Source: Pelagomonas calceolata | Lineage: Eukaryota; Sar; Pelagophyceae; Pelagomonadales; Pelagomonadaceae | DNA: 64,000 nucleotides | Direction: 5' to 3' | Assembly (NCBI GenBank): GCA_918797485.1 | Contig: CAKKNE010000001.1 | Span: 1,550,001 to 1,614,000 of the forward strand | Part shown: in pieces, positions 1 through 64,000 of the stretch | Layout of the letters: every line of letters starts with the position of its first letter | Position numbering within the stretch: position 1 is the first letter of the stretch | Made by a program: the position numbers and the translations under genes | The notes under the pieces: model-generated | Told to the model about the DNA's origin: nothing | What the model saw: only the letters and a program-made list of their open reading frames with translations | Databases searched by the model: none

Positions 1-3000
1 CCTTATCAAGCCAAAGGTCCGAGGACGACGACGCGGCCCCGGCCTCGAGAACGAGAGCCCAGAAGGCCATCGAGGAGGAGGACCAGCCCCAGCCCCTCGA
101 CAAGAACGCCCAGCTCTGCGCCGGCGCAGCTTTAGAATTATGTGTTGAGCTGTGCCAGCAAGAGACGACTGGCGTCGTTTGTAGGGACCAGGCTTCGCAA
201 AGACGGGCTAACGTGGCGTTGGACGTCCTGGAGGAGCTCTGCGGCGGCTCCAGTTGTGCTTCGGTGGATTTAGCGGAGGACGCTTCCAGTAGTCGAATCC
301 CGCCCTTCGAGGACGTCCTGGCCACGACTTTGCACGCCGCCGCCGCGCGCTGCGCCGACAAATTAAGGCGCGTAGCTCCATCTCAGTCCAAAGAAGAACG
401 AAGACCGTCGCCCGTGATCATCCAACTAGCCGCAGCCAATCTCAGTCGCATAGAAGCTCCTCAGAAGTTACTAAGGTGCGCGGACACTGGTCTCAGAATA
501 GCGGGCGGCCACAAACCAGACGACGAAATGAAAGACCAGGACGAGGACGGGGATAGGAATGCGGCGATGGCCTGGGCCTCTAGACTAGCTCGAGTCGCGA
601 GACTCGTGGAGGACGAGCGCGCTGATGAGTTAGTGAGTCAGGCCCAACGCAATAATGTCGAGCAGGCTTGTTTTGATGTGGCCGCGCGCTTGGGTGCCGT
701 GGCCGCTCTGTCACCGGTGGAAGCGTCACAAGTACAAAGTGGAGGCTGGCGCGAGCCACGGAGGCGGCACGCCGCAAAGTTCACGAATGAGGAGGAATGC
801 AGCGAAGCTGTTAGGTGCTTCGCCGACGTCTCCATGATAGCGCAAACAGCAAAACCGGACAATCCGCAGCCGCATCTGGTCGACGCGATCGGCGCGGCGG
901 CCGTGTTCCGGGCCTGCGGGCCTCTCAGTTCAGCTATTGTGGAAGGCACCACTACGGGAGAAGAGCGATTACCTTGTGCGGTAGCCGCCTTCGCTCTGAC
1001 TGCTGTCGCCGAGGCTTCGCAACATAATTGTACAGGACCCTTAGCGCAAGATGCTCTGTCGACGATCGATGGTTGTTGTGCTTGCGCTCTGGCCGGTGCG
1101 GCCCGCTCCACAGATGACGATTTGGCGACCCTAGGCCTGAAAGCGTTAGCTTCACTGTTAGGACCTCCCTCAGAAAAACAGGAAACGAAAAAAAGAAGAC
1201 GCGCGGTTGAGGAGGACGGCCCGTCGGCGTTCCGAGATGTTTTAACAACTGATCATGCGTTGGCTGTGCTCTACGCTACGGCTTGGGATTCATCAACAGA
1301 CTTACCTAAGGATAGTACGATAGCGAGAAGACGCGCGCGGGGCGACCGGGCCTGGCTCGCGGCTCGAAGTGCCTCGCGAGCCGTCGCCGACTCACTAACA
1401 GGCGAATCTCTAGACCAGGCGCGGAACGCTTTTGTGGAACACATGTCCCAGGACGACGCCATTGATATGGGAATGCCTAGGAAAGCTTTCTCGGTAGTAT
1501 ATGATCTGGTACTAGATAGAGGAGAAGGCTGTTCCCAACACCTGACGAAGGTGGCGTCTTTATTATTCGGGGATGATGTTGAGGTGTGTCCTCTCGGGTA
1601 CGCCCCGCACGGGGCTCGTTTTTTAGTCGATGCTCTGTCGTCACCGCGACGGGATGCCTTCTCAACAGCAGTAGGAGAGAAGCTGTGGGAGCACATCACG
1701 AAGTTGAATGACGACGACGACCTCCAGACCGCGGCTCGGTTGCTCCACGTCGCGCGCGCGTCCCTCGAAGCCTCACCGACATCGTCGTCACTACTCGCGG
1801 ACCGACTGAGGTCGGAAGACGACGATGCGGATGAAAACCAACTCTATGCGGCATTGAGAGGCTTCACAACCACGGAGCCGCCGAAGCGCATGCGGCGGCG
1901 GCGGGCCCCCGCGGCGAAGAAGGTGACCCAGCAACCTGCGCCATTGGTCGAGGGCAAGCGCATCACCGAACTACGAGCAGCGGCCGTCGCCATCCTCAAG
2001 TCGGCACGGGAGGACGCGGCCCAATTTGCCGTCGACGCGGCGTGGCGGTTCCTCGCGTCACTGCCGGAATGTTCCGCGAAGGACGGCTTGGACGGCGCGC
2101 TCGCGGCGGCACGCTTAGCGAAGCTGCTCGACGCCTCGGAGTCGCGTTTACAGCCCGGTGATCAAGTTCTGACAGCAGCGCGGACGAAATTACGATCCTC
2201 ATTGAACGAGGCGCCGTCGTGGGCCTCGTCGGCCGCGGTGGAGGCCCTGGCCTTCGCCTTGCGAGCCGCCGTCGTCCCCAGTCGCGGGGGACGATATAGA
2301 CTGGAAGACGGCGACAGCGACGTCGACGACGGCTCCGACAGCGAGGGCGACGACGAGACGTCGGACGAAGCGGCTCGTCGCGCGAGGACGGCGGCCTTCG
2401 TCGAGGAGCTCGTCGAAGCTTTGAGTACGGTGGTAGATGCGCACGATGCCGAAGTCCTCAAATCACTAGAGGGTGAGGAGCCTTCCAAAAGACGGCGTAA
2501 GAAGGCCGACGACGACCCCGCTGGAGATGCTCGCTTAGCTCGCTGTCTGTTACGAGCGGCCGGCGGCGAGTCGACGGGTTCGACGCCCCATGCGCAAATC
2601 TTCGAGCCTCCGTTCTCCAAGCTCGCGAGGCTTGGTAGGGCTTTGTTCGGCGAGAACGGTTCGTCGGAGGACACGTCTACGGTCAAGCCGCTTGTAGATA
2701 GGTTAGCTCGCCGATCGGTGGATGTGAAGGCCCTAGGTTCCGAGTTGAAGGGGACGCGGCAAACTGCTGTGAGGAAGCGCTGTTCTACCTCTGTTAATAG
2801 TCGTGTAGTAGCCCACGCTCTCAGCCAAAAGCCGCAGACAGCTAGAGTTGTCTCCGCAGTAGCTGCCGCCGCGAGAGCGGTCGCCGTCTCCGCTCGCAGA
2901 CAGCACCTGAGGAGTGGCATGGCCCAGGACACGAGTTGCTGGATCAACGCCGCCGCGGCTCTGGGGGCCTTGAAGACGGATGCCGCTTATGCGTTTATGA

Positions 3001-6000
3001 GGGGGCTTTGTGCGAACGCGCAGCAGCAACTCGCGAGACGGCCGTCGGACGCGCGAGCCGTCGATTGCAAGAGACGGTTGGGTGCCACTTGCATTTTATT
3101 TGACAATCAAGCTAAAAATGAGGCAGTGTGGGCCTCGGCACGTAGTGCAGCACTAGATGATCTTGAGAGGTGGACCTCGTCGCCGCGAGCGGAGCACCGG
3201 CAACACGTCGTAAGTTACGTGGAGAACACGTCGGACGAAAGCGTCGGCGCCGAAAAGTTGTTAAGTTGGGCGCTGAAGGACGACTTATCATCGCAAGGGG
3301 GCCACCTCGCCATTGCCGCGCGGATTGTTGTGACGGCTTCCCAGTTCCCGGACGCGACGTCTGGCAGTGTCCGATTACCAACAGCGAAAGCTATAAGTGG
3401 AGCCCCACCGGGCGCCCTCCGAGCCTCGCTCGTCGCAGCGAAGCACGAAACGGCGTCGATCTGCGAGCTCTGCGCAAGTGCGGCGTGCGGCGACGCAAAG
3501 GGTGTGGATGGTAGGTACCCGGCGGCCACCGGTGCCGCATCATTTGTGGCAGGTAGGGGCGACGAGGATGCGGGCTGGGCCCCCCAAAAGACGGCCAAGA
3601 AAGGGAATGAAGTCTGGGCTTCTGCTTGTAGAACAGCAATTCTACGCGCGATCGTCGACGACGGTGAGGTCTGCGAGTTACTCGAGCTGCCGGCGCGCGC
3701 GTCGAGACCCTGCGAGTCGTTACTGGTTTTGTGTGCGGTCACGAACGGTGGTAGTGCAGCCGCTGATGTCGCGCAACGCTTGGTGCAGTCCGGTAAAACG
3801 CTTGGGAGTGCCAGAGCGTTGGAACTAGCTGCAGCTCTCTGTGCCGGCTTCCGGCGCGCCCTCGGGTTAAGGCAAGAAGAACAGACCCTACCTGTCCAAG
3901 AAGAGGAGGAGGAGCCGCAACGAGAGGTCCCGACGAAGTGCACGTTCGCGTCGACGAGTGGCGCGTTCGTGGAACAGCACTGGTACAACTGCGCGACGTG
4001 CGGTTTGGTCGGCGATAAGGGCGCGTGTGCGGCTTGTATTCGTACGTGCCACGCGGGGCATGACATCTCCTATGCTCGTAAAAGTTCTTTCTTCTGCGAC
4101 TGCGGGGCTCGAGGTTCGACGACGGCGGCCGACCGGGCCGCGCAACGAGAGCGAGAAAGCTTTTTGGGAGGTGAAATACCGGGCGGTCGAAGGGGCGCGT
4201 CTGCGGCAGCTTTGTTGGCCGCAGCTCCCCCTTGCCGGTGCCTAGACGCGTCGGAGCGACGCTTCCGCCCTCGAGCGCCGACGATCGAACGAAGGCCGCC
4301 CAAGCAGGACCGAGCTCGATTGTTGCGAAGGGTCGAGAACCTCGCGGCGACGACGAGGCAGGCGTCCCTACCGGCATCACTCGCCGAGGCGGCGTGTGCC
4401 GTCGCTACGGAGCTCGCCCGAGCGGCGGCGTCGTCCCTAGCCGAAAGGCCAATCAGGTCAAGAGCCTCGTCGATTGTGCAAAAACCTCGACGCGTCATCG
4501 AGGCGCAGCCGTCGCCTGGTCGAGGCCGGACGTCGAAAGGTAGCTCTGAGAGTGCCGCACCGACGCGATCGGCACCAAAAGTCCGACGAGCTTCGTGTAT
4601 TCATGGCCTTGAGGTCAAGGTTCCCGGCGAGCAGACGACGGGACCCGTGGCGCGCCAGACGAAGGCTTTACTACAACGACATAGATTGGCTCCTAGGTTA
4701 GTTTCGGCTGACAGACGAGGAAGGGTCGCCATCGGGTGTCGCAGAACCGTCACTATATATGTCCTAGAAAATGCTCTACGAGCGAGAAGGCCGCAACGCA
4801 CAGCCTGTGTGGCGTTAACACGTGCAAATACGCCCTTCGACCTCGTTGGTCTTGCCTTCAATCCATGCTGCGACCGACACGTCGCGTGCTGGGGGTTGCG
4901 GGACTGCTGCGTCGTCGCGCTGGACGGCGGCGACCAAAAAAAGAACGACGAACCGATCAATGTCAAAGTAGAGTTAGCCTTAGACGCTCTAGCTTCGGAC
5001 GCCGCGCATGTGGTCAAGTGTCTGTGGGTCCCTGCGTCCAAGTGCGGACTAGCTGTTTGCACCACTCTAGGCGTGCATATTTATGATCTTTCGAGAGATA
5101 CGGCGACACCCACACATGCCTACGTGCTAGCCTATGATCAGCATCATCTGAGAGATGCGTGTTTGGCGCCGCCGCGACCGGAATGGGGCGGAGCGAGAGC
5201 GCTCTATGCCGTCCTGGACACGGGACGGGTCTTCGCGGCGGACGTGGAGCCGGACGATAATGAATTATTTGGTAGGAAGTCTACAGTACAAACGGCGAAG
5301 GAAGTTTACCTAGATCTCCACGACGCGCTGTCGTTGCCGCCTCGACTGTTTGCGGGGGCCGGCGCGGCCCATGGGTTGCTCTATTCGTCGAGGGCCCATG
5401 CTCTGGTCATAGCTCGAGATGGGTGCGCCGCTTGTGTGATACCGCTCGGGGACGGCGTGCGCGATGTGAGGGGTGGAGGTCACATTTTACCGTGTACCGT
5501 GCCGCCGCCACCACGAAGACCCCAAGTCTCCAGACCACCCACCGGTAGTGCCGCAGCCGATGAGTTGCTGTTGGCCGCGTTAAACGCCTCACAAACGCAG
5601 CAGAAGACGGCGCAACAGCCGTTCGACGCGTGGCTCGAGTGGCCGGGCGGCGAATGCGACGACGATGCGGATGCGGTTGATGTTGTGTGTGTTGCTAGAG
5701 GTGTTAGTACGACACCTAGGACGTCGGGTAGAGGTACGGAGCGAGTCGTCTATGTCGCTTGTTCTGGGTTGTCCGAGGAGTCTACGAGGATGTCCGTCGC
5801 GCGGGAATGCGACTGCACGGAGCCCGGGCCGGCGCCGCCCGCTTCCACCGCGGCTCAGCGACTCGCCGCGGCCACGGGTGGTAGTACGACACCGCAGCAT
5901 CGCCGCGTGCTGGGCGTGTGTGCTTACATGCCACCTAGAGCAACCAAGTTGTCAGGCAGGCAGCTCATGATCTTGTTTGATGACGGCACGTTACAGTTAT

Positions 6001-9000
6001 TCGACCGACCGGACTGCGAGCCCGCCGACGTCTCCATGGAGGAGGACGACGACGACGAGGACGAGGACGAAGAATTAGTGAGAAGGGGCCCGGCTTGTGT
6101 CCAGTTCGAATCTCTCTGTGTGGTCCCTCAGCCCCGCGTTGTTTTCGCGGGTGACTTGGCGTCGTCGAAACCATCGACAGACTTACGAAGACGCTTACGA
6201 GCGTCGACGGACGAGTATTTAGTCGGTAAGGCAGACGGCGGCTCGTTACTCGTATCCGTCGATCCCTCGTACCTCCAAGAGCGGGGTTCACTACGAGCGG
6301 TAAGGTTGTTGGTCGGTTCCGCCGCGTCGAACCACGCTCCGGAAGAACTAGTGGTCTGTGGGAAAGTCGTACCAGTAAGAACGAACCAACGGGCCTGGCG
6401 CGACGTGTTTTTGGATGCGGCCGACCGACGAGCTTGTAGGAGGTTGGGAGGTGTACCCGTGTCGATGTTGGGCGCTCGACGGGCAGGAAACCCGCCCATC
6501 CTAGATGCGGTCGAAGTTTACGTTGCTGACGAGGCTCTACGTAAAAGGCCAAAGAAGAAGAAGGTACAAACGGTGATCGACGTCTGTCGCGGTCTACCAC
6601 TGAAACGGTGTCTGGCCGCGGCGTCGCGCATCGCGGCTTTGGTGTCCTATCCCTCGTCTTCCCTGGAGCGGTTTCCACCTCTCGAGGCACCGTTCGACGA
6701 CACATATGCAACCGTAGACATGTCAGATGATCCGACAGAGTTATGTAAAGCGGCTTTATTGGTCGTCGAACGGACCTGCCTCACGACAAAATCGGATCGC
6801 AGCTGGTGCCGCGCCGCCTCGACGCTCGTACGCGTGTCGGCTCAGTTCGACGCGACGCGGTCCTCGGCTTACATCGACCAGGCTCGACTAGATAGGTTAG
6901 TGAAGGCCACGGACGGGAGTCAAGACGACTCGCGGGCCGATGCCGTCGCTAGATTAGCACTGGCCTTGCATGAGCGGGAGCCGTCGTCCTTCCGGAAACG
7001 GCTCTGTCCTTCGGACGAGGACTACGGCTTCCCGAAGATCGCTGCTGTTGCGAGAAGAGGTACGGAAGTGCAAGCTACGACGTCCCGAACTATTGTGTCA
7101 TTAGCTTGTTCCGAGTTGTGGTCTCGCGGAAGTAACTCGGCAACTCCAACAGAAACAGCAAGGGAGGGCTACCTCAAACTCGTGTCGACGCTGGAGAACG
7201 GCGACACGGCCGACAGCAGCATGGAGGCTCTAGCGGATGAAATCTCGAAAGCTCTGATTGCTGATCCGTCATCTGCGGCATCAGCACTGCGAGATGAAAA
7301 TATCAGTAGCGAATCGAAGACGGAGGACACGATCCAAGAGTCCAAAGATGATGATCAACAAACGAAGGCCTCGTTCTTCGCCTCTTGTGTTTTACCGTTA
7401 GTCTTAGATAGACTCAAGCAGCATGTCGTCGTAGCGAGCCTCGCGGAAGGGACCATGGACTCCGTCGGAAGCCCGGGCAACGTCGCGCGGGGCCTGGGAT
7501 GTGTTCTGTCAATAGCGTCGAAGTGCTACGCCGACCCTCAATTAGCTTCTGCCGTGTCCTACGTCCTATGTGACTGGGCGAGTGATACGCTCAGATATGC
7601 TTTGTGCCATGATGTGCTCAAGTGCCACGCTGAGAGACGAGGGCGGCACTCCCGATCGTTGCAGCGGGACGGCGTCGAGTGGTGCTGCGATGAGGAGGAG
7701 TCGTGGTTTTCTCGCGATGAAACTAGGGAGGACGTCGTTGTCTTGCTCTTGAGGACGGTAGAGCGACTATGCCGAGGCATCCCCTCCGTCCAACGCCAAC
7801 AGGGCCAACCGCTCACAAGGCGAGACACGATGGAGAGCCAGGACGGCGACGACGAGGACCGAGTGGTGGAAACGGTCACACCCGTCGATGCTTGTACTCG
7901 TAGATGCGCGGACGACGTTGAGTTATCTTGTGCACCTCTCAGCTTACACCGCGGCTCGTCGGAGACGGCGTGTCGCGCCGCGTCTCGTTCTGCACGACAA
8001 GCTGTTGCAAAACAACTAGACAGCCAGGAGAACGGCGTCTCGCTCCGAGACGCGCTCGTCGCCAAATCGAGACGAGCCCTAGCGACGCTACGAGCAGAAT
8101 CCGAGGCGTCCTCCTCGCCGCAGCAGCCCGACGACGAGGAGAACAAGCCGCCCCTGCTGAACGACCACTCGGACGCCGAATCTGTTGACAGTGACGACGA
8201 TGCTTCGGAGGAGCGGCCCGTCGTGCCGTGCGGGTTGCTGGACGACGACGTAGCTGAAGAGGTGGTGGAAGATGATCAGACAGTACAAAGTGTGGATCCT
8301 TGTCCCTGGTGGGTGCCGCTCGTTGCGGCTCCAGAAATTGACCGCCCGCGGTCCGCGAAATTAAGGAGGAATCATCGAGCGGAGCTAGCTTCTGCCTTCT
8401 TAGCGGCTTCCTTACGGTGCTGCGCGTCTTGTGGAGGGGCCTTAACTTCCTCAGAAAGACGCTTCCCGCCGGCCTTTTTTGCCGCTCTCTGCGACGCCGT
8501 CGGCGACCGCAATTTACCGAAGGGCGCGCGGCGGGCGGCGCGGCGAGCTTTACGGAGGTTGTGTGGTGGGAGTCCTAGAGAGTACCGGGCTTGTAGGGAC
8601 TCTCATTTATTTGCGCGTCATTTCACGCGACTACGAACCGCTTTGTCAACGATCAGACGAGAGGGCGAGCTCGAATACGTGTCTGCGGCGCGGTTGGAGC
8701 ACTCTCTGACGCGATTACTACGAGTAGTTCGTTCACGAGCCCACCACTGGCGCACATTTTGTGCAAGACCGGCCATCGGTTCTACACAAGACGACGACGA
8801 CGTGGTCATGATCGATCAAGAAGACAAGGAAGACGACGCGTCGCTGGCCGACGCCTCGGACGGCGACGAGGTTTCATTTGAGAGGGGCCACTGCGGCTCT
8901 ACTACCCTCCTAGAGTTGTGCGAAGTGCTACCCGCCTCGACGGCGAGGAACGCGGTGCTAGAACTCCTTGAAAGGTGCTGTAGACCCGTGGACAACTTGC

Positions 9001-12000
9001 GAGACGACGATTTGAGACTAGAAGATCAACGCGCGTCGGCCGAAAACGCATCTGATCAACGGACGCAGTCGCGGCCGCGGCGGAGGTTCGCGCGGTTTCT
9101 CGGGCTGGGTGCGCCGGCACAATCAGTCGGATCCGCTTCTCGAGCGGCCCAGGGTCTCGTGATTGACCTTGGTGAAGAAGCGTCGGAGAAGCTACTCGCG
9201 TTTGCTTCCACAATAGCTGTGGATGGCGATAGTCGAGGGTGTAGAGCGCTAGGTGCCCAGACCTTGAGACACGTCTGGCGCGCTTTGGATCGACCGGCGA
9301 AGACCACGGTGTTAGCAGCATTGGCATCGCGGGCGCCGCGAGAATTGAGAAGGTCCGGTGGCGGCGAACTACTCGCGGCTCTCCGAGGCGCCCTCGTCGA
9401 AGCCATCGACGACCGCGACATCCTGCCCGAAGCTACACTGGATGAGTTATGCTCTACATTACAAGCAGGCTTGAGAGAGACACGATCACAATCAGATGAT
9501 GATGTCCGCGCCGTCTACCAGGCGACGGACGGTCTTTGCAGAAATGCCCCGAGGTGTTTTGATGACGCCGAGGACGACGAGGAAGACACGGAACTGCTGA
9601 AGGCGGCTTCCGAGGCCGACGCTACGGTCCGGAACGAGGCGGGACCGGTTGTGGATGATTTCGAAGGGTCGACGACGGACGACGCCGATAGGGTACGATA
9701 TCTGTCGGAGGGCGACGTCTTCACGGCGAAGGACGTCAAGGACTGCGTCACGGTGCGCGATAGGTCGCAATCTTTGTTGTCTGATCCGGAGGACCCCGAC
9801 AGTGATAGTGAGAAGAAGAAAGTTCCGGGAAAGGCGAGGCCGCGGGAGAAGAGGAAGCCCCTCCAGTCGCTGGAGGATTTACGGAAAGCAGCGAGGTACA
9901 CGGAGAACACGGCTCTATCTCAGCTGAGGACCGTTCGTAGAATTACTCATTTGGAGTTGCGCATTCGCGAGCCTCGCGGGAGGTATGTGCGACGGTTGAA
10001 GTTGCATTATGCGGCGCGGGAAGTTGACTCCTTATCTGATTTGTCTTGGCCTACTCATAGAAGGAAATGGGCGCTTGCTGCTACGGTAAGGTTAGAAAGG
10101 GGCCAAACCAGCGCGAGGATACCTCTACCCGCACCACTAGTAGCTGCCAACTTACTCATCGAGTACGACGACTTCTACCCTCAAAGGACCACGGGCCCGC
10201 CCCAGCAAAGACGTACAGGATCAAAAACGCAGCCTTGCTTACATTGCCCTCGATGCGGTCGGGCCGTGACCGACGCGCACGGCGTCTGCCAGCACTGCGG
10301 CGAAGTGGCCTTCCAATGCCGGCAGTGCCGCCACATCAACTACGAACGGTTGGACGCGTTTTTATGTGTGGAGTGTGGGTATTGTGCTTTTGGCGACTTT
10401 TCGTATCGACTGCGAAGCGACCCGGCGCCGGACGCCTTGTCTATTCGTTCTGAAGAAGATTTACAGAGAGCAGTAGCTCGCTTGCGAGACCGCGCGGACG
10501 CCTGTGCGGACGCGAGGAGAGAGTTGCGACGCCTCCTGCCCGAATGTGCGAGGCGAGCACGAGCGTTAGCTCTGTCGCGCGACGACGAGCACGCGGTGTT
10601 TTCGGCGTGGCCTCGTTCCTCGAAAACAGCTTTAGATGACACGTGGTGCGCCGTGGACGTGGCGTCCTTCGCGCTGATGGCGCATGCTGATGCCAGAGTC
10701 CTTGGGACACCGAGAGCCGCTGCTCAGTTGGCGGCGGACCTAGGATCATTGTTGAGTGCAGTGGCGCCGTCTTCACAAAATGTAGCTAGATTATTCGGCG
10801 TCGACGAGGAGGAGGAGCCCGTGGCCGTCATGCCGCCCCTGGATCTCGGGCCGGCCCGGGCTTCCTCCTCTCTCGCGTCCATCCTGGCGTCGGCGCGGGA
10901 CAGCGGCCCCGAGGACGCGCGTCGGTTGGCGGCCGCGTTGGAGGGCGTGCCTCGGCGCCGCATGCGACGACGACGGCTCGGGCCGCCGCCGACCCTTGGT
11001 GGAAGTTCGTACGCCGCGGCTCTCTCGGCCGCGCGACGAGCTGTTAGGGCACCGCCTACCGCTTTACTACGAAGGCCAGCACGTAGAGCACTAGCCCAAG
11101 CGGCAGCGGGACTCCTAGGAAGGTATCCGAGAGCGGCGCCGCCGCGGGCCAACGCCGCGGCTCTCTTCTTCCGCGGCGAAACGGCGGCCCGGTCCATAAG
11201 ACTGAGACGAGATCCCGTGCCGGGAGAAGCCCATGAGGAGGACGACGACGACCCCATGATCGAGGAGGACGAGGACGAGGAGGAGATGCTGCAACGAGCT
11301 TTAGCTGCGAGCGCCCCGCCGCCGCCCGAACCCCACGGTGATGATAGCGACCCGCCCGGCTCGTCGGATGACGACGAGGACGATGATCTCGATGCGGCGC
11401 TCGACGATGATGATCCGTTAGCGTTCGAGCTGCGTGAGGACGTGGACTTTGGTAGAGAGCGTTTTGACGAAGATGAATCTAGGGAAGAAGAGCCTGTTCC
11501 GGAGGAGCAGGAGGACGAGGAGAAGCCGCCCGTGCCCGACGCGAAGGTCCTCAAGGCTCAAAAACGCCAGAAGAGGGAGGAGGTCGCTTCTCAAAGCTTG
11601 GATAGGGTCTACGCCGCCGCGGCCGCCGCGGATCAAATTGTAAGAGGCGGTACGCAGCGGAAGAAGCGTGATAGAACTGGTGTGCCCAAATCGCCTCCCA
11701 AGCCCTCTTCCGATTCTCTACGTGAATTAGTGAAGTCTGTACATGCGGAAGATTTGAGGAAAAGATCTGCTTCAGATAGCGAAGAGGAAGAGGACAGTAC
11801 GGTGAAGCTCGGCCACGCGGCCCGGTCTCTGCTGGATCTGTACGAGGGCGAATGTCTGCCGTTAGCGGCGGAACTCAAATCGGCCTCGAAACAAGCTGCG
11901 CAGACCGTGGCGCGAGTTCGGGCGTACCGACGGCGCACGCATACGCACGAAGACGTATCGTCCGAGGACGAGGATGATGAGGCGTCGCTCAAGACGGCGG

Positions 12001-15000
12001 CGACGGCCGGGCGGTTGGCAGCCTTAGCTGGGGCTTTAGCGTCGTCGGAAAGAGGTAGAAAAGCTCTAGATCGGAAGCGCGTCGCGCAGGAATTACTAGC
12101 CGTGGCGTCGAGTGACCACCGGGAGGCGTCGCGAGCGGCGGCCCAGGCGTTACGGTCCCTAGCGTCCCATTCCGAGCACGCGCGATCTTATTTATTCGAG
12201 GCCCTGCGTTCCGCGGCGGACGACGCGTTAACGGACCCGTGTCAGTTAGGTGGACGCTCTCGGGACGCGGCGCCGCTCGGAAGGGCCTTGAATTCACTAA
12301 GGGACCACGTCGCGGCGCCGGGCACGGTGCTGTCCGCGGCTTGTCTAGCCTTTTGTTTAGACGTCGTTCCAAAAGCAGCTCTGTCGGATGATCCGCAGAT
12401 CGCCGCTTCGATCTTGCGACCGTGCCTCGGCGTGCTCTGCAAGGTGGCCTCGTCCCCAGATAATGAGAACGTGATAGCGTGGCTCCAGAAGGAATCGGGC
12501 CGCCTCCCGCGCGAGTCGGGTCCGTGGCGCTCTCTATCAAGGTTCTCGCGGCCGACTGATCTGAGGAGCGCCTTCGACCGGTGGAAGGGGCCCCCAGCGA
12601 AGCACTGGTGGCTCCGAGCTTTCACTGGAAGTAACGAAGCGTGCCGGCGGCAGGCGTCACTGCTATTGCTCGCGGCCTGCGGCAATGAGATGGAGACGCC
12701 CGGACAAACAGCATGCGTCGAGTTCGCTCTGGAAGGCTTCGCGACAGCCTGCGCTTCCAACAATGGAGACGTGAGCCAGCTGGTCGTCGTCGCGAAGGAG
12801 CTCATCACGAGCGTGAAGCGGCGCGCGTACATCCAGAAGCGAGGTTTTGGGCGGTGCTGTGCGAGACTCGCTCGACGGGAGGCTTCTCTCCTACTCGCGA
12901 GGGATGCCCGTCTTCTGAGAGATTCCAGAGGTGGCGCCGACGGCGCCGCTGCCAGAGCGGTTGGTAGAGAGTCGCCGGCGTTGGAAGCGCTGTGCGTCCT
13001 CGCGTCCGAGCTAGCTGAACACAATGATGAAGACGACGCCGAGGGCGCTGCTGGTAGGGCCTCAAGAGACGCACTAGACGTGCCTCTCGAGGCCTGCCTC
13101 GCTCTTCGAGCGTTGGCGTTGCTGGGCTGTCGCGCGACGGACCAGGCCGCCGATAGTTTAGCGTCGGCGGCTCGCGTGCCGTTGGATTGCGACTGTAGAG
13201 GTACAATAGACAAGCGCCGGGGCGATCGATTGGCCTTTCTCGCGGCTTCCTGTCGCGTGCTGCGGAGGAGGAGAGATCGTCGATTAGGTATTTTAACAGA
13301 AGATCCGCCCCCGCCGCTCGACGCGAAGGCCATTGATAATCTACTAAAGGACATGGCGTCGGCGGCGACGCCGAAACGGCAAAGACAGAGGGTCCAACTG
13401 CAGTTGAGACGGGCCCCAACCCAAGAAGAGTTCTTTCGGGGCAATCTGCCTCGATCGACCGTAGATTTGGATGACGTGCCCACGGAAAACTCCGGTGAGG
13501 ACGCCGAGCCGTTGATGCGAGACGTGCGGCGAAAAATAGCGCGAGATCTCGACATGGTCGACGCGGCGGAAATGCTCGAGTTGCTCGTGTGCGACAAAAT
13601 TATTTCACTCGATCTCAGTGTCAGGCAGGTCTATGCGAATGTGTGGCAGCCAGGATCGAAGGACGCTCGTAATAGAGCTCGTAGGAGACGCATGGGCGCT
13701 CTAGCTGCCGCTCTAGGTGATGCTGGGGCGTCATTGATGGCCCCCGGGGAGGAAGAAGACGAAGATCACGACATGGAAGAGGAGGACGAGGTCTATTCGG
13801 AGGTCGGTGACGAGGACGAGGACGAGGAGGATGAAGATGAGGATGAACCTAAAAGGAGGCGTAGAGTTACGCCGCCGATGGTCGTCACTTACCGGCTCAC
13901 TGGTGTGGATGGCGAGGCCACGGAGGAGAGATATGAACAGGTAGAGGCGCAGGACGACGGGCGCCGGAGGCAGGACCAGTCGCAAGCTGCCGTCGTCATC
14001 GCGTCTTCGGGCGGGCTGGAGGAATTGGTGCGGTGTTGTTCTTCTAGAGATGCCCCGGAACTCGCTGGCCGGGCGTTGCAGTTACTAGCGTTGTGTGCCG
14101 ACAGTGGGTATGCCTCGGACCTCGCGAAAAGGGGCGCTTCTGGGGCATTGCTCGCTAGGTTAGTTGCGGAGCTCCGAAACAAAAAGACCTCGCAGAACAC
14201 GCTGGTGCCTCGCATCTTGAGTCTACTCGAAACGCTGGCGCCCGCCGCCGCGGCGGAGGACTCGCAGTCGGAGACCGAAGAGGACTCCAATGAAGCCGGT
14301 CATTTGGAGACACTAGTCGAAGGTCTGAAAGACGCATCCGTCGCTTCTGCTCTCGCGCGCACACCCGCTCTGAGGAAAGCTGTTTGTAGGTTGTTACCAG
14401 CACTAGCCTACGGTCGTAAAGACGCCGCAGACGCGTTGGCGTCGACGGTGGTCCAGTTATTTGACAGTGGTGTTGATAAGTGGGCGCAAGAATCGACCAA
14501 TGATCCCGACTCGGTGGCTGCTGCTTGTTTGCGAGAGGTTGTGGAAGGCTTGGGGAGTGGCGTTGGTGCGAGAGCGCTCGGCGACGCCCTGGAACGGGCG
14601 GGCTTCGCGAAGAAGTGCTCGCAAGCGCTCGTGAAGCGGCTCCCTACGACGTCACCGAAATTCGCCTGGGCCTCCACGGGAACCGAGTCTACGGAGTGGA
14701 CCGAGTGCGCCGTGAAGGACGAGCGCATTATTGTAGCTCTCCTGAAGGCCCTGAAAGGCTGCTGCGCTTCATCAGAGAGGTGCGCGAAGACGGCAATAAA
14801 AGACAAAGCCGTCGAAAGTGCGCATGCCCTGGAATTATTGCTCGCTCCGTCATTGGTATGTTTGGCGGCCGAGGAGCTCGTCGACGCGTGCGTCGCGTGG
14901 CCCAGCGGCTCGAAGGCTCGAAGCATGCGGGAGGCTTCTAGAAATGCTCGTCTCGACCACGCGTCGAAGAAGCGCGACCGCATCCTGAAGAGATACGGGT

Positions 15001-16457
15001 TAGAGGCGCCTCCCCAACAAGGTGAAAAACCCCAGAAACGCGCGAGGGCCCCGTCGGTGACGGAGAACGTGCAAGACGCCGAGCCCGACGACGCGGGGTC
15101 GGCGAGGTGCGTCGTGTGTCGCGAGGGCTTCGCGTCGCGGCCGCGCGACGCTTTGGGGGCCTACATCTTCTCGAAGCTCGCGGCGGCGGACGTCGGGGGC
15201 GCGGACGGCTTTCAGTTGGTCGAGGGCGCGGCGGCCGCGGCGCAAGCGGCCTCGCGGCCGCGGCCGCCGCCCGCGGTATGTTCTTCCGTGGGTGCGATGC
15301 ATTGCATCCATGCGAACTGCCATCGCGACGCGACGCGCGCGGAACGGTCGTTGAGGTCTCCTCGGGCCGAGTGGGACGGCGCGGCCCTGCGGAACTCGAG
15401 GGTCCTATGCAACTCCATCCTGCCCGTGCGGCCGCCCCAGGCGACGGACGACTGGGCGTCGGCGCGCGCGGCCTACCACGCCGCGGTCGAGCGCCACTTC
15501 GGGCGCGTCGCGCAGCTCGGCGTCGCCGCGGCGCCGGCGTCGCAGCTCGCCGCGGCGGCCTCGACGTCGTCCTACGCGTCGCCGTCATCTCGGGCCCTGC
15601 GGTCGTCGCGTTTTCAGTTAGCCGCGCACGACGCGCGTTTACTACTCCTACGCTTGGCGCACAACGAGCCGCTCCACCAGGAGAGCGGCGGCGGTTCGAG
15701 ACGGTCGAACCTCGAACTCTGTCTCTACCTATTGCAAATGGCGGGCCACCAGCTTCAAGATAGAGACGCCGGCGGCGCGGCCGACGCGGCCCTCGCGCAG
15801 CGCGAGCGGCGCCACCTCGACGCCGTCGTCGCCGCTTCTCTAGATCGCGCCCAGGGCTCGGCGGACCAGCGCAAGCGGGCGGCCGAGGCCGCGCCGCACG
15901 CCGCCCTGCTATCACTCTTCTCGGCGTCGAACGACCGCTGGTCCGTGCAGCGCAAGCGGCGGGCCTGCGCCCGCGCGCTCAAGCGGTCCGTGGACCGCGC
16001 GAAGAGCCGGGCCGCAGCCTCGGCTGCCGCGCGGAGCCGGCGCGGCCGCGCGGGCTCGCAGGGCCAGCCCTCGCCGCCGAACAGCCCGCAGCGCCCGTCG
16101 TCGAACGCGGCGGCGCCGGCGCCGGCGCCCGCCGACGTCGAGGCCGCCACGGCCGCGCGCGCGGTGACCTACGCGCGCGCGACGCTCGCCTACGTGGCCC
16201 TCGTCGACAAGCTGCAGTCCGTGCTCGCGACGCCGCTCGTGCCGGCCGCGACCGTCATCACGCCTGCTGAAGGGCGCATCTCGCTGTTTAATGGAGACGA
16301 CGCGGGCATCGGCAGGTGCGCCGCGGAGTTGGCGAGCTTCTACGACGCGCAGCTCCGCGACGCCGAGGCGCCCCAGGACGTCCTGCGCGTCATGGACCTG
16401 GACGCGGACGCCCTCGATATTGACACGGAGACGCGGTCCATGGTCTTCGGATCTTAG
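1..16457 (+). CDS. UBR4: UBR4/BIG-type giant E3 ubiquitin ligase, 5' end outside window
   Basis: Very large N-degron-recognising ubiquitin ligase of the UBR4/BIG/Pushover family. The frame is open from base 3 with no stop or credible ATG, so the true start lies further left; about 5,485 codons are visible in one exon (human UBR4 has about 5,180 residues). A UBR box at 3939-4115 carries HWYNCATCG, the Cys/His ligands and FFCDCGARG and closely resembles UBR4. A region with beta-propeller character follows (about 4600-6700, inferred). A Cys-rich zinc module lies at 10236-10397 (CPRCG, CQHCGE, CRQCRHINYE, CVECGYC), as in UBR4. The C-terminal hemiRING lies at 15108-15430 (CVVCREGF, MHCIHANCH, WDGAALRNSRVLCNSILPV), followed by the helical end domain (SGGGSRRSNLEL). 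Long acidic Asp/Glu runs separate the domains. The absence of any intron over 16 kb is notable beside the introner-bearing neighbours. Confidence 0.95.
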   Translation, partial: LSSQRSEDDDAAPASRTRAQKAIEEEDQPQPLDKNAQLCAGAALELCVELCQQETTGVVCRDQASQRRANVALDVLEELCGGSSCASVDLAEDASSSRIPPFEDVLATTLHAAAARCADKLRRVAPSQSKEERRPSPVIIQLAAANLSRIEAPQKLLRCADTGLRIAGGHKPDDEMKDQDEDGDRNAAMAWASRLARVARLVEDERADELVSQAQRNNVEQACFDVAARLGAVAALSPVEASQVQSGGWREPRRRHAAKFTNEEECSEAVRCFADVSMIAQTAKPDNPQPHLVDAIGAAAVFRACGPLSSAIVEGTTTGEERLPCAVAAFALTAVAEASQHNCTGPLAQDALSTIDGCCACALAGAARSTDDDLATLGLKALASLLGPPSEKQETKKRRRAVEEDGPSAFRDVLTTDHALAVLYATAWDSSTDLPKDSTIARRRARGDRAWLAARSASRAVADSLTGESLDQARNAFVEHMSQDDAIDMGMPRKAFSVVYDLVLDRGEGCSQHLTKVASLLFGDDVEVCPLGYAPHGARFLVDALSSPRRDAFSTAVGEKLWEHITKLNDDDDLQTAARLLHVARASLEASPTSSSLLADRLRSEDDDADENQLYAALRGFTTTEPPKRMRRRRAPAAKKVTQQPAPLVEGKRITELRAAAVAILKSAREDAAQFAVDAAWRFLASLPECSAKDGLDGALAAARLAKLLDASESRLQPGDQVLTAARTKLRSSLNEAPSWASSAAVEALAFALRAAVVPSRGGRYRLEDGDSDVDDGSDSEGDDETSDEAARRARTAAFVEELVEALSTVVDAHDAEVLKSLEGEEPSKRRRKKADDDPAGDARLARCLLRAAGGESTGSTPHAQIFEPPFSKLARLGRALFGENGSSEDTSTVKPLVDRLARRSVDVKALGSELKGTRQTAVRKRCSTSVNSRVVAHALSQKPQTARVVSAVAAAARAVAVSARRQHLRSGMAQDTSCWINAAAALGALKTDAAYAFMRGLCANAQQQLARRPSDARAVDCKRRLGATCILFDNQAKNEAVWASARSAALDDLERWTSSPRAEHRQHVVSYVENTSDESVGAEKLLSWALKDDLSSQGGHLAIAARIVVTASQFPDATSGSVRLPTAKAISGAPPGALRASLVAAKHETASICELCASAACGDAKGVDGRYPAATGAASFVAGRGDEDAGWAPQKTAKKGNEVWASACRTAILRAIVDDGEVCELLELPARASRPCESLLVLCAVTNGGSAAADVAQRLVQSGKTLGSARALELAAALCAGFRRALGLRQEEQTLPVQEEEEEPQREVPTKCTFASTSGAFVEQHWYNCATCGLVGDKGACAACIRTCHAGHDISYARKSSFFCDCGARGSTTAADRAAQRERESFLGGEIPGGRRGASAAALLAAAPPCRCLDASERRFRPRAPTIERRPPKQDRARLLRRVENLAATTRQASLPASLAEAACAVATELARAAASSLAERPIRSRASSIVQKPRRVIEAQPSPGRGRTSKGSSESAAPTRSAPKVRRASCIHGLEVKVPGEQTTGPVARQTKALLQRHRLAPRLVSADRRGRVAIGCRRTVTIYVLENALRARRPQRTACVALTRANTPFDLVGLAFNPCCDRHVACWGLRDCCVVALDGGDQKKNDEPINVKVELALDALASDAAHVVKCLWVPASKCGLAVCTTLGVHIYDLSRDTATPTHAYVLAYDQHHLRDACLAPPRPEWGGARALYAVLDTGRVFAADVEPDDNELFGRKSTVQTAKEVYLDLHDALSLPPRLFAGAGAAHGLLYSSRAHALVIARDGCAACVIPLGDGVRDVRGGGHILPCTVPPPPRRPQVSRPPTGSAAADELLLAALNASQTQQKTAQQPFDAWLEWPGGECDDDADAVDVVCVARGVSTTPRTSGRGTERVVYVACSGLSEESTRMSVARECDCTEPGPAPPASTAAQRLAAATGGSTTPQHRRVLGVCAYMPPRATKLSGRQLMILFDDGTLQLFDRPDCEPADVSMEEDDDDEDEDEELVRRGPACVQFESLCVVPQPRVVFAGDLASSKPSTDLRRRLRASTDEYLVGKADGGSLLVSVDPSYLQERGSLRAVRLLVGSAASNHAPEELVVCGKVVPVRTNQRAWRDVFLDAADRRACRRLGGVPVSMLGARRAGNPPILDAVEVYVADEALRKRPKKKKVQTVIDVCRGLPLKRCLAAASRIAALVSYPSSSLERFPPLEAPFDDTYATVDMSDDPTELCKAALLVVERTCLTTKSDRSWCRAASTLVRVSAQFDATRSSAYIDQARLDRLVKATDGSQDDSRADAVARLALALHEREPSSFRKRLCPSDEDYGFPKIAAVARRGTEVQATTSRTIVSLACSELWSRGSNSATPTETAREGYLKLVSTLENGDTADSSMEALADEISKALIADPSSAASALRDENISSESKTEDTIQESKDDDQQTKASFFASCVLPLVLDRLKQHVVVASLAEGTMDSVGSPGNVARGLGCVLSIASKCYADPQLASAVSYVLCDWASDTLRYALCHDVLKCHAERRGRHSRSLQRDGVEWCCDEEESWFSRDETREDVVVLLLRTVERLCRGIPSVQRQQGQPLTRRDTMESQDGDDEDRVVETVTPVDACTRRCADDVELSCAPLSLHRGSSETACRAASRSARQAVAKQLDSQENGVSLRDALVAKSRRALATLRAESEASSSPQQPDDEENKPPLLNDHSDAESVDSDDDASEERPVVPCGLLDDDVAEEVVEDDQTVQSVDPCPWWVPLVAAPEIDRPRSAKLRRNHRAELASAFLAASLRCCASCGGALTSSERRFPPAFFAALCDAVGDRNLPKGARRAARRALRRLCGGSPREYRACRDSHLFARHFTRLRTALSTIRREGELEYVSAARLEHSLTRLLRVVRSRAHHWRTFCARPAIGSTQDDDDVVMIDQEDKEDDASLADASDGDEVSFERGHCGSTTLLELCEVLPASTARNAVLELLERCCRPVDNLRDDDLRLEDQRASAENASDQRTQSRPRRRFARFLGLGAPAQSVGSASRAAQGLVIDLGEEASEKLLAFASTIAVDGDSRGCRALGAQTLRHVWRALDRPAKTTVLAALASRAPRELRRSGGGELLAALRGALVEAIDDRDILPEATLDELCSTLQAGLRETRSQSDDDVRAVYQATDGLCRNAPRCFDDAEDDEEDTELLKAASEADATVRNEAGPVVDDFEGSTTDDADRVRYLSEGDVFTAKDVKDCVTVRDRSQSLLSDPEDPDSDSEKKKVPGKARPREKRKPLQSLEDLRKAARYTENTALSQLRTVRRITHLELRIREPRGRYVRRLKLHYAAREVDSLSDLSWPTHRRKWALAATVRLERGQTSARIPLPAPLVAANLLIEYDDFYPQRTTGPPQQRRTGSKTQPCLHCPRCGRAVTDAHGVCQHCGEVAFQCRQCRHINYERLDAFLCVECGYCAFGDFSYRLRSDPAPDALSIRSEEDLQRAVARLRDRADACADARRELRRLLPECARRARALALSRDDEHAVFSAWPRSSKTALDDTWCAVDVASFALMAHADARVLGTPRAAAQLAADLGSLLSAVAPSSQNVARLFGVDEEEEPVAVMPPLDLGPARASSSLASILASARDSGPEDARRLAAALEGVPRRRMRRRRLGPPPTLGGSSYAAALSAARRAVRAPPTALLRRPARRALAQAAAGLLGRYPRAAPPRANAAALFFRGETAARSIRLRRDPVPGEAHEEDDDDPMIEEDEDEEEMLQRALAASAPPPPEPHGDDSDPPGSSDDDEDDDLDAALDDDDPLAFELREDVDFGRERFDEDESREEEPVPEEQEDEEKPPVPDAKVLKAQKRQKREEVASQSLDRVYAAAAAADQIVRGGTQRKKRDRTGVPKSPPKPSSDSLRELVKSVHAEDLRKRSASDSEEEEDSTVKLGHAARSLLDLYEGECLPLAAELKSASKQAAQTVARVRAYRRRTHTHEDVSSEDEDDEASLKTAATAGRLAALAGALASSERGRKALDRKRVAQELLAVASSDHREASRAAAQALRSLASHSEHARSYLFEALRSAADDALTDPCQLGGRSRDAAPLGRALNSLRDHVAAPGTVLSAACLAFCLDVVPKAALSDDPQIAASILRPCLGVLCKVASSPDNENVIAWLQKESGRLPRESGPWRSLSRFSRPTDLRSAFDRWKGPPAKHWWLRAFTGSNEACRRQASLLLLAACGNEMETPGQTACVEFALEGFATACASNNGDVSQLVVVAKELITSVKRRAYIQKRGFGRCCARLARREASLLLARDARLLRDSRGGADGAAARAVGRESPALEALCVLASELAEHNDEDDAEGAAGRASRDALDVPLEACLALRALALLGCRATDQAADSLASAARVPLDCDCRGTIDKRRGDRLAFLAASCRVLRRRRDRRLGILTEDPPPPLDAKAIDNLLKDMASAATPKRQRQRVQLQLRRAPTQEEFFRGNLPRSTVDLDDVPTENSGEDAEPLMRDVRRKIARDLDMVDAAEMLELLVCDKIISLDLSVRQVYANVWQPGSKDARNRARRRRMGALAAALGDAGASLMAPGEEEDEDHDMEEEDEVYSEVGDEDEDEEDEDEDEPKRRRRVTPPMVVTYRLTGVDGEATEERYEQVEAQDDGRRRQDQSQAAVVIASSGGLEELVRCCSSRDAPELAGRALQLLALCADSGYASDLAKRGASGALLARLVAELRNKKTSQNTLVPRILSLLETLAPAAAAEDSQSETEEDSNEAGHLETLVEGLKDASVASALARTPALRKAVCRLLPALAYGRKDAADALASTVVQLFDSGVDKWAQESTNDPDSVAAACLREVVEGLGSGVGARALGDALERAGFAKKCSQALVKRLPTTSPKFAWASTGTESTEWTECAVKDERIIVALLKALKGCCASSERCAKTAIKDKAVESAHALELLLAPSLVCLAAEELVDACVAWPSGSKARSMREASRNARLDHASKKRDRILKRYGLEAPPQQGEKPQKRARAPSVTENVQDAEPDDAGSARCVVCREGFASRPRDALGAYIFSKLAAADVGGADGFQLVEGAAAAAQAASRPRPPPAVCSSVGAMHCIHANCHRDATRAERSLRSPRAEWDGAALRNSRVLCNSILPVRPPQATDDWASARAAYHAAVERHFGRVAQLGVAAAPASQLAAAASTSSYASPSSRALRSSRFQLAAHDARLLLLRLAHNEPLHQESGGGSRRSNLELCLYLLQMAGHQLQDRDAGGAADAALAQRERRHLDAVVAASLDRAQGSADQRKRAAEAAPHAALLSLFSASNDRWSVQRKRRACARALKRSVDRAKSRAAASAAARSRRGRAGSQGQPSPPNSPQRPSSNAAAPAPAPADVEAATAARAVTYARATLAYVALVDKLQSVLATPLVPAATVITPAEGRISLFNGDDAGIGRCAAELASFYDAQLRDAEAPQDVLRVMDLDADALDIDTETRSMVFGS

Positions 16458-16602
16458 AGCTTTGTGGCGGTCTGTCCCCTTGGGGCCGCTCCATAGCGCG
16501 TGTTGTGTGCCGGCGGGGCACCTCTCTTTAAGTACTAATGGTATAATTCCGGAGTATTTCGCTCTCTTATACGATGACAGTGCTTTATATACAAGACATT
16601 CT

Positions 16603-17737
16603 CTATAAACAGTAGTATTTGTGCAGTGCCACGTCCTCGCGGTACATGTCCCGAAGCCAGGCGGCGGTCTTGGCGGAGACGGTGGCCGTGGCATTGCGGC
16701 GTGGACGGCGCGTAGTGCGTAGGTTCGAGTGGCGATGCGATGCTCGCGCCCCGAGCTCCGCGGCGAGCGCGGGGAGATCGTGACGCAACGACTCCGTGCA
16801 GAGGACCCGGAGCCGAACCTCGCCCCGCCTGCAGGCGCACGCGGACCCTACGAGGTACGAGAGCTGCGGCGTAGCGAAGTATTGGTTCACGGCAGTGTTG
16901 AGCCTTCGGAATGAGCTCGCGAGCCCGTCCGGAAACGCGGGGCGTGGGCCGTCACCGAGGCGCTTTCTCCACTCGCGCAGGAGGTTCTCGAGCGTGTCGT
17001 AGCGAAAGTCGGGCCGGTAGCGCCAGCCGCTCTGGAAGCGGCGCACGGGGTCCCGGAGCCTGTGTGGAAATCAACCAGTGCGTCGGGTGCACCCGACATT
17101 TCTTCACTAAGTCATTTCTCGGCGATGACGCGGCCGTGCTGGCTCCGTCGAGCGGTGAGGAACCGGCATCGCCACACCATCGAGCAGGCGTCGCGTCGAT
17201 GGCGTGGAGGTCGACGCGGCGATTCAGCACGAACGCGCCGTAAAAGTTTGATTTCCACACAGCCCGGAGCGTGAGCAGGAAGACGTCGATTTTCTCCTGC
17301 GGTTCTCCGAACGTGTCCAAGGCCGTCGACCAGCGCTTCGTCGTCCTGAGGAGGTGATCCACCGTGATGCGGTGGTCGTGGTGGGATATCAAGCGGTGCG
17401 CCGTCGCCCTGGCGGTGATACGCGCACCGCCGCGCCGTACCGCCTCGCCGAGAAGCAGCCGGCGGCGAGGGAGTCGCGGGACCCCGGCGGGCCGAGCGCG
17501 TCTGTTTCCAACCACGCCGCGCCAGGCCTGCAGCGCGTCCGCGAGCGTCTGCGAGCCCGTGCCGGCGACGGCAAGGTTCGCCACGGCCGCACTGGGCTCG
17601 ATGCGCGAGGTTGCGTTGCATTGGATCGCGGCGCGCAGCAGCCTTTCGGCGTAGTCGGGTCTGCTGACAAGCCGCGACTCGTCGCAGCTTTTGGCGGCAA
17701 CTGCGACCGCGTGGAGGAGGATGAGGCAGCGACGCAT
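16603..17737 (-). CDS. Secreted/Golgi-type sulfotransferase (two exons split by an introner)
   Basis: Likely PAPS-dependent sulfotransferase of the secretory pathway. Exon 1 is 17271-17737 and exon 2 is 16603-17059, giving 307 residues after exact removal of the introner. The N-terminus is a signal peptide or anchor (MRRCLILLHAVAVAA). AVAGTGSQTLADAL fits the 5'-phosphosulfate loop, and LTLRDPVRRFQSGW fits the 3'-phosphate loop; the latter is rebuilt only when the element and one target copy are spliced out together (GC-AG intron 17060-17270, phase 2). The C-terminal part (TESLRHDLPALAAELG) has the usual helical tail. The acceptor carbohydrate or lipid cannot be told. The ATG lies two bases after the stop of an upstream small reading frame on the same strand. 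Confidence 0.75.
17060..17262. mobile_element. Introner element 1 (203 bp, young, full-length)
   Basis: Non-autonomous DNA element with terminal inverted repeats (CTGTGTGGAAATCAA at one end, its complement at the other) inserted in the sulfotransferase gene. Target duplication GCTCCGGG is identical on both sides (17052-17059 and 17263-17270). It lies antisense to the gene if the AACCAGTGCGTC end is called left. It shares nearly its whole length with the element at 32770-32952, so both look recent. The removed intron would begin with the GC of the first target copy and end with the CAG of the element. Confidence 0.92.
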
Positions 17738-17738
17738 A

Positions 17739-17885
17739 TTAGTACAGCAGGACCCTCTTCACGATCTCAGGGCGGCAATAGCCGTGCGCGCGCAGCAACT
17801 CCGGCACCAGTTCCTTGAGTTCGCGGCGCCAAGCCTGCAGTGATTTCAGCCTGCTTTTGACTCCCTTGCATGAGTGGCAGATTTT
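17739..17885 (-). other. Small open frame abutting the sulfotransferase start; possible terminal exon or uORF
   Basis: A 48-codon stretch with no ATG, opened by a stop and ending in TAA two bases before the sulfotransferase ATG. It reads KICHSCKGVKSRLKSL and later YCRPEIVKRVLLY; the CHSCK pair and basic helix look protein-like. It could be the last exon of an undetected upstream gene, a decayed gene fragment, or chance coding within the 5' leader. I could not find a convincing upstream exon: the preceding 150 bases are broken in this frame. Confidence 0.25.
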
Positions 17886-18025
17886 TCACGCGTACGTAGC
17901 CATTGCTCTCTGGACACCATACCTCTCGCAAGGCATGCGCGGCGCCTCTCTGCTGCACAGGCTTGCTGATGCTTCTGCAAGGAGCTGCGCTGAGGGCCCA
18001 GCTGTGGGTATTTTGGACGAGTTCG

Positions 18026-18035
18026 GCGCATGCGC
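18026..18035. promoter_or_regulatory. GCGCATGCGC palindrome (NRF1-like core)
   Basis: Perfect 10-bp palindrome, 30 bases before the CTAGC palindrome at 18066. The same pairing is seen at 30138-30175. In animals this sequence is the NRF1 core; whether any factor reads it here is unknown. Confidence 0.35.
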
Positions 18036-18065
18036 AGGGCTGCCCAGCGCGAGACTCAGGCTAGA

Positions 18066-18082
18066 GCTAGTGTAACGCTAGC
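18066..18082. promoter_or_regulatory. CTAGC-type dispersed palindrome, short form
   Basis: Outer arms GCTAG and CTAGC around TGTAACG. It belongs to the recurrent intergenic family seen at 27177, 30138, 40176, 42484, 44586, 45967, 57011 and 62703. It runs directly into GTGCGGAG, and the 13-mer CTAGCGTGCGGAG recurs at 62611-62623. Confidence 0.5.
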
Positions 18083-18476
18083 GTGCGGAGTCCTAAAAGT
18101 CGTCGCAGCGGCGTCGTCCGGCCGCAGAGGCCTCGCCTATCAGGTCTTTTTAATACAGATTACTATATACACTGGCGTGCAACAGGCTTGCTGTGCGATG
18201 GTGGAATTTGGGTGGGACGGGGCGCGCCGCGGGCGGGCGCACCGGGAGCCACCGGCAGTTTTCGATCGCCGGGGCCGGGACAAGGCAATGGGTGTTGGGT
18301 CAAGCGCGAGCTGGGACAAGGGCTGTTGCTGGTATGTGCAAGGTGCTCGCGGCAAGGGGGCGCGGCGCGGACCGGTCTTGGCGTCCGCGCGCGCCGGCAA
18401 TATAAACAGAGTGGGGTTCGATGAGAGTATGTACAGAACGAGAGAACAGCAGCAGGACGGACCGGGCCGTCGACGT

Positions 18477-20151
18477 CTAGGCCTCCGTGGCTTTTACGCC
18501 GTCGACCGAGGCCGCGACGACCTCGGACATGGCGCCGCCGTGCTTAGAATCATCCAAGCCGGCGTCCTCGATCTCCTGGGAGACGCGCAACAATCCCGTG
18601 GCCTTGAGCGTGCCGAAGAGCGCGCCCATCGTCGAGCCGACCCACGCGAGGATGACGAAGACGCAGGCGAAGGCCGCCGCGAAGGAGCCCGAGGCCTTGC
18701 CGCCGTAGAAGAGGCCGGCGCAGTCGTCCTTGCGGTCGCCGTAGTAGGAGACGCTGTAGTAGAACGGCGTCGCGAAGAGGCCGCACGCGATGACGCCCCA
18801 GGCGCCGCAGGCGCCGTGGACGGCGAAGGCGTCGACGGCGTCGTCGATGCCGGCCGCCTTGACGCCCTTGGACGCGCCGACGTAGACGAGGGAGCCGATG
18901 AGGCCGACGACGATCGCGCCGAAGGGCGACACGACGGCGCACGGCGACGTGATGGACACTAAACCGGCGAGGACGCCGTTGTAGACGTAGCCCGGGTCGA
19001 TGTACTGCTTCTCGACGAAGCCGATGGCCGCCGTGCCGAGGCAGCCCGCCGCCGCGCCGAGCGTCGTCGTCATGGCGACGTGCGCGGCCGACTGGGCGTA
19101 GCCGTCGATGTAGAGCGTCGAGACGCAGTTGAATCCGTACCACCCCATCCAGAGGATGAGGATGCCGAGGGCCTGGTAGACGGGCTGGCCCTCGGGCAGC
19201 GCGTCGGGGAAGCCCTTGCGCACGCCGATGCAGCCCGCCGCGATGATCGCGGCGACGCCGCCCGTCATGTGCACCGTGCCGGAGCCGGCGAAGTCGATGA
19301 CGCCGCAATCCCCAAAAAGGCGCGGGCCCGAGCGCCAGGCCGAGAACTTGCCCGCGCCCCACATCATGTGGACGACGGGCGGGTAGACGAAGCCCGTGAG
19401 GATGACCGAGTAGAGCGCGTAGGCGAGGAACGTGGCCCGCTCGGCGATGGCGCCGGAGACGATCGTGCAGCCGGCGCCGGCGAAGGTCCAGCCGAAGAAC
19501 CAGCCGGCCTTGGCGTAGGCCGACTTGTTCGCCGTGGAGACCGTGCGGAAGAAGCCGCCGGACCCCGCGAAGCCGTTCTCGCCCGTCGTCGTGAAGTCGT
19601 CGCCGTTGCCGCCGGCGAGCGACGAGCCGACGGCGTACCACATGATCGCCGCGATGCACGCGTCGAAGATGTTCTTCACCAGGATGTTCTTCGTGTTCTT
19701 CTTGTTGACCGAGCCGACCTCGAGCATGGCGAAGCCCGCCTGCATCCAGAAGACGAGGACGCCGCCGAAGATGAGCCAGAAGGCGTCGATGTCGCCCGTG
19801 TCGATGAGCTTGCGGTGCTGCGGCGGGGGGCGTGTCGTGAGGCGGGGGTCGTTTTCGTTTTGAGCGCGCGCGCGGATTTGTGGTCACGCGCGGACGCGGC
19901 GGCCGGCGGGGGCGGGAACGCGGCGGCCGGCGAGGGCGGGAGAGGGCCGCGCCGCCGCGCCGGCGGCGGCGCCGCGGGGGCGGGGCCGCCGCGGGGGTGG
20001 GGGCAGCCCGCCGCGCCCGCACCGCGCGCTGGCGAAAGGGGCAGCTGCCGGTGAAGCAGGGACGTACCTCGGTAAGCTGCCCGTTCATGGCGTCGATCTG
20101 CTCCTGGAGGCCGGCGATGGTCGCTTGGAGGCTCGCCATGGAGTCCGTCAT
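18477..20151 (-). CDS. AMT: AMT-family ammonium transporter
   Basis: Plasma-membrane type ammonium channel/transporter of the AMT/Mep/Rh family. Exon 1 is 20068-20151 and encodes 28 residues predicted to form a short amphipathic or coiled-coil head (MASLQATIAGLQEQIDAMNG). A GC-rich 250-base intron (19818-20067, GTACGT...CCGCAG, phase 0) precedes exon 2 (18477-19817), giving 474 residues. Seen in order: an N-terminal membrane segment with FWMQAGFAMLEVGSVNKKN, the conserved DFAGSGTVHMTGG with the first pore His, a GWYGFNCVSTL segment, and FAVHGACGAWGVI with the second pore His. The intron has no introner ends. Nitrogen uptake by this protein would feed the glutamate synthase small subunit encoded at 38-40 kb, though the genes are not linked in any obvious regulatory way. 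Confidence 0.95.
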
Positions 20152-20544
20152 TTTTGCTGGCTGCGTTTTGCGGTTTTTGCGCGCGTTAGATGGGAGAGCG
20201 TCACCGAATAGTAAAGTGTTTTTGCTGCCTCAACTTCACCGGGCCAGGTTTTGGCGGGAGAGCGCTTTGAAGTTCAAGTTTGGGTTTTTGGGGGCGCGGC
20301 CGAGGCTGCCCCCGACGTACTCCTCGAAGCGAGGCGTCCGAAACCCGCGCACTCTGGAGCACTTCTTGCGGCGGCATTCAGCCGCGGTGCTCGTCGCGGC
20401 CCAAGGCATACGCATCGCAAGAATCTCTGTAATTAGTCGTTTGACCGCGCGCACTGCTCTAGCGCTCATCCTGCTGCAGTCCAACACTCTGCAAAAAGGG
20501 CTGGGACTCTGGTGGCAGGCACCATCAAAAGGGCTGGGACAGCC
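20152..20544. other. Divergent intergenic region (AMT / sulfotransferase 2)
   Basis: 393 bases between two head-to-head starts, presumably a bidirectional promoter. Apart from the 14-bp direct repeat noted separately, I see no gene, CTAGC palindrome or clear TATA box. Confidence 0.5.
20494..20540 (+). repeat. Direct repeat of AAAAGGGCTGGGAC
   Basis: Two exact 14-bp copies at 20494-20507 and 20527-20540, 33 bases apart, ending four bases before the ATG of the second sulfotransferase. It may be a leader or promoter repeat; function unknown. Confidence 0.7.
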
Positions 20545-21959
20545 ATGGCGCCGTCGATCGGCGAGGCCGCGCAGCACCTCCTCGAGAGCTGGACGCGCGA
20601 CGACTGGCACGCGGCGGCCAAATCGGTCACCGTGCGACGCGTGAAACCGGCGCTCATCTTCGGCCTCGCCTTCTGGGCGATGCGGAAGGTCGCCGAGCTC
20701 GCGCAGTTTTACTACAAGAAACGAAAACCGCCGCCGCGGAAGCCGCAGCCCGAGAAGAAGCAGGGCTGGGGATCCATCGTAGCGCTCCTCGGCGTGCTCG
20801 TGACGATCGCGGCCGGCGTCCAGGCCTGGTGCTATCATAGATACGGGCCCTTGTTCTTCTGGGCGGCGGAGAGCAAGCAGCTCGACCTGACGCCGCACGC
20901 CTGGCGCGCGCTCCTCGAGACGCGGAGCGTCGCGTTTATTGGCGGCCACCACCGCGCCGGCACGACGCAGCTCTGGCGGAGCGTCGCGCGGCATGCGGAG
21001 GTTGCGTCCTTCGGCGAGCAGCGGGACTGCGGCCTCGACTTTAGCGAGGGCATCTTCGCGCAGGACGTCTACCCGCGTTTTGGCGTCGGCGAGGTCCAGG
21101 ACTTCCTCGGGAGTTCGTCGACCAAGAACACGGGCCTGGGCCGCTACGCGTTGGGTGCTGTCGAGGACGTCTACTGGACCGAGGGCCACTTTACGGTGAG
21201 CGGCCACGCGCAGGCGCGCGTGCTGAACCGCTTCGGGTTTCTGTGGGACCGGCACTCGGGTTTAGATCAGGCCAAGGTTCTGTTGGAGAAGAGCCCGCCG
21301 AACGCCGTGCTCGCGCGGTACCTGCAAGCATTGGTCGACTGGCCGGACCACGTCCGGGCGCCGGAGAAGACGTGCGCCGCCGACGCGGAGTTTTGCGACG
21401 TCGCGCCGCCGCCCGCGCCGTTATCGTCGCGGGCGCGGTTCATCTTCGTGACGCGGCACCCCATCGCGAACGCGGTCTCGCACCTCGCCTACATGAAGGA
21501 CGGCACGGTCCCCGAGCTCGTGGCGCACTGGGTCGCCGTCGAGGCGTACATGCGGTCGAACGTGCCGCGGCTCGCGCACGTGCGCAAGGTCAAGTTCGAG
21601 GACTTCTGCGCCGTCGCGCCAGTGCGCAAATCACCTAGTGAGTCGAGCAGACGTCGCGTCGATGGCGTGGAGAGACGAAGGCGCCGTGATGTTTGATTCC
21701 CGCACAGGCGCCCGCGGAGTCGCTCCTCGACCTCTGGACGTTCCTGGGCGTCGAGGCGGACCTCGCGGCGGCCGCCGCGGCGACGGCCGACGTGCGGCGC
21801 GACCCCAACAAAATCCACCGCGAGACGTACTGCGCGCCGGTCCGCGCGGGGAACCCGTCCGCCGCCGCGGCCCACGCGGTCCTCGCGGACCGCTTCGCCG
21901 GCGTCATCGAGGACGCGCACGGGTATGCGGTGCGGGACTGGTGTAGCGTCGACGAGTGA
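20545..21959 (+). CDS. Membrane-anchored sulfotransferase-family protein (two exons)
   Basis: Starts at the ATG in GCCATGG; the frame extends upstream but without ATG. About 442 residues. An N-terminal basic region is followed by a membrane segment (SIVALLGVLVTIAAGVQAW), then the catalytic domain: AFIGGHHRAGTTQLWR matches the 5'-phosphosulfate loop and RFIFVTRHPIANAVSHL the 3'-phosphate loop. Exon 2 (from 21708) gives the C-terminal part (APAESLLDLWTFLGVEAD), where sulfotransferases place a helix contacting PAPS. An introner-like intron of 86 bases (21622-21707) is in frame when spliced at GTGCGC; a 5' site at 21613 would also keep frame. It belongs to a different subfamily from the sulfotransferase at 16.6-17.7 kb. 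Substrate unknown. Confidence 0.8.
21620..21707. mobile_element. Introner element 2 (degenerate)
   Basis: About 88 bases beginning CAGTGCGCAAATCACC and ending TTTGATTCCCGCACAG, with the family's internal GTCGCGTCGATGGCGTGGA. Sense orientation. Flanking 8-mers no longer match clearly, so this is one of the older or rearranged copies and its 5' splice site is uncertain. Confidence 0.75.
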
Positions 21960-22322
21960 ACTCGCTTGGGGGATATTGTATATACATGCACATAGTTATG
22001 ATCCTCGGTGACCTTCGTCGCGGTGTCTCGAGTGCCCCGGCACGGCACTGCCCGGATGTCCCCAGCCCTCGGGGGCTGTACTGAACATTCCCACTCTTCA
22101 CTTTTGCGAAGTTTTTGATCCGCGCGGCGGAGGAGGGGGTCGTTAAAAAACAGCAGCAGAGGCCGGCGTCGAGGTGTTGTTCGACGGCCTCGTTCGTGGC
22201 GTGCTGGCCTCGGCTGAACTTAAAACTTTGGCGACAGAAGTCTATATAGCCAGCGTCGGTCGAGCGCTGAAAAAATACGCTGGAGACCACGTAAAACAAG
22301 AGTACAGTCATCCAGTTCAAAA
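21960..22322. other. Intergenic region after sulfotransferase 2
   Basis: 363 bases, no gene. Holds a TGTATATACATG palindrome-like motif at 21976-21987 just after the stop, plausibly a 3'-end signal, then leader sequence of the next gene. Confidence 0.4.
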
Positions 22323-23023
22323 ATGTTCTCCCGAGCCTCTGTGACGCGCGCGATCCTTCTAAGCGTGCTGGCGTGCCGTACTGCATCGCGGCGCCGCTGC
22401 GCCCGCCTACGAGACGCTGCTCGGCTTATCCGACGCGGTGGCGCCGCGGCGGCGGGCGAAACGGGCGCAGTCATGCCTCCTATCGATGAGGAATACGACC
22501 TACTGCTGACGGAAGACTTCGGCGGCGGCGGCGGCGGCGGCGGCGCTGGTTTTCCTTCACACAACGGCGACGACGAGACGCTGCTATATCCAACACTCGC
22601 GTCGACGACGTCGATGCCAAAAACGGATACGAAAAAGGCCTTCTTCCTGTTAGGATTGATCGGTGCGGTGGCCGACCTCGACCGCCGCGCCTTCTTCGTG
22701 GTCGTGGCCGTCACCAACTTGTACGCGATGCGGTTCCTCAAGGCGCACGTGCGCCCGGCCCTCACCAAGTGGATGTGCTGCAACACGCGATTCTCTGTGT
22801 GGAAATCAAGATCACGTCGATGACGTTGGCGCCGGAAACTTGGGTTCCACACAGGCAACTCCTCGACAGCGGCATCGCCCGCACGATACGCACGGAGCGG
22901 ACGATCACGCGGCCCGAGGTCGACACGGTCTGGGACCTGCTAAAGAGCAAGAACAAGCCGACGACCACGGCGTCCGAGCGGGCCGACCCCTGCGAGAAAT
23001 GGCTCGACCAGTGCGGCCGCTAA
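22323..23023 (+). CDS. Unknown membrane protein with glycine run (two exons)
   Basis: Not recognised. ATG in AAAATGTTCTCC. The N-terminus is basic and presequence-like (MFSRASVTRAILLSVLACR). An acidic stretch is followed by nine glycines with a single Ala near 22521-22548, then a hydrophobic segment (AFFLLGLIGAVADLD, AFFVVVAVTNLYAM) that could form one or two membrane passes. Exon 2, from 22855, gives a hydrophilic tail ending CEKWLDQCGR. The intron is introner 3; under exact removal (22787-22854, GC-AG) the junction reads NT-QLLDSG. Alternative splicing at the internal GTGGAA also keeps frame and would add four residues. Confidence 0.6.
22795..22854. mobile_element. Introner element 3 (60 bp, internally deleted)
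   Basis: Begins CTGTGTGGAAATCAAG and ends GGGTTCCACACAG. Flanking 8-mers GCGATTCT (22787-22794) and GCAACTCC (22855-22862) match at five of eight positions, as expected of an older target duplication. It retains the inverted ends but little of the interior. Confidence 0.85.
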
Positions 23024-23215
23024 CTGTCCAAACGATGTCCAAAGCCCCGCCTCCGGTCCCGAGGGCTCGAGGCGCGCAGGAAGTGTAATGTATACATGTA
23101 CATCAATATGTACGCTCGTTCTGCAAACCCGTACCGCGCCCATACTCAACTCAACTTTACTCAAGGCTCTCCTCGTATGGTTCGCGGGGCGCGTGCGCAT
23201 ACGGTGCTTACCGGT

Positions 23216-23245
23216 AGCACGGGCAGCGTGAGCACGGGCAGCGTG
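23216..23245 (+). repeat. Two tandem copies of a 15-bp unit before the BspA-like gene
   Basis: AGCACGGGCAGCGTG occurs twice back to back, ending about 25 bases before the ATG at 23270, in the presumed 5' leader. Confidence 0.7.
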
Positions 23246-23269
23246 CGCCGGCCAGTTGTGTAGCAACAG

Positions 23270-24680
23270 ATGCACAAGCTCCAACTTATCGCGGCCCTTG
23301 CCCAGGTTGTGGCTGCCCAGGTTGTGGCCACCCAGGCCGCACACAAACACAAGGTCACGAGGCACGCCGTCGCACGGGAGCTCACAGATAGCTACGCCAT
23401 GGACGACGATAGCATTAGGACGGCAGTGGCTGCGTGGACCTCGGATGCGGCGGCGGCCGAGGCGACGTACGGTCATATTTCTACATGGGACACATCGGGG
23501 GTGACGGACATGTCGGAGTTGTTTTGCGCCGGGGACTATTGTGACTACTACAACTCGGGGGCAGCGTCCTTCAACGAGAACATCGGCGCGTGGGATACCA
23601 CCGAAGCCACGAGCATGGCAGGGATGTTCCGGGGCGCCTCATCGTTTAACCAACCTCTTGGCGACTGGAGTTTTGACAATATCATCGATATGCGCTCGAT
23701 GTTCTACGGCGCTTCGGCCTTCGACCAGGACCTCGGCTGGTGCGTTATTCCCGACGATGGCCAGTCGCCACCGGGTGGCATTCTCAACGGCGCATTCGAT
23801 GGCACCCTGTGCGAGTCGACGGCATGCGGCATCGTGGAGGACGGCTGCACGCGGGCGCCGACGACGTCCGCGCCGACCGGCTTCGTGACCCCGCCGTTCA
23901 ACGTTGGCGGCAACACGACGAGCACCTGCATCGCGGCTCCGGACGGAGCGCAACGAACGCCCGATGGATCCGGCAGCTGCGCGGCGGCGTGGCTCTACGA
24001 ACGAGACCGTGAACCCTGGGTGCCTGGCGCCACGGCCTGCTTCGGCCGCGCGAACTTTGGCTGCCAGAAGTGCGATGGCGATGCGCATCCCTGGTGCGAG
24101 GCCGTCGACGACTATGGCAATCATACAGGCTGGCGCTATTCAGAGCATCAATCAAACGTGCACCCGACTGACTTGTTGATTTGTGCACAGGTGCTATTGC
24201 TCCGACGAGGACACGGACGAAGAAAGTAAAGGTACGATAGATTTTTTGGAGATCGACACGATCGACACGACGCCCACGGACGAAGCGTGCATCATCCTGC
24301 ATCACCACTATGGTAGCTCATACGGTCCCATTACTGGAGATTATACATGCGCAACAAGCTGGAAGTATACTGAAGCTATCCACCAAGAGGTCTTTCACTA
24401 TGATGATGATTTACAGACTTGGCAGACTTTGTACGGCTGCGGTCCGCGAACCCTGGACGGATCTGTGTGGAACGGGGATTTCTGGTGCGATGCCGTGGAC
24501 GCTAATGGAGAGTACGTCGGTTGGTGTGAGTGCGAGCCGGCGCCGTCGCCGGCGCCGTCGTCCAGCACCTCGTACTCGCTGACGCCCGCGCCGGCGGCGG
24601 GCACCCTCGGCAGCGACGGCGCGCGCAAGACGACAATTCACTACCTCGGCGCCGCGACGCTCCTCTTCCTGGCGTCCTGA
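23270..24680 (+). CDS. Secreted BspA-like (DUF285) surface protein with duplicated Cys domain
   Basis: Predicted secreted or surface protein of 450 residues. The signal peptide is MHKLQLIAALAQVVAAQ. DUF285/BspA-type repeats follow: ISTWDTSGVTDMSELF, IGAWDTTEATSMAGMF, LGDWSFDNIIDMRSMF. These repeats are widespread on surfaces of microbial eukaryotes and some bacteria. Two similar Cys-rich units come next: one ends WCEAVDDYGNHTGWCYC, the other WCDAVDANGEYVGWCEC. A Pro/Ser spacer and a hydrophobic C-terminus (YLGAATLLFLAS) suggest GPI anchoring. The intron (24133-24190) falls inside the first GWCYC, and the second unit shows what the correct junction should be, supporting exact excision. Ligand and role unknown. 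Confidence 0.8.
24141..24190. mobile_element. Introner element 4 (50 bp)
   Basis: Begins CAGAGCATCAATCAAACG and ends TTGTTGATTTGTGCACAG. Target copies GCGCTATT (24133-24140) and GTGCTATT (24191-24198) differ at one base. No usable GT lies at the start of the element in the right frame, so a GC 5' splice site in the first target copy is the only simple solution. Confidence 0.88.
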
Positions 24681-24808
24681 CTCTGATCGCTCGAGTTTCA
24701 CCCCCAAAAAAAGAAGGCTGTCCATAGAGCCCCAATTCGCGATCGTTCAAGTTCCATACCCAACTGTCCATACTAAACCCTCTGTCGATAAATCCATGTA
24801 CATGTAAA

Positions 24809-27016
24809 TCATGACACGATTACGCGCCCCCGCCGCCCGGCGCTCTTCCGCCGCGGCCGCCGCGAGGCGTCGGTCTCGGCGAGCGCGTCGAGGATGAGCC
24901 GCCGCGGCCCGATCGGGATGCGCATCTCCGCGAGGTCCGCGCTCGTGAGCTTGGGCAGCGAGGCCGCGTCGACCTCGTTCTCGCGAAACGTGTCCAGGAA
25001 GCGCACGAGGTCGAGGCGCGTCAGGAGCGCCCTGACGGCCGGGTCCGCGCCGTCGGCGTCGTTGTCGTCGGTCGTCGCGTCGTCGTCGTTCGCGTCGAGC
25101 GAGACGGTCTCGACGTCCGGCTGCGCGAACTCGGAGAGGACCGCCTCGAGTTCGCGCGCGCGCGCCACGGCGTCGACGCCGGCCTCCTCCGCCGCCTGCA
25201 CGGCCGCGAGGCCCCTTCTCAACGTCTTCGCGCCGATCCCTTCTTCGGCAGCCGCCACCGCCGCCAGCTCGATCTCGTCGAGGGGCTCGGCCTCGCCCTC
25301 GTCGTCGATGGCAGCCGCCAGCTCGTCGAAGTGCGCGAGCGACGCGTCGGCGTTCTCGAGCGCCGCGGCGGCCGCCGCGGCCGCCTGGCGCGCGGCCGAG
25401 GCGCGCTTTTTTCTCCGCTTCTTCGCGTTCTTTTTCGAGGTGGCGTTGGCCGGCGGCGCTGCAGGTTCGGGAGTGGGTGCGGGCGGCGGCGGCGGCGGGG
25501 CCGGCGCGGCGCGGAGCAGCGCGACGATCTCGGACTTCTCGCAGCACCGGCTGATGTCGACGCCGCGCTCAGCCGCCAAGGCTTTGAGCGCCTTTACACT
25601 AAGTCCCGCGAGGCCGTCGTCGGCGGGCTCGGCGAGCACGGGCGCGAGCGCGCGCTCGCCCTCCCGCAACGCCCGGGCGACCGCAGACGACGGCGCCGCG
25701 GCGACGCAGGCCGCGAGCTCGGCGGCGACGTCTTCCGGCCGCGTGATCGCCAGCGTCGTCAGCGCGCCGACGTAGGCTTTCGCCGTGGCGACGTCGACGC
25801 CCGCAACCCTCAAAGATAGCCTCGTCTTGTCCCGCAATGGGTCCGCGCCCGCCTCGAGCAGGGCGCGCACGCAACCCAGGCGCCCCTTGTCGAGGGCCAG
25901 CGCCAGCGCCGTGGACCCGCGCGCCGTCTCCGCATCAACGTCGCGCGCCCGCGCCAGCAGCGCTTTCACAATTTCCGCGTGCCCGGCGTCGGCCGCGCGG
26001 TGCAGCGCCGGCGCGACGCTCCGATGCGGGGACCAGTCCGCCAATAGCGCCGCGACGAGGGCCCCCCGGCCTCTCGTTGCCGCTCTAGCTAGTGCCACGT
26101 CCGCGTCGAGGTCCCGCGCCCCCGCGGCCCGCACCGCGGCGACGAGCGCCGCCGCCTCCTCGTCGTTCGCCGCGTCGGCCGCCCATAATAACGCCCTTCT
26201 GCCGTCGCGCCCCTTCGTCGCGCCGAGCGTTGTATAACCTTTCGCCGCCGCCGCCTTGATGAGCTCGTGGACGACGGGCAGCTTGCCTTGCGTCCGTTTC
26301 GCGCCGCCGGCGAAGGCGCCGGACAAAGCGCTTCGTTCGATCTTTTCACTTTTTAAAGATGCTAAAAAAGCCGTGCCCCACACATCCAACTGATCATTTT
26401 TGAGTGAAACGCACTTGGACACCGGGCAGGCCTCGTCCAGCAGCGGGTATTCATCTTTAATGTCGACGGATGCGGGCACATCTAACAATACGATGCGTTT
26501 GACCTCCTTCAAATCGCCAGCAGCGCACGCCGTGATCAGATCGCGCGCGACGCCGTCCCCAACACCCTCGAGCAGCGCCTTTCCCAGTGAAGCCGGCGGC
26601 CGCCTTTTGACAATTTCACATTTTTCCAAGGCTCGGATCGCACTCTCCGAGTCCTCGTGGACCCAAATTTCCCCTCTATCCTCATCCACTTGGACGACGT
26701 AGGGGCAGACCATCCCCTCCTGCTGCGCCCAGTGTCTGATCACAGTACCCGTGAGCCAGATCTCCTCGTCCTCCTCGACGCAGCACATGACCCTTGAACC
26801 GACGTCGAAGCGCGGCGGCGGCAATAGGGGGTGGTCTTCGGGCCGCCTTCGCGCTTCGCCCTGACGGAACGACTCGAGCATTTCATCAATATTCTGCTGG
26901 GGCCCGCCGGGCCGCCCCAGCACCTCGCGCGCCACGTGCTTCACGTGCTCCATCGCGACGTCGTCGTCGTCGGACGACGAATCGTCGATGTGCGCAAACC
27001 GGCTGTAGTCCACCAT
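24809..27016 (-). CDS. Ankyrin-repeat protein with SAP-like and SAM domains
   Basis: Single exon, 735 residues. The N-terminal acidic head is followed by a Tudor/SH3-like module (FDVGSRVMCCVEEDEEIWLT ... YVVQVDEDRGEIWVH) often found on stramenopile ankyrin proteins. Ankyrin repeats span roughly residues 155-400 (PALHRAADAGHAEIVKALL, GSTALALALDKGRLGCVRAL). A short helix-loop-helix resembles SAP (LSVKALKALAAERGVDISRC). A Pro run, a basic nuclear-signal-like stretch (KKNAKKRRKKR) and a C-terminal SAM domain (LDLVRFLDTFRENEVDAASL, LAEMRIPIGPRRLILDAL) follow. Likely a scaffold; partners unknown. Confidence 0.8.
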   Translation of the reverse strand: MVDYSRFAHIDDSSSDDDDVAMEHVKHVAREVLGRPGGPQQNIDEMLESFRQGEARRRPEDHPLLPPPRFDVGSRVMCCVEEDEEIWLTGTVIRHWAQQEGMVCPYVVQVDEDRGEIWVHEDSESAIRALEKCEIVKRRPPASLGKALLEGVGDGVARDLITACAAGDLKEVKRIVLLDVPASVDIKDEYPLLDEACPVSKCVSLKNDQLDVWGTAFLASLKSEKIERSALSGAFAGGAKRTQGKLPVVHELIKAAAAKGYTTLGATKGRDGRRALLWAADAANDEEAAALVAAVRAAGARDLDADVALARAATRGRGALVAALLADWSPHRSVAPALHRAADAGHAEIVKALLARARDVDAETARGSTALALALDKGRLGCVRALLEAGADPLRDKTRLSLRVAGVDVATAKAYVGALTTLAITRPEDVAAELAACVAAAPSSAVARALREGERALAPVLAEPADDGLAGLSVKALKALAAERGVDISRCCEKSEIVALLRAAPAPPPPPPAPTPEPAAPPANATSKKNAKKRRKKRASAARQAAAAAAAALENADASLAHFDELAAAIDDEGEAEPLDEIELAAVAAAEEGIGAKTLRRGLAAVQAAEEAGVDAVARARELEAVLSEFAQPDVETVSLDANDDDATTDDNDADGADPAVRALLTRLDLVRFLDTFRENEVDAASLPKLTSADLAEMRIPIGPRRLILDALAETDASRRPRRKSAGRRGRVIVS

Positions 27017-27492
27017 TGTGCCGTGTTCGGCTACCGGGTTGAGGGTGGCGAGGGGTGAGGGGGCAGCCCCCCGGCAGCGCTACGTGCGCTTTGCCGGAAT
27101 ATCCTCCAGCGCTCGGGGCCCGAAGGTCCTTGCGGCCGTTCGCACTGGCTCTCGAATCGACGCGAAAAAAAAGAGAGCTAGAGCTTGTAAACGCTAGCTG
27201 TAAGACGCTTCAAGTTTCCGATCTCGAAGGCCACGCCGTGCGGGATACGGGCTCGGACGCGTGGCGCGGACGGGTGGCTCACAGGTGTTTGTCTTGGTCG
27301 AGCGCTCCAGGTGCTTGGTTTGCGGCGGCGCCTTCTCCGCGGAGCGGACGCTGCCCACGGCTGCTGTCGTGCCGCATACGTCATTTCGGCAGCCCTGCGA
27401 CGCGTCGACCAAAATCTTGAGCCCACAGCCCTTTGCACACTCACACTGTGCCGTCGACGAGAGAGCCTCAGGGCAGCGTGCCGCCGCCGACG
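27017..27492. other. Divergent intergenic region (ankyrin / acidic protein)
   Basis: 476 bases between head-to-head genes. Contains a CTAGC palindrome at 27177-27198. Otherwise no gene; frames here begin with TTG or GTG only. Confidence 0.5.
27177..27198. promoter_or_regulatory. CTAGC-type dispersed palindrome
   Basis: Outer arms GCTAG and CTAGC around AGCTTGTAAACG. It is followed at once by TGTAAGACGC, so the inner TGTAAGAC part of the consensus lies just outside the arms in this copy. 161 bases upstream of the ankyrin ATG. Confidence 0.5.
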
Positions 27493-28476
27493 ATGCCCAA
27501 AAAGAAGGACGACGACCTGGACCTGCGCTTCGACCCGCGGGCCGAGCTCGGCCTCGACCCGAAGTGCACGTTCGACGTCCATATTGCGGAGGACGGCGTC
27601 GGTCCCAAATCTGATGACGGCCCGGCGCCCGACGACCCCGACGTCATTGACCTGGGCCAGCCGCCGGACTATGCTTACTATTCTAGAGAAGATCCGACCG
27701 CTTATGAAGTAAAACCCCTCGGCCCGAAGAAGGAGCTCCGGAAGAACAAAGAAGGTTTAATCATGCCAGATCCCGACCCGCGCTTCCCCGAAGAAGGCCC
27801 GGAGTGCGAGACGAAGGTCGTGGGAGGCCACACGATTTACAAGGTCGGCGCGAAGCAGTGGTACTCGCCCGGCAAGCCTTATGATGGCCCGAGCTGCGCG
27901 CGGCGGTTGCGGGATTTACTAGACCACTACGATCGCTTAATGTGCGTCTCCACGCCTCGAACGCAATCGCGGGAGGACGCTGCTGCCGAGAAGGCGGACA
28001 CGAAGCCTGGCGGGAAGAACTACGACCCCCTCTACGACTGGTCCCTGTACGGCCGCGAGGACCACCCGCGCTGGCTCCAGTTTTGCAGGGAGGAGAAGAT
28101 GCGCGACGAGGCGAAGGCCAAAGGGCTCATACCACCGGGCACCACAGATTTCGACGGCGTCGACCGCTACGGCGAGAACGACCCCTTCATTTTTAATGGA
28201 TACCGCCAGGAGGAGTACGACGCCTTCTACGCGCGCTACCCGTTTCTGTATCAAAAGGGCGACTGGACGCACTTTGAAGCGGAGGACATGGTTGAAGTTA
28301 GGCATAGTCCTGGCTACAAGCCGGACTTCGAAGGGAAGTTGGACGAGCCTTCTAACCCTAAACCGAAGAAGAAGCGGGGCTGGTTCGCGCGCGCGCCGGC
28401 GCCGGCGCCGTCTCCCGTGCCCGAGTCGCCCGTGCGGCGCCTCGACGATTTGAATCTGGACGACGACATTGACTAA
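27493..28476 (+). CDS. Unknown acidic 327-residue protein
   Basis: Not recognised. First in-frame ATG at 27493 (MPKKKDDDLDLRFDPR); the frame extends upstream without ATG. Rich in Asp, Pro and aromatic residues, with segments such as YDWSLYGREDHPRWLQFC and DPFIFNGYRQEEYDAFYARY that look conserved rather than low-complexity. No membrane segment or signal peptide; a basic patch (PKPKKKRGWFARA) precedes a Pro/Ala linker and an acidic end. Convergent with the MFS gene downstream. Confidence 0.75.
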   Translation: MPKKKDDDLDLRFDPRAELGLDPKCTFDVHIAEDGVGPKSDDGPAPDDPDVIDLGQPPDYAYYSREDPTAYEVKPLGPKKELRKNKEGLIMPDPDPRFPEEGPECETKVVGGHTIYKVGAKQWYSPGKPYDGPSCARRLRDLLDHYDRLMCVSTPRTQSREDAAAEKADTKPGGKNYDPLYDWSLYGREDHPRWLQFCREEKMRDEAKAKGLIPPGTTDFDGVDRYGENDPFIFNGYRQEEYDAFYARYPFLYQKGDWTHFEAEDMVEVRHSPGYKPDFEGKLDEPSNPKPKKKRGWFARAPAPAPSPVPESPVRRLDDLNLDDDID

Positions 28477-28656
28477 GTCTGTCCTTCTGTACTTCCTGTG
28501 GCTGTCGATTATAGCGACATATCTATATGGCGCGAGATCTGAGGCTACACATCCGCGTCGCGCCCCGCCCGCGGCCCAGAAACCCTCTCGGGGAGTACTT
28601 GCCAGGGGCATTGCTCCTCCGGTTGCGTAGGTCGTAGGATAGACACACAATACAAC

Positions 28657-30036
28657 TTAGCTCAAACCTGCGTCCTCGAGAAGCCCGTCCCGCAGAGAGT
28701 CCGCGGGCCGCCGCCGCCGCGATGCAAAAGCGAGGAGGACCGCCCAGACGGCCGCCCACGCGATCATCGCGGCCGCGCCGAGCTCGTACAAGAATTCGTA
28801 GCCGCGCGCTCGGATGATTCGGCCGCCGATAACGGAGCCCGTTCCAACTCCAAGATAGTAGTAGGCGCCCCGCACGAGTGCCTGCGCTGTCCCTTGCCGC
28901 TCCGGCGGCGCGGCCCGCCTCGCGTACTCCACGGCCGCGCTCCACATCATCGCGAAAGTAAGCGCGTGAGATGGCTCCAGTAACACGAACCACAAGTAGC
29001 CATGCGTAGATTTCGCGTAACGTGCGAGTGTTGCATAAGCGGTGCAGCGCAACGCAAAGAGCAATTGCGCACCAACCAGACAAGGTCTGACGCCGATCCG
29101 GTCGATGACGCGAGTTGCGTACAGAAAGACAGGGATCTCGAACACGGCCGCGATCAAAATGAGCAATCCTAGAAACCAGTTCGGCGTGAGGGGCCACTCC
29201 GTCGCCACAAAAAGCAGCAGATAAGACTCCACAAAAGCCGCGAGACAGCCGTGAACGAAGAAGTTGAGGAAGTAGAGGGGTACCGGAGCGACGAGGAAGA
29301 CGCTCGCGAGGGACGCGGGCGCCGCGGCGGCGTCAGGACGTCTGGGCTTCGGATTCTCGAAGCAGGCGACGACTAGGGCTGATGAGAGGCCTGTACCAAT
29401 ACCGTAGGCGATGAACACCGCAGAGAACCCGTAGCGGTCGACGCCTGCACCCATGCCGACGGCGGCCAGGCCCCAGCCGATCGCGGCCCAGAGGCGCAAG
29501 GAGCCGTAGCTCGCGCCGCCGCGTGTCTGCGCGACCACGGCGATCGCATCTATGAGCGTGCCCGAGGGCGACGTAAAAAACGCATAAGCATCCGTCAGGA
29601 GCGCGAGCACGACGACACGCTTCCAACCGTGCATGCCGTGCCAAGGCGAGAGAAGACTTGTCGTCGAGAGCGCCAACGCGACGCTTACAAAATTTGTCCC
29701 GAGCAAGACGCCACGGAAGCGGCCCGTCTTGTCCGCGACGCGGCCGAAGACGAGCCCGCCGAGGAATCGGCAGACCTGCGCTACTGCCAACACGACGCCG
29801 ACCTGCGCGACGTCCAAGCCGCGAGCCGCCAAGAAGAGCGGCGTGAATTTTGAGACGCCCGCAGCGGCGCCGGTTTCCAGCAGATTCAGCAACGCCATGG
29901 TCCAGTAGTAGCGCCGCTGCTGTTTGCTCTCCTCTGACTCGTCTGGCGCATCGTTCGAGCCTGCACCTGGCGCATCACTGCTCTCAGCTCCGGATGGCAG
30001 GGGTGCGTAACCTGAAGCGTCCTCAGGCGTCGCCAT
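28657..30036 (-). CDS. Major facilitator superfamily transporter (MFS_1-like / MFSD6-type)
   Basis: Polytopic carrier of 459 residues with about twelve membrane segments. First in-frame ATG is at 30036 (MATPEDASGYAPLPSG); an apparent earlier start is TTG. A hydrophilic acidic head is followed by YYWTMALLNLLETGAAAGVSKFTPLF, the loop motif GGLVFGRVADKTGRFR (MFS motif A), and SYGSLRLWAAIGWGLAAVGMG, which matches the MFS_1-like/MFSD6 branch related to LacY. Later segments include FVESYLLLFVATEWPLTPNW. Substrate unknown. Expressed divergently from the dihydrouridine synthase. Confidence 0.85.
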   Translation of the reverse strand: MATPEDASGYAPLPSGAESSDAPGAGSNDAPDESEESKQQRRYYWTMALLNLLETGAAAGVSKFTPLFLAARGLDVAQVGVVLAVAQVCRFLGGLVFGRVADKTGRFRGVLLGTNFVSVALALSTTSLLSPWHGMHGWKRVVVLALLTDAYAFFTSPSGTLIDAIAVVAQTRGGASYGSLRLWAAIGWGLAAVGMGAGVDRYGFSAVFIAYGIGTGLSSALVVACFENPKPRRPDAAAAPASLASVFLVAPVPLYFLNFFVHGCLAAFVESYLLLFVATEWPLTPNWFLGLLILIAAVFEIPVFLYATRVIDRIGVRPCLVGAQLLFALRCTAYATLARYAKSTHGYLWFVLLEPSHALTFAMMWSAAVEYARRAAPPERQGTAQALVRGAYYYLGVGTGSVIGGRIIRARGYEFLYELGAAAMIAWAAVWAVLLAFASRRRRPADSLRDGLLEDAGLS

Positions 30037-30137
30037 GCAGGTTAATGCGTGCGCTGCTATCAAAATGCATACATACGGCCCTGGGGCGGAAGTATAGATG
30101 CCATACAGTCGCAAGCACAGAGCAGAGCTGAGAATGC

Positions 30138-30161
30138 TAGTGCCTTACATGCCGCTAGCTA
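30138..30161. promoter_or_regulatory. CTAGC-type dispersed palindrome
   Basis: Arms GCTAGTG and CGCTAGC around CCTTACATGC; read on the minus strand it matches the family order (GCTAGCGG, then CATGTAAGGCACTAGC). It lies between divergent starts, 102 bases from the MFS ATG and 147 from the DUS ATG. Confidence 0.6.
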
Positions 30162-30165
30162 TTGC

Positions 30166-30175
30166 GCATGCGCGG
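30166..30175. promoter_or_regulatory. GCGCATGCGC palindrome beside a CTAGC palindrome
   Basis: Exact 10-bp palindrome four bases after the 30138-30161 element, in the divergent promoter. Same pairing as at 18026/18066. Confidence 0.35.
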
Positions 30176-30307
30176 AGAGCTTCAAGGGCGTCGTGAGACG
30201 CTGTGCGTCGTCTCTGGCATCTATGCGATTCGCTGTGAGCGGACGAAGCTGAAATCTGCCCGCGAGCGGCGCTCGACGCTGAGCTGCACTGCTGCAGCAG
30301 CCTCTCC

Positions 30308-31523
30308 ATGAGTGCCATAGTCACTGCCCACGGCAGCGATGGCGAGGCCGTGCAATTTTCCAACGCCAGCGATGGCGACGACGGCGACGACGTGCAAATC
30401 ACGCCAACGCTGACGCTGCGACGACCGATCTACTGCATGGCCCCGATGGTCGGCCAGAGCGATCGACCCTTCCGGCTCTTGTGCCGCCGGCACGGCACTA
30501 CGCTCTGCTACTCGGAGATGCTGATGGCCGACGAGTTCGCCGCGTCGGCGGCGTACCGACTCGAAGCCCTCGGCGACCGCGTCCGCGACCACCCGCTCAT
30601 CGTCCAGTTTGCCGCCAACGAACCCGACGCCTTCGCGCGAGCGGCCGTCGCGGCGCACGCCATGGGCGCGAGCGGCTGTGATCTTAACATCGGCTGTCCG
30701 CAGCGGCGCGCGCGCGAGGGGTTCTACGGTTCCTGGATGCAGGAGGACTGGGACCTGTGCTGTGCAATCATTGCTGCCGCGCGGGCGGCGTGTCCGCGGG
30801 GCTTCGCAATCACGGCGAAGTTGCGTGTGCAGTACTGTGAGAGAGGCACGAGGCCTTCCACAGAGCGGACCGTGGAATTTGCGCGTCGCCTCGTCGCCGC
30901 GGGCGCGGACCTGATCGCACTACACGCCCGTGTTCGCGGCAGCCCCGAGCTACGGCGCGCCGGCGCTGCAGATCTGACCGTCGTGCGAGCGCTGGTGGAC
31001 GCAGGCCTCGGCGTGCCGATTCTATCGAACGGAAACGTGCGCTCGCGAGAGGACGTTGCTTTGAATCTAAAGGCGACGGGCGCCGATGGTGTGATGGTCG
31101 CCGAAGAGCTGCTGCGCGACCCGTCGCTTTTTGCGCCGGAGAAGCGGTCACCACCTGCGCTCATTAGGGATTACCTCAACCTGTTGCAGGAGTGTGAGTC
31201 GGACGTCCCACGCGAGGACGGCTCCGTGAGCGGCTGTGTGGAAATCAATCAGCGAGCGGCCGTCGCGAGCCTCACGCCATCGAGCGTTGTCCCCACAGGT
31301 GAGTGGTAAGGACGGCGCCGTGACGCGCGCGACGACAGAGGGTGTCGAGCGATACTCCGTGTGGTGGGCTAATATTGAGGTGCTCCGTTGCCATGTCAAA
31401 CGCATGTTAGAGCGCGGCGGGTCGTCGAGCAAGGAGACCCTCCAGCGCAACACCTTCCGGAAGGCGGCGACGCTCGCCGACGTCGACCGCTATCTTCGGG
31501 CGCGGCTACGCCTCCCAGAATAA
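30308..31523 (+). CDS. DUS1: tRNA-dihydrouridine synthase, DUS1-like (two exons)
   Basis: Flavin enzyme reducing uridine to dihydrouridine in the tRNA D-loop; the Dus1 branch acts at positions 16/17. 380 residues. Seen: CMAPMVGQSDRPFRLL (FMN-binding strand start), YSEMLMADEF, PLIVQFAANEPDAFARAA, and CDLNIGCPQRRAREGFYGSW with the catalytic Cys of GCPQ. Also ALHARVRGSP and PILSNGNVRSREDV, typical of the barrel end. Exon 1 ends 31225, exon 2 starts 31299; the intron 31226-31298 (GTGAGC...CACAG, phase 0) is introner 5. The C-terminal tail (RYLRARLRLPE) is short. The stop lies 15 bases from the stop of the convergent cysteinyl-tRNA synthetase gene. Confidence 0.92.
31234..31298. mobile_element. 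Introner element 5 (65 bp)
   Basis: Begins CTGTGTGGAAATCAATCAG and ends GTTGTCCCCACAG. Target copies GTGAGCGG (31226-31233) and GTGAGTGG (31299-31306) differ at one base. The first copy makes a near-consensus GTGAG 5' splice site. Confidence 0.93.
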
Positions 31524-31538
31524 GTTTTGTGTTTACTC

Positions 31539-33646
31539 CTATGCGGCGCTCGCGGCCCCGGCCCATTTCTTCGCGTGCACGTCGAGGCGCTTCTTGAGCT
31601 TCTTGCGCTGGCTCTTCGACACGGGTTCACCCGAGGCGTCGGTCAGCGGCAGGCCGCTCTCGTCGAAGGTACCGTAGCGGCCCGCGAACTCGCCGACCGT
31701 ATACAACTCCTCCGGCGGCGTGTGGCTGTAGTCGAAGGCCGCCGGCGCTTCAGCTTTGGGCGCCTTCGGCTTCGCGGCCTCGGCGACGCGCGGCTGCACG
31801 AGGGTCTCGCCGTCCGGCGTATCCACCAAAGCGAGGCCCCGCTTCACTAAAAACTCAGCGTCTCTCATTTTATCGCTCTCGGCGAGCACCGCGCCGCGCA
31901 GCTTCAGTTTGCTGTCGTCGTCCCTCGCCTCCAGAGCTGCCTTGCGCAGGGTGCCCCGGAAGGCGACGAGCGCCTCGAGCGCCCCGTCGTCGGAATCCTC
32001 TTTACTGGAACTGGAAACGCCGTCCCACGCCCCCGCCGTCTCGACCAGGCCGAGGTCGCGGAGTGACCCCGCCAGGAACGCCGCCGCCGCGTTGACTGGC
32101 TCCGGCACGACGTCCCGTCGCTCCGTCGCGGCCTCGAGGCAGTGCTGCCGCAGGCGCGTCGCGAGGTCCAGCAGCGCCTGGAGCGCCTCCGGGAGGTTCG
32201 CGTCGTCCAGTAACGTCGCCGCGAAGGTCTTTTGCGCGCTGCGGTGCGCCTCATGCAACGCGCGCTCCCTGTCGGTCCAGCGCCGCGGTGCTCTACTCAA
32301 ATCGCCGCTGAGCGCAGTTCGCGCCGCTCTCAAGGAGGCGTCGAAGTCGCGGCGCGCGGCGTCGGCCTCCGCGAGCTTAACTCTAGAATAGGACACCGTC
32401 GACGCGTATCTATGGAGGCCGCAGAAGATGCGGAAGGCCTCGGGGTCCACCGCGTCCTCACCATCTAGCAGTTCGCGGACCGTCACGAAGTTCTTGAGCG
32501 ACTTGCTCATCTTCCTCCCTTCTATATGTAAATGCCCGGTGTGCAACCAACAAGAGCACCACGTCCCCGTCAAGTCAGCATTGCAGCCGCGCCACTGCGC
32601 GATTTCGTTCTCGTGGTGGGGAAAGGCGAGATCTACTCCTCCCGCGTGCAGATCTAAATGTTGACCAAATGCAGCCCGCGTCATCGCACTACATTCAATG
32701 TGCCATCCAGGTCTACCAGCACCCCAAGGAGAGGGCCACGAGATTTCCCCTTCTTTCGCCGCCTTCCACCTGTGTGGAAATCAACCAGTGCGTCGGGTGC
32801 ACGACAATTCTTCACTAAGTCATTTCTCGGCGATGACGTGTCCGTGCTGGCTGAGTCGAGCGCCGAGGAACCGGCATCGCCACGCCATCGAGCAGGCGTC
32901 GCGTTGATGGCGTGGAGGTCGAACGCGCCGTAAAATTTTGATTTCCACACAGCCTTCCACAACGCAAAATCTCGTTGATCTCGTTTGTTGTCCGACGCCG
33001 ACGCCGGGTCCTCCTCGATCAACGCCGCGGCTTGCGCCGCCGCCGTCGAAGTGCCCCTCCCTTCCGCGAAGGCACCATAAGCACCTCCAAGTTTCGCGAC
33101 ATCGAACCACACGCTCCCGTCCGTCGTCGTATACCCATAGCCCTGCTCTACGACCTCTTGGGTGAACTGGACGATGTCCTCGATGTGCTCCGACACCCTC
33201 AATACTAAAGTCGGCTCCCGACACCCGAGTCGCTCCAAGTCTTCGAAAAAATTCGCCTCCTCTACTCGAGCGAGCTCGAGGGGCTCCATTCCTAGCTCCG
33301 CCGCTCTTTTAATAATCTTGTCGTCTATATCGGTAACGCCCATGGCGAAGTCGATCGTCGCGCCTCCAATTGTTTCTGCCGCCCGTCGCACCAGGTCTAA
33401 TGTAACATACGTCCTTGCATGTCCTAAATGCGTCGCGTCGTAGACCGTGGGGCCGCAGGCGTACCACTTCAACGGTTTCTCGTTTTCGACGGGTACGATG
33501 TTCTTGGTGCTCGCGTCGCGCAGTTCCAATGTCGGCATGCGGCTCGCGAGCATCCGCACTGGACTCCGCCGCGGCGCGGGCCGGAGCGCCCGCGCGGCGC
33601 GCGCGACGAGCAGCATTGTGAGGTGGTGCCGGCGGCGGTGGCGCAT
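31539..33646 (-). CDS. CARS: Cysteinyl-tRNA synthetase (two exons)
   Basis: Class I synthetase charging tRNA-Cys. Exon 1 is 32961-33646 and exon 2 is 31539-32769; 638 residues. Seen: KWYACGPTVYDATHLGHART (HIGH-type signature HLGH and zinc Cys), VTDIDDKIIKRA, FALWKAAKEGE across the junction, GRPGWHIECSAM, GGVDLAFPHHENEIAQ and GRKMSKSLKNF (KMSKS). The exon join restores the family sequence exactly when one GTGGAAGG copy and the element are removed (32770-32960, GT-AG, phase 2). The N-terminus has nested ATGs: a basic presequence (MLLVARAARALRPAPRRSP) and a later ATG at MPTLELRD, suggesting organelle and cytosolic forms from one gene. The C-terminal tail is Lys-rich. Confidence 0.96.
32770..32952. 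mobile_element. Introner element 6 (183 bp, young)
   Basis: Inverted ends CTGTGTGGAAATCAA; target duplication GTGGAAGG identical at 32762-32769 and 32953-32960. Interior closely parallels element 1 with one gap of about 12 bases and scattered substitutions. Antisense to the gene, like element 1. Confidence 0.95.
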
Positions 33647-34065
33647 CTCCAGGGTGGCTGTGCAGTCAGCTCCTCGCTCTCACAGCTCTCACAGCTGTCA
33701 CGTCGAAGCGCCGACCAGCTCAAAACGTCGTGACCAACTTGGAGCTATCTCAAGAGATTGTAGCGGACGCTCAGGTCTCACAGAGAGCACGACTGCCGCC
33801 GCCACTGCCTCAAATGCAATCAGCTCAAAACCCGGCTCGAAAGCAAAGTGGCCTTAATGGGCAAGGAGAGATGCATCCGTCGATAGACAAATGCGGAACG
33901 ACGGAACAGAGTGGTGCAGTTTGAAGCCGGACTCCGGAGACGTCGCCTCTGGGCAGCTTTGCAGCGCATTGCAGAGCGCATCGCACGAGTTGTTGACCAC
34001 ACACGTCCGCATTGGTCCAAGGAGCAGCGGTGCAAACAGGTCTGTCGACGCTTTCGCCGCAAACG
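33647..34065. other. Divergent intergenic region (CysRS / TauD-like)
   Basis: About 420 bases of presumed bidirectional promoter. It has overlapping short repeats (CTCACAGCTCTCACAGCTGT at 33680-33699). No CTAGC palindrome and no gene. Confidence 0.5.
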
Positions 34066-35125
34066 ATGCTCAGATACGCCACCTGCTTCATATGCGCAGC
34101 GGCGCCGGAGACGTGCTCGACCATGGGCGCGCCCTGGTTCGGCGCGAGCCCGACCGCGACGCCATTAACGCTCCACCGCCGCGGCTGGGGCGCCTGCGCG
34201 CTGTGTGGAGGCGCCGAGCGGCTCGGCGCCGTCGTCGACGACATCGACGCCACAGCACTCACGAGCGAGCAAGCGGCCCAGATCTTGGATGCGGTGCGCG
34301 CCCACGGCGTCGTCGTGCTCAAGGGCCAGAACCTCACGCGATCCCAACAAGTCGCGTTCACGGCGGCGCTCGGCGAGGTCGTCGTCCTGCCGCACTCCTT
34401 CGAGGGCAAGGACCCGGAGCCGCTGCACCCGGCGATTCAAAGAGTTACGAACTACTTCGCCAACGGGACCTGGAAGGGGCCCGGTTCGAAGTTCGGGGCC
34501 TACTGGCACCAGGACGGCCAGTTCTGGCGGCCGCCGTTACATAACGTGCTCTCGGTGTTGCACTGCCAGAGCGTGCCGCCGGCGGGCGGCGAGACGGGCT
34601 TCGCAGACCTCCGCGCGGCGCTGGCGACGCTGTCGGGGCCGCTGCGCGAACGCGCGGAGCAGCGTGCCAATCGAATTTCGCGGCGCTTTTCCTCTCTGCA
34701 CGCCATCGACGCGACGCGTCCAACCGACTCACTGGTCGAACACAGGCGCGGAGAGCGCGAGCATCGTCGCGTCGGTGCGGGATATTGCTGATTTCGCCGC
34801 CGGCGACGAGGAGGACCTCGCAAAATTCCCGAACGCCACCCACAAGTTCATCCAGCCCCACGCGCTGGATGGGGGGCCGGTCCTCTACGTCGGCAGCCCG
34901 CACATGGTCGTCGAGGGATTGGAAACGCAAGAGGCGGGCCGGGACCTGCTCGGCATGGTCCTCACGCACGCGACGTCGCCGTCGTTCACGTACTTCCACG
35001 CCTGGGACGCGGGCGACGTCGTCGTCTGGGACAATACGCAGACGCTCCACCACTCGATGCCCTACGACCGCTCCTCGCCGGACGTCGTGCGCGAGCTCTA
35101 CCGGACGCAGGCGCGCTTCGCCTGA
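34066..35125 (+). CDS. TauD/TfdA-family 2-oxoglutarate/Fe(II) dioxygenase (two exons)
   Basis: Non-haem iron oxygenase of the taurine dioxygenase fold, 321 residues from the first ATG (MLRYATCFICAAAPE); a second ATG at MGAPWFGASP is possible. Seen: GVVVLKGQNLTRSQQVAF, the iron ligands in YWHQDGQFW (HxD), PPAGGETGFADLRAA, and the distal part VVWDNTQTLHHSMPYD with the third His ligand, then RELYRTQARFA where the oxoglutarate-binding Arg is expected. Exon 1 ends 34651; exon 2 starts 34746. The intron 34652-34745 (GC-AG) is introner 7; exact excision reads RERAESASIV. Substrate not predictable. Confidence 0.85.
34660..34745. mobile_element. Introner element 7 (86 bp, antisense)
   Basis: Begins CAGCGTGCCAATCGAATTTC and ends GGTCGAACACAG. 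Target duplication GCGCGGAG is identical at 34652-34659 and 34746-34753. The interior (CACGCCATCGACGCGACGCG) is the reverse complement of the family interior. Ends are more diverged than the target copies, suggesting a distinct subfamily rather than great age. Confidence 0.9.
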
Positions 35126-35254
35126 GGCGCCGTGGTACTCCGGCTTTGTACATAGTGCCTGTAATATCTTGATGTTGAATGAATTCTCGGCGGCGTCTCT
35201 GGCCTTTCGAGCTCGTTTCTTTGGGCGGCCGCGCCCGCGCGCCGTACTTGGGTC

Positions 35255-36080
35255 GTGCGGGGGAGCTTGTATCGATCTTCCGCGTCCCTGCGCCTGTCCA
35301 GGGATCCTCCGCGGCGCCCGATCCGAAGACCCGAAACATCGAGAAAAAAAGCTAAAATCGGCGACGGCTCTTATAAGCTTGGTCCGTTCCCGGCCTTGAA
35401 AGAATACTCGATCTCATTTACTATCGAGATCCATCCGGACGAGTCCTATGATAACTGGAAACCACTCATACACGTGACGGGCCAGGAGGAGTGTAACGAG
35501 CAGCGCTTTCCTGGCGTTTGGCTCACACCCAAGGGTCAAGGTAGTGGTAAGGCGCCTGGGACTGTGCATTTCGCGCAGTCGTATGAGCCGTCGACGAATG
35601 ATTGCAGCTGCAATTCTCCGAGCGATTTTTGCCAGAGAACTCTGAACAGCGGCACCGCACTCGTGCCGGGCCACGGAAGATTTGCCCAAGGATGTTGAAA
35701 ATAAGGCCGGAGGAGAACGCGATGCTAACATGAAAGCCGAGGAAGACGTGGATCGCCGTTCCCAACTCGCCGACTACGACGCACACGCTCTGGATCGCGT
35801 CAACAAGGCATTTACAGATTGCGTGGCTAGCGTCGAGCTCACGGAGCCGGGCAACAAGAAGGCCCAGCTGTGCGACGTGTACCGCAACATCACCAAGAAG
35901 ATCGAGCTGAAGTCGTCACTATTCGGCGTTTGCAAATTCCAGGAAGGGAATCCCGCGGTGACAGCGTGGACGCACTCTCGCCGGCGGCGACAAGACCCAA
36001 GGCCGCACCGACGCGTCGCGACCGCCACGAAGGGCGGAGACACGCCGGTCGCCTTACAAGAACACGGCGCGTCGCTTTGA
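35255..36080 (+). pseudogene. Fragmentary coding region, LamG-like stretch plus acidic stretch; possible gene remnant
   Basis: Two adjacent frames without good starts. The first (to 35698) has no ATG, but KLGPFPALKEYSISFTIEIH and NWKPLIHVTGQEECNEQRF resemble the beta strands of a concanavalin/LamG-type domain, followed by Cys-rich text (CSCNSPSDFCQR). The second has an ATG at 35730 and reads 117 residues (ADYDAHALDRVNKAFTDCVA, KIELKSSLFGVCKF) before losing protein-like character. They may be exons of one gene whose introns I cannot place, or the remains of a secreted-protein gene. Confidence 0.35.
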
Positions 36081-36289
36081 TCGTCAATCCTTCGGGCGAT
36101 ACGTCGTCATCTGGGTCACGAACTAGGGCCGCGCCGTCAGCAGCACGAAGGCTGCCTTTCCCCCTTCCCCCTCAGATCCATCGTGACACTACCCTCGCGT
36201 AAATCTGAGATTCGTTCGTATATATGGGAGTGCCCCACCACCACCAACAATTGTGCGGACCATGACCTCGCGAAACTCTAGACACAAGA

Positions 36290-37165
36290 TTAGTCCCGCC
36301 GTCGCCGCCGCGCATCAAGCAGCAAATACGACCCCGCGACGGCGGCATTCAAGCTCTCTACGCTCGAGTCGACGTCGATGCGCACGCGCGTCGCCCGCAG
36401 GGCGCCGAGCGCGCCGAGCAGGTCGTCCGTGAGGCCGGCTTCCGCGCCGACGACGAGGCACGTCGCCGCCCACGACTCCACGGCCAGGTGGTCGACGGCG
36501 CCGGCGCCCGCGTCCGCGACGACGACATTAAGTTCCGCGAGCCGCGGCGCCGCGGCGGCCCAGGAGTCCTCCGCCGCGAGCGGCACGCGCAGCGCCGCTC
36601 CGGCTGAGCCGCGGATCGTCTTGGGGTTGAAGGCGTCGGCGCAGGCGCCGACGAGGACGACGCCGTCGACGCCGGCCGCCGCGGCCGTCCGGATCAGAGC
36701 GCCGACGTTTCCCGGGTCCTGGACGCCGTCCAACGCCAGGAGGAAGTCCGGCGCGGCGGGAAACGCGAGCGACGGCCTGGCGACGAGCGCGACGCAGCCC
36801 TGCGGCGACTCCGTCGTCGACGCCGCCTTGAGCACAAAGTCCGGCGCCCGCGCGAACCGTTTCGCGCGCGCGAGGAGCGCGGCGTCGAGGCTCACGTCGT
36901 CGGCCACCAGCACCGCCTCGACGTCGTCGCCGCGCGCCAACACTTCGGCGACGAACGCGCGGCCCTCGACGAGGACGACATTTTCGGCATCACGATGCTT
37001 CTTGCGGTGGCACCTTTTGAACCGCTTGACGAGGGCGTTGGTCGTCGACTCGATGTAGTCCTCGGCGCGGAGCGCGACGTGGCGCCGGCGCGACGCGTGC
37101 GGAAGGAAGCCGCGGGCGGCTCGCAGCGTCGCGAGCGATGCGACGAGCAGCCGGCGCGACGCCAT
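36290..37165 (-). CDS. SpoU/TrmH-family RNA 2'-O-methyltransferase, organelle-targeted
   Basis: Knotted (SPOUT) methyltransferase acting on rRNA or tRNA ribose; 291 residues, single exon. Seen: NALVKRFKRCHRKKHRDAENVVLVEG (substrate-binding head), LLALDGVQDPGNVGALIRTA (motif 1), NPKTIRGSAGAALRVP, and the knot motif RIDVDSSVESLNAAVAGSYL (motif 3). The presequence MASRRLLVASLATLRAARGFLPHASRR reads as a signal plus transit peptide with a Phe at the cleavage region, so a plastid location is plausible. Divergent from the PsbP-like gene. Confidence 0.9.
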   Translation of the reverse strand: MASRRLLVASLATLRAARGFLPHASRRRHVALRAEDYIESTTNALVKRFKRCHRKKHRDAENVVLVEGRAFVAEVLARGDDVEAVLVADDVSLDAALLARAKRFARAPDFVLKAASTTESPQGCVALVARPSLAFPAAPDFLLALDGVQDPGNVGALIRTAAAAGVDGVVLVGACADAFNPKTIRGSAGAALRVPLAAEDSWAAAAPRLAELNVVVADAGAGAVDHLAVESWAATCLVVGAEAGLTDDLLGALGALRATRVRIDVDSSVESLNAAVAGSYLLLDARRRRRD

Positions 37166-37464
37166 GGTCCAATGACCTCACGGCTGCGTCACGGCCGTTT
37201 TGGCTCGCACGCGCCGCCGCACGACAGCTCTTCAATGCCTCTCAGCAGTGCTGTGCTCCCAGTGTTGCCTCCCCCGAAGTGTGCGGAGATCGCTTGCAAT
37301 GATTCGTCGTTGTGAAAACAATGCGAATGCTGTAGAAACTCCGCTCTACCATCAATGCGCTCGATTTGGCCTCCGTCCTTGTTTTGCTGCCTCTGCAGCC
37401 TGCAGGCAGAGTCAGCCTGCAGCCTGAGCCTGTGCAACTCGCCGCAGTTGAATCGCAACGTCTT

Positions 37465-38249
37465 ATGGCACGCATTCGTCGCGTATATGCGTGTGCCGTC
37501 GCGCTGACCAGCGCTGCCGCCCTGGCGCCGAGAGAGCTGCAGAGGCGTCAGGCTCTGAGCAGTGGTGCAGCAGCTGCGCTCGCCGTCGTCGCGGCACCGG
37601 CATCACCAGCATTCGCCGTCGACGCATCGGCAGCGATCGCCGTCGAGCGGTCGGGCTTCGCGCCGACTATAAAGGTGACCGGACGGACGTCGCGGTACGA
37701 GTGCGGCCGCGGCGTCCGTCGCGGGGCCTTCATCAATCGCCGCGTCGAGGATCGTGCTGGTGAGACACACTTCGACGGTCGCGTTCACGCAGGGATACGA
37801 TCCTCGGCCCGCGCGGCAGCAAGTCTACTGTAGCGATCGCCTTCGATTATCCCTCGACGTGGACGGCCTTCAAAAACAGCGTCGATGTGATTGACGGGAA
37901 CACCGGGACGGTCGCGACGGTGGTCGCCGCGCCCGCCGGCGACCTCGACAGCAAGGCGTTCTACAACTGCATCTTCTCGCCCGACGGAAAGATCCAGCGC
38001 GCGGGCACGCCTATTGACGAGTTCAAGGTGCTGTCCGTCCGCGACGGCGTCCTGCCCGGCTACAAGGAAGTCGCGTTCAAGTTCACGGCCGTCTCACCCA
38101 ACTCGCGCCTCATCGACCGGCGGGCCGTCGCCACGGCGACGAAAGTAGGCGACACGGCCTACATCTTCATCGTCTCCGCGGCGGCTGTCAAGTGGAAGGA
38201 CGAGCAGGACCGCGTGACTTCCGCGGCGCGGACGTTTACGGCGATGTGA
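37465..38249 (+). CDS. PsbP-domain thylakoid lumenal protein (two exons)
   Basis: PsbP-like protein of the photosystem II region or lumen, about 236 residues. The N-terminus is layered: an ER-type signal (MARIRRVYACAVALTSAAALAP), then a twin-arginine thylakoid signal (RRQALSSGAAAALAVV) ending in AFA. Exon 1 ends at 37759; the intron 37760-37833 (GTGAGA...CTGTAG) is phase 1 and lacks introner ends. Exon 2 gives IAFDYPSTWTAFKNSVDVID, VLPGYKEVAFKFTAV and RRAVATATKVGDTAYIFIVS, the PsbP strands, then KWKDEQDRVTSAARTF. The region between the signal and exon 2 (TGRTSRYECGRGVRR) is unusual for the family, so the 5' splice site deserves transcript confirmation. Confidence 0.75.
37760..37833 (+). other. 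Conventional short intron in the PsbP-like gene
   Basis: 74 bases, GTGAGA at the 5' end and CTACTGTAG at the 3' end; joins phase 1 to phase 1 and opens the PsbP frame. No inverted ends or flanking duplication. Confidence 0.65.
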
Positions 38250-38302
38250 TAACTATGTGAAGTCTATCATACGATGTTGTTATGTCCGATAGTATATACT
38301 CA

Positions 38303-39979
38303 TCATTTCGCCGTCGCCTTCTGGAGGTTCTGGAGGTACGCGTCGCACTTCAGCGCCGCGCCGCGGCCCTCGTTGATCGCCCACACCACTAAAGACTGGC
38401 CCCGCCGGCAGTCGCCCGCCGCGAAGACGCCGTCCATGGACGTCGCGTACTCGCCGTACGTCGCCCGGATGTTCTCGCGCGGATCCAGGGCCAGCGAGAG
38501 TTGGGAACTAATGTCGTGCTCGGGCGACACGAAGCCCATGGCCAACAACACCAGATCGCAGGGCCACTCCCGCTCGCTATCAGGAACGATCTCGACGCCT
38601 GACGGGCCGAGCTTCGCGTCCGACGTCCGTAGACCTTTGACGTTGTTATCGTCATCAACTAAAAACTCCGTCGTGATCACCCCATACTCGCGCGGGTCCT
38701 GCCCGAAGACCGCCTGGACCTCGCCGTGCCCGTAGTCCACGCCGTAGACCTTGGGCCACTCGGGCCACGGATTGGAATCGGCCCGCGCGTCCGGCGGGCG
38801 CCCCATCAACTCGAAATTGACGATGGACTTGCAGCGGTGGCGCATACTGGTACCAATACAGTCCGTGCCCGTGTCGCCGCCGCCGATGACGATGACGTCC
38901 TTGCCCTCAGCAGTGATATGTTCACCCCACTCCGACTCGAGCGTGCCGTCGCGCGTCATCATCAGGCGCTTCTGGTTCTTCGTGAGGAACTCCATGGCGA
39001 AGTGGATGCCCTTGGCGTCGCGGCCTGGTACCGGTAAATCTCTGGGTATGGTAGCACCCGTGCACAACACGAGAGCGTCGTTGGCATTGCGAATCGTCTC
39101 GACGTTGACGTTGACGCCGATCTCCGCATTACAAACGAATTCGATACCTTCTTCTTCCAGTAAGTTGACGCGGCGCTCGACCTTGCCCTTGTCGAGCTTC
39201 ATGTTCGGGATCCCGTACATCAGCAAGCCTCCTGGTCTATCCTCTCTTTCATAGACGGTTACTTTGTGGCCCTGCTGGTTCAGGACGTCGGCGCAGGCGA
39301 GGCCGGCGGGGCCGGAGCCGATGACCGCTACGGATAATCCGGTCCTCGTCTCGGGAATCCTCGCCTGGATCCAGCCCTCGGCGAAGCCGCGCTCGACGAT
39401 CGCGTACTCCATGTTCTTGATCGTGACTGGAGAATCAATGAGACCCGCAACACACGCGCCCTCGCACGGCGCCGGGCAGACGCGGCCCGTAAACTCCGGG
39501 AAGTTATTCGTTTGATGTAATCTATCGAGAGCGTTGCGCCACTGGTCCTGATACACCAAAGCGTTGAATTCGGGAATGAGATTGTTCACGGGACACCCGG
39601 TGTGCGTCTGGCAGAACGGCGTCCCGCAGTCCATGCACCTAGCCGCCTGGACGATGCGCTCGACGGGGTCGTGGCCCTCGGAGTTGATCTCCTCCCAGTC
39701 CGTGACGCGCTCCATGGGCGCGCGGTAGGGCTCGGGGTTGCGCTCGTAGTCGACGAAGCCCCGGACGTTCCCTATCACTTCTACACTACCGTCTCGCCTT
39801 TTGACCTTGGGCAGGGCGTCGTCGTCGTTGTCTCCCCTCCAAGTCTCGTGGTTCTTGCTGGTCTGGGTGCTGAAGGGGCGCGCCGCGGCAGCGGCAGCCG
39901 GGGTTGATGAAGCTTGCTGCTGGGAGAGCCTGGCGGGGGGCCGCGCGCTGCGCGCGAGTGCAGCGCTGCGACGTAGCAT
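38303..39979 (-). CDS. gltD: Glutamate synthase small subunit (GltD-like), stand-alone
   Basis: NAD(P)H-binding flavoprotein subunit that feeds electrons to glutamate synthase; 558 residues in one exon. After a mitochondrial-type presequence ([20 protein letters not shown]) come [17 protein letters not shown], the Fe-S binding region ([36 protein letters not shown]), the FAD loop [35 protein letters not shown], the NAD(P) loop [17 protein letters not shown], and the terminal [17 protein letters not shown]. In most eukaryotes this domain is fused behind the large GOGAT domain; here it is a separate gene, as in bacteria. The large subunit is not in the window. Convergent with the PsbP-like gene (53 bases between stops). 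Confidence 0.95.
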
Positions 39980-40175
39980 TGTGAATCACTAGTGGCTGCT
40001 GAGAGCCCAAAACCAGCTCTACGTCAAATGCGCGTCGAAAACAGGCTTGCGGTAGCAGTCGATGGCCTCTGCTGTCAGATGAGAGATTGGGTCCGTGAGT
40101 GGCCCGTAAACCGTCCCGCGCGGGTTGTAGGACTCCTCTCGAGCTGGCTTGACACGGCCGCAGGCCTGGTTTTGC

Positions 40176-40197
40176 GCTAGCGGTGTAAGACACTAGC
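40176..40197 (+). promoter_or_regulatory. CTAGC-type dispersed palindrome, consensus copy
   Basis: Reads GCTAGCGG then TGTAAGACACTAGC: nested dyads with outer GCTAG/CTAGC and inner TGT-AAG-ACA. It lies in the divergent promoter between the GltD-like gene and the Cys-rich gene, 64 bases before the latter's ATG. Confidence 0.65.
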
Positions 40198-40261
40198 AAG
40201 TCACTCGATTTTACACCAGCGCACCGATCGGGGCGCTGCCAAGCCCACAGACCACCAAACA

Positions 40262-41250
40262 ATGAAATTCGTCGTCGTATTACTGGCATCGATCGCCGCT
40301 TCGTCGGGATCGAGCGCTCCGTCGCGTCCCGACGGCCCACAAGACCAGGTCCAGGTGACCCAGGCTGTAGGCCAGCATCCCGGCGCGCGGAGCCTGCGGG
40401 GCCGTCAGAAGCGCCGCCCCTGCGCCAAGTCCATCGCGACCTACTGCACCACCGAGAAGAACGCGGCGCGTTGACCGAGTCCGAAACTCGCGACCTGTTG
40501 ACAACTCACCCGTCGACGTCCACGCAGGCCGCGAAGCAGGCCTGCCTCCGCGCGAAGCTCGGCACGAACAGCCTCGACCCGCGCTGCGAGGCGCTCGTCG
40601 CCGGCCGCGCCGCCGCGCTGAAGGCGTGCCGCCCCGTCGCCGCCGCGATCGGCTGCGCCCAGGGCCCCGTGCCGATCGCGTGCATGCAGCGCCGCTACCG
40701 CAAGGCCGGCGCCGACACGCTCCTGGCGGGCACGGCGTGCGCCCTAGCTCTCGACCGCCTCGCGGGCCACAAGGCCGCGAGCCAAGCGTCTAATCGCGCG
40801 GCCGACGAGCGCCAGGCTCGGATCGCCGCGATCCTCAAGGCGATGCCGCCCGCGGAGGCCGGCGGCATCCGCGGCGAGCACGCGCGCCTCGTGGCCGCCG
40901 CTCATCTCGCGGACCAGGAAGCGCGCGCCACGACGGACTACCTCGCCCGCGGCTACCCGTCGTCGACGCTGCCCGACGGCACGCACGTCAAGGCCACGAG
41001 GGTGGGGCACGGCTCGGGCGGCGCCCGCCGGTCCCCCGGGGCGTCTCCGGGCCAGGGCCTCGGCTCGTCGCCGTGGCCGGACTCGCTCTTCCAATCCAGC
41101 CCCGAGCTCGCGCAGCTACTCCAGGGCGGCATGGGCGGCGCCGCGTCGTCGTCGCCGTGGGACCCGGCCGAGGTCCGCTCGTGGTCCGACCCCGCTTATC
41201 GCAAGCACCGCCGCCACCACAAGAACGCGCTCCAGATGGTCGGCGTCTGA
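40262..41250 (+). CDS. Secreted Cys-rich protein with GLG1-like repeats (two exons)
   Basis: Predicted secreted protein of about 308 residues. Signal peptide MKFVVVLLASIAASSGSS. Cys spacing (CAKSIATYC, ACLRAKLGTNSLDPRC, ACRPVAAAIGC, ACMQRRYRKAGADTL) resembles the GLG1/Golgi Cys-rich repeat. The rest is Ala-rich helix, a Gly/Ser/Pro linker and a His/Lys end (RKHRRHHKNALQMVGV). Exon 1 must join exon 2 (from 40528) in phase 0; the only matching 5' sites are GC (40466, or 40463), giving a GC-AG intron. Its end resembles an introner end. Function unknown. Confidence 0.65.
40466..40527 (+). mobile_element. GC-AG intron, possible degraded introner
   Basis: 62 bases ending CCCGTCGACGTCCACGCAG, which can be aligned with the family end CTGGTTGATTTCCACACAG. 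Flanking GCGGCGCG (40463-40470) and GCCGCGAA (40528-40535) match at five of eight positions. The left end is not recognisable. Called a candidate only. Confidence 0.45.
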
Positions 41251-41265
41251 TATGATCCCTGTTGT

Positions 41266-41315
41266 CCCCCCGCCCCCCGTTGTAAGAAGTATCTCGTTAC
41301 GGGGTGGGAGGGGGG
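41266..41315. repeat. C-run/G-run inverted repeat between convergent genes
   Basis: A C-rich arm (41266-41280) and a G-rich arm (41299-41315) are near complements around an 18-base AT-richer loop. This could form a hairpin in both transcripts, or a G-quadruplex/i-motif pair, between the 3' ends of the Cys-rich gene and the dehydrogenase. Confidence 0.6.
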
Positions 41316-41361
41316 AGGGAATCTTGACCGAGAACCGGAGATTCGGACGGTCGCGGCGCAT

Positions 41362-42448
41362 CTAGAGCCCCCACTTCTCGCCGATGGCGGCCTCCGAGGC
41401 GGACCAGAGGGCATCGCGGTCGGCCTCGAGGGAGATGGGCTCGAGCTGCGTGAGCTTCGCGGGCCCGCGGGTCGTGTGCTCGGGCTCGTAAAATTCTCCC
41501 GACTGGACGTCGGCCGCGAGGCAGCACGTGAGGAGCGGGACGGCGCCGTCCTCGGGGGTCTGGGCGTCCTTCTGGAAGTTCATGGCGCCGGTCTGGCCCG
41601 AGGCCTCTGACGTCACCTGGAGGTTCGTCGCCGCGACGCCCGGGGCCGCGCAGAGCGCCTTGATGCCGGCGGGCAGTTTGTCGGCGAGCGCCAGCGAGAA
41701 GCACACGTTCGCAAGCTTCGAGTAGTGGTAGCGCACCCAGCGCGGGCCGCCCATGGCCGGGTCGTCGCCTCCCAGGTTTCCGCCGTTCTTGCCCAGATAC
41801 TGGGCCGCGATGTCGGCAGTTAAGGGGAGGTCCGCCGGCCAGTTGCGCGAGATCGAGGAGTGGTGCACGATGCGCGCCTCGCCGCGAGCGGCCGCCGCCG
41901 CCTTCACCGCCGGGTAGAGCTCCTTCGCGAGGAGGAAGTGCGACAGGTGGTTCGTCTGCATCTGCAGGTCGTAGCCGTCCGTCGTGGCTTTATCTTGGAG
42001 CGCCATGACGCCCGCGTTGTTTGCGAGCACATCGAGTTCAGGCGTCGCCGCGAGGACCGTCTTGGCGGCCGCCCTCACTGACGCGAAACTCATGGCGTCG
42101 TAGTCGACGTGCGTGACGATACAGCCCTCGGCAGCCACCGCTTTGACATCGGTGAGGGCCGATTCGGCCCGCGGCGACGGCCGGTTGAGCAGAAAGACGT
42201 GAGACGCGCCCTTCTTCGCGAAGCATTTGGCCGCGACGAGGCCGGTGCCGCTCGTGCAGCCTGCGCGGCGTGGCGTATTGATCAAGTCTAAGCCTCTATA
42301 CACACTGGTTGACACCTGTGACTGCAAAAGTCTTTGCCTTTGCTTCAGTCGTGAGAGCGGACTCGAATCCGGGGTACACGACGCTAGAGGGCATTGTCAG
42401 TGAAGAAGCGAAGCGGACAAGACTTGAAACGGCTAGAATACGACGCAT
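41362..42448 (-). CDS. Short-chain dehydrogenase/reductase (two exons)
   Basis: NAD(P)-dependent oxidoreductase of the SDR fold, 343 residues, nearest in look to protochlorophyllide reductase/WWOX/retinol-dehydrogenase types. Exon 1 (42316-42448) supplies MRRILAVSSLVRF, a basic presequence, and ends KTFAVTG; exon 2 (41362-42260) begins CTSGTGLVAAKCFAKKGA, so the join rebuilds the nucleotide loop TGCTSGTG. Further motifs: LDVLANNAGVMAL, LQMQTNHLSHFLLAKEL, HHSSISRNW, and the catalytic YxxxK in RYHYSKLANV, then CAAPGVAATNL. The intron 42261-42315 (GTGTCAACC...CGCGCAG, phase 1) may be a worn introner. Confidence 0.88.
42261..42307. mobile_element. Candidate worn introner in the SDR gene
   Basis: On the minus strand the intron body begins CAGTGTGTATAGAGG and ends CACGCCGCGCAG, like shortened family ends, preceded by GTGTCAAC, which acts as the 5' splice site. 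The 8-mer after it (GCTGCACG) does not convincingly match, so identity is uncertain. Confidence 0.4.
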
Positions 42449-42483
42449 GTGCGAAACACCACGCACGCCTGGCAAGAATAATA

Positions 42484-42506
42484 CCTAGCGTAATCGACAC
42501 ACTAGC
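42484..42506. promoter_or_regulatory. CTAGC-type dispersed palindrome
   Basis: Arms CCTAGCG and ACACTAGC around TAATCGAC, 36 bases upstream of the SDR ATG, which lies on the minus strand. Confidence 0.55.
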
Positions 42507-42954
42507 AAATTTCAAAGATACGCCTCGATAGCGTCAAAAGGATGGCCCAAATTCAGAATACATCCCAGTCGATCGCCGCGACCAAATATTTCAGAGTAGC
42601 GGCCCGGGAACATACCCTCGCGCCTCCCGGAAGGCACCGCTCGCGACATTCGCGGATGAGTCTTGCGGGCTGCCAAAATACACCAGCGATTGACGCCGCC
42701 ATCTACCGTCCATATAGTACATTATATCAACTCCAGCCCAGTTTTCATACATAATCGACGGAACCGGAGCCGACGGCCTGCGCTCGGAGGGCGGGAAAAG
42801 AATTCTACTAGACAACTCCCGAGTTTATGTTCGTTTCCTTCCGTTTGTTAGTGGTAGAGTCCATCTAAATCGCCTGAACACGTACTCATCTATTTTAGGT
42901 GCTCCGTTAGGGCCGCGCGATTCGTCGTCTTCGCGACCCCACGTTTAGGTGAAG

Positions 42955-43116
42955 ATGAGCCGAAGAGCTAGATATGCGACTATCAGCGACGCCACCATCC
43001 AGATGGACCATAACGCCGTTGTTCTATTCACAATCGACCGACTTGCCCGTTCTCCGCGGACGACGGTGCGTACGCGGGGCACTGAATTGGCCCCAGACCG
43101 GTGGTTTGTACAATAA
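42955..43116 (+). CDS. Hypothetical 53-residue protein, first copy of a duplicated frame
   Basis: ATG-initiated frame MSRRARYATISDATIQ continuing MDHNAVVLFTIDRLARS. Its middle 28 codons align with the frame at about 43264-43345 (ATISPCTFP then MDHDAIICFMIDRLARG). Most differences are conservative on this strand. Too short and unsupported to call firmly. Confidence 0.3.
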   Translation: MSRRARYATISDATIQMDHNAVVLFTIDRLARSPRTTVRTRGTELAPDRWFVQ

Positions 43117-43345
43117 ATTTGCGTTTCAGGCGCTTTAGTAGTGGGACGGGCCAGATAACCGGGCTGGACGGCTACTACATTGCTTGAGACCCCACGATGC
43201 TCCGCGCGGCTCGGCTCGGCCGCGAGCCTACTATCTGGCTAATTCGGGCAAAGTACACAGACCTGCGACCATCAGCCCGTGTACCTTCCCCATGGACCAT
43301 GACGCGATCATTTGTTTCATGATCGACCGACTTGCGCGGGGTCCA
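42974..43345 (+). repeat. Diverged tandem duplication, unit about 80 bp, 289 bp apart
   Basis: Copy 1 at about 42974-43054 and copy 2 at about 43263-43343 share ATGGACCAT and ATCGACCGACTTGC at the same spacing. Similarity fades outside these limits. Confidence 0.7.
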
Positions 43346-43665
43346 GATCAAGATGTTCACGTCCCGAGCGTGGGCAGCCAAAAGTACCCTTCTCGTGGTG
43401 TAGATGTCATATACTTGTAATTGACTATCGGTGGGGTAGTATGGGGTCCAACGAGACCGCTACGGCGACTACTGGGGGCCCTCGGGTAATTGACGTTTTT
43501 TACGGGGACGGGGCGCCATCGGGTCCAAATTGTTTACTTTTTTCGGATGCAGATCGGCGCCCGGACTCCCTCTGGGATAGGTCTGGGATCGGGTAGTCGC
43601 CTACGCCGCATGCGCCCGTCCTTGGGGCTCCCCAGAGAGCTCTGGATCGAAATCTTTGGCAAATC

Positions 43666-43887
43666 ATGTCCAATAGAGGTATAGCGCAAAGGACCATGGG
43701 AGATGTATCTTACTCTGGCAGCGGCGGCGTAGGCGGCGTAGGCGATTGCACGTGTAAACTACCGACCCAAAAGCGACCCCAGGGAGACCTCCGGGCCACG
43801 AATCGACAGGATTCCACCGACGCGGCCGACCACTTTTGGCCCGTCGGCACCGCGAATCGAGAAATACAGTCACTAGTCTTACAATGA
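43666..43887 (+). CDS. Hypothetical 73-residue protein
   Basis: ATG-initiated small frame with a short Gly/Val repeat (GSGGVGGVGDC) and a polar tail; no known domain. It ends just before the 3' end of the convergent gene at 43897. Coding status doubtful. Confidence 0.25.
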   Translation: MSNRGIAQRTMGDVSYSGSGGVGGVGDCTCKLPTQKRPQGDLRATNRQDSTDAADHFWPVGTANREIQSLVLQ

Positions 43888-43896
43888 GGCTTGCCG

Positions 43897-44526
43897 CTAG
43901 ATGCCACCGGCGGCGCGGCGGCGGCGTGGCGTCGTAGGCGTCGTCGGCTCTCGTTGCTCTCGCTCTTGGCGCTGCCGCTCGGCCTCGCCTACAGCTACCA
44001 GCGCCGTGCCGGCGGCGAGCGCGGCGGCGACGCCGATGTGGCGCACGGCGAGAAAAGCCCCGATGCCGACGAGGGCCGCGCCACCGATAGCCAGCGCTAA
44101 CATCTCGCCCGGCTCGAGTGAAGCCTCCGCGGCAGGAGGCGGGGGCGGTGGCCGCCGCGAGTCCTCGTCGAGGAGCGCGCCATCCTCAAAGCGGGACGCA
44201 CGGAGATCATCGACCTCTGCCCGCAGGCGCGACGCCTCCGCTCGGAGCTGGACCGCCTCGCTCTGTACAGACGGGAGGCCGACGCGGCGCCGGATGCCGG
44301 CGTCGCGCGCGAGTTCGCGACCGAGGCTGCTCGCACCCGCTGTGACCTCGTCGACACGTCTCTGTTGCGCTGCACTAGCTGTGACCTCGTCGACGCGTCT
44401 GTGTTGCGCTGTCGGCGTGCTCGGAGCGCTCGGGCTTGGGTTCTCAGGAGCGTCCACAAGCTCCCAGGGCTGCTCGGGCGCTCCTACCTCGTCGAGGTCG
44501 AATGAGCCGTCAGCGGCTGGCTGCAT
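43897..44526 (-). CDS. Unknown membrane protein with coiled coil
   Basis: Not recognised; 209 residues from the ATG at 44526 (MQPAADGSFDLDEVG). The N-terminal half holds a near-duplicate (HRRVDEVTASAAQ, QRRVDEVTAGASS) and a coiled-coil segment (SEAVQLRAEASRLRAEVDDL). A proline run precedes a strongly hydrophobic region (EMLALAIGGAALVGIGAFLAV, then IGVAAALAAGTALVAVG), probably two membrane passes, and a Glu/Arg-rich basic end. A CTAGC palindrome lies 60 bases before the ATG. Confidence 0.65.
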   Translation of the reverse strand: MQPAADGSFDLDEVGAPEQPWELVDAPENPSPSAPSTPTAQHRRVDEVTASAAQQRRVDEVTAGASSLGRELARDAGIRRRVGLPSVQSEAVQLRAEASRLRAEVDDLRASRFEDGALLDEDSRRPPPPPPAAEASLEPGEMLALAIGGAALVGIGAFLAVRHIGVAAALAAGTALVAVGEAERQRQEREQREPTTPTTPRRRRAAGGI

Positions 44527-44585
44527 GATAGAGAACACGAGAGCTCCGGCACCGCTGCACCCTTTTTTGGCAAGCCGCAGCTCTT

Positions 44586-44609
44586 GCTAGCGTCCTGTAA
44601 GACACTAGC
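44586..44609. promoter_or_regulatory. CTAGC-type dispersed palindrome
   Basis: Reads GCTAGCGTCC then TGTAAGACACTAGC. It lies between the 3' end of the gene at 44634 and the start of the gene at 44526, so it can only be a promoter element of the latter among annotated genes. Confidence 0.6.
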
Positions 44610-44633
44610 GCAAACTCACACAAAAGAACCTAT

Positions 44634-45776
44634 TTACAAACCCACAAACCGAGCCAGCAGCCGCTCCTGCTCGCACCGAAATGCCCGAGCGAGGTCTCGG
44701 CGCCGGCGCGACACGTCGTCCGCGGGCGCGACGTCCTTCGCCGCCCGGAGCTTCGCGAGGTCCCGCCGCGCCGCCGCCTGGAACGGCAGGTAGTCGCGAG
44801 GCGCGGCAGCGAAGGGCTTCCAGTGCTTGGCAGCGTCCCGCGGGTCGTCATGATCGCGCGGGTCGAAGGGTGGCGCCCGCAGGCGCAGGTCCTCGCCCAC
44901 CAGCGCCACCGCGCCGTCGACGACCAAGGAGCGCTCGCTCCGACCCCCCACAACGGCTCGGTCGAAGAGGAGGTCCAGGCTTGAGGACGCCACCGGTGGT
45001 GCGAGACGCACCGGCTCGTCGTCGACGGAACCCTCGTACGAGATCTCGTCGCGCCAGGCGTCGTAGCGCGGCTCGAGGCCATTTCGGCCGTCCGCGGCGC
45101 AGAGGTGGGCGCCCGGCACGAGGACCGCGTCGGGCGCGCGGCACGCCAGGGCCGCGAGGGCCGCGACGACGAAGGTCAGACGGAACGGATAGGACCGTCC
45201 GATCTCCTCAGAAATCTCCGGCGGCAGCGTCGACGTTGCGACCAGTGCACCAGCGACCAAAGTACCCGCGACGTTCCTTACGCGCGCTGCGCCCCTCGCG
45301 CCAAAGTTGCCGCGCGCCGCCCGGGCGTCGACCAGATCCACCGCCGCGTCGATTTTCGTCGCAGAATCTGCGTCGACCATGGCCCGGAGTTTGTCCCGCC
45401 GCCGCCGGTCGCGCCGCGCCCGCGCCGTGGCCGCAGGCGTCGCGAGCGACCGGAGCTCGTCGATGTCCCAATAGACCGGTCGGAGCGGGTCCGGCGACGC
45501 CTCGGGCGTTTCGCAGCCGCCGTCAGCCCACGCACGCGCGAGCTTTACTGCCAGCCGCTCTCGGGAGTCGCATTCCTCCCACGCTGCCCGTGCGACGCCC
45601 TCGGGCGGCGCCTCCCACTCCGTCGCTTCCATGCACGCGGCGCGCGGCGCGCGGAAGCCGGTCGCGTCGACGGCGGCGCCGGCGGCTTGCATTTCGTTCA
45701 GTACACTGCGGGGTTCAGTTGCGACCATGGCTTGCGCGACGGCGTACAGCAGCCAGAGAGTCGTTTGGCGCAGCAT
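44634..45776 (-). CDS. Unknown secreted or membrane-anchored 380-residue protein
   Basis: Not recognised. Signal peptide or anchor MLRQTTLWLLYAVAQAMVA, a helical Ala/Glu/Arg-rich region, a hydrophobic patch (LTFVVAALAALACRAPDAVLV), and a C-terminal region with conserved-looking turns (RYDAWRDEISYEGSVDDEP, PFDPRDHDDPRDAAKHWKPF). The last 80 residues are basic helix. Single exon. Confidence 0.65.
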   Translation of the reverse strand: MLRQTTLWLLYAVAQAMVATEPRSVLNEMQAAGAAVDATGFRAPRAACMEATEWEAPPEGVARAAWEECDSRERLAVKLARAWADGGCETPEASPDPLRPVYWDIDELRSLATPAATARARRDRRRRDKLRAMVDADSATKIDAAVDLVDARAARGNFGARGAARVRNVAGTLVAGALVATSTLPPEISEEIGRSYPFRLTFVVAALAALACRAPDAVLVPGAHLCAADGRNGLEPRYDAWRDEISYEGSVDDEPVRLAPPVASSSLDLLFDRAVVGGRSERSLVVDGAVALVGEDLRLRAPPFDPRDHDDPRDAAKHWKPFAAAPRDYLPFQAAARRDLAKLRAAKDVAPADDVSRRRRDLARAFRCEQERLLARFVGL

Positions 45777-46278
45777 ATCTCGAGCCGTGCGATGATTACG
45801 CGTTTGCTTGAGTGTTTGGATTAGGTGTGCTGGCAGAGCACTGCGTCACGAATCGGCGTCGGGTTGAGATTCGCAGGTCCGCAGGCACAAATAGCGATGC
45901 CTGGCTATGTCTGCCGAGGATATTGCAGCCCTAAAGCTACAAAACGCTACGCCGAGAAGATCGCGGGCTAGCGGTGAAAGACACTAGCAAACGATGAGAA
46001 TGCCGGACACAGCGTTCGGCCTGCACGCGCTTGGTGACGAACGTAAGCCACAAGCTGCCAAACGTTCACGCTGGCAGCGAATTTGTCGGCCCAAGTGCTC
46101 CGGGGCCGTCAAACCCTCTGCGAGAGTGGGAGAGCATACCACTGTAGCCAGGCTTCATCGGCCCAAAAGCTGCCGCACGGGGGCATAAAACGAGCCGGTA
46201 GCCGAAAAAGGGAAGAATAAGCGGCCGGACTGGACCCTGAGCACAACAGGCAAAGAAACAAACTTTCGCGTCAACACG
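45777..46278. other. Divergent intergenic region
   Basis: About 500 bases between the unknown secreted protein and the RING gene, with a CTAGC palindrome at 45967-45988. No gene. Confidence 0.5.
45967..45988. promoter_or_regulatory. CTAGC-type dispersed palindrome
   Basis: Reads GCTAGCGGTGAAAGAC then ACTAGC; one base different from the copy at 40176 over the whole 22 bases. 190 bases from the minus-strand ATG and 290 from the RING ATG. Confidence 0.65.
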
Positions 46279-47106
46279 ATGGGCAACGCAAATTCCTCCC
46301 AAACACGCCGCCGTCGCCGGAGCGGCAACGGCGCCGAGATGTTCGCGGGCTTCCAGCCCGGCACCCAAGTCGGCCTCGGGGTCGGCCGGCCGGGCGCGCG
46401 CGTCGGCGCGGGGCGGCCAGGAGCGCGGCGGTGGATCATGCCGCCCACGATCGACCGCAACCACCTCGACACCATGGACCCGGCGACATATGCCTTGGTG
46501 CGAGACATGCTCACGCGCCAGTACTTGGCAGCACACGGCCCGGCCCTGATGGCGCCGCCCCTGTCGCCGGTCGTGGCGCCGCGGGGCCGCGCCCACGCGC
46601 CGGCTCCACGCGGCCCCGTAGTCATTATCCAGCGCCAGGCCACGCCCTGGCGGACGGCGCGCGAAGAGCGCGCCTCGCGGGAAGCTCACCGACGCTTCGA
46701 GCGGAACCGGTGGCGCCCGCCGGGGACGTTTACCACCGTGGTGCACACGAACGAAGAGGACTGGGACGGCCGCGCGCGCGCGCCCTGGATGCGCGACGAG
46801 CGCGGGCGGCGCGTCCAGACCCTCGCGGCGGAGTCCGAGCGCGCGCGCCTGCAACAGCGGCGCCGCGAGGAGGAGAGCCGCCGCGTGCGACGACCGTCCA
46901 AGATTCGGTCGGCGTTCAAGCGGATGATGGGCCGCAAGAAGCCGCCCACGGGCGAGGCCGCCGAGTGCGTCGTTTGTTTGGACGCGCCGACGGGCGTCAA
47001 GCTCAAGCCGTGCGGGCACCTCGTCCTCTGCGAGGCGTGCTCGCAGCGCGTCGACGTGTGCCCCGTCTGTCGCGAGCCGATCGCGGAGCGGCGGGCGACT
47101 GTGTGA
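46279..47106 (+). CDS. N-myristoylated RING-finger E3 ligase candidate
   Basis: 275 residues. The start MGNANSS is a classic N-myristoylation signal, suggesting membrane association. A long basic, disordered middle is followed by a C-terminal C3HC4 RING: CVVCLDAPTGVKLKPCGH, LCEACSQRVDVCPVCREPI, the arrangement of MULAN/IAP/LRSAM1-type RINGs that sit at the very C-terminus. Likely ubiquitin ligase; substrate unknown. Stops 18 bases from the convergent gene. Confidence 0.88.
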   Translation: MGNANSSQTRRRRRSGNGAEMFAGFQPGTQVGLGVGRPGARVGAGRPGARRWIMPPTIDRNHLDTMDPATYALVRDMLTRQYLAAHGPALMAPPLSPVVAPRGRAHAPAPRGPVVIIQRQATPWRTAREERASREAHRRFERNRWRPPGTFTTVVHTNEEDWDGRARAPWMRDERGRRVQTLAAESERARLQQRRREEESRRVRRPSKIRSAFKRMMGRKKPPTGEAAECVVCLDAPTGVKLKPCGHLVLCEACSQRVDVCPVCREPIAERRATV

Positions 47107-47124
47107 TAATAAGTGTCCTTAGTC

Positions 47125-48458
47125 TCACCACGGGATTTGCGAGAAGAAGCGGAGGAACGGCAGCACGTACCCGAGCACGCGATACCCGCAATACGCGAGC
47201 ACGTTGCACAGAGCGAACTTTAACGCGGCCCGCCATGCCAGCCGTACGACTGTTACTACGACAAACGCCATCGCTCGTCCCAACTCCGTCCACGATATCA
47301 AGGCCTCGGGCGATTCGATTCGGGCGGCGAGCGCATCAAGTAAGTCCGGCGAAGGTCCGAGCGCAGCAATTTGAGTACAAATTAAGTCCCACGAAGGTCC
47401 CAACGGCCCCGAGACCGTGCTGACGAAGAACCACAGCATCATAATCACGATCACCGAGGTGACCACATAAACGGCCAGGACGACATCGATGACGTCTTGC
47501 ACGATCAGGGGTGCTTTGCGGCCGAGAAATTCTCGGTAATTGTTGCGGCGGAGATTCAACGATCTCTCCGTGCCGCGGCGTTGGTACACATCGACCGCGG
47601 TGCCTTCGACGAGCTGGCCGTATTTGGGCCATGGTCGCTGCCCTGCGAACTCGACGCACTGAGTGGGCTTGCCGTCGACACCGGTGCACGAGTGCTGGAC
47701 CGTGATGTCGAGCGCGATGCGCGTATCGGCGCACGGGAGAATGCACGAGTCTCCAACGCCATAGGGGTCGTACCTGCAGAGGAAATCAACCAGTTACATC
47801 GCGTCGACGGCGAATCTGACGCAGGGTCTCGCATCACGACGAACGTCTGGCCCTCCTTGAAGACCTGCCCAGCAAACTTCTCCTTCACGAAGCGTTCCAG
47901 GTCGGCCGCGTCGATGTGCGCGCGGCCTAATAAGGGCCCTTCCTCCCAGCCGCATGGCGCGACGCATAGACTGAGCGTCGTGAGGGCCGATGCAGGCGAC
48001 GGAAACCACGGTCGAACCGTCACCTCGTCCCCCTCGTTCATGCCCGTCTCCTCGCGCTGGGCGTAGCCGAGCGACAGGACACCGCGCTCGACGGCGTCGA
48101 GCGCCTGGGCCAGGTAGACCCAGTCGCCGGCACCCGTCGTTACTTGTAAGAAGCAGGGCCCGTCGTCCTGTCGGAAGGCCTGGAAGTCGACGCCGCTGAG
48201 GTAGACCTTGTTCTCGCAGGGGAAGTTTCCGATGCCGTTGGGATAGCACCCGCATTTCAGCGTCGACGGGGGCTCGGTCCGCTGCGCGATCGAGCTCGCG
48301 CCGGCCCGGGGCGCCTCCGGGGAATTCACGCCGCCGCTCCGGAGCGTGCCTGACGACGGCGCCGCGCGAGTGGCGTCGGGACGGTCGGGTCGCCGCGGCG
48401 ACTCGGGCGGCTCGGGCCCGCGCGCCGCGGCGGGTCTCAGTGGTGAGGAGGCCGGCAT
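47125..48458 (-). CDS. Unknown Cys-containing membrane protein (two exons)
   Basis: Not recognised; 424 residues after splicing. Exon 1 is 47833-48458, exon 2 is 47125-47773. A disordered Pro/Arg/Ser head is followed by a folded region with paired Cys (KCGCYPNGIGNFPCENKVYL, ILPCADTRIALDITVQHSC) and, after QRRGTERSLNLRRNNYREF, two or three membrane segments (VLAVYVVTSVIVIMMLWFFV, AMAFVVVTVVRLAW). The topology suggests an extracellular or lumenal Cys domain attached to a membrane stem. The exon join (VVM-YDPYGVGDS) uses introner 8 with a GC 5' site. Confidence 0.7.
47774..47824. mobile_element. Introner element 8 (51 bp)
   Basis: On the plus strand begins CTGCAGAGGAAATCAACCAG and contains CATCGCGTCGACGGCG, the family interior. 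Antisense to the gene. Target copies on the minus strand, GCGAGACC (47825-47832) and GTACGACC (47766-47773), match at five of eight positions. Excision 47774-47832 keeps the frame. Confidence 0.85.
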
Positions 48459-48965
48459 CTTTTGGATTCTTGGGCCCGGCGGCGCCGCGGCGACAGAGAT
48501 TTGCTTTGTAACTGGTAGTCACCTCGAGAATCGAGATCTCCGCACAGAGCGGTCTCTGGCGTCTTAGCCGACGAGGGCGGTCTAAGTGCGGTCTAAATGA
48601 CTATGAATTCACGCCACGCTGCTCGGAGGTGCACAAACGCGCTCGGAGTAATCGCATCGACCGCTCGACTTGCTCGAGCAAAACCGCCGAGCGATGATAA
48701 GGACTGATCCCTGACCTGGCTCGAAACTTGCGTCGAAGGTCCCTGCCGAAGTTTGCGGGATGCGTGAGCCCAAAACCCGAACATGCTCTCCCAATAAAAA
48801 TGCCAAAGGGCAAATCAGGCAATTCGTGAACACAATCACGCCTCTGGCGATGGGACAGCGCTAGAAAAAATAGTGCCGAGGCAGCGCCTCCCCACGACCG
48901 GTGCCCTGCAAAGTAGGCAGGGGCTGCCAAGACACCCTGGCACCTGAGCCCTGGCAATTGAAAGG
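48459..48965. other. Divergent intergenic region
   Basis: About 500 bases, no recognised gene. Frames on the minus strand here lack a domain and overlap the next gene in antisense. No CTAGC palindrome seen. Confidence 0.45.
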
Positions 48966-49832
48966 ATGCGCCAGAGCTGGCCAGGGCACAGACAGCGCTC
49001 GCGCACGTCGCGCGACGGCAGGATCGACATGGCCCGCGGGCCACGGTACGTCGACTTCGGAGCCATCCACCGCGACCGCCAGCGGCGGCGGGACGCCAAG
49101 GCGTCGGGTCATTTGGGGAACGTCGGCCAAGATGAGTTCACGGCAGACGGCTTGGTGAAGGCTGCACCACGCCCGCCGCGGAGCCACACGACTAGCACGT
49201 TCGATAATGGTATGGAAGCGTTCCAGGCTGTGAGCACGGCCCAGCGCAAATCGGACGCGCGCAAGACGAGTCTCTCCGATTTGGCCATAGGCGGCGGCGA
49301 GGCGCTGAGCGCCGTCTTCCGCTCGCCGGAGTTGCGCCGCAAGGCGATACAGGACGCCCTGAACTCGCCCACCTCAGTCCTAACCGACATCAGCCAGGCC
49401 GTGCGGCGCGGAGCCGCCGAGAACAGTAGTTTCGATCTCGCATCGCTCGTTCGCACCAAGGCATCGCTTGCCCTGCTCAAGCCGCCCGAGCCCGAGCCCG
49501 AGCCCGAGCCGGTTGTGAAACGGCGGCCGAGTCTGGAACGAAGGCGGCGCGCGCGAGCGTTCATGAAGACGGTGGAGCGGCGGCAGTCGTTCGAGGGAGA
49601 CGAGGAGCCCGCGACGCCGCGCGAGCCGAAGCCCGTGCCCGTGCCGGCGGCCGCGAAGCGCACCGGGGCGCGCAGGCCGGGGTTCGACGGTGCCGCAGGA
49701 ATCAAGACGAACATGCGACGCTTTGCGCGGAAATTCGGCACCGCGAAGGAGCGCCAACAAGCGATCGCGGACAACGCGAGACTTAATGGGACGGACGCGC
49801 GAACCTACGCCGTCGCGGGTGCCACGGGCTAA
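48966..49832 (+). CDS. Unknown basic 288-residue protein
   Basis: Not recognised. ATG at 48966; a second in-frame ATG (MARGPRYVDFGAI) follows 21 residues later and is an equally good start. Ser/Arg/Lys-rich, with an (EP)-repeat (PEPEPEPEPEP) flanked by basic helices (RRPSLERRRRARAFMKTVE). Possible phosphorylation-prone motifs RRPSLE and RRQSFE are present. No membrane segment. Confidence 0.65.
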   Translation: MRQSWPGHRQRSRTSRDGRIDMARGPRYVDFGAIHRDRQRRRDAKASGHLGNVGQDEFTADGLVKAAPRPPRSHTTSTFDNGMEAFQAVSTAQRKSDARKTSLSDLAIGGGEALSAVFRSPELRRKAIQDALNSPTSVLTDISQAVRRGAAENSSFDLASLVRTKASLALLKPPEPEPEPEPVVKRRPSLERRRRARAFMKTVERRQSFEGDEEPATPREPKPVPVPAAAKRTGARRPGFDGAAGIKTNMRRFARKFGTAKERQQAIADNARLNGTDARTYAVAGATG

Positions 49833-49857
49833 CTGTATATATGATAGCTCTGTTTAC

Positions 49858-51095
49858 CTAGGGGCGCTGTTTGGCCCTGCGCATGAGTCGAGCGCCGCGC
49901 GTGGCAGTGTTCGCCATTTGCGCATCGACGGCGGAAGATACTCGCTGGTGGCGCCTATAAAGCTCTTTGAGGTCGCAGTTGGGCTGCGAGAGGGCGACCG
50001 CGGCGAGCGAGCGATTGGCGGCCGTCGACGACCAGGAAATCGCCTCCGGCGGCAGCACCGGCCGCTCCGCGAGCGCCCCGGAGTGAGCGATGATTCGCGC
50101 CGCCCCCGAGATTTGGATGAAGAAGGGAATCGTCACGAACGCGAAGCCGGATGCCAGCGAGATGACCGGCACCATGCGCCAGCCCCAGCCCAAGTCCCGC
50201 TCCCGGAACAGCCAGACGTCCAGGCCCTGCATAGGCCTCATCGCCTCGAACAAAAGCCCGAGGAACATTCCCCATGCGCTCATCGCGAAGTAGAGGCCCC
50301 CGGTCATCTGTGTGCGAGTCGACCAGTGAGTCGCGTGCGCGTCGCGTCGATGGCGTGCAGGTCATGATTCAGCCACGGGCAGCGAAATTTGATCTGCGCA
50401 CTGCTCCGCACGGGAAGCATCTGTGTACTCCGGAGGGCGTCGCGCAGGTTGTCGACGTGCACCGGAAGATAAACGTGGAGCGCGTAGAGCTGGAACAGCA
50501 CGGCGCAAAACGCGGTGAAGAAGGCGTTCAGGTTGAGCGAGAGGCAAATGATGTGCAGCGGCGGTCCCCGCGCCTGGTCGCGGCCCAGGTCGAAGGCGAT
50601 CAAGGTGAGCAAACCGCCCAGCAGGAGTGCGGACACGAGCATGAATATCTGGGACTGTTCCATGTACGCCTCGCGCAGCCGGTGGCCGTCCAGCGCGTCG
50701 AAGACGGCGCGGTACCAGCCCGGCCGATTCGTGAAGACGAAGGCGACCTCGAGCGGGTTCGGCAGCGTATATCGACGGAACGAGCTCCACAGCGGCCGCC
50801 GCTCGCCTTCCTCGTCGCTTAGGCGAGCCGGGTAAAACCGCGCACTCTGACCCCGCAACGCGAGGCGCAGCTTCGCGACCTGGACCCGCGTCAGCTTCTC
50901 CGCCGCGGCGACGTCCGAGAGCAGATCGCGGCAGAGGTCCTCGTCGGCGGTCTCGAGGACAAACCAATCCACGACAGCGCTCACGCCCTGGGCCATGAGG
51001 GCTGCTGTGCACCGCGGCGCCGCGTCGTCCCCGACGGCCCGCTGGACCACGGCAAGGAGCTCATCACACTCGGCTCGTGGCTCTCTGGCCTCCAT
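49858..51095 (-). CDS. Unknown multi-pass membrane protein with helical N-terminal domain (two exons)
   Basis: Not recognised; 377 residues. ATG at 51095 (MEAREPRAECDELL). The first 110 residues look like a SAM-type helical bundle (VSAVVDWFVLETADEDLCRD, LTRVQVAKLRLALRG). Four or five membrane segments follow (IFMLVSALLLGGLLTLIAF, FFTAFCAVLFQLYALHVYL, YFAMSAWGMFLGLLFEAM, VPVISLASGFAFVTIPFFI). Exon 1 50412-51095 joins exon 2 49858-50307 in phase 0 across introner 9 (QMLP-MTGGLYF). Confidence 0.65.
50308..50403. mobile_element. Introner element 9 (96 bp, antisense)
   Basis: Plus-strand left end CTGTGTGCGAGTCGACCAGTG, right end AAATTTGATCTGCGCACTG, with GTCGCGTCGATGGCGTGCAGG inside. On the gene strand it is preceded by GTGCGGAG (50404-50411), which serves as the 5' splice site in phase 0, and followed by ATGACCGG; the 8-mers match poorly, so the duplication has decayed or was never simple. 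Confidence 0.75.
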
Positions 51096-51281
51096 CCTGG
51101 TGCTGCCCGACGAGCACTGCGCAGGCGAACGCACCCGGACGAGCTACCTGCGCAACGCTTTGCGCTGCCCGATTTGAGATCGAGATCTCGATCTGCGGAG
51201 CCGAGCCGACCCGCACGCGAAGAAGAAAAAGTCAGTTCAGTTAAATTAGACGGCCGAGGTATGCACAAGGAGGGGAGGAGT

Positions 51282-52661
51282 TCACGCGCCGCGGTCGGGC
51301 CGGCAGCGGCCCATGCGCTTGTAGTCGCGCGCGCGGAACGTCACGTCGAAGGCCTCGCCGCGGCGCCCGTCGTCGCACTGGGCGCAGGGCTCCGTCGCCC
51401 AGCGCACGTCGCCGTTTCCATCGACGTCGAAGGCGATCGCGTAGTCGACCGGGAAGAGCGCGTTGATGGCCCGCCACTCGTCTAAGGTAACGATCTCGCA
51501 GTCGAAGTCCGTGGCCTGGGAGTGGTGGGGGAGTAAATCTGCTGATTCTCCCCTTAACCACGCCGTGACGTGCGCCGGGATTACTGGTAAGCCGTGCGCG
51601 TGGCAGAGGCAGTCCGACGTCGTCGGCGGGCCCGGTCGTTCCGCGCCGCTCACGGCTAAGGACCGGCGCCACTTTTTTAACCATGCTCGAGGCACGAGGC
51701 GGTACGCGCCGGGGCTCAAGCGTGCTGATGCACCCGGGAAGCCTTTCCGAGCGCGCTCCTTGGGCAGTAGACCCCTTAGCAGTGACGAAGGCGAGCTCCG
51801 GCGCTGCAAGGCCGCCTGGAGCGGTTTCTTGGGCTTCGCCCACCAGTGCGCCGCGCACTCGTCGACCTCCCTTAAACGCTCGAGCCTCTCGTCGTCCTGT
51901 TGCTGCTTAACAAGAGCTCTGGCCTCCTTCCTATCCTGCACGCACTGCAGACACTCGAGACACTCGGCCGCCGTCGACGCCTTGAATTTCGTCGAGAGCG
52001 GAAACCGCCCCTGGATGGCGCGCCACGTCTCTCTAGAGACCAACACCCGCTTGCTACCAGGACGAGCACACGCGCGCGGACACAGGAAGCCGTGCTCGCA
52101 CAAAATCTCCGCGTTCGCATCGGGCCACGGCGGGAGGGCCTCGCCCGAGTTGCTCCTCGATCTTCGTCGCTGGGGCGTGCCTTTCTGGGAAGGAGACAGC
52201 AGCTTCGCCCGCGACTGCTCGTAGTACCTCCTCAAGTGTTGCGCCCAGTTCTTCGAGAGCCAATAACCCCTCACAACGTCATCATCTCGTGGCTCCGTCG
52301 CCGTCGCACAGCCGTCGGCTATTTTCTCGAGCTCCGCGACCCTCAACGAAGCGAGGGCCTCGCCGGCATCGTTCCTCGTCTCCGTTGTTGTTCTCCGGTT
52401 CTTGGACGGAGACGTCATCTTCGATCGCGCTAGGGCTCGCACGACGCCGTCATATCTTGAACCGCCGATTTGTCTACATAGCAACGGGACGTCATTCGCG
52501 GTGATGACGTCCTTGGCCGATTCTCGTAATGCTGCGATGTCGCGGGCGTGGAGCTTTTCGAGGCTCAGGCCGAGGACGCCTTCGGGCAAAGCTCTCAGAG
52601 GATTGGCGTCCTCGTCCAGCGTCGTCGCTGATAAAGCGGTGGCGAGGTCGTGCGCCGCCAT
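51282..52661 (-). CDS. DUSP-repeat protein resembling the non-catalytic part of USP48
   Basis: 459 residues, single exon, ATG at 52661. DUSP-type modules with the pattern found in USP48/UBP26: VRGYWLSKNWAQHLRRYYE, then CEHGFLCPRACARPGSKRVL with VSRETWRAIQGRFPLS and ECLECLQC; again YRLVPRAWLKKWRRSL, CHAHGLPVIP, IVTLDEWRAINALFPVDYAI and PCAQCDD. No Cys-box or His-box of the ubiquitin protease domain is present, so this is probably an adaptor, or the ligand-binding half of a split enzyme. Alternating CEHG/CHAHG and CxxC pairs suggest zinc binding. Confidence 0.75.
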   Translation of the reverse strand: MAAHDLATALSATTLDEDANPLRALPEGVLGLSLEKLHARDIAALRESAKDVITANDVPLLCRQIGGSRYDGVVRALARSKMTSPSKNRRTTTETRNDAGEALASLRVAELEKIADGCATATEPRDDDVVRGYWLSKNWAQHLRRYYEQSRAKLLSPSQKGTPQRRRSRSNSGEALPPWPDANAEILCEHGFLCPRACARPGSKRVLVSRETWRAIQGRFPLSTKFKASTAAECLECLQCVQDRKEARALVKQQQDDERLERLREVDECAAHWWAKPKKPLQAALQRRSSPSSLLRGLLPKERARKGFPGASARLSPGAYRLVPRAWLKKWRRSLAVSGAERPGPPTTSDCLCHAHGLPVIPAHVTAWLRGESADLLPHHSQATDFDCEIVTLDEWRAINALFPVDYAIAFDVDGNGDVRWATEPCAQCDDGRRGEAFDVTFRARDYKRMGRCRPDRGA

Positions 52662-53136
52662 GGCGCCCACCGAATCTCCGAGGTGCGCTCAACTGCCGTA
52701 TCGGCTCGTCAAACAAACAGGGCGTCCCGCGGCCGTGTGCGGCGGGCGCCGGCGGTTGGCGGGCCGGTAAGGCGCCGGGCGAGCGAATAGGTTAGCGGGC
52801 GAACACCGTAAAACCAGTCAGAGCAGCTTCCAGCAACGGTGGTCAAATCTCGTCTAACAAGGCCGCAGCGGTGCGGGGTGGCCGCTCTATCGAGAGTGCC
52901 TACTCTCGGATTGCGGAAGACGCAGTGTTGTGTCTTCGGGTGGGCTGTGCGGCCCGTGTGGCGTGCGTGAATATGCCACAGGTGCGGCTGCGCAAATTTG
53001 CTCGTCGCGCCGACCTCCCTGAAATTCCTCGCAAACCGGTATATGAGCCCAAAGAGACGTCCCAAGACAACTAGGGTAAACAAACACACAGCTACTTAGC
53101 CTAAAACATAAAACACGCCCGCGTTCACGGACAGAC
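52662..53136. other. Intergenic region with a tiny plus-strand frame
   Basis: 475 bases. An ATG frame at 52973-53074 encodes 33 residues (MPQVRLRKFARRADLPEIPR...), basic and proline-containing; I cannot judge whether it is translated. Otherwise nothing recognised. Confidence 0.35.
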
Positions 53137-53490
53137 TCACCGCAACTTCTCGAGCGCCTCGAACGCCGCCACCGAAGCGCCCCGCTCGCGCAACAACCGC
53201 CGGACGCGCGGCTTACAGGTGCGGAGGCTCCCCGAGCACGCGACGACGCGGCACGACGCGCCCGCGAGGGCCTTGAAATATTTCGCATGTGATCGTGCCA
53301 CGCGCACGACGACGACGCGCGAGCCGCGGTCGTGGAAGTTGACGCGCGGGTCCAGCCGCCCGAGGCCGACCTCGCCGAGCGCGGCGAGCGCGCGCTGCCG
53401 GAGGACGCGCGCGATGCCCTCGGCGTCGTCCATTTGGCTCGACGTAGCCACGAAGGTAAAGTAGCGGTGCTTCGCCAGGGAGCTGGCCAT
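53137..53490 (-). CDS. POP5: Pop5/Rpp14-like RNase P/MRP protein subunit
   Basis: 117 residues, the usual size. RYFTFVATSS is the opening strand, LRQRALAALGEVGLGRLDP the first helix, SRVVVVRVARSHAKYFKAL the central strand-helix, and VVACSGSLRTCKPRVRRLL fits the family's (V)GGTIRTCQ signature with a changed first part. Would act in 5' maturation of tRNA precursors or rRNA processing. Similarity is moderate, so an unrelated small RNA-binding protein is the alternative. Confidence 0.65.
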   Translation of the reverse strand: MASSLAKHRYFTFVATSSQMDDAEGIARVLRQRALAALGEVGLGRLDPRVNFHDRGSRVVVVRVARSHAKYFKALAGASCRVVACSGSLRTCKPRVRRLLRERGASVAAFEALEKLR

Positions 53491-53846
53491 CCGTTCGCGT
53501 CGACAGACGTCAAGCGAGTGCTGGGTCCTCTGAGTGCTGGGCCACAGTGCGACGTGCCGTGCCTTAGCGATGCGCCGGAGCAGAGCGCTTGAGTGCTTTT
53601 AATGAATGCGTCGCCTGATGACAAGTGCGGCAAAGCGGCTGCAGCTACGTCGCAATTTGCAAGCCGCTATGGAGCACCCGCACTATAGCGCATCGTGCCT
53701 TGCTGCCGCGCTGCGCGAGCGCATGAGTCACGCCAGGACACATTGAGTGTCGGCAATCGACATATCTCGGACCCACGCATCATCACGCAGCGTGTCGCAT
53801 CGTAGAGCTGGCCCACACTTGAGTACACATAGCGTGCTCTCAACTC
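53491..53846. other. Divergent intergenic region
   Basis: 356 bases between the Pop5-like gene and the acidic protein; no gene or recurrent motif recognised. Confidence 0.45.
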
Positions 53847-54545
53847 ATGTCAGCGCTGGAACAACGCAACAAAAAGCAGCGCGCCGCGCCACCGCAGCGA
53901 GACAAAAGAAATGCGGGAGAAGACACGCTCGACGACGACGACGAGGACGCCGCGACGACGCCGGCGCTCGCCGTCGAGCTCCGGACGGACGGCTACCGCG
54001 TCGCCGCGCTGCTACAGCCAGCACCGCCCGTCGAGGTGAAACGCGCCCGCGGCGCCGCAAAACCGCAGAAACCACCGCCGGCCTTCGGCGAGGTGTGGCC
54101 GTACGGCACGGCAGAAGCGACGGCGCTCCTCCGCGCGCTCGACCGGCGCGTCCTGCCGCGCGCGCTGGCGCCGGGCCTCGCGGGCGTCGTGCGGCTCCGC
54201 GTAGTCGACCGGCGGCCCGGCGGCGGCGGCCCGCGCGAGGTCGCGTGCCGCGTCGGCGTCGGCGACGAGGACGCCGCGGAGCCTGCCGCGCGCCCGCCGC
54301 GGCCCCTGGGCGCGCCGGCACCCAGGCGGTCCCTCGCGGACGCGCTTGATGACGATGGCGGCGACGATTCGGACGACAGCGACGACGACGCGGAGGACGT
54401 CGTCGTCGCGGAGCCCCCGCGCTGCGACGACTTCGTCGACGTCGTTGAAGAGGACGAGGAAGCGGAGGAGGCGTCCGTGGCGGCGCTGCGGGCGCGCCTT
54501 TCGTGCTTGGTCGACGTCGCGCGCGCACACGGTCTTGCTTCCTAG
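53847..54545 (+). CDS. Unknown acidic 232-residue protein
   Basis: Not recognised. Begins MSALEQRNKKQRAAPPQR, nuclear-signal-like. A compact middle domain (FGEVWPYGTAEATALLRALD, VVRLRVVDRRPGGGGPREV) is followed by two long Asp/Glu runs (DDDGGDDSDDSDDDAED) and a C-terminal helix (ALRARLSCLVDVARAHG). The composition suggests a chromatin or ribosome-biogenesis factor, but no domain supports it. Confidence 0.65.
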   Translation: MSALEQRNKKQRAAPPQRDKRNAGEDTLDDDDEDAATTPALAVELRTDGYRVAALLQPAPPVEVKRARGAAKPQKPPPAFGEVWPYGTAEATALLRALDRRVLPRALAPGLAGVVRLRVVDRRPGGGGPREVACRVGVGDEDAAEPAARPPRPLGAPAPRRSLADALDDDGGDDSDDSDDDAEDVVVAEPPRCDDFVDVVEEDEEAEEASVAALRARLSCLVDVARAHGLAS

Positions 54546-54975
54546 CTCGATTTAGTAAGTGTCTTTGTTGTGGTCATGGAGTCTTGCTACGAGTCCCTGT
54601 GGAGTTGTGGCGCGCGGATCGCGGCTCGACGCGACGACGAGGCGCTGCTCATCACGCAGCACCGACCCGGTCGTGGACAGCGCGCCGAGCAGAATTACGC
54701 GACATTGCGGTAAAAGTAGTATCATACATATTTGTCAACGCGCCAGCCGTTTTGCGTATTCGCGACGAGCCAATCGGGAGCAAGGAGCTGCGAAAAAAAG
54801 GGCAACAGTTTTTGGCCATAACTCGCGCTCCCGCGTCGCGCAGTGCTTAGGAAATAGTTGAGACGACTGTCCAAGCAGTTGGCAATTTACTCCGTGACAG
54901 CGAGGCAATAAAAAACAGCCAACAGCCAAAAGGCAAAACGCGCGCCTAGCGGCGAAACACAGCGAAACGACGAAG
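54546..54975. other. Intergenic region
   Basis: 430 bases, no gene. A CCTAGCGGCGAAACACAGC segment near 54947-54965 looks like half of the CTAGC palindrome, about 10 bases before the OTU gene ATG; too incomplete to list with the family. Confidence 0.4.
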
Positions 54976-56143
54976 ATGGGCGGCGCCCGCAAGCGCAAAG
55001 CCCCCTTGATCGAGGACTGCGCCGTCGTCCCGCTGCCCCAGGACGGCGACTGCTTCTACAAGTGCATCGCGCGCGCGTACGCGTCCGCGGGCCTGAGCGC
55101 ATCAGATGAAGCCAACGAAATCATGTTAAATGACAAGGAGAACGAGGTCAAGCGACTCAGAAGGTGCGTCAGTCGGAGGGTCGACGACGGCGTGTTTGCG
55201 CAGTTCGCGGTCGCCCATCAAGCGGGCCTTGACGACTACGCCTTCATGCGCCGCTTACCAGATGCTGCTGCGTTACGAGCCAAACTGTGTGTCAGTGGTG
55301 CGGAGTCCGGCGCGACGCGGTGCGTCTGGGCGAACGAGTTCGAGATTTCGACGCTCTGCGACGTCCTCGAGCTCACGGCGCTGATTGTCGACGAATCGGC
55401 GGCGGAGAACTCGCGGTTCTTGGTCGTGCCGGGCCGCGAGGACAAGCGGAGGTTGCAGCGGCGGTGCTTTGTGGTCTTGCTGAGGACGGCGCGGTCGCAT
55501 TATAATCTCGGGGCTTTTGACGATCGGAGCTTATTTGAGGGGCTGCACCAGGTCCGGAACGGTGTGGAAATCAACCAACGTCGCGTCGATGGCGTGGGGC
55601 GCCCGAAATTTGAATTCCGCACAGGTCCCGAAGCACGTGCGCGAGATGTTTGGCCTACCAAATGCTGACAGACGTGCGACGCCGCGCGCGCCTCGGAGTC
55701 GGCGGGGCCCGCCGCAGAGTCCGCGAAGCCCCGCACTCGACGCGCCGCCGCGCCAGTCGCCGCGGCGGCCCGCCAAGGAGGCGACGCCGCGAAAAAAGGC
55801 CAAGGTCGAGGCGCCGCCGCCACCGGCCGCCGCGCCGGCCAAGAAAAAACCTCCGTTCCGCGCCTTCGAGGAGCGCTGGGAGCGCCGCGCGACCCACAAA
55901 CGGTCCGCCGCGGCCGAGAAGCAGCTCCTCGCGAAGTACGGTGGCCGCGAGTTTCGTGACGATGATGGCGCATACATAATCTCCACCGAAAATCTCGAGT
56001 GGTCCGCAGAAGAAGGCGAGTGGACCGTGCTGGCCCAGAAGAAGCGGAAGAAGAAGGAGGAGTACGAGGGCTACGTCGTCAACGCGCAGCTGCGGCGCAT
56101 GATCGCCCGATCGCTGCCCGCGCGCGACGTCCAGCGGAAATAA
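54976..56143 (+). CDS. OTU-family deubiquitinase (two exons)
   Basis: Cysteine protease removing ubiquitin, 364 residues. VVPLPQDGDCFYKCIARAY carries the Asp-Gly-Asp-Cys catalytic loop; RTARSHYNLG carries the catalytic His; CVWANEFEISTLCDVL is the expected middle segment. Exon 1 ends 55551 in phase 0 after EGLHQ; exon 2 begins 55625 with VPKHVREMFGLPNAD. The C-terminal half is a basic Pro/Arg/Ala tail, then FRAFEERWERRATHKRS and a compact acidic-aromatic end (DDGAYIISTENLEWSAEEGE). The intron is introner 10. Confidence 0.9.
55560..55624. mobile_element. Introner element 10 (65 bp, sense)
   Basis: Begins CGGTGTGGAAATCAACCAACG and ends TTTGAATTCCGCACAG. Target copies GTCCGGAA (55552-55559) and GTCCCGAA (55625-55632) differ at one base. 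Interior GTCGCGTCGATGGCGTGG is the family core. Confidence 0.93.
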
Positions 56144-56235
56144 GAAACACACAGTACATTAGTGCTAGACTTTCAGCGGTCGCGCGGCCCGGGTGCCCTC
56201 GAATGGGCGCGCCGACGTCGTCGCCACGCCGCCGC

Positions 56236-56892
56236 TCAGTAGTAGTCGTTCACGATACTTTCGGAGGGGAAGGCCGCGAGCGCCTCCGCCCAGACGTCGC
56301 CGGTGACCCCCTCTGGTGAGAACGCGACCGTGACGCCTAATTGGGAGATCTCGCGGCAGTTCCCGTACTCATTGTCAAAAAACATCATGTCTTCGTAGTC
56401 GCACGCGTATTTCTCCTTGAGGCGCCGGAAGTGGGAACTTTTTGATTCTTTCGTGATTTCCCTGGCGTCGAAGCACGAGCCGAGCACCATGTCGTCTACT
56501 CTAAATTTGTCGAGCAATTCGGCGGCCCACGCGGGCTCGTCCGTGCGGCTGCTGATGGCGACCTTCGTGGCGCTCCAGTCGTCCGTCGTCCGCAGCTGCC
56601 GCAGGATGTCTCTCGCCGCGCCAAGGAGCACGACACGTTCGCCGGACTGCGCGAGCATCGCGTCACCGTCCGGCGTAAACGGCGCGCCGCCGCGCCACGA
56701 CAGCATGTACATCTCGGGATCCCATAGACAGCCATCAAGATCAAACACGACCACCTTCGGCTTGGCGCGCAGCGCGACGGCGCCGCGCGTTGTCCGGGGC
56801 TGCTGGAAGGCGCCGCAGGCGTGCAGCGCCATCGCTGCGACGGCGTAACGCATGCCTTTCATGCTTTGTGTGGTTTTCATTGCTGCAGCCAT
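56236..56892 (-). CDS. MDP1: HAD phosphatase, MDP-1-like, probably plastid-targeted
   Basis: Magnesium-dependent phosphatase 1 family, 218 residues. VVVFDLDGCLWDPEMYML holds the nucleophile and acid Asp (DxD), AISSRTDEPAWAAELLDKF the Ser motif, SHFRRLKEKYACDYEDMMFF the Lys region, and FFDNEYGNCREISQLGVTV the metal-binding acid motif. The family acts on protein Tyr-P or small sugar phosphates/fructosamine phosphates. The N-terminus (MRYAVAAMALHACGAFQQPR) reads as signal peptide plus GAF-type plastid cleavage site of secondary plastids. Confidence 0.85.
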   Translation of the reverse strand: MAAAMKTTQSMKGMRYAVAAMALHACGAFQQPRTTRGAVALRAKPKVVVFDLDGCLWDPEMYMLSWRGGAPFTPDGDAMLAQSGERVVLLGAARDILRQLRTTDDWSATKVAISSRTDEPAWAAELLDKFRVDDMVLGSCFDAREITKESKSSHFRRLKEKYACDYEDMMFFDNEYGNCREISQLGVTVAFSPEGVTGDVWAEALAAFPSESIVNDYY

Positions 56893-57010
56893 GCCTTATC
56901 CGTCGTTCTTCTGCAGCGAATGCTGGCGCGGTTGTCGCCAGCTGGTAGTACAATTCTCCTGAGCAGCTCTACGGCGATTTTGGCCGAGTATGAGCCGCTC
57001 AACGGGTTGA

Positions 57011-57032
57011 CCTAGCGTACTGACATACTAGC
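57011..57032. promoter_or_regulatory. CTAGC-type dispersed palindrome
   Basis: Arms CCTAGCG and ACTAGC around TACTGACAT, in the divergent promoter between the MDP-1-like gene (119 bases away) and the GRF-finger gene (94 bases). Confidence 0.55.
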
Positions 57033-57125
57033 AATCACCGGGACCGACGCGGCGACCGACGCAGCGCTTATTTGGGGCGTACGACGCCGCCAGGTAACGG
57101 CATTCATCGCCCAGTGCTGCGAACG

Positions 57126-57854
57126 ATGGCCGATTGCATCGATCTCACCGTAGATAGCGACGATGAGGCGCGGAGGAAGCGGGTGGCTCCAGCGCCAGCT
57201 CCAGCGCCGCGCGCGCCAGCGCCAGCGCCCAAGCGGCGCAAGAAGGACATCCTCGACACATCCTCCGACGAGGAAGAGGAAGAGGCAGCCGCGCCAGTCG
57301 CCGCACCCGCGCCGGCCGCGCCGGCGCCGGCGCCGGCGCCCGCCGCCGCGCCCGAGGCAGACCCGACGCCCCCAAAGTGCAAGACCTGCGGCGCGCCGTG
57401 CGAGCTCCGGACGGCCCGGTCCGCGAAAAACGACGGGCGCCGCTACTGGAAGTGCCCCCAACACGAGGACGCCTGGGTCGGCTGGGCCGACGCCAAAGGC
57501 GTCAAGGGCGGCGGCAAGATCTCGAAGGGCGGCCAGAGCTTCGCGGACATCCGCAAACAGGAAAAGCGCGAAGCGGCGGGCACCGAGACGCGCGCGAAGC
57601 AACGCAACGAGACTGGGGGTAGAGGCAACGTCTTCGGCTTTGATAACAGAAGAGGCATCAAGGGCGTCGTGTCCAAGGAAACGGAAAGGAAAGATCCGAA
57701 CGCGTTCAAGGGCGTCGACGCGTCCGCCGTGCGGCGGGCGGCGCAGGGGCCCGCGGGACCGGTCCGCGGCTCGCAGCGCGGTGACGCGGACGAGCTGCGG
57801 CGCAAGCGCATGGCGCGCTTCGGAGGGGGCGCGGCGACGGCGACGCGGCCCTAA
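57126..57854 (+). CDS. GRF-type zinc finger protein with SUMO-interaction motif
   Basis: 242 residues; first ATG at 57126. The start CIDLTVDSDDEARRK is a strong SUMO-interaction motif (hydrophobic core followed by acidic residues). An Ala/Pro linker with acidic cluster (DTSSDEEEEEA) leads to a zf-GRF module (KCKTCGAPCELRTARS, RRYWKCPQHEDAWVGWAD), which binds single-stranded nucleic acid in APE2, TOP3A and NEIL3. The basic remainder has short motifs (RGNVFGFDNRRGIKGVV). Probably a nuclear DNA-repair or SUMO-linked factor; no catalytic domain. Confidence 0.75.
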   Translation: MADCIDLTVDSDDEARRKRVAPAPAPAPRAPAPAPKRRKKDILDTSSDEEEEEAAAPVAAPAPAAPAPAPAPAAAPEADPTPPKCKTCGAPCELRTARSAKNDGRRYWKCPQHEDAWVGWADAKGVKGGGKISKGGQSFADIRKQEKREAAGTETRAKQRNETGGRGNVFGFDNRRGIKGVVSKETERKDPNAFKGVDASAVRRAAQGPAGPVRGSQRGDADELRRKRMARFGGGAATATRP

Positions 57855-57971
57855 CCACTATGTGTTTGTTACTCACATTGCTTTGCTTAGAGCTATGCCG
57901 CCTAGCCACCAAGCCGCCGTGGGGCCTGCTTGACCGCACACCCGTCCCACATTCTTAGATAGATCACATTC

Positions 57972-58895
57972 TCACATTCGCTTCGCCTTCCGCGAGAGGA
58001 GCGGTAGCGGCACAAGTATTGCGGACGGCGACACGGCGTCGTAGTCCTTTCGCCGGGCACGGGATCGCTCCTCCATCAACGGCGCCGAGGCGAACCGAAA
58101 AAACAGCCAGAGCGTGATCGGCCCGACGGCGTACGAGAGGTCGCCAATTCCGGCGGCCCGCGCGAACAGATAGATGCCCGTCCAGAAGCCGCACTCGCCG
58201 AGGTAGTTCGGGTGGCGCGACCAGGCCCACGGGCCCCGGACACATGTGGTCTTCGCACCCGAGGCGCGGTGCCGCCGCAGCGTCGCGTCAGATACAGCTT
58301 CTAGGACGAGGAACGCCAGCGTCACGACGCATGCGACGAGGTCTCCGACGTTCAGCGGCGGCGCCTCGCCCTGCAGAATGATTGCACCAGCCGGCGCCAG
58401 CGCGCCAAAAACCAGCAGAGTCGGCGTCAAATGGAGGCTCGATAGAGAGAACGGCCAGTAGCCCTTGCCGAGCTTTTTTCTCAGATCGATATAACGCCAA
58501 TCTTCGTGCGATAGCCCCGTCGTCCATCCCTCCCACGGGTATCCAATGAAGAAACGGATCGCCCATGCCCACACCAGGTTCATGACTATCAGGGCGCGCG
58601 CAGAGTCGCTCGACGCCTCGTGCCGCCAATAAGCCAGCAGCCACAACGGTAGCACGCACCAGTACGGGTCGTAGACGCTGCTGTTGTCCGCGAAGAGCGA
58701 GAACGCGTAGACGACAAGCGTCGCGGCGACGTCGTAAACGAGGCCTAACAGTAGCGGTCGTCCTTGCAGCGATGGCGGCGGCTCGAGCACCAATGCGACA
58801 ACTGTGATCGCTGCGAGTGCTGTGATGTAGGCGCACCAGCAGTAGGCTGCCGAAACGCGCTTTGCCGCGGCTCTCTTCGACCGCGTTTGCACCAT
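57972..58895 (-). CDS. DUF1295 / steroid 5-alpha-reductase-like membrane protein
   Basis: 307 residues, ATG at 58895; the frame extends upstream without ATG. Six or so membrane segments and the DUF1295 signatures NSSVYDPYWCVLPLWLLAYW, GLSHEDWRYIDLRKKLGKGY, CVRGPWAWSRHPNYLGECGF, ending LMEERSRARRKDYDAV. Members are predicted NADPH-linked ER or peroxisomal reductases acting on lipids; exact substrate unknown. Confidence 0.88.
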   Translation of the reverse strand: MVQTRSKRAAAKRVSAAYCWCAYITALAAITVVALVLEPPPSLQGRPLLLGLVYDVAATLVVYAFSLFADNSSVYDPYWCVLPLWLLAYWRHEASSDSARALIVMNLVWAWAIRFFIGYPWEGWTTGLSHEDWRYIDLRKKLGKGYWPFSLSSLHLTPTLLVFGALAPAGAIILQGEAPPLNVGDLVACVVTLAFLVLEAVSDATLRRHRASGAKTTCVRGPWAWSRHPNYLGECGFWTGIYLFARAAGIGDLSYAVGPITLWLFFRFASAPLMEERSRARRKDYDAVSPSAILVPLPLLSRKAKRM

Positions 58896-59336
58896 TGCTG
58901 GCACCGATGCGCTGCTGCGCTGGATGCTGCTAGTACAGCTCGAGCCGAGGGTGAGTGTTTCTGCGGGTTTGTGAGCAACGGCGCACGTCGCTGCGGTTAG
59001 AGGGGTATCAGGGCTGTACCAAACCGGCTTCACGTCGCCCAGCGAGAGCTATGCGGCCGATACAGCGCGCTGGCAAAGAAATTCTAGTGTCCATTACGCT
59101 GGAGGGTACGTGGATTATTTTTTACTTTTTTTGGGGGGATACTGTGCTATTGCTGCGGTGCTAAGCAACGTCAGTACGCAAGACTGGTCTGTACTTGCAG
59201 CAGGATTGTACCTACACGCGCACGGCAAGCAGCGCTGCGCAAAAAGCCAACGCCGCAGCCGAAACTGCAAAAGCGCCGTGGGCACGCGAAAAAGAGCCAC
59301 GCCAACGCCGCAGCGGTACAAGGCAACGCAGCGATA
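58896..59336. other. Divergent intergenic region
   Basis: 441 bases between the DUF1295 gene and UMP-CMP kinase. An A/T-rich run (TTTTTTACTTTTTTTGGG near 59118-59137) is the only feature noted. Confidence 0.45.
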
Positions 59337-59990
59337 ATGGCCGCAATCATAGAACGCGTCATGAGCTGCTTCCAGGCCAAGCCCAAGAAGTTTAGGGTCG
59401 TGTTTGTACTGGGCGGCCCGGGCAGCGGCAAAGGGACCCTGTGCAGCAAAATTGTGGAGACTTATGGCTGGGTCCACTTGTCCGCGGGCGATCTATTGCG
59501 GGCGGAACGGAAGGACCCTAGCTCCAAGCATGGTGAATTGATCAACGAATACATCAGGGAAGGGAAAATTGTTCCGGTGGAGATTACATTAGCTTTGATC
59601 AGGAAGGCCATGGAGGCCTCTGCAACGACGGACTTCCTCGTCGACGGCTTCCCGCGGTCGGCGGACAACCTGAAGGGCTGGGAGGACAACATGACGACGT
59701 GCACCGACGTCGTGTCATTATTATATCTAGAAACGAGCGAGGAGGTCATGGCGCAACGGATCATGCAGCGGTCGCGGGAGACCGTCGCGGCGGGCGGGAC
59801 GGCGCGCGCCGACGACAACGAGGAGGCCATCAAGAAGCGGCTGAAGACGTACCACGAGACGACGATGCCCATCATCGAGATCTTTAAGAGGCGGGGCAAG
59901 GTCACGGCGATCGACTCGACGCCCGCGCCGGCCGTGGTGTTCGCCGCGGCGCAGACGAGCCTGTTCGACGGGCTCGCGGCGCAGAGCTAG
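59337..59990 (+). CDS. CMPK1: UMP-CMP kinase (adenylate kinase family)
   Basis: Transfers phosphate from ATP to UMP/CMP; 217 residues, single exon. VVFVLGGPGSGKGTLCSKI is the P-loop, WVHLSAGDLLRAE and FLVDGFPRSADNLKGW the NMP-binding motifs (the family's FPR and DGFPR), QRIMQRSRETVAAGGTARAD and DDNEEAIKKRLKTYHETTMP the lid and Arg-containing region typical of the UMP-CMP branch. Cytosolic by its lack of presequence. Confidence 0.95.
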   Translation: MAAIIERVMSCFQAKPKKFRVVFVLGGPGSGKGTLCSKIVETYGWVHLSAGDLLRAERKDPSSKHGELINEYIREGKIVPVEITLALIRKAMEASATTDFLVDGFPRSADNLKGWEDNMTTCTDVVSLLYLETSEEVMAQRIMQRSRETVAAGGTARADDNEEAIKKRLKTYHETTMPIIEIFKRRGKVTAIDSTPAPAVVFAAAQTSLFDGLAAQS

Positions 59991-60199
59991 CCTAGTAGGG
60001 GTTCTAAGACTAAGTTCACGGAAGATTTCACGGATCTATTATCTGCGCATCTCTACTACGCATCGACAGCGTGGGGGGTTCCGAAAATTCACTGCTAGTT
60101 ACGAGCTCCGCCGGCGTCCACGCGGCGCGGGAAAACACGCCGCCATGCCGCGCCTCCGCGAAGAGGCGCTGTGCCGTCGAGACGCCGCCATCACACAAC

Positions 60200-60469
60200 C
60201 TAGTCCGTGCAGAAGAGGCAGACGCCCTGCTGCCCGATGTAGAAATACGCAAAACTCTTCGATTCGTAGGTCACATAACACGCGAAGTTCCGCCCCACCA
60301 GGCAGTGCCACGTCCGATTCGTGCGTTGTTCGAACGTCTGCTTGATCTGCGCCGCGGCCTCCTGCTCGGAGTTCGTGCTGTGGAGCGCCATGGTTGACAC
60401 CTTAATGGCCTCCTCGAGCTCGTCCTGCACCATCGTGCTCGACTTGATGACGGCGCGCGCGCCCGACAT
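60200..60469 (-). CDS. DYNLL: Dynein light chain LC8 (DYNLL)
   Basis: 89 residues, exactly the canonical LC8 length. Seen: VIKSSTMVQDELEEAI, AAAQIKQTFEQRTNRTWHCL, VGRNFACYVTYESKSFAYFY and IGQQGVCLF, matching the peptide-binding groove strand. Dimeric hub of dynein and many other complexes. TWHCLVGRNF is diagnostic. Confidence 0.96.
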   Translation of the reverse strand: MSGARAVIKSSTMVQDELEEAIKVSTMALHSTNSEQEAAAQIKQTFEQRTNRTWHCLVGRNFACYVTYESKSFAYFYIGQQGVCLFCTD

Positions 60470-60914
60470 GGCGGCTTGCGTCTATATCGTCTATGGAAGA
60501 GTAGCGGGGCAGCGCTGCGGCGGCGTCGCTATGGGCAACAGGTGGATAGCGTGCTATCCGTAACGGCGGCGCTGCGGAAGCGACGGCGGCGAGGCAGCCC
60601 CAGGCGAAAAGCTGGGCGCTGGGCCCGGCGGCGGTTTCAGGCGCGCCTCGAAGGCAGGCGTCGCGCGAGGCATCCTTCTTCGCAGTCTCAGAGAGGCTAC
60701 TCCGACGCATACGTTGAGATTACCTGGACGCGTGCTTTTCGTGCGGGGCTGGACCGGGTCGCGCTACCGCGCGCCTGTTCACGGGCCATACGAGCTTGTA
60801 TGGAACAACCGCCAAACGCGTGTTGTAGCATCCGACACGAAATCTCTTAAGCAGCTGCGCTCACGGTAGAACTGGCCGCATTGGTGATATTGACCACAGG
60901 GGCAGCCCCAAGGG
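60470..60914. other. Divergent intergenic region
   Basis: 445 bases between LC8 and the proline-rich protein; a small plus frame here has no support. No recurrent motif seen. Confidence 0.45.
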
Positions 60915-62498
60915 ATGGCGTACACAACGAGCAGCAGTAGCGACAGCGACGACAGCGACGACGACATGGCTCTCATAGCGGCGGAGCGCTGGGCCGCGAA
61001 GCGCCTCGTCGCGCCCGGGGCGCGCGCGCGCGTCGCCGACGCCATCGCCGACGGCCACGGCGTCGCCATGCTCATCCACGCGGCGCGGCCGGACCTACTA
61101 AGAGACGCGCACGCTTTTGAATCAGGCCGCGCCGAAGCGGAGAGGAACTGGTCGCTGCTCGAGGCGCGCGCACTCAAGCGGTTGGGGGTAAGGCCGCCGC
61201 CGCTCGACGAGTTGTTGCGGGGCCGCGACGCCGCGCGGCGCAGAGATAATGCCGCGCGGTTCTTACTTGAGTTGAGACGGGCGCTCAAGCGCGCGCCGAT
61301 GGTGTCGCCGCGTGTTACGCCCCGGAAACGAGGAGCCGCGCGCTCGCCGCCGCCGCCACAATTCGAGGAGGGCGCCTTCGAGGCGCTCGTGGCGCGGCTG
61401 CGCCGGGCCGCGGCCGGGTACACGCGGGCTGCCAACGTGAGCGCCGCGAAAAGCAATGCGTTCGACGAGCGCATGGACCTCCTGCGCACGAAGAATAGGA
61501 GCGACTTGGAGGCGACGAAGGGCCGCATCGACGCGCTGAAGGAGGAGGTCGCAAAAGCGGACGTCGCGGCGGCGCGGTGCGCGCGCGAGGCGCGGTCGGC
61601 GCTCGTGCTTGGCCGGAGGCCGGCCCCGCGGACGCCGGCGTCGTCCGTCGACCTGTCGGCGGCGACGCCGGGGCTCGACGACGACCTGTCCCAGGCCTCG
61701 GCGCCGTCGCCGCTCGCCGAGGCCGCGCTCGCGCCGCCGGCGCCCCGGGCCTCGCTCGACGACGCGCCGCCGGCGCGGCGCGCGTCGCGGCCGGCCATCG
61801 ACATGGCCGCGCGCCGCAACTTGCTCGGCGCCGCGTTCCCGGCGGCGCCCCGGGCGCCGCCGACGATCGTCCGCGCCGCGGCGCCGCCGCCGACGCCGTC
61901 GGTGCCGGCGCCGCCGCCGCCGGGCGTGCTAGGGGTTGCGCAGGCGGCCGCGGCGGCCGCACAACAGCGGGCGATGCCTCCCCCGCCGCGCCCACCGCCG
62001 ATGCCCACCGCCGTGCCAATGCCCGCGACGGTACCGCCGCCGCGGCCGATACCGCCGCCGCCGCCGGGCCGGCCGCCGGCCGGAGCACTCCCGCCGCCGC
62101 CGCCGCGGCCGCCGACGGGACTGCCTCCTCCGCCGCCGCGGCCGCCGTCGGCGCCGTTGCCGCCTCCTCGGGCGCCGCCGACGATCGTCCGCGCGGCGGG
62201 GCCACCGCCGGGCCCGCCACCGGGGCCTCCGCCGCGAGGACCGCCACCGGGACCGCCGCCGCGCCGCCCGAGCGCGCATCTCGCGCCGCCGTCGACGCCG
62301 GCGCCCGTGCCCCCGCCGCCCGTCGCGCCGCCGCCACGGCCACCTCCGCCGCGGCCTCCTTTGCTACCTGCCCCGGCAGTCGTGGTCGCACCTGCGCGGA
62401 AATTGGCTCCGCCGCCGCCGCCGCTCCTTTCGCCGTGCGCGCGGCCCGCGGTGAAGGTCGTGCTCCCTACGCGCGCGCCGCTGGGGAGTAGGAATTGA
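60915..62498 (+). CDS. Proline-rich actin-regulator-like protein
   Basis: 527 residues, single exon. A Ser/Asp head (SSSSDSDDSDDDM), then a helical region with some calponin-homology look (NWSLLEARALKRLGVRPPPL, AARFLLELRRALKRAP), a coiled-coil stretch (SDLEATKGRIDALKEEVAKA) and a 230-residue proline tract (PPPPRPPP, PPPPPGRPP) of the kind that binds profilin or SH3 domains in formins and WASP relatives. The unit AP-RAPPTIVRAA-PPP occurs twice (about 61848 and 62166). No FH2 or WH2/VCA domain found, so the actin link is inference. Confidence 0.65.
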   Translation: MAYTTSSSSDSDDSDDDMALIAAERWAAKRLVAPGARARVADAIADGHGVAMLIHAARPDLLRDAHAFESGRAEAERNWSLLEARALKRLGVRPPPLDELLRGRDAARRRDNAARFLLELRRALKRAPMVSPRVTPRKRGAARSPPPPQFEEGAFEALVARLRRAAAGYTRAANVSAAKSNAFDERMDLLRTKNRSDLEATKGRIDALKEEVAKADVAAARCAREARSALVLGRRPAPRTPASSVDLSAATPGLDDDLSQASAPSPLAEAALAPPAPRASLDDAPPARRASRPAIDMAARRNLLGAAFPAAPRAPPTIVRAAAPPPTPSVPAPPPPGVLGVAQAAAAAAQQRAMPPPPRPPPMPTAVPMPATVPPPRPIPPPPPGRPPAGALPPPPPRPPTGLPPPPPRPPSAPLPPPRAPPTIVRAAGPPPGPPPGPPPRGPPPGPPPRRPSAHLAPPSTPAPVPPPPVAPPPRPPPPRPPLLPAPAVVVAPARKLAPPPPPLLSPCARPAVKVVLPTRAPLGSRN

Positions 62499-62935
62499 GT
62501 CTATTCCTTCCACCCGTGGTTCGTCGTTGCTGTACTACTGAAGCCGGCACTCCTGTTCCGTTACCGTACGTCGGCACGAGATAGTCTCCTTTTCCATTAC
62601 CGTGCTAAGACTAGCGTGCGGAGCCCCAGGGGAAGACGCGCGTCGCCGAATCACCGGCCTCGGGCGCCGGCCGCGTCCAGGAACCTAGAGCTATCCATTA
62701 TTCCTAGTGTCTTACATGCCGCTAACAAAAAAAGTTAGTCTTGCCCGGATTTTGCCTCGAGCAGCAGTTTCGCGGCGACTACGCCCTCGGACGTAGGTCC
62801 AGGGCTGCGGGAATCGTGGTGAAGACCGCAAGGTCTTCGACTGTACCTTGGTAGCTGCCGCTCGCGGGCTCACACTTTGGAAGCCGTGAGACCACCCAGC
62901 GCTTTCTAAGGCCGCGCGGGCGCTGAGACGTGACG
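62499..62935. other. Intergenic region before the BAR-like gene
   Basis: 437 bases. It holds CTAGCGTGCGGAG at 62611-62623, identical to 18078-18090, and a CTAGC palindrome at 62703-62726. No gene. Confidence 0.5.
62703..62726. promoter_or_regulatory. CTAGC-type dispersed palindrome
   Basis: Read on the minus strand: GTTAGCGGCA then TGTAAGACACTAGG. The inner part TGTAAGACACTAG is identical to the copies at 40176 and 44586. 210 bases before the BAR-like ATG. Confidence 0.6.
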
Positions 62936-64000
62936 ATGAACGCCTTCAAGCGCGCCAGCCTCAAGCTCAGCCACGCCGTCAAGCACAAGACGTTGAGTGG
63001 CGGGTCCACCGAGGAGATCGTGGACGAAGCTTTAGAGAAGCGACTGAGTGAACACAAAGCGTATGAAGAAAAAGTGAAGACGCTGCAAGCCTTGACGTTG
63101 GATGCGCGCGCGCAATTAGGAGAAGTTTTTCTCCAAATCGGCAACGCGGCGCAATGCGTCGAACAATTGTCAGATCATCAGCTCGACCCGGCCTCGGCAC
63201 GCGCGACGCTAGGCCTGCCGCCGGAGCCCGGCGACGACCCGAAGGCCGACGAGCAGACGTTCTTGATGCTCCTAGAAATAGCAGACAAGGCGAAAGTCGT
63301 GGGAGGTGCGATGCAGGAGGCCTTTCATGGTGCCTTCGGCGAGGGTCTCCAGAACGCCCTCCTCGCACCGTTGGAGCAGGAGACGCAAGCCTTCAAGGAC
63401 ACGGCGAAGAAATTGGAAGATCAGCATCGCACGGCCATGGAGGCGAGGCACTACCGCGAGAAGATCGTGAGTATGAATGCTGGGAAAACGAAAAACGACC
63501 CCGAGAAACTCGCGCGGAATGCTGGTAAGTCTGCGGAGGCCGAACGAGCGGCAGCAGACGCCAAGAAGGCTTTGGAAGATGCCTTTGCCGCGCACGATGC
63601 GGCTCGCTTGGACATCTGCTGCAAAAGGGTGGGTCATCTCAAAGGCATGCTGCATCGCTTCTGCGAGCTCGTACTGACGGCGTTGTCCATGGATGCGTCC
63701 ATGGTCAAGCTCACGAAAGGTAAAACCGAATTAGATGCGTCCAACGTCTACGGGGACGTGAATGTGATGTCGATAGCCGATCGCCTGAAGAAGGGCATGG
63801 GGTTGACCGAGCGGACGACGCCGCCGAAGCGGCACTTGAAATTGGCTCACTACAAGGCCCACGCGCGCACCGCGTTCACGACCGGTAAACAGAGTGGGGA
63901 AGACAAGCCGGTCGACGCGGAAGAGCGCGAGGTCGACGAGATGACGCTACGGTTCAACCAGTCCACGGAACAGCTCCAAAACCTCCTGAAGACGACGGAG
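62936..64000 (+). CDS. BAR-domain-like coiled-coil protein, 3' end outside window
   Basis: Open from the ATG at 62936 to the right edge (355 codons, no stop), so the gene continues. MNAFKRASLKLSHAVKHKTL is an amphipathic basic N-terminus, followed by long helices (RLSEHKAYEEKVKTLQALTL, LEQETQAFKDTAKKLEDQHR, YREKIVSMNAGKTKNDPEKL, LDICCKRVGHLKGMLHRFCE) in the layout of an N-BAR/arfaptin-type membrane-curvature domain. ERAAADAKKALEDAFAAHD continues the third helix. Identification rests on pattern only. Confidence 0.6.
   Translation, partial: MNAFKRASLKLSHAVKHKTLSGGSTEEIVDEALEKRLSEHKAYEEKVKTLQALTLDARAQLGEVFLQIGNAAQCVEQLSDHQLDPASARATLGLPPEPGDDPKADEQTFLMLLEIADKAKVVGGAMQEAFHGAFGEGLQNALLAPLEQETQAFKDTAKKLEDQHRTAMEARHYREKIVSMNAGKTKNDPEKLARNAGKSAEAERAAADAKKALEDAFAAHDAARLDICCKRVGHLKGMLHRFCELVLTALSMDASMVKLTKGKTELDASNVYGDVNVMSIADRLKKGMGLTERTTPPKRHLKLAHYKAHARTAFTTGKQSGEDKPVDAEEREVDEMTLRFNQSTEQLQNLLKTTE

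What the first reader, a model, noticed from the sequence alone, without database searches (positions are those of the whole stretch)
17052..55632. A family of introner elements makes most introns in this window
At least ten introns (17060, 21620, 22795, 24141, 31234, 32770, 34660, 47774, 50308, 55560) begin CTGTGTGGAAATC or a variant and end with the inverted form ...CACAG. Six have flanking 8-mers matching at 7 or 8 of 8 positions and two more at 5 of 8. I see almost no conventional introns (only AMT and PsbP-like) and no copy outside a gene. Transposon-like introners are established for Aureococcus and Micromonas; here the inverted ends, 8-bp duplication and mixed orientations are directly visible.
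Basis: partly seen in the sequence, partly recalled or inferred. Interest (0 to 1): 0.8.

Follow-up and report, generated by a model that had tools for sequence, protein, structure and literature searches.

The report
Transposon-made introns in an algal genome
Ten introns in this stretch of (probably marine algal) DNA are copies of one small mobile element that seems to bring one splice signal with it and to borrow the other from the gene it lands in, a clear example of an already described way in which genes acquire introns.

Summary
All ten listed places carry one short repeat family (50-203 bp) with inverted ends CTGTGTGGAAATC...GATTTCCACACAG; flanking 8-mers match at 8/8 in three, 7/8 in three, 5/8 in two, less in two. 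Correction: the inferred introns start at the first two bases (GT or GC) of the left 8-bp duplicate, not at CTGTG. The inverted end supplies the AG acceptor, the target duplicate the donor. Strict GY is seen on the coding strand in 9 of 10 and AG in 10 of 10, on the mirror strand in 1 and 5 of 10; a codon model trained on other genes picks the assigned strand and frame in 10 of 10. Cysteinyl-tRNA synthetase aligns to relatives without a gap at the join. Three firm copies and a weaker fourth obey the same rule in two eukaryotic contigs filed in a marine 'Spirochaeta' MAG; a fifth copy there lies outside coding sequence with no duplicate found. This is an introner, a MITE-type transposon that makes introns, as described for Aureococcus and others. 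Host, RNA, transposase and copy number are untested. New member of a known kind.

The parts
17060..17270 (-). E1 introner intron, 211 nt, phase 2; element 17060-17262, intronic TSD copy 17263-17270, exonic copy 17052-17059 (GCTCCGGG on coding strand, 8/8); GC donor, CACAG acceptor; gene without Pfam match
21613..21707 (+). E2 introner intron, 95 nt, phase 0, in a sulfotransferase-like gene; element 21620-21707; GT donor 7 nt before the element (removing 8 nt would break the frame); TSD eroded (4/8); an internal donor 9 nt further in would also keep the frame
   Evidence: (Sulfotransfer_3 match, residues 333-408, crosses the join at residue 392)
22787..22854 (+). E3 introner intron, 68 nt, phase 2; element 22795-22854; TSD 5/8; GC donor; gene without Pfam match
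24133..24190 (+). E4 introner intron, 58 nt, phase 2, in a DUF285 protein gene; element 24141-24190; TSD GCGCTATT/GTGCTATT 7/8; GC donor
31226..31298 (+). E5 introner intron, 73 nt, phase 0, in a dihydrouridine synthase gene (join lies beyond the matched domain); element 31234-31298; TSD GTGAGCGG/GTGAGTGG 7/8; GT donor
32770..32960 (-). E6 introner intron, 191 nt, phase 2, in a cysteinyl-tRNA synthetase gene; element 32770-32952; TSD GTGGAAGG 8/8; GT donor; 93% identical to E1 over a 121-nt block
34652..34745 (+). E7 introner intron, 94 nt, phase 1, inside a TauD-type dioxygenase domain; element 34660-34745; TSD GCGCGGAG 8/8; GC donor
47774..47832 (-). E8 introner intron, 59 nt, phase 2; element 47774-47824; TSD 5/8; GC donor; weakest family match (E = 1.5e-5); gene without a Pfam match over the cut-off
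50308..50411 (-). E9 introner intron, 104 nt, phase 0; element 50308-50403; TSD 3/8; GT donor; gene without Pfam match
55552..55624 (+). E10 introner intron, 73 nt, phase 0; element 55560-55624; TSD GTCCGGAA/GTCCCGAA 7/8; GT donor; gene without Pfam match

Best explanation
A family of short non-autonomous DNA transposons (MITE-like introners). A transposase supplied elsewhere inserts the element and duplicates 8 bp of target. Each inverted end of a fresh copy, read outward, ends ...TTGATTTCCACACAG, so whichever way the element lands its downstream end offers a 3' splice site. The 5' splice site comes from the host: if the target 8-mer begins with GT or GC on the coding strand, the intron runs from the first base of the left duplicate to the AG at the end of the element, and splicing restores the original mRNA exactly. 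Insertions that fit are tolerated and then erode as ordinary introns. Shown here by sequence: inverted ends, 8-bp duplicates, both orientations, coding-strand-specific GY and AG, homologues running through joins. Inferred: actual splicing, a transposase in trans, a high genome-wide copy number.
For: Family HMM and alignment. TSDs: 6 of 10 at 7/8 or better, background 0.00126, binomial 8e-16. Strict GY at the first two TSD bases on the coding strand in 9 of 10 against 1 of 10 on the mirror strand (Fisher 0.0005); AG acceptor 10 of 10 against 5 of 10 (0.016). I first assigned strands partly from the GY...AG pattern; as a check, a codon model trained on nine other genes or ORFs ranks the assigned strand and frame first in 10 of 10 (narrow for E1 and E9), and Pfam domains over the cut-off fix it for five (E2, E4, E5, E6, E7). 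Lengths not divisible by 3 in 10 of 10 (chance 0.017). Copies with eroded TSDs (3/8 to 5/8: E2, E3, E8, E9) still have GY and AG and open downstream exons. CysRS aligns to two PDB relatives with no gap at the join (...DFA|LWKAAKEGE...). TauD: one spliced match of 147.2 bits over profile 9-266, against 84.9 and 57.0 bits in two separate frames. Outside copies: L075 6246-6335 and 7295-7359 and L076 1424-1539, each with an 8/8 TSD, and a weaker one, L076 6430-6520 in an acetyl-CoA carboxylase gene, TSD 4/8, not reported by the HMM. The CNNM fragment aligns gap-free over 118 residues to the PDB chain named Metal transporter CNNM4 across the first of these. A strict pattern that finds 5 of the 10 window elements and these three firm copies has 0 hits in 55 other contigs of that bin (656,810 bases).
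Against: No RNA, so splicing is inferred. Restored frames alone prove insertion into coding sequence, not splicing, because removing element plus one duplicate restores the target by definition. E2 needs a 7-nt offset and has a second frame-keeping donor. Half of the window donors are GC (5 of 10). The gain of spliced over summed TauD scores is small (147.2 against 141.9), the unspliced first-frame match runs about 50 nt into the intron, and the PDB alignments have 3-4 residue gaps within about 15 residues after that join. One outside intron (L075 6246-6335, 90 nt) is a multiple of 3. The three firm outside copies were found by a search that required GY and AG, so they do not add to that test. 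The best HMM match in L076 (2328-2397) belongs to a copy with no duplicate found, between two divergent open frames. No transposase was seen.
Confidence: 0.94

Rival explanations
1. Ordinary MITEs that happen to sit in coding genes and are not spliced (gene-breaking insertions).
For: TIRs and TSDs alone would look the same; removing element plus TSD always restores the frame; one copy in a related contig lies outside coding sequence.
Against: GY and AG are specific to the coding strand; copies with eroded TSDs sit in genes whose downstream exons are open; CysRS stays alignable to relatives for some 220 residues past the join; lengths avoid multiples of 3 (10 of 10 in the window).
Confidence: 0.03
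2. The element carries both splice sites (CT|GTGTGG...CACAG), leaving the TSD in the mRNA, as reported for family 4 of Aureococcus sp. MAG_00129 (12 bp added; PMC9860276, passages).
For: A GT lies two bases inside the 5' end in 7 of 10 (E1, E2, E3, E5, E6, E9, E10; ends listed). In E2 that donor would add 9 nt and keep the frame, so for E2 it is not excluded.
Against: In the other six it would leave 8 + 2 = 10 extra nt and shift the frame; E4, E7 and E8 have no GT there. CysRS and CNNM4 relatives align with no extra residues at the join.
Confidence: 0.02
3. Copies spread as RNA by reverse splicing rather than as DNA.
For: The copies are introns.
Against: Terminal inverted repeats, 8-bp target duplications and insertion in both orientations relative to the gene are marks of DNA transposition and are not expected from reverse splicing.
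Confidence: 0.01

Closest known systems
Introner elements of Aureococcus anophagefferens (Huff, Zilberman and Roy 2016, Nature; not held, recalled; mentioned in PMC7789003, passages)
   Same: Direct repeats and terminal inverted repeats of constant length; one splice site carried, the other co-opted from the duplicated target (recalled).
   Different: Sequence identity of the families could not be tested. PMC7789003 says canonical splice motifs there; here half of the window donors are GC.
Introners of Symbiodinium microadriaticum (Fig. 2B legend of PMC9860276, passages)
   Same: TIRs, 3' splice site carried, 5' splice site co-opted from the TSD.
   Different: 4-bp TSD there, 8-bp here.
About 210-bp introns of Pelagomonas calceolata (PMC9481584, passages)
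   Same: The E1 intron is 211 nt; 0.45 introns per gene are reported there.
   Different: No sequence of those introns was available for comparison; 8 of 10 introns here are 58-104 nt.
Introner family 4 of Aureococcus sp. MAG_00129 (Fig. 2F legend of PMC9860276, passages)
   Same: 8-bp TSD.
   Different: Carries both splice sites and adds 12 bp to the mRNA; here, by the preferred reading, nothing is added.

Membership tests
Introner elements (transposon-type) | Several sequence-similar introns at unrelated sites, each with its own flanks | tested here: met
   10 copies in 10 separate gene models, each with its own TSD
Introner elements (transposon-type) | Terminal inverted repeats | tested here: met
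   13 of 13 bp at both ends in E1 and E6; partial in the others
Introner elements (transposon-type) | Target-site duplications | tested here: met
   6 of 10 at 7/8 or better against a background of 0.00126
Introner elements (transposon-type) | One splice site carried, the other co-opted, mRNA unchanged | tested here: met
   By sequence only: coding-strand GY and AG and homologues aligning with no gap at the join for E6 and the first L075 copy
Introner elements (transposon-type) | Spliced out of RNA | not testable with these tools
   No RNA data
Introner elements (transposon-type) | Many copies genome-wide, biased to genes | not testable with these tools
   No genome is held for the window. In two contigs of another record, four copies lie in genes and one outside coding sequence
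Aureococcus IE family (same sequence family) | Sequence homology of TIR and body | not testable with these tools
   No Aureococcus sequence or Huff 2016 text available
hAT superfamily | 8-bp TSD | tested here: met
   the 8-bp length is shared with other superfamilies (recalled)
hAT superfamily | TIR beginning YARNG such as CAGTG (recalled) | tested here: inconclusive
   Main ends are CTGTG; four unused ends begin CAG, two of them CAGTG
hAT superfamily | Cognate hAT transposase | tested here: inconclusive
   Only PF05699 was sought, and only in the bin holding L044: one match at E = 0.99, none over the cut-off; the window's genome is not available

The most novel reading that the evidence does not exclude
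A single base swap in the transposon end (CACTG to CACAG, i.e. CAGTG to CTGTG read inward) turned a hAT-like MITE into an introner by creating an outward-facing AG acceptor. In E2, E4, E7 and E9 the end not used for splicing begins CAG (so reads ...CTG outward), while the used end keeps AG in 10 of 10. If ends of both kinds transpose, the family records the step from plain transposon to intron-maker. Caution: three of the four (E4, E7, E9) have the CAG at the same end of the body and may be one subfamily.
Probability: 0.15. Interest if true: 0.55.

Novelty: new member of a known kind. Interest (0 to 1): 0.36.

Why it matters
It is a compact case in which the proposed steps of transposon-driven intron gain can be read from DNA: fresh copies with perfect ends and 8/8 duplicates, worn copies that keep mainly the splice sites, and strand-specific retention of donor and acceptor. 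It also shows that mis-binned contigs in prokaryotic MAGs can hold introner copies. It does not add a new mechanism.

Tried and rejected
IMG/VR was scanned for CTGTGTGGAAATCAANCAG and for CGTCGCGTCGATGGCGTGGAG (0 hits each) and for the 15-mer TTGATTTCCACACAG (43 stretches); the family HMM finds nothing at E up to 1 in those 43, so they are taken as chance. Rfam (gathering scores) and ARAGORN found nothing in the window. A first codon-usage gene finder trained on the UBR4-like ORF alone marked only 44% of the window and was not used further. Over all 13 bp of the ends, unused and used ends did not differ (23 against 28 mismatches, p = 0.84), and over the first 5 bp the difference was only suggestive (8 against 2, p = 0.08). 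The body motif also occurs outside recognisable introners in the outside contigs, so it alone is not proof of a copy. The automatic frame choice was wrong for E3 and E7 and was corrected and borne out; E9's element end was 2 bp off and corrected. Contigs L108, L110 and L136 carry body-motif or weak HMM matches only (best E = 0.008, L136) and were not counted as copies. The L076 copy at 2255-2397 was left out of the donor and acceptor counts because no duplicate was found.
Full report
Observation. The motif CTGTGTGGAAATC occurs 11 times with up to 2 mismatches against 0.88 expected. Ten elements of 50-203 bp lie at the listed places, and a profile built from them finds all ten again and nothing else below E = 0.01 in the 64 kb. 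E1 and E6 are the long form (203 and 183 bp, 93% identical over a 121-nt block) with perfect 13-bp inverted ends; the other eight are shorter and keep recognisable ends and, in E2, E7, E9 and E10, the body motif GCGTCGCGTCGATGGCGTGGAG at 20-21 of 22 (9-14 of 22 in E3, E4, E5, E8).

Where the intron boundaries are. The coding frames place it 8 nt earlier (7 in E2): removing [left duplicate + element] joins the exons in frame in 10 of 10. Donors are GT in five (E2, E5, E6, E9, E10) and GC in five (E1, E3, E4, E7, E8); acceptors are CACAG in nine and TGCAG in E8. Phases are 0 in four, 1 in one and 2 in five.

Which strand codes. I first assigned strands partly from the GY...AG pattern, so this needed a check. 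Pfam domains over the cut-off fix the gene for five of ten (E2, E4, E5, E6, E7); E1, E3, E9 and E10 have none and E8 only one just under the cut-off. A codon model trained on nine other genes or ORFs of the window ranks the assigned strand and frame first of six in 10 of 10, with narrow margins in E1 (6.8 against -3.3) and E9 (18.8 against 9.3).

Does this show splicing? Not by the frames alone, since deleting an insertion with one duplicate always restores the target. Four things do bear on it. First, GY at the start of the duplicate is strand-specific: 9 of 10 on the coding strand, 1 of 10 on the mirror strand (Fisher 0.0005), and the AG acceptor is 10 of 10 against 5 of 10 (0.016). A target preference of the transposase would be symmetric. 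Second, copies with eroded duplicates (E2, E3, E8, E9) keep GY, AG and open downstream exons. Third, none of the ten lengths is a multiple of 3 (chance 0.017), so retention would shift the frame. Fourth, protein homology runs across joins: CysRS at ...DFA|LWKAAKEGEISW with no gap at the join in the two alignments shown, TauD (147.2 bits spliced, 84.9 and 57.0 in two separate frames), and Sulfotransfer_3 in E2 (residues 333-408, join at 392). TauD is the weaker witness: the sum of the two parts is 141.9, the unspliced first-frame match runs about 50 nt into the intron, and the PDB alignments have 3-4 residue gaps shortly after the join.

Copies elsewhere. One scan of prokaryotic genome contigs with CTGTGTGGAAATCAAYCAG gave one hit, contig NZGT01000054.1, filed under Spirochaeta sp. 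MED672. It and a second contig of that bin (L076, L075) are evidently eukaryotic: a multi-domain acetyl-CoA carboxylase and a CNNM-type transporter, both with interrupted frames. L075 6246-6335 and 7295-7359 and L076 1424-1539 have 8/8 duplicates, GT donors and CACAG acceptors and join open frames; they were found by a search that asked for GY and AG. L076 6430-6520 is a weaker, older-looking copy in the carboxylase (duplicate 4/8, not reported by the HMM) that joins ...ENEQPG|SPIFVMQLM. The CNNM fragment aligns without a gap over 118 residues to the PDB chain named Metal transporter CNNM4. The strict pattern, which finds 5 of the 10 window elements, finds nothing in 55 other contigs of the bin (656,810 bases). 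With the three firm copies, 12 of 13 introns are not multiples of 3; the exception is L075 6246-6335 (90 nt). Against a strict gene-only rule: the best HMM match of L076 (2328-2397) belongs to a copy at 2255-2397 for which no duplicate was found and which lies between two divergent, similar open frames starting at 2250 (minus) and 2436 (plus), so outside coding sequence as far as I can tell.

Orientation. Judged by the body motif, 7 elements run against the gene and 3 with it; six of these calls are strong (motif 20-22 of 22: E1, E6, E7, E9 against; E2, E10 with) and four weak (E3, E4, E5, E8). Either inverted end therefore serves as acceptor. The end carries TTGAT-TTCC-ACACAG; TTGAY lies within the last 30 nt of 8 of 13 introns, which may act as a branch site (inference).

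Ends. The end not used as acceptor has lost its outward AG in 5 of 10 (E2, E4, E7, E9 to CAG; E10 to CGG), the used end in none. Over the whole 13 bp, used and unused ends do not differ, so any constraint lies on the last bases only. The CAG form resembles hAT ends (YARNG, recalled) and with the 8-bp duplicates suggests a hAT-like transposase; this is unproven. A PF05699 search in the outside bin gave nothing over the cut-off.

Context. The first 16.4 kb of the window is a single open frame with UBR-box and UBR4 ligase domains, so the source is eukaryotic. The host is not identified. G+C of 57-70%, introners with TIRs and 8-bp duplicates, the 211-nt intron and copies in a bin whose name suggests the Mediterranean fit a pelagophyte-like marine alga, but this is inference.

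What is known. Introners that carry the 3' splice site and take the 5' site from the TSD are described (PMC9860276, passages, whose methods also allow for opposite-orientation insertion); A. anophagefferens introners have direct repeats and constant TIRs (PMC7789003, passages); Pelagomonas has an intron-length peak near 210 bp, called there the characteristic length of introners (PMC9481584, passages). Huff 2016 was not held and is recalled. The family is therefore at best a new member of a known kind, and may be already catalogued for its species.

Noticed in passing
window 3-16457 (+): A single open frame of 5,484 codons with UBR box and UBR4-type E3 ligase domains: a 16-kb gene stretch without any interruption beside genes that carry introners.
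   Followed up: partly
window 48535-48547: A stray end-like match (CTGTGCGGAGATC on the minus strand, 2 mismatches) just outside the modelled E8 frame, not matched by the family HMM; possibly an eroded non-coding copy.
   Followed up: no
NZGT01000054.1 (L044/L076) and L075: Eukaryotic contigs filed in a bacterial MAG (Spirochaeta sp. MED672) in a prokaryotic species collection: contamination.
   Followed up: partly
L076 1950-2740: Two divergent open frames with similar products (MSDATT...VIAVGWRLLTVPFCRGFAGIEAFNAF and MSDANV...VIAVGYRLLTAPFCEGFAGIEAFCAF) flank a family copy that has no visible duplicates: an inverted gene pair with the element in the middle.
   Followed up: partly
L075, L076, L108, L110, L136: The motif GTCGCGTCGATGGCGTG and variants (up to 3 mismatches) occurs in these contigs also away from recognisable introners, as if it were a wider repeat of those genomes.
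   Followed up: no
window 44333-44410 and 42970-43338: A tandem 39-nt repeat (90% identical) and an 80-nt direct repeat (71%), unrelated to the introners as far as seen.
   Followed up: no
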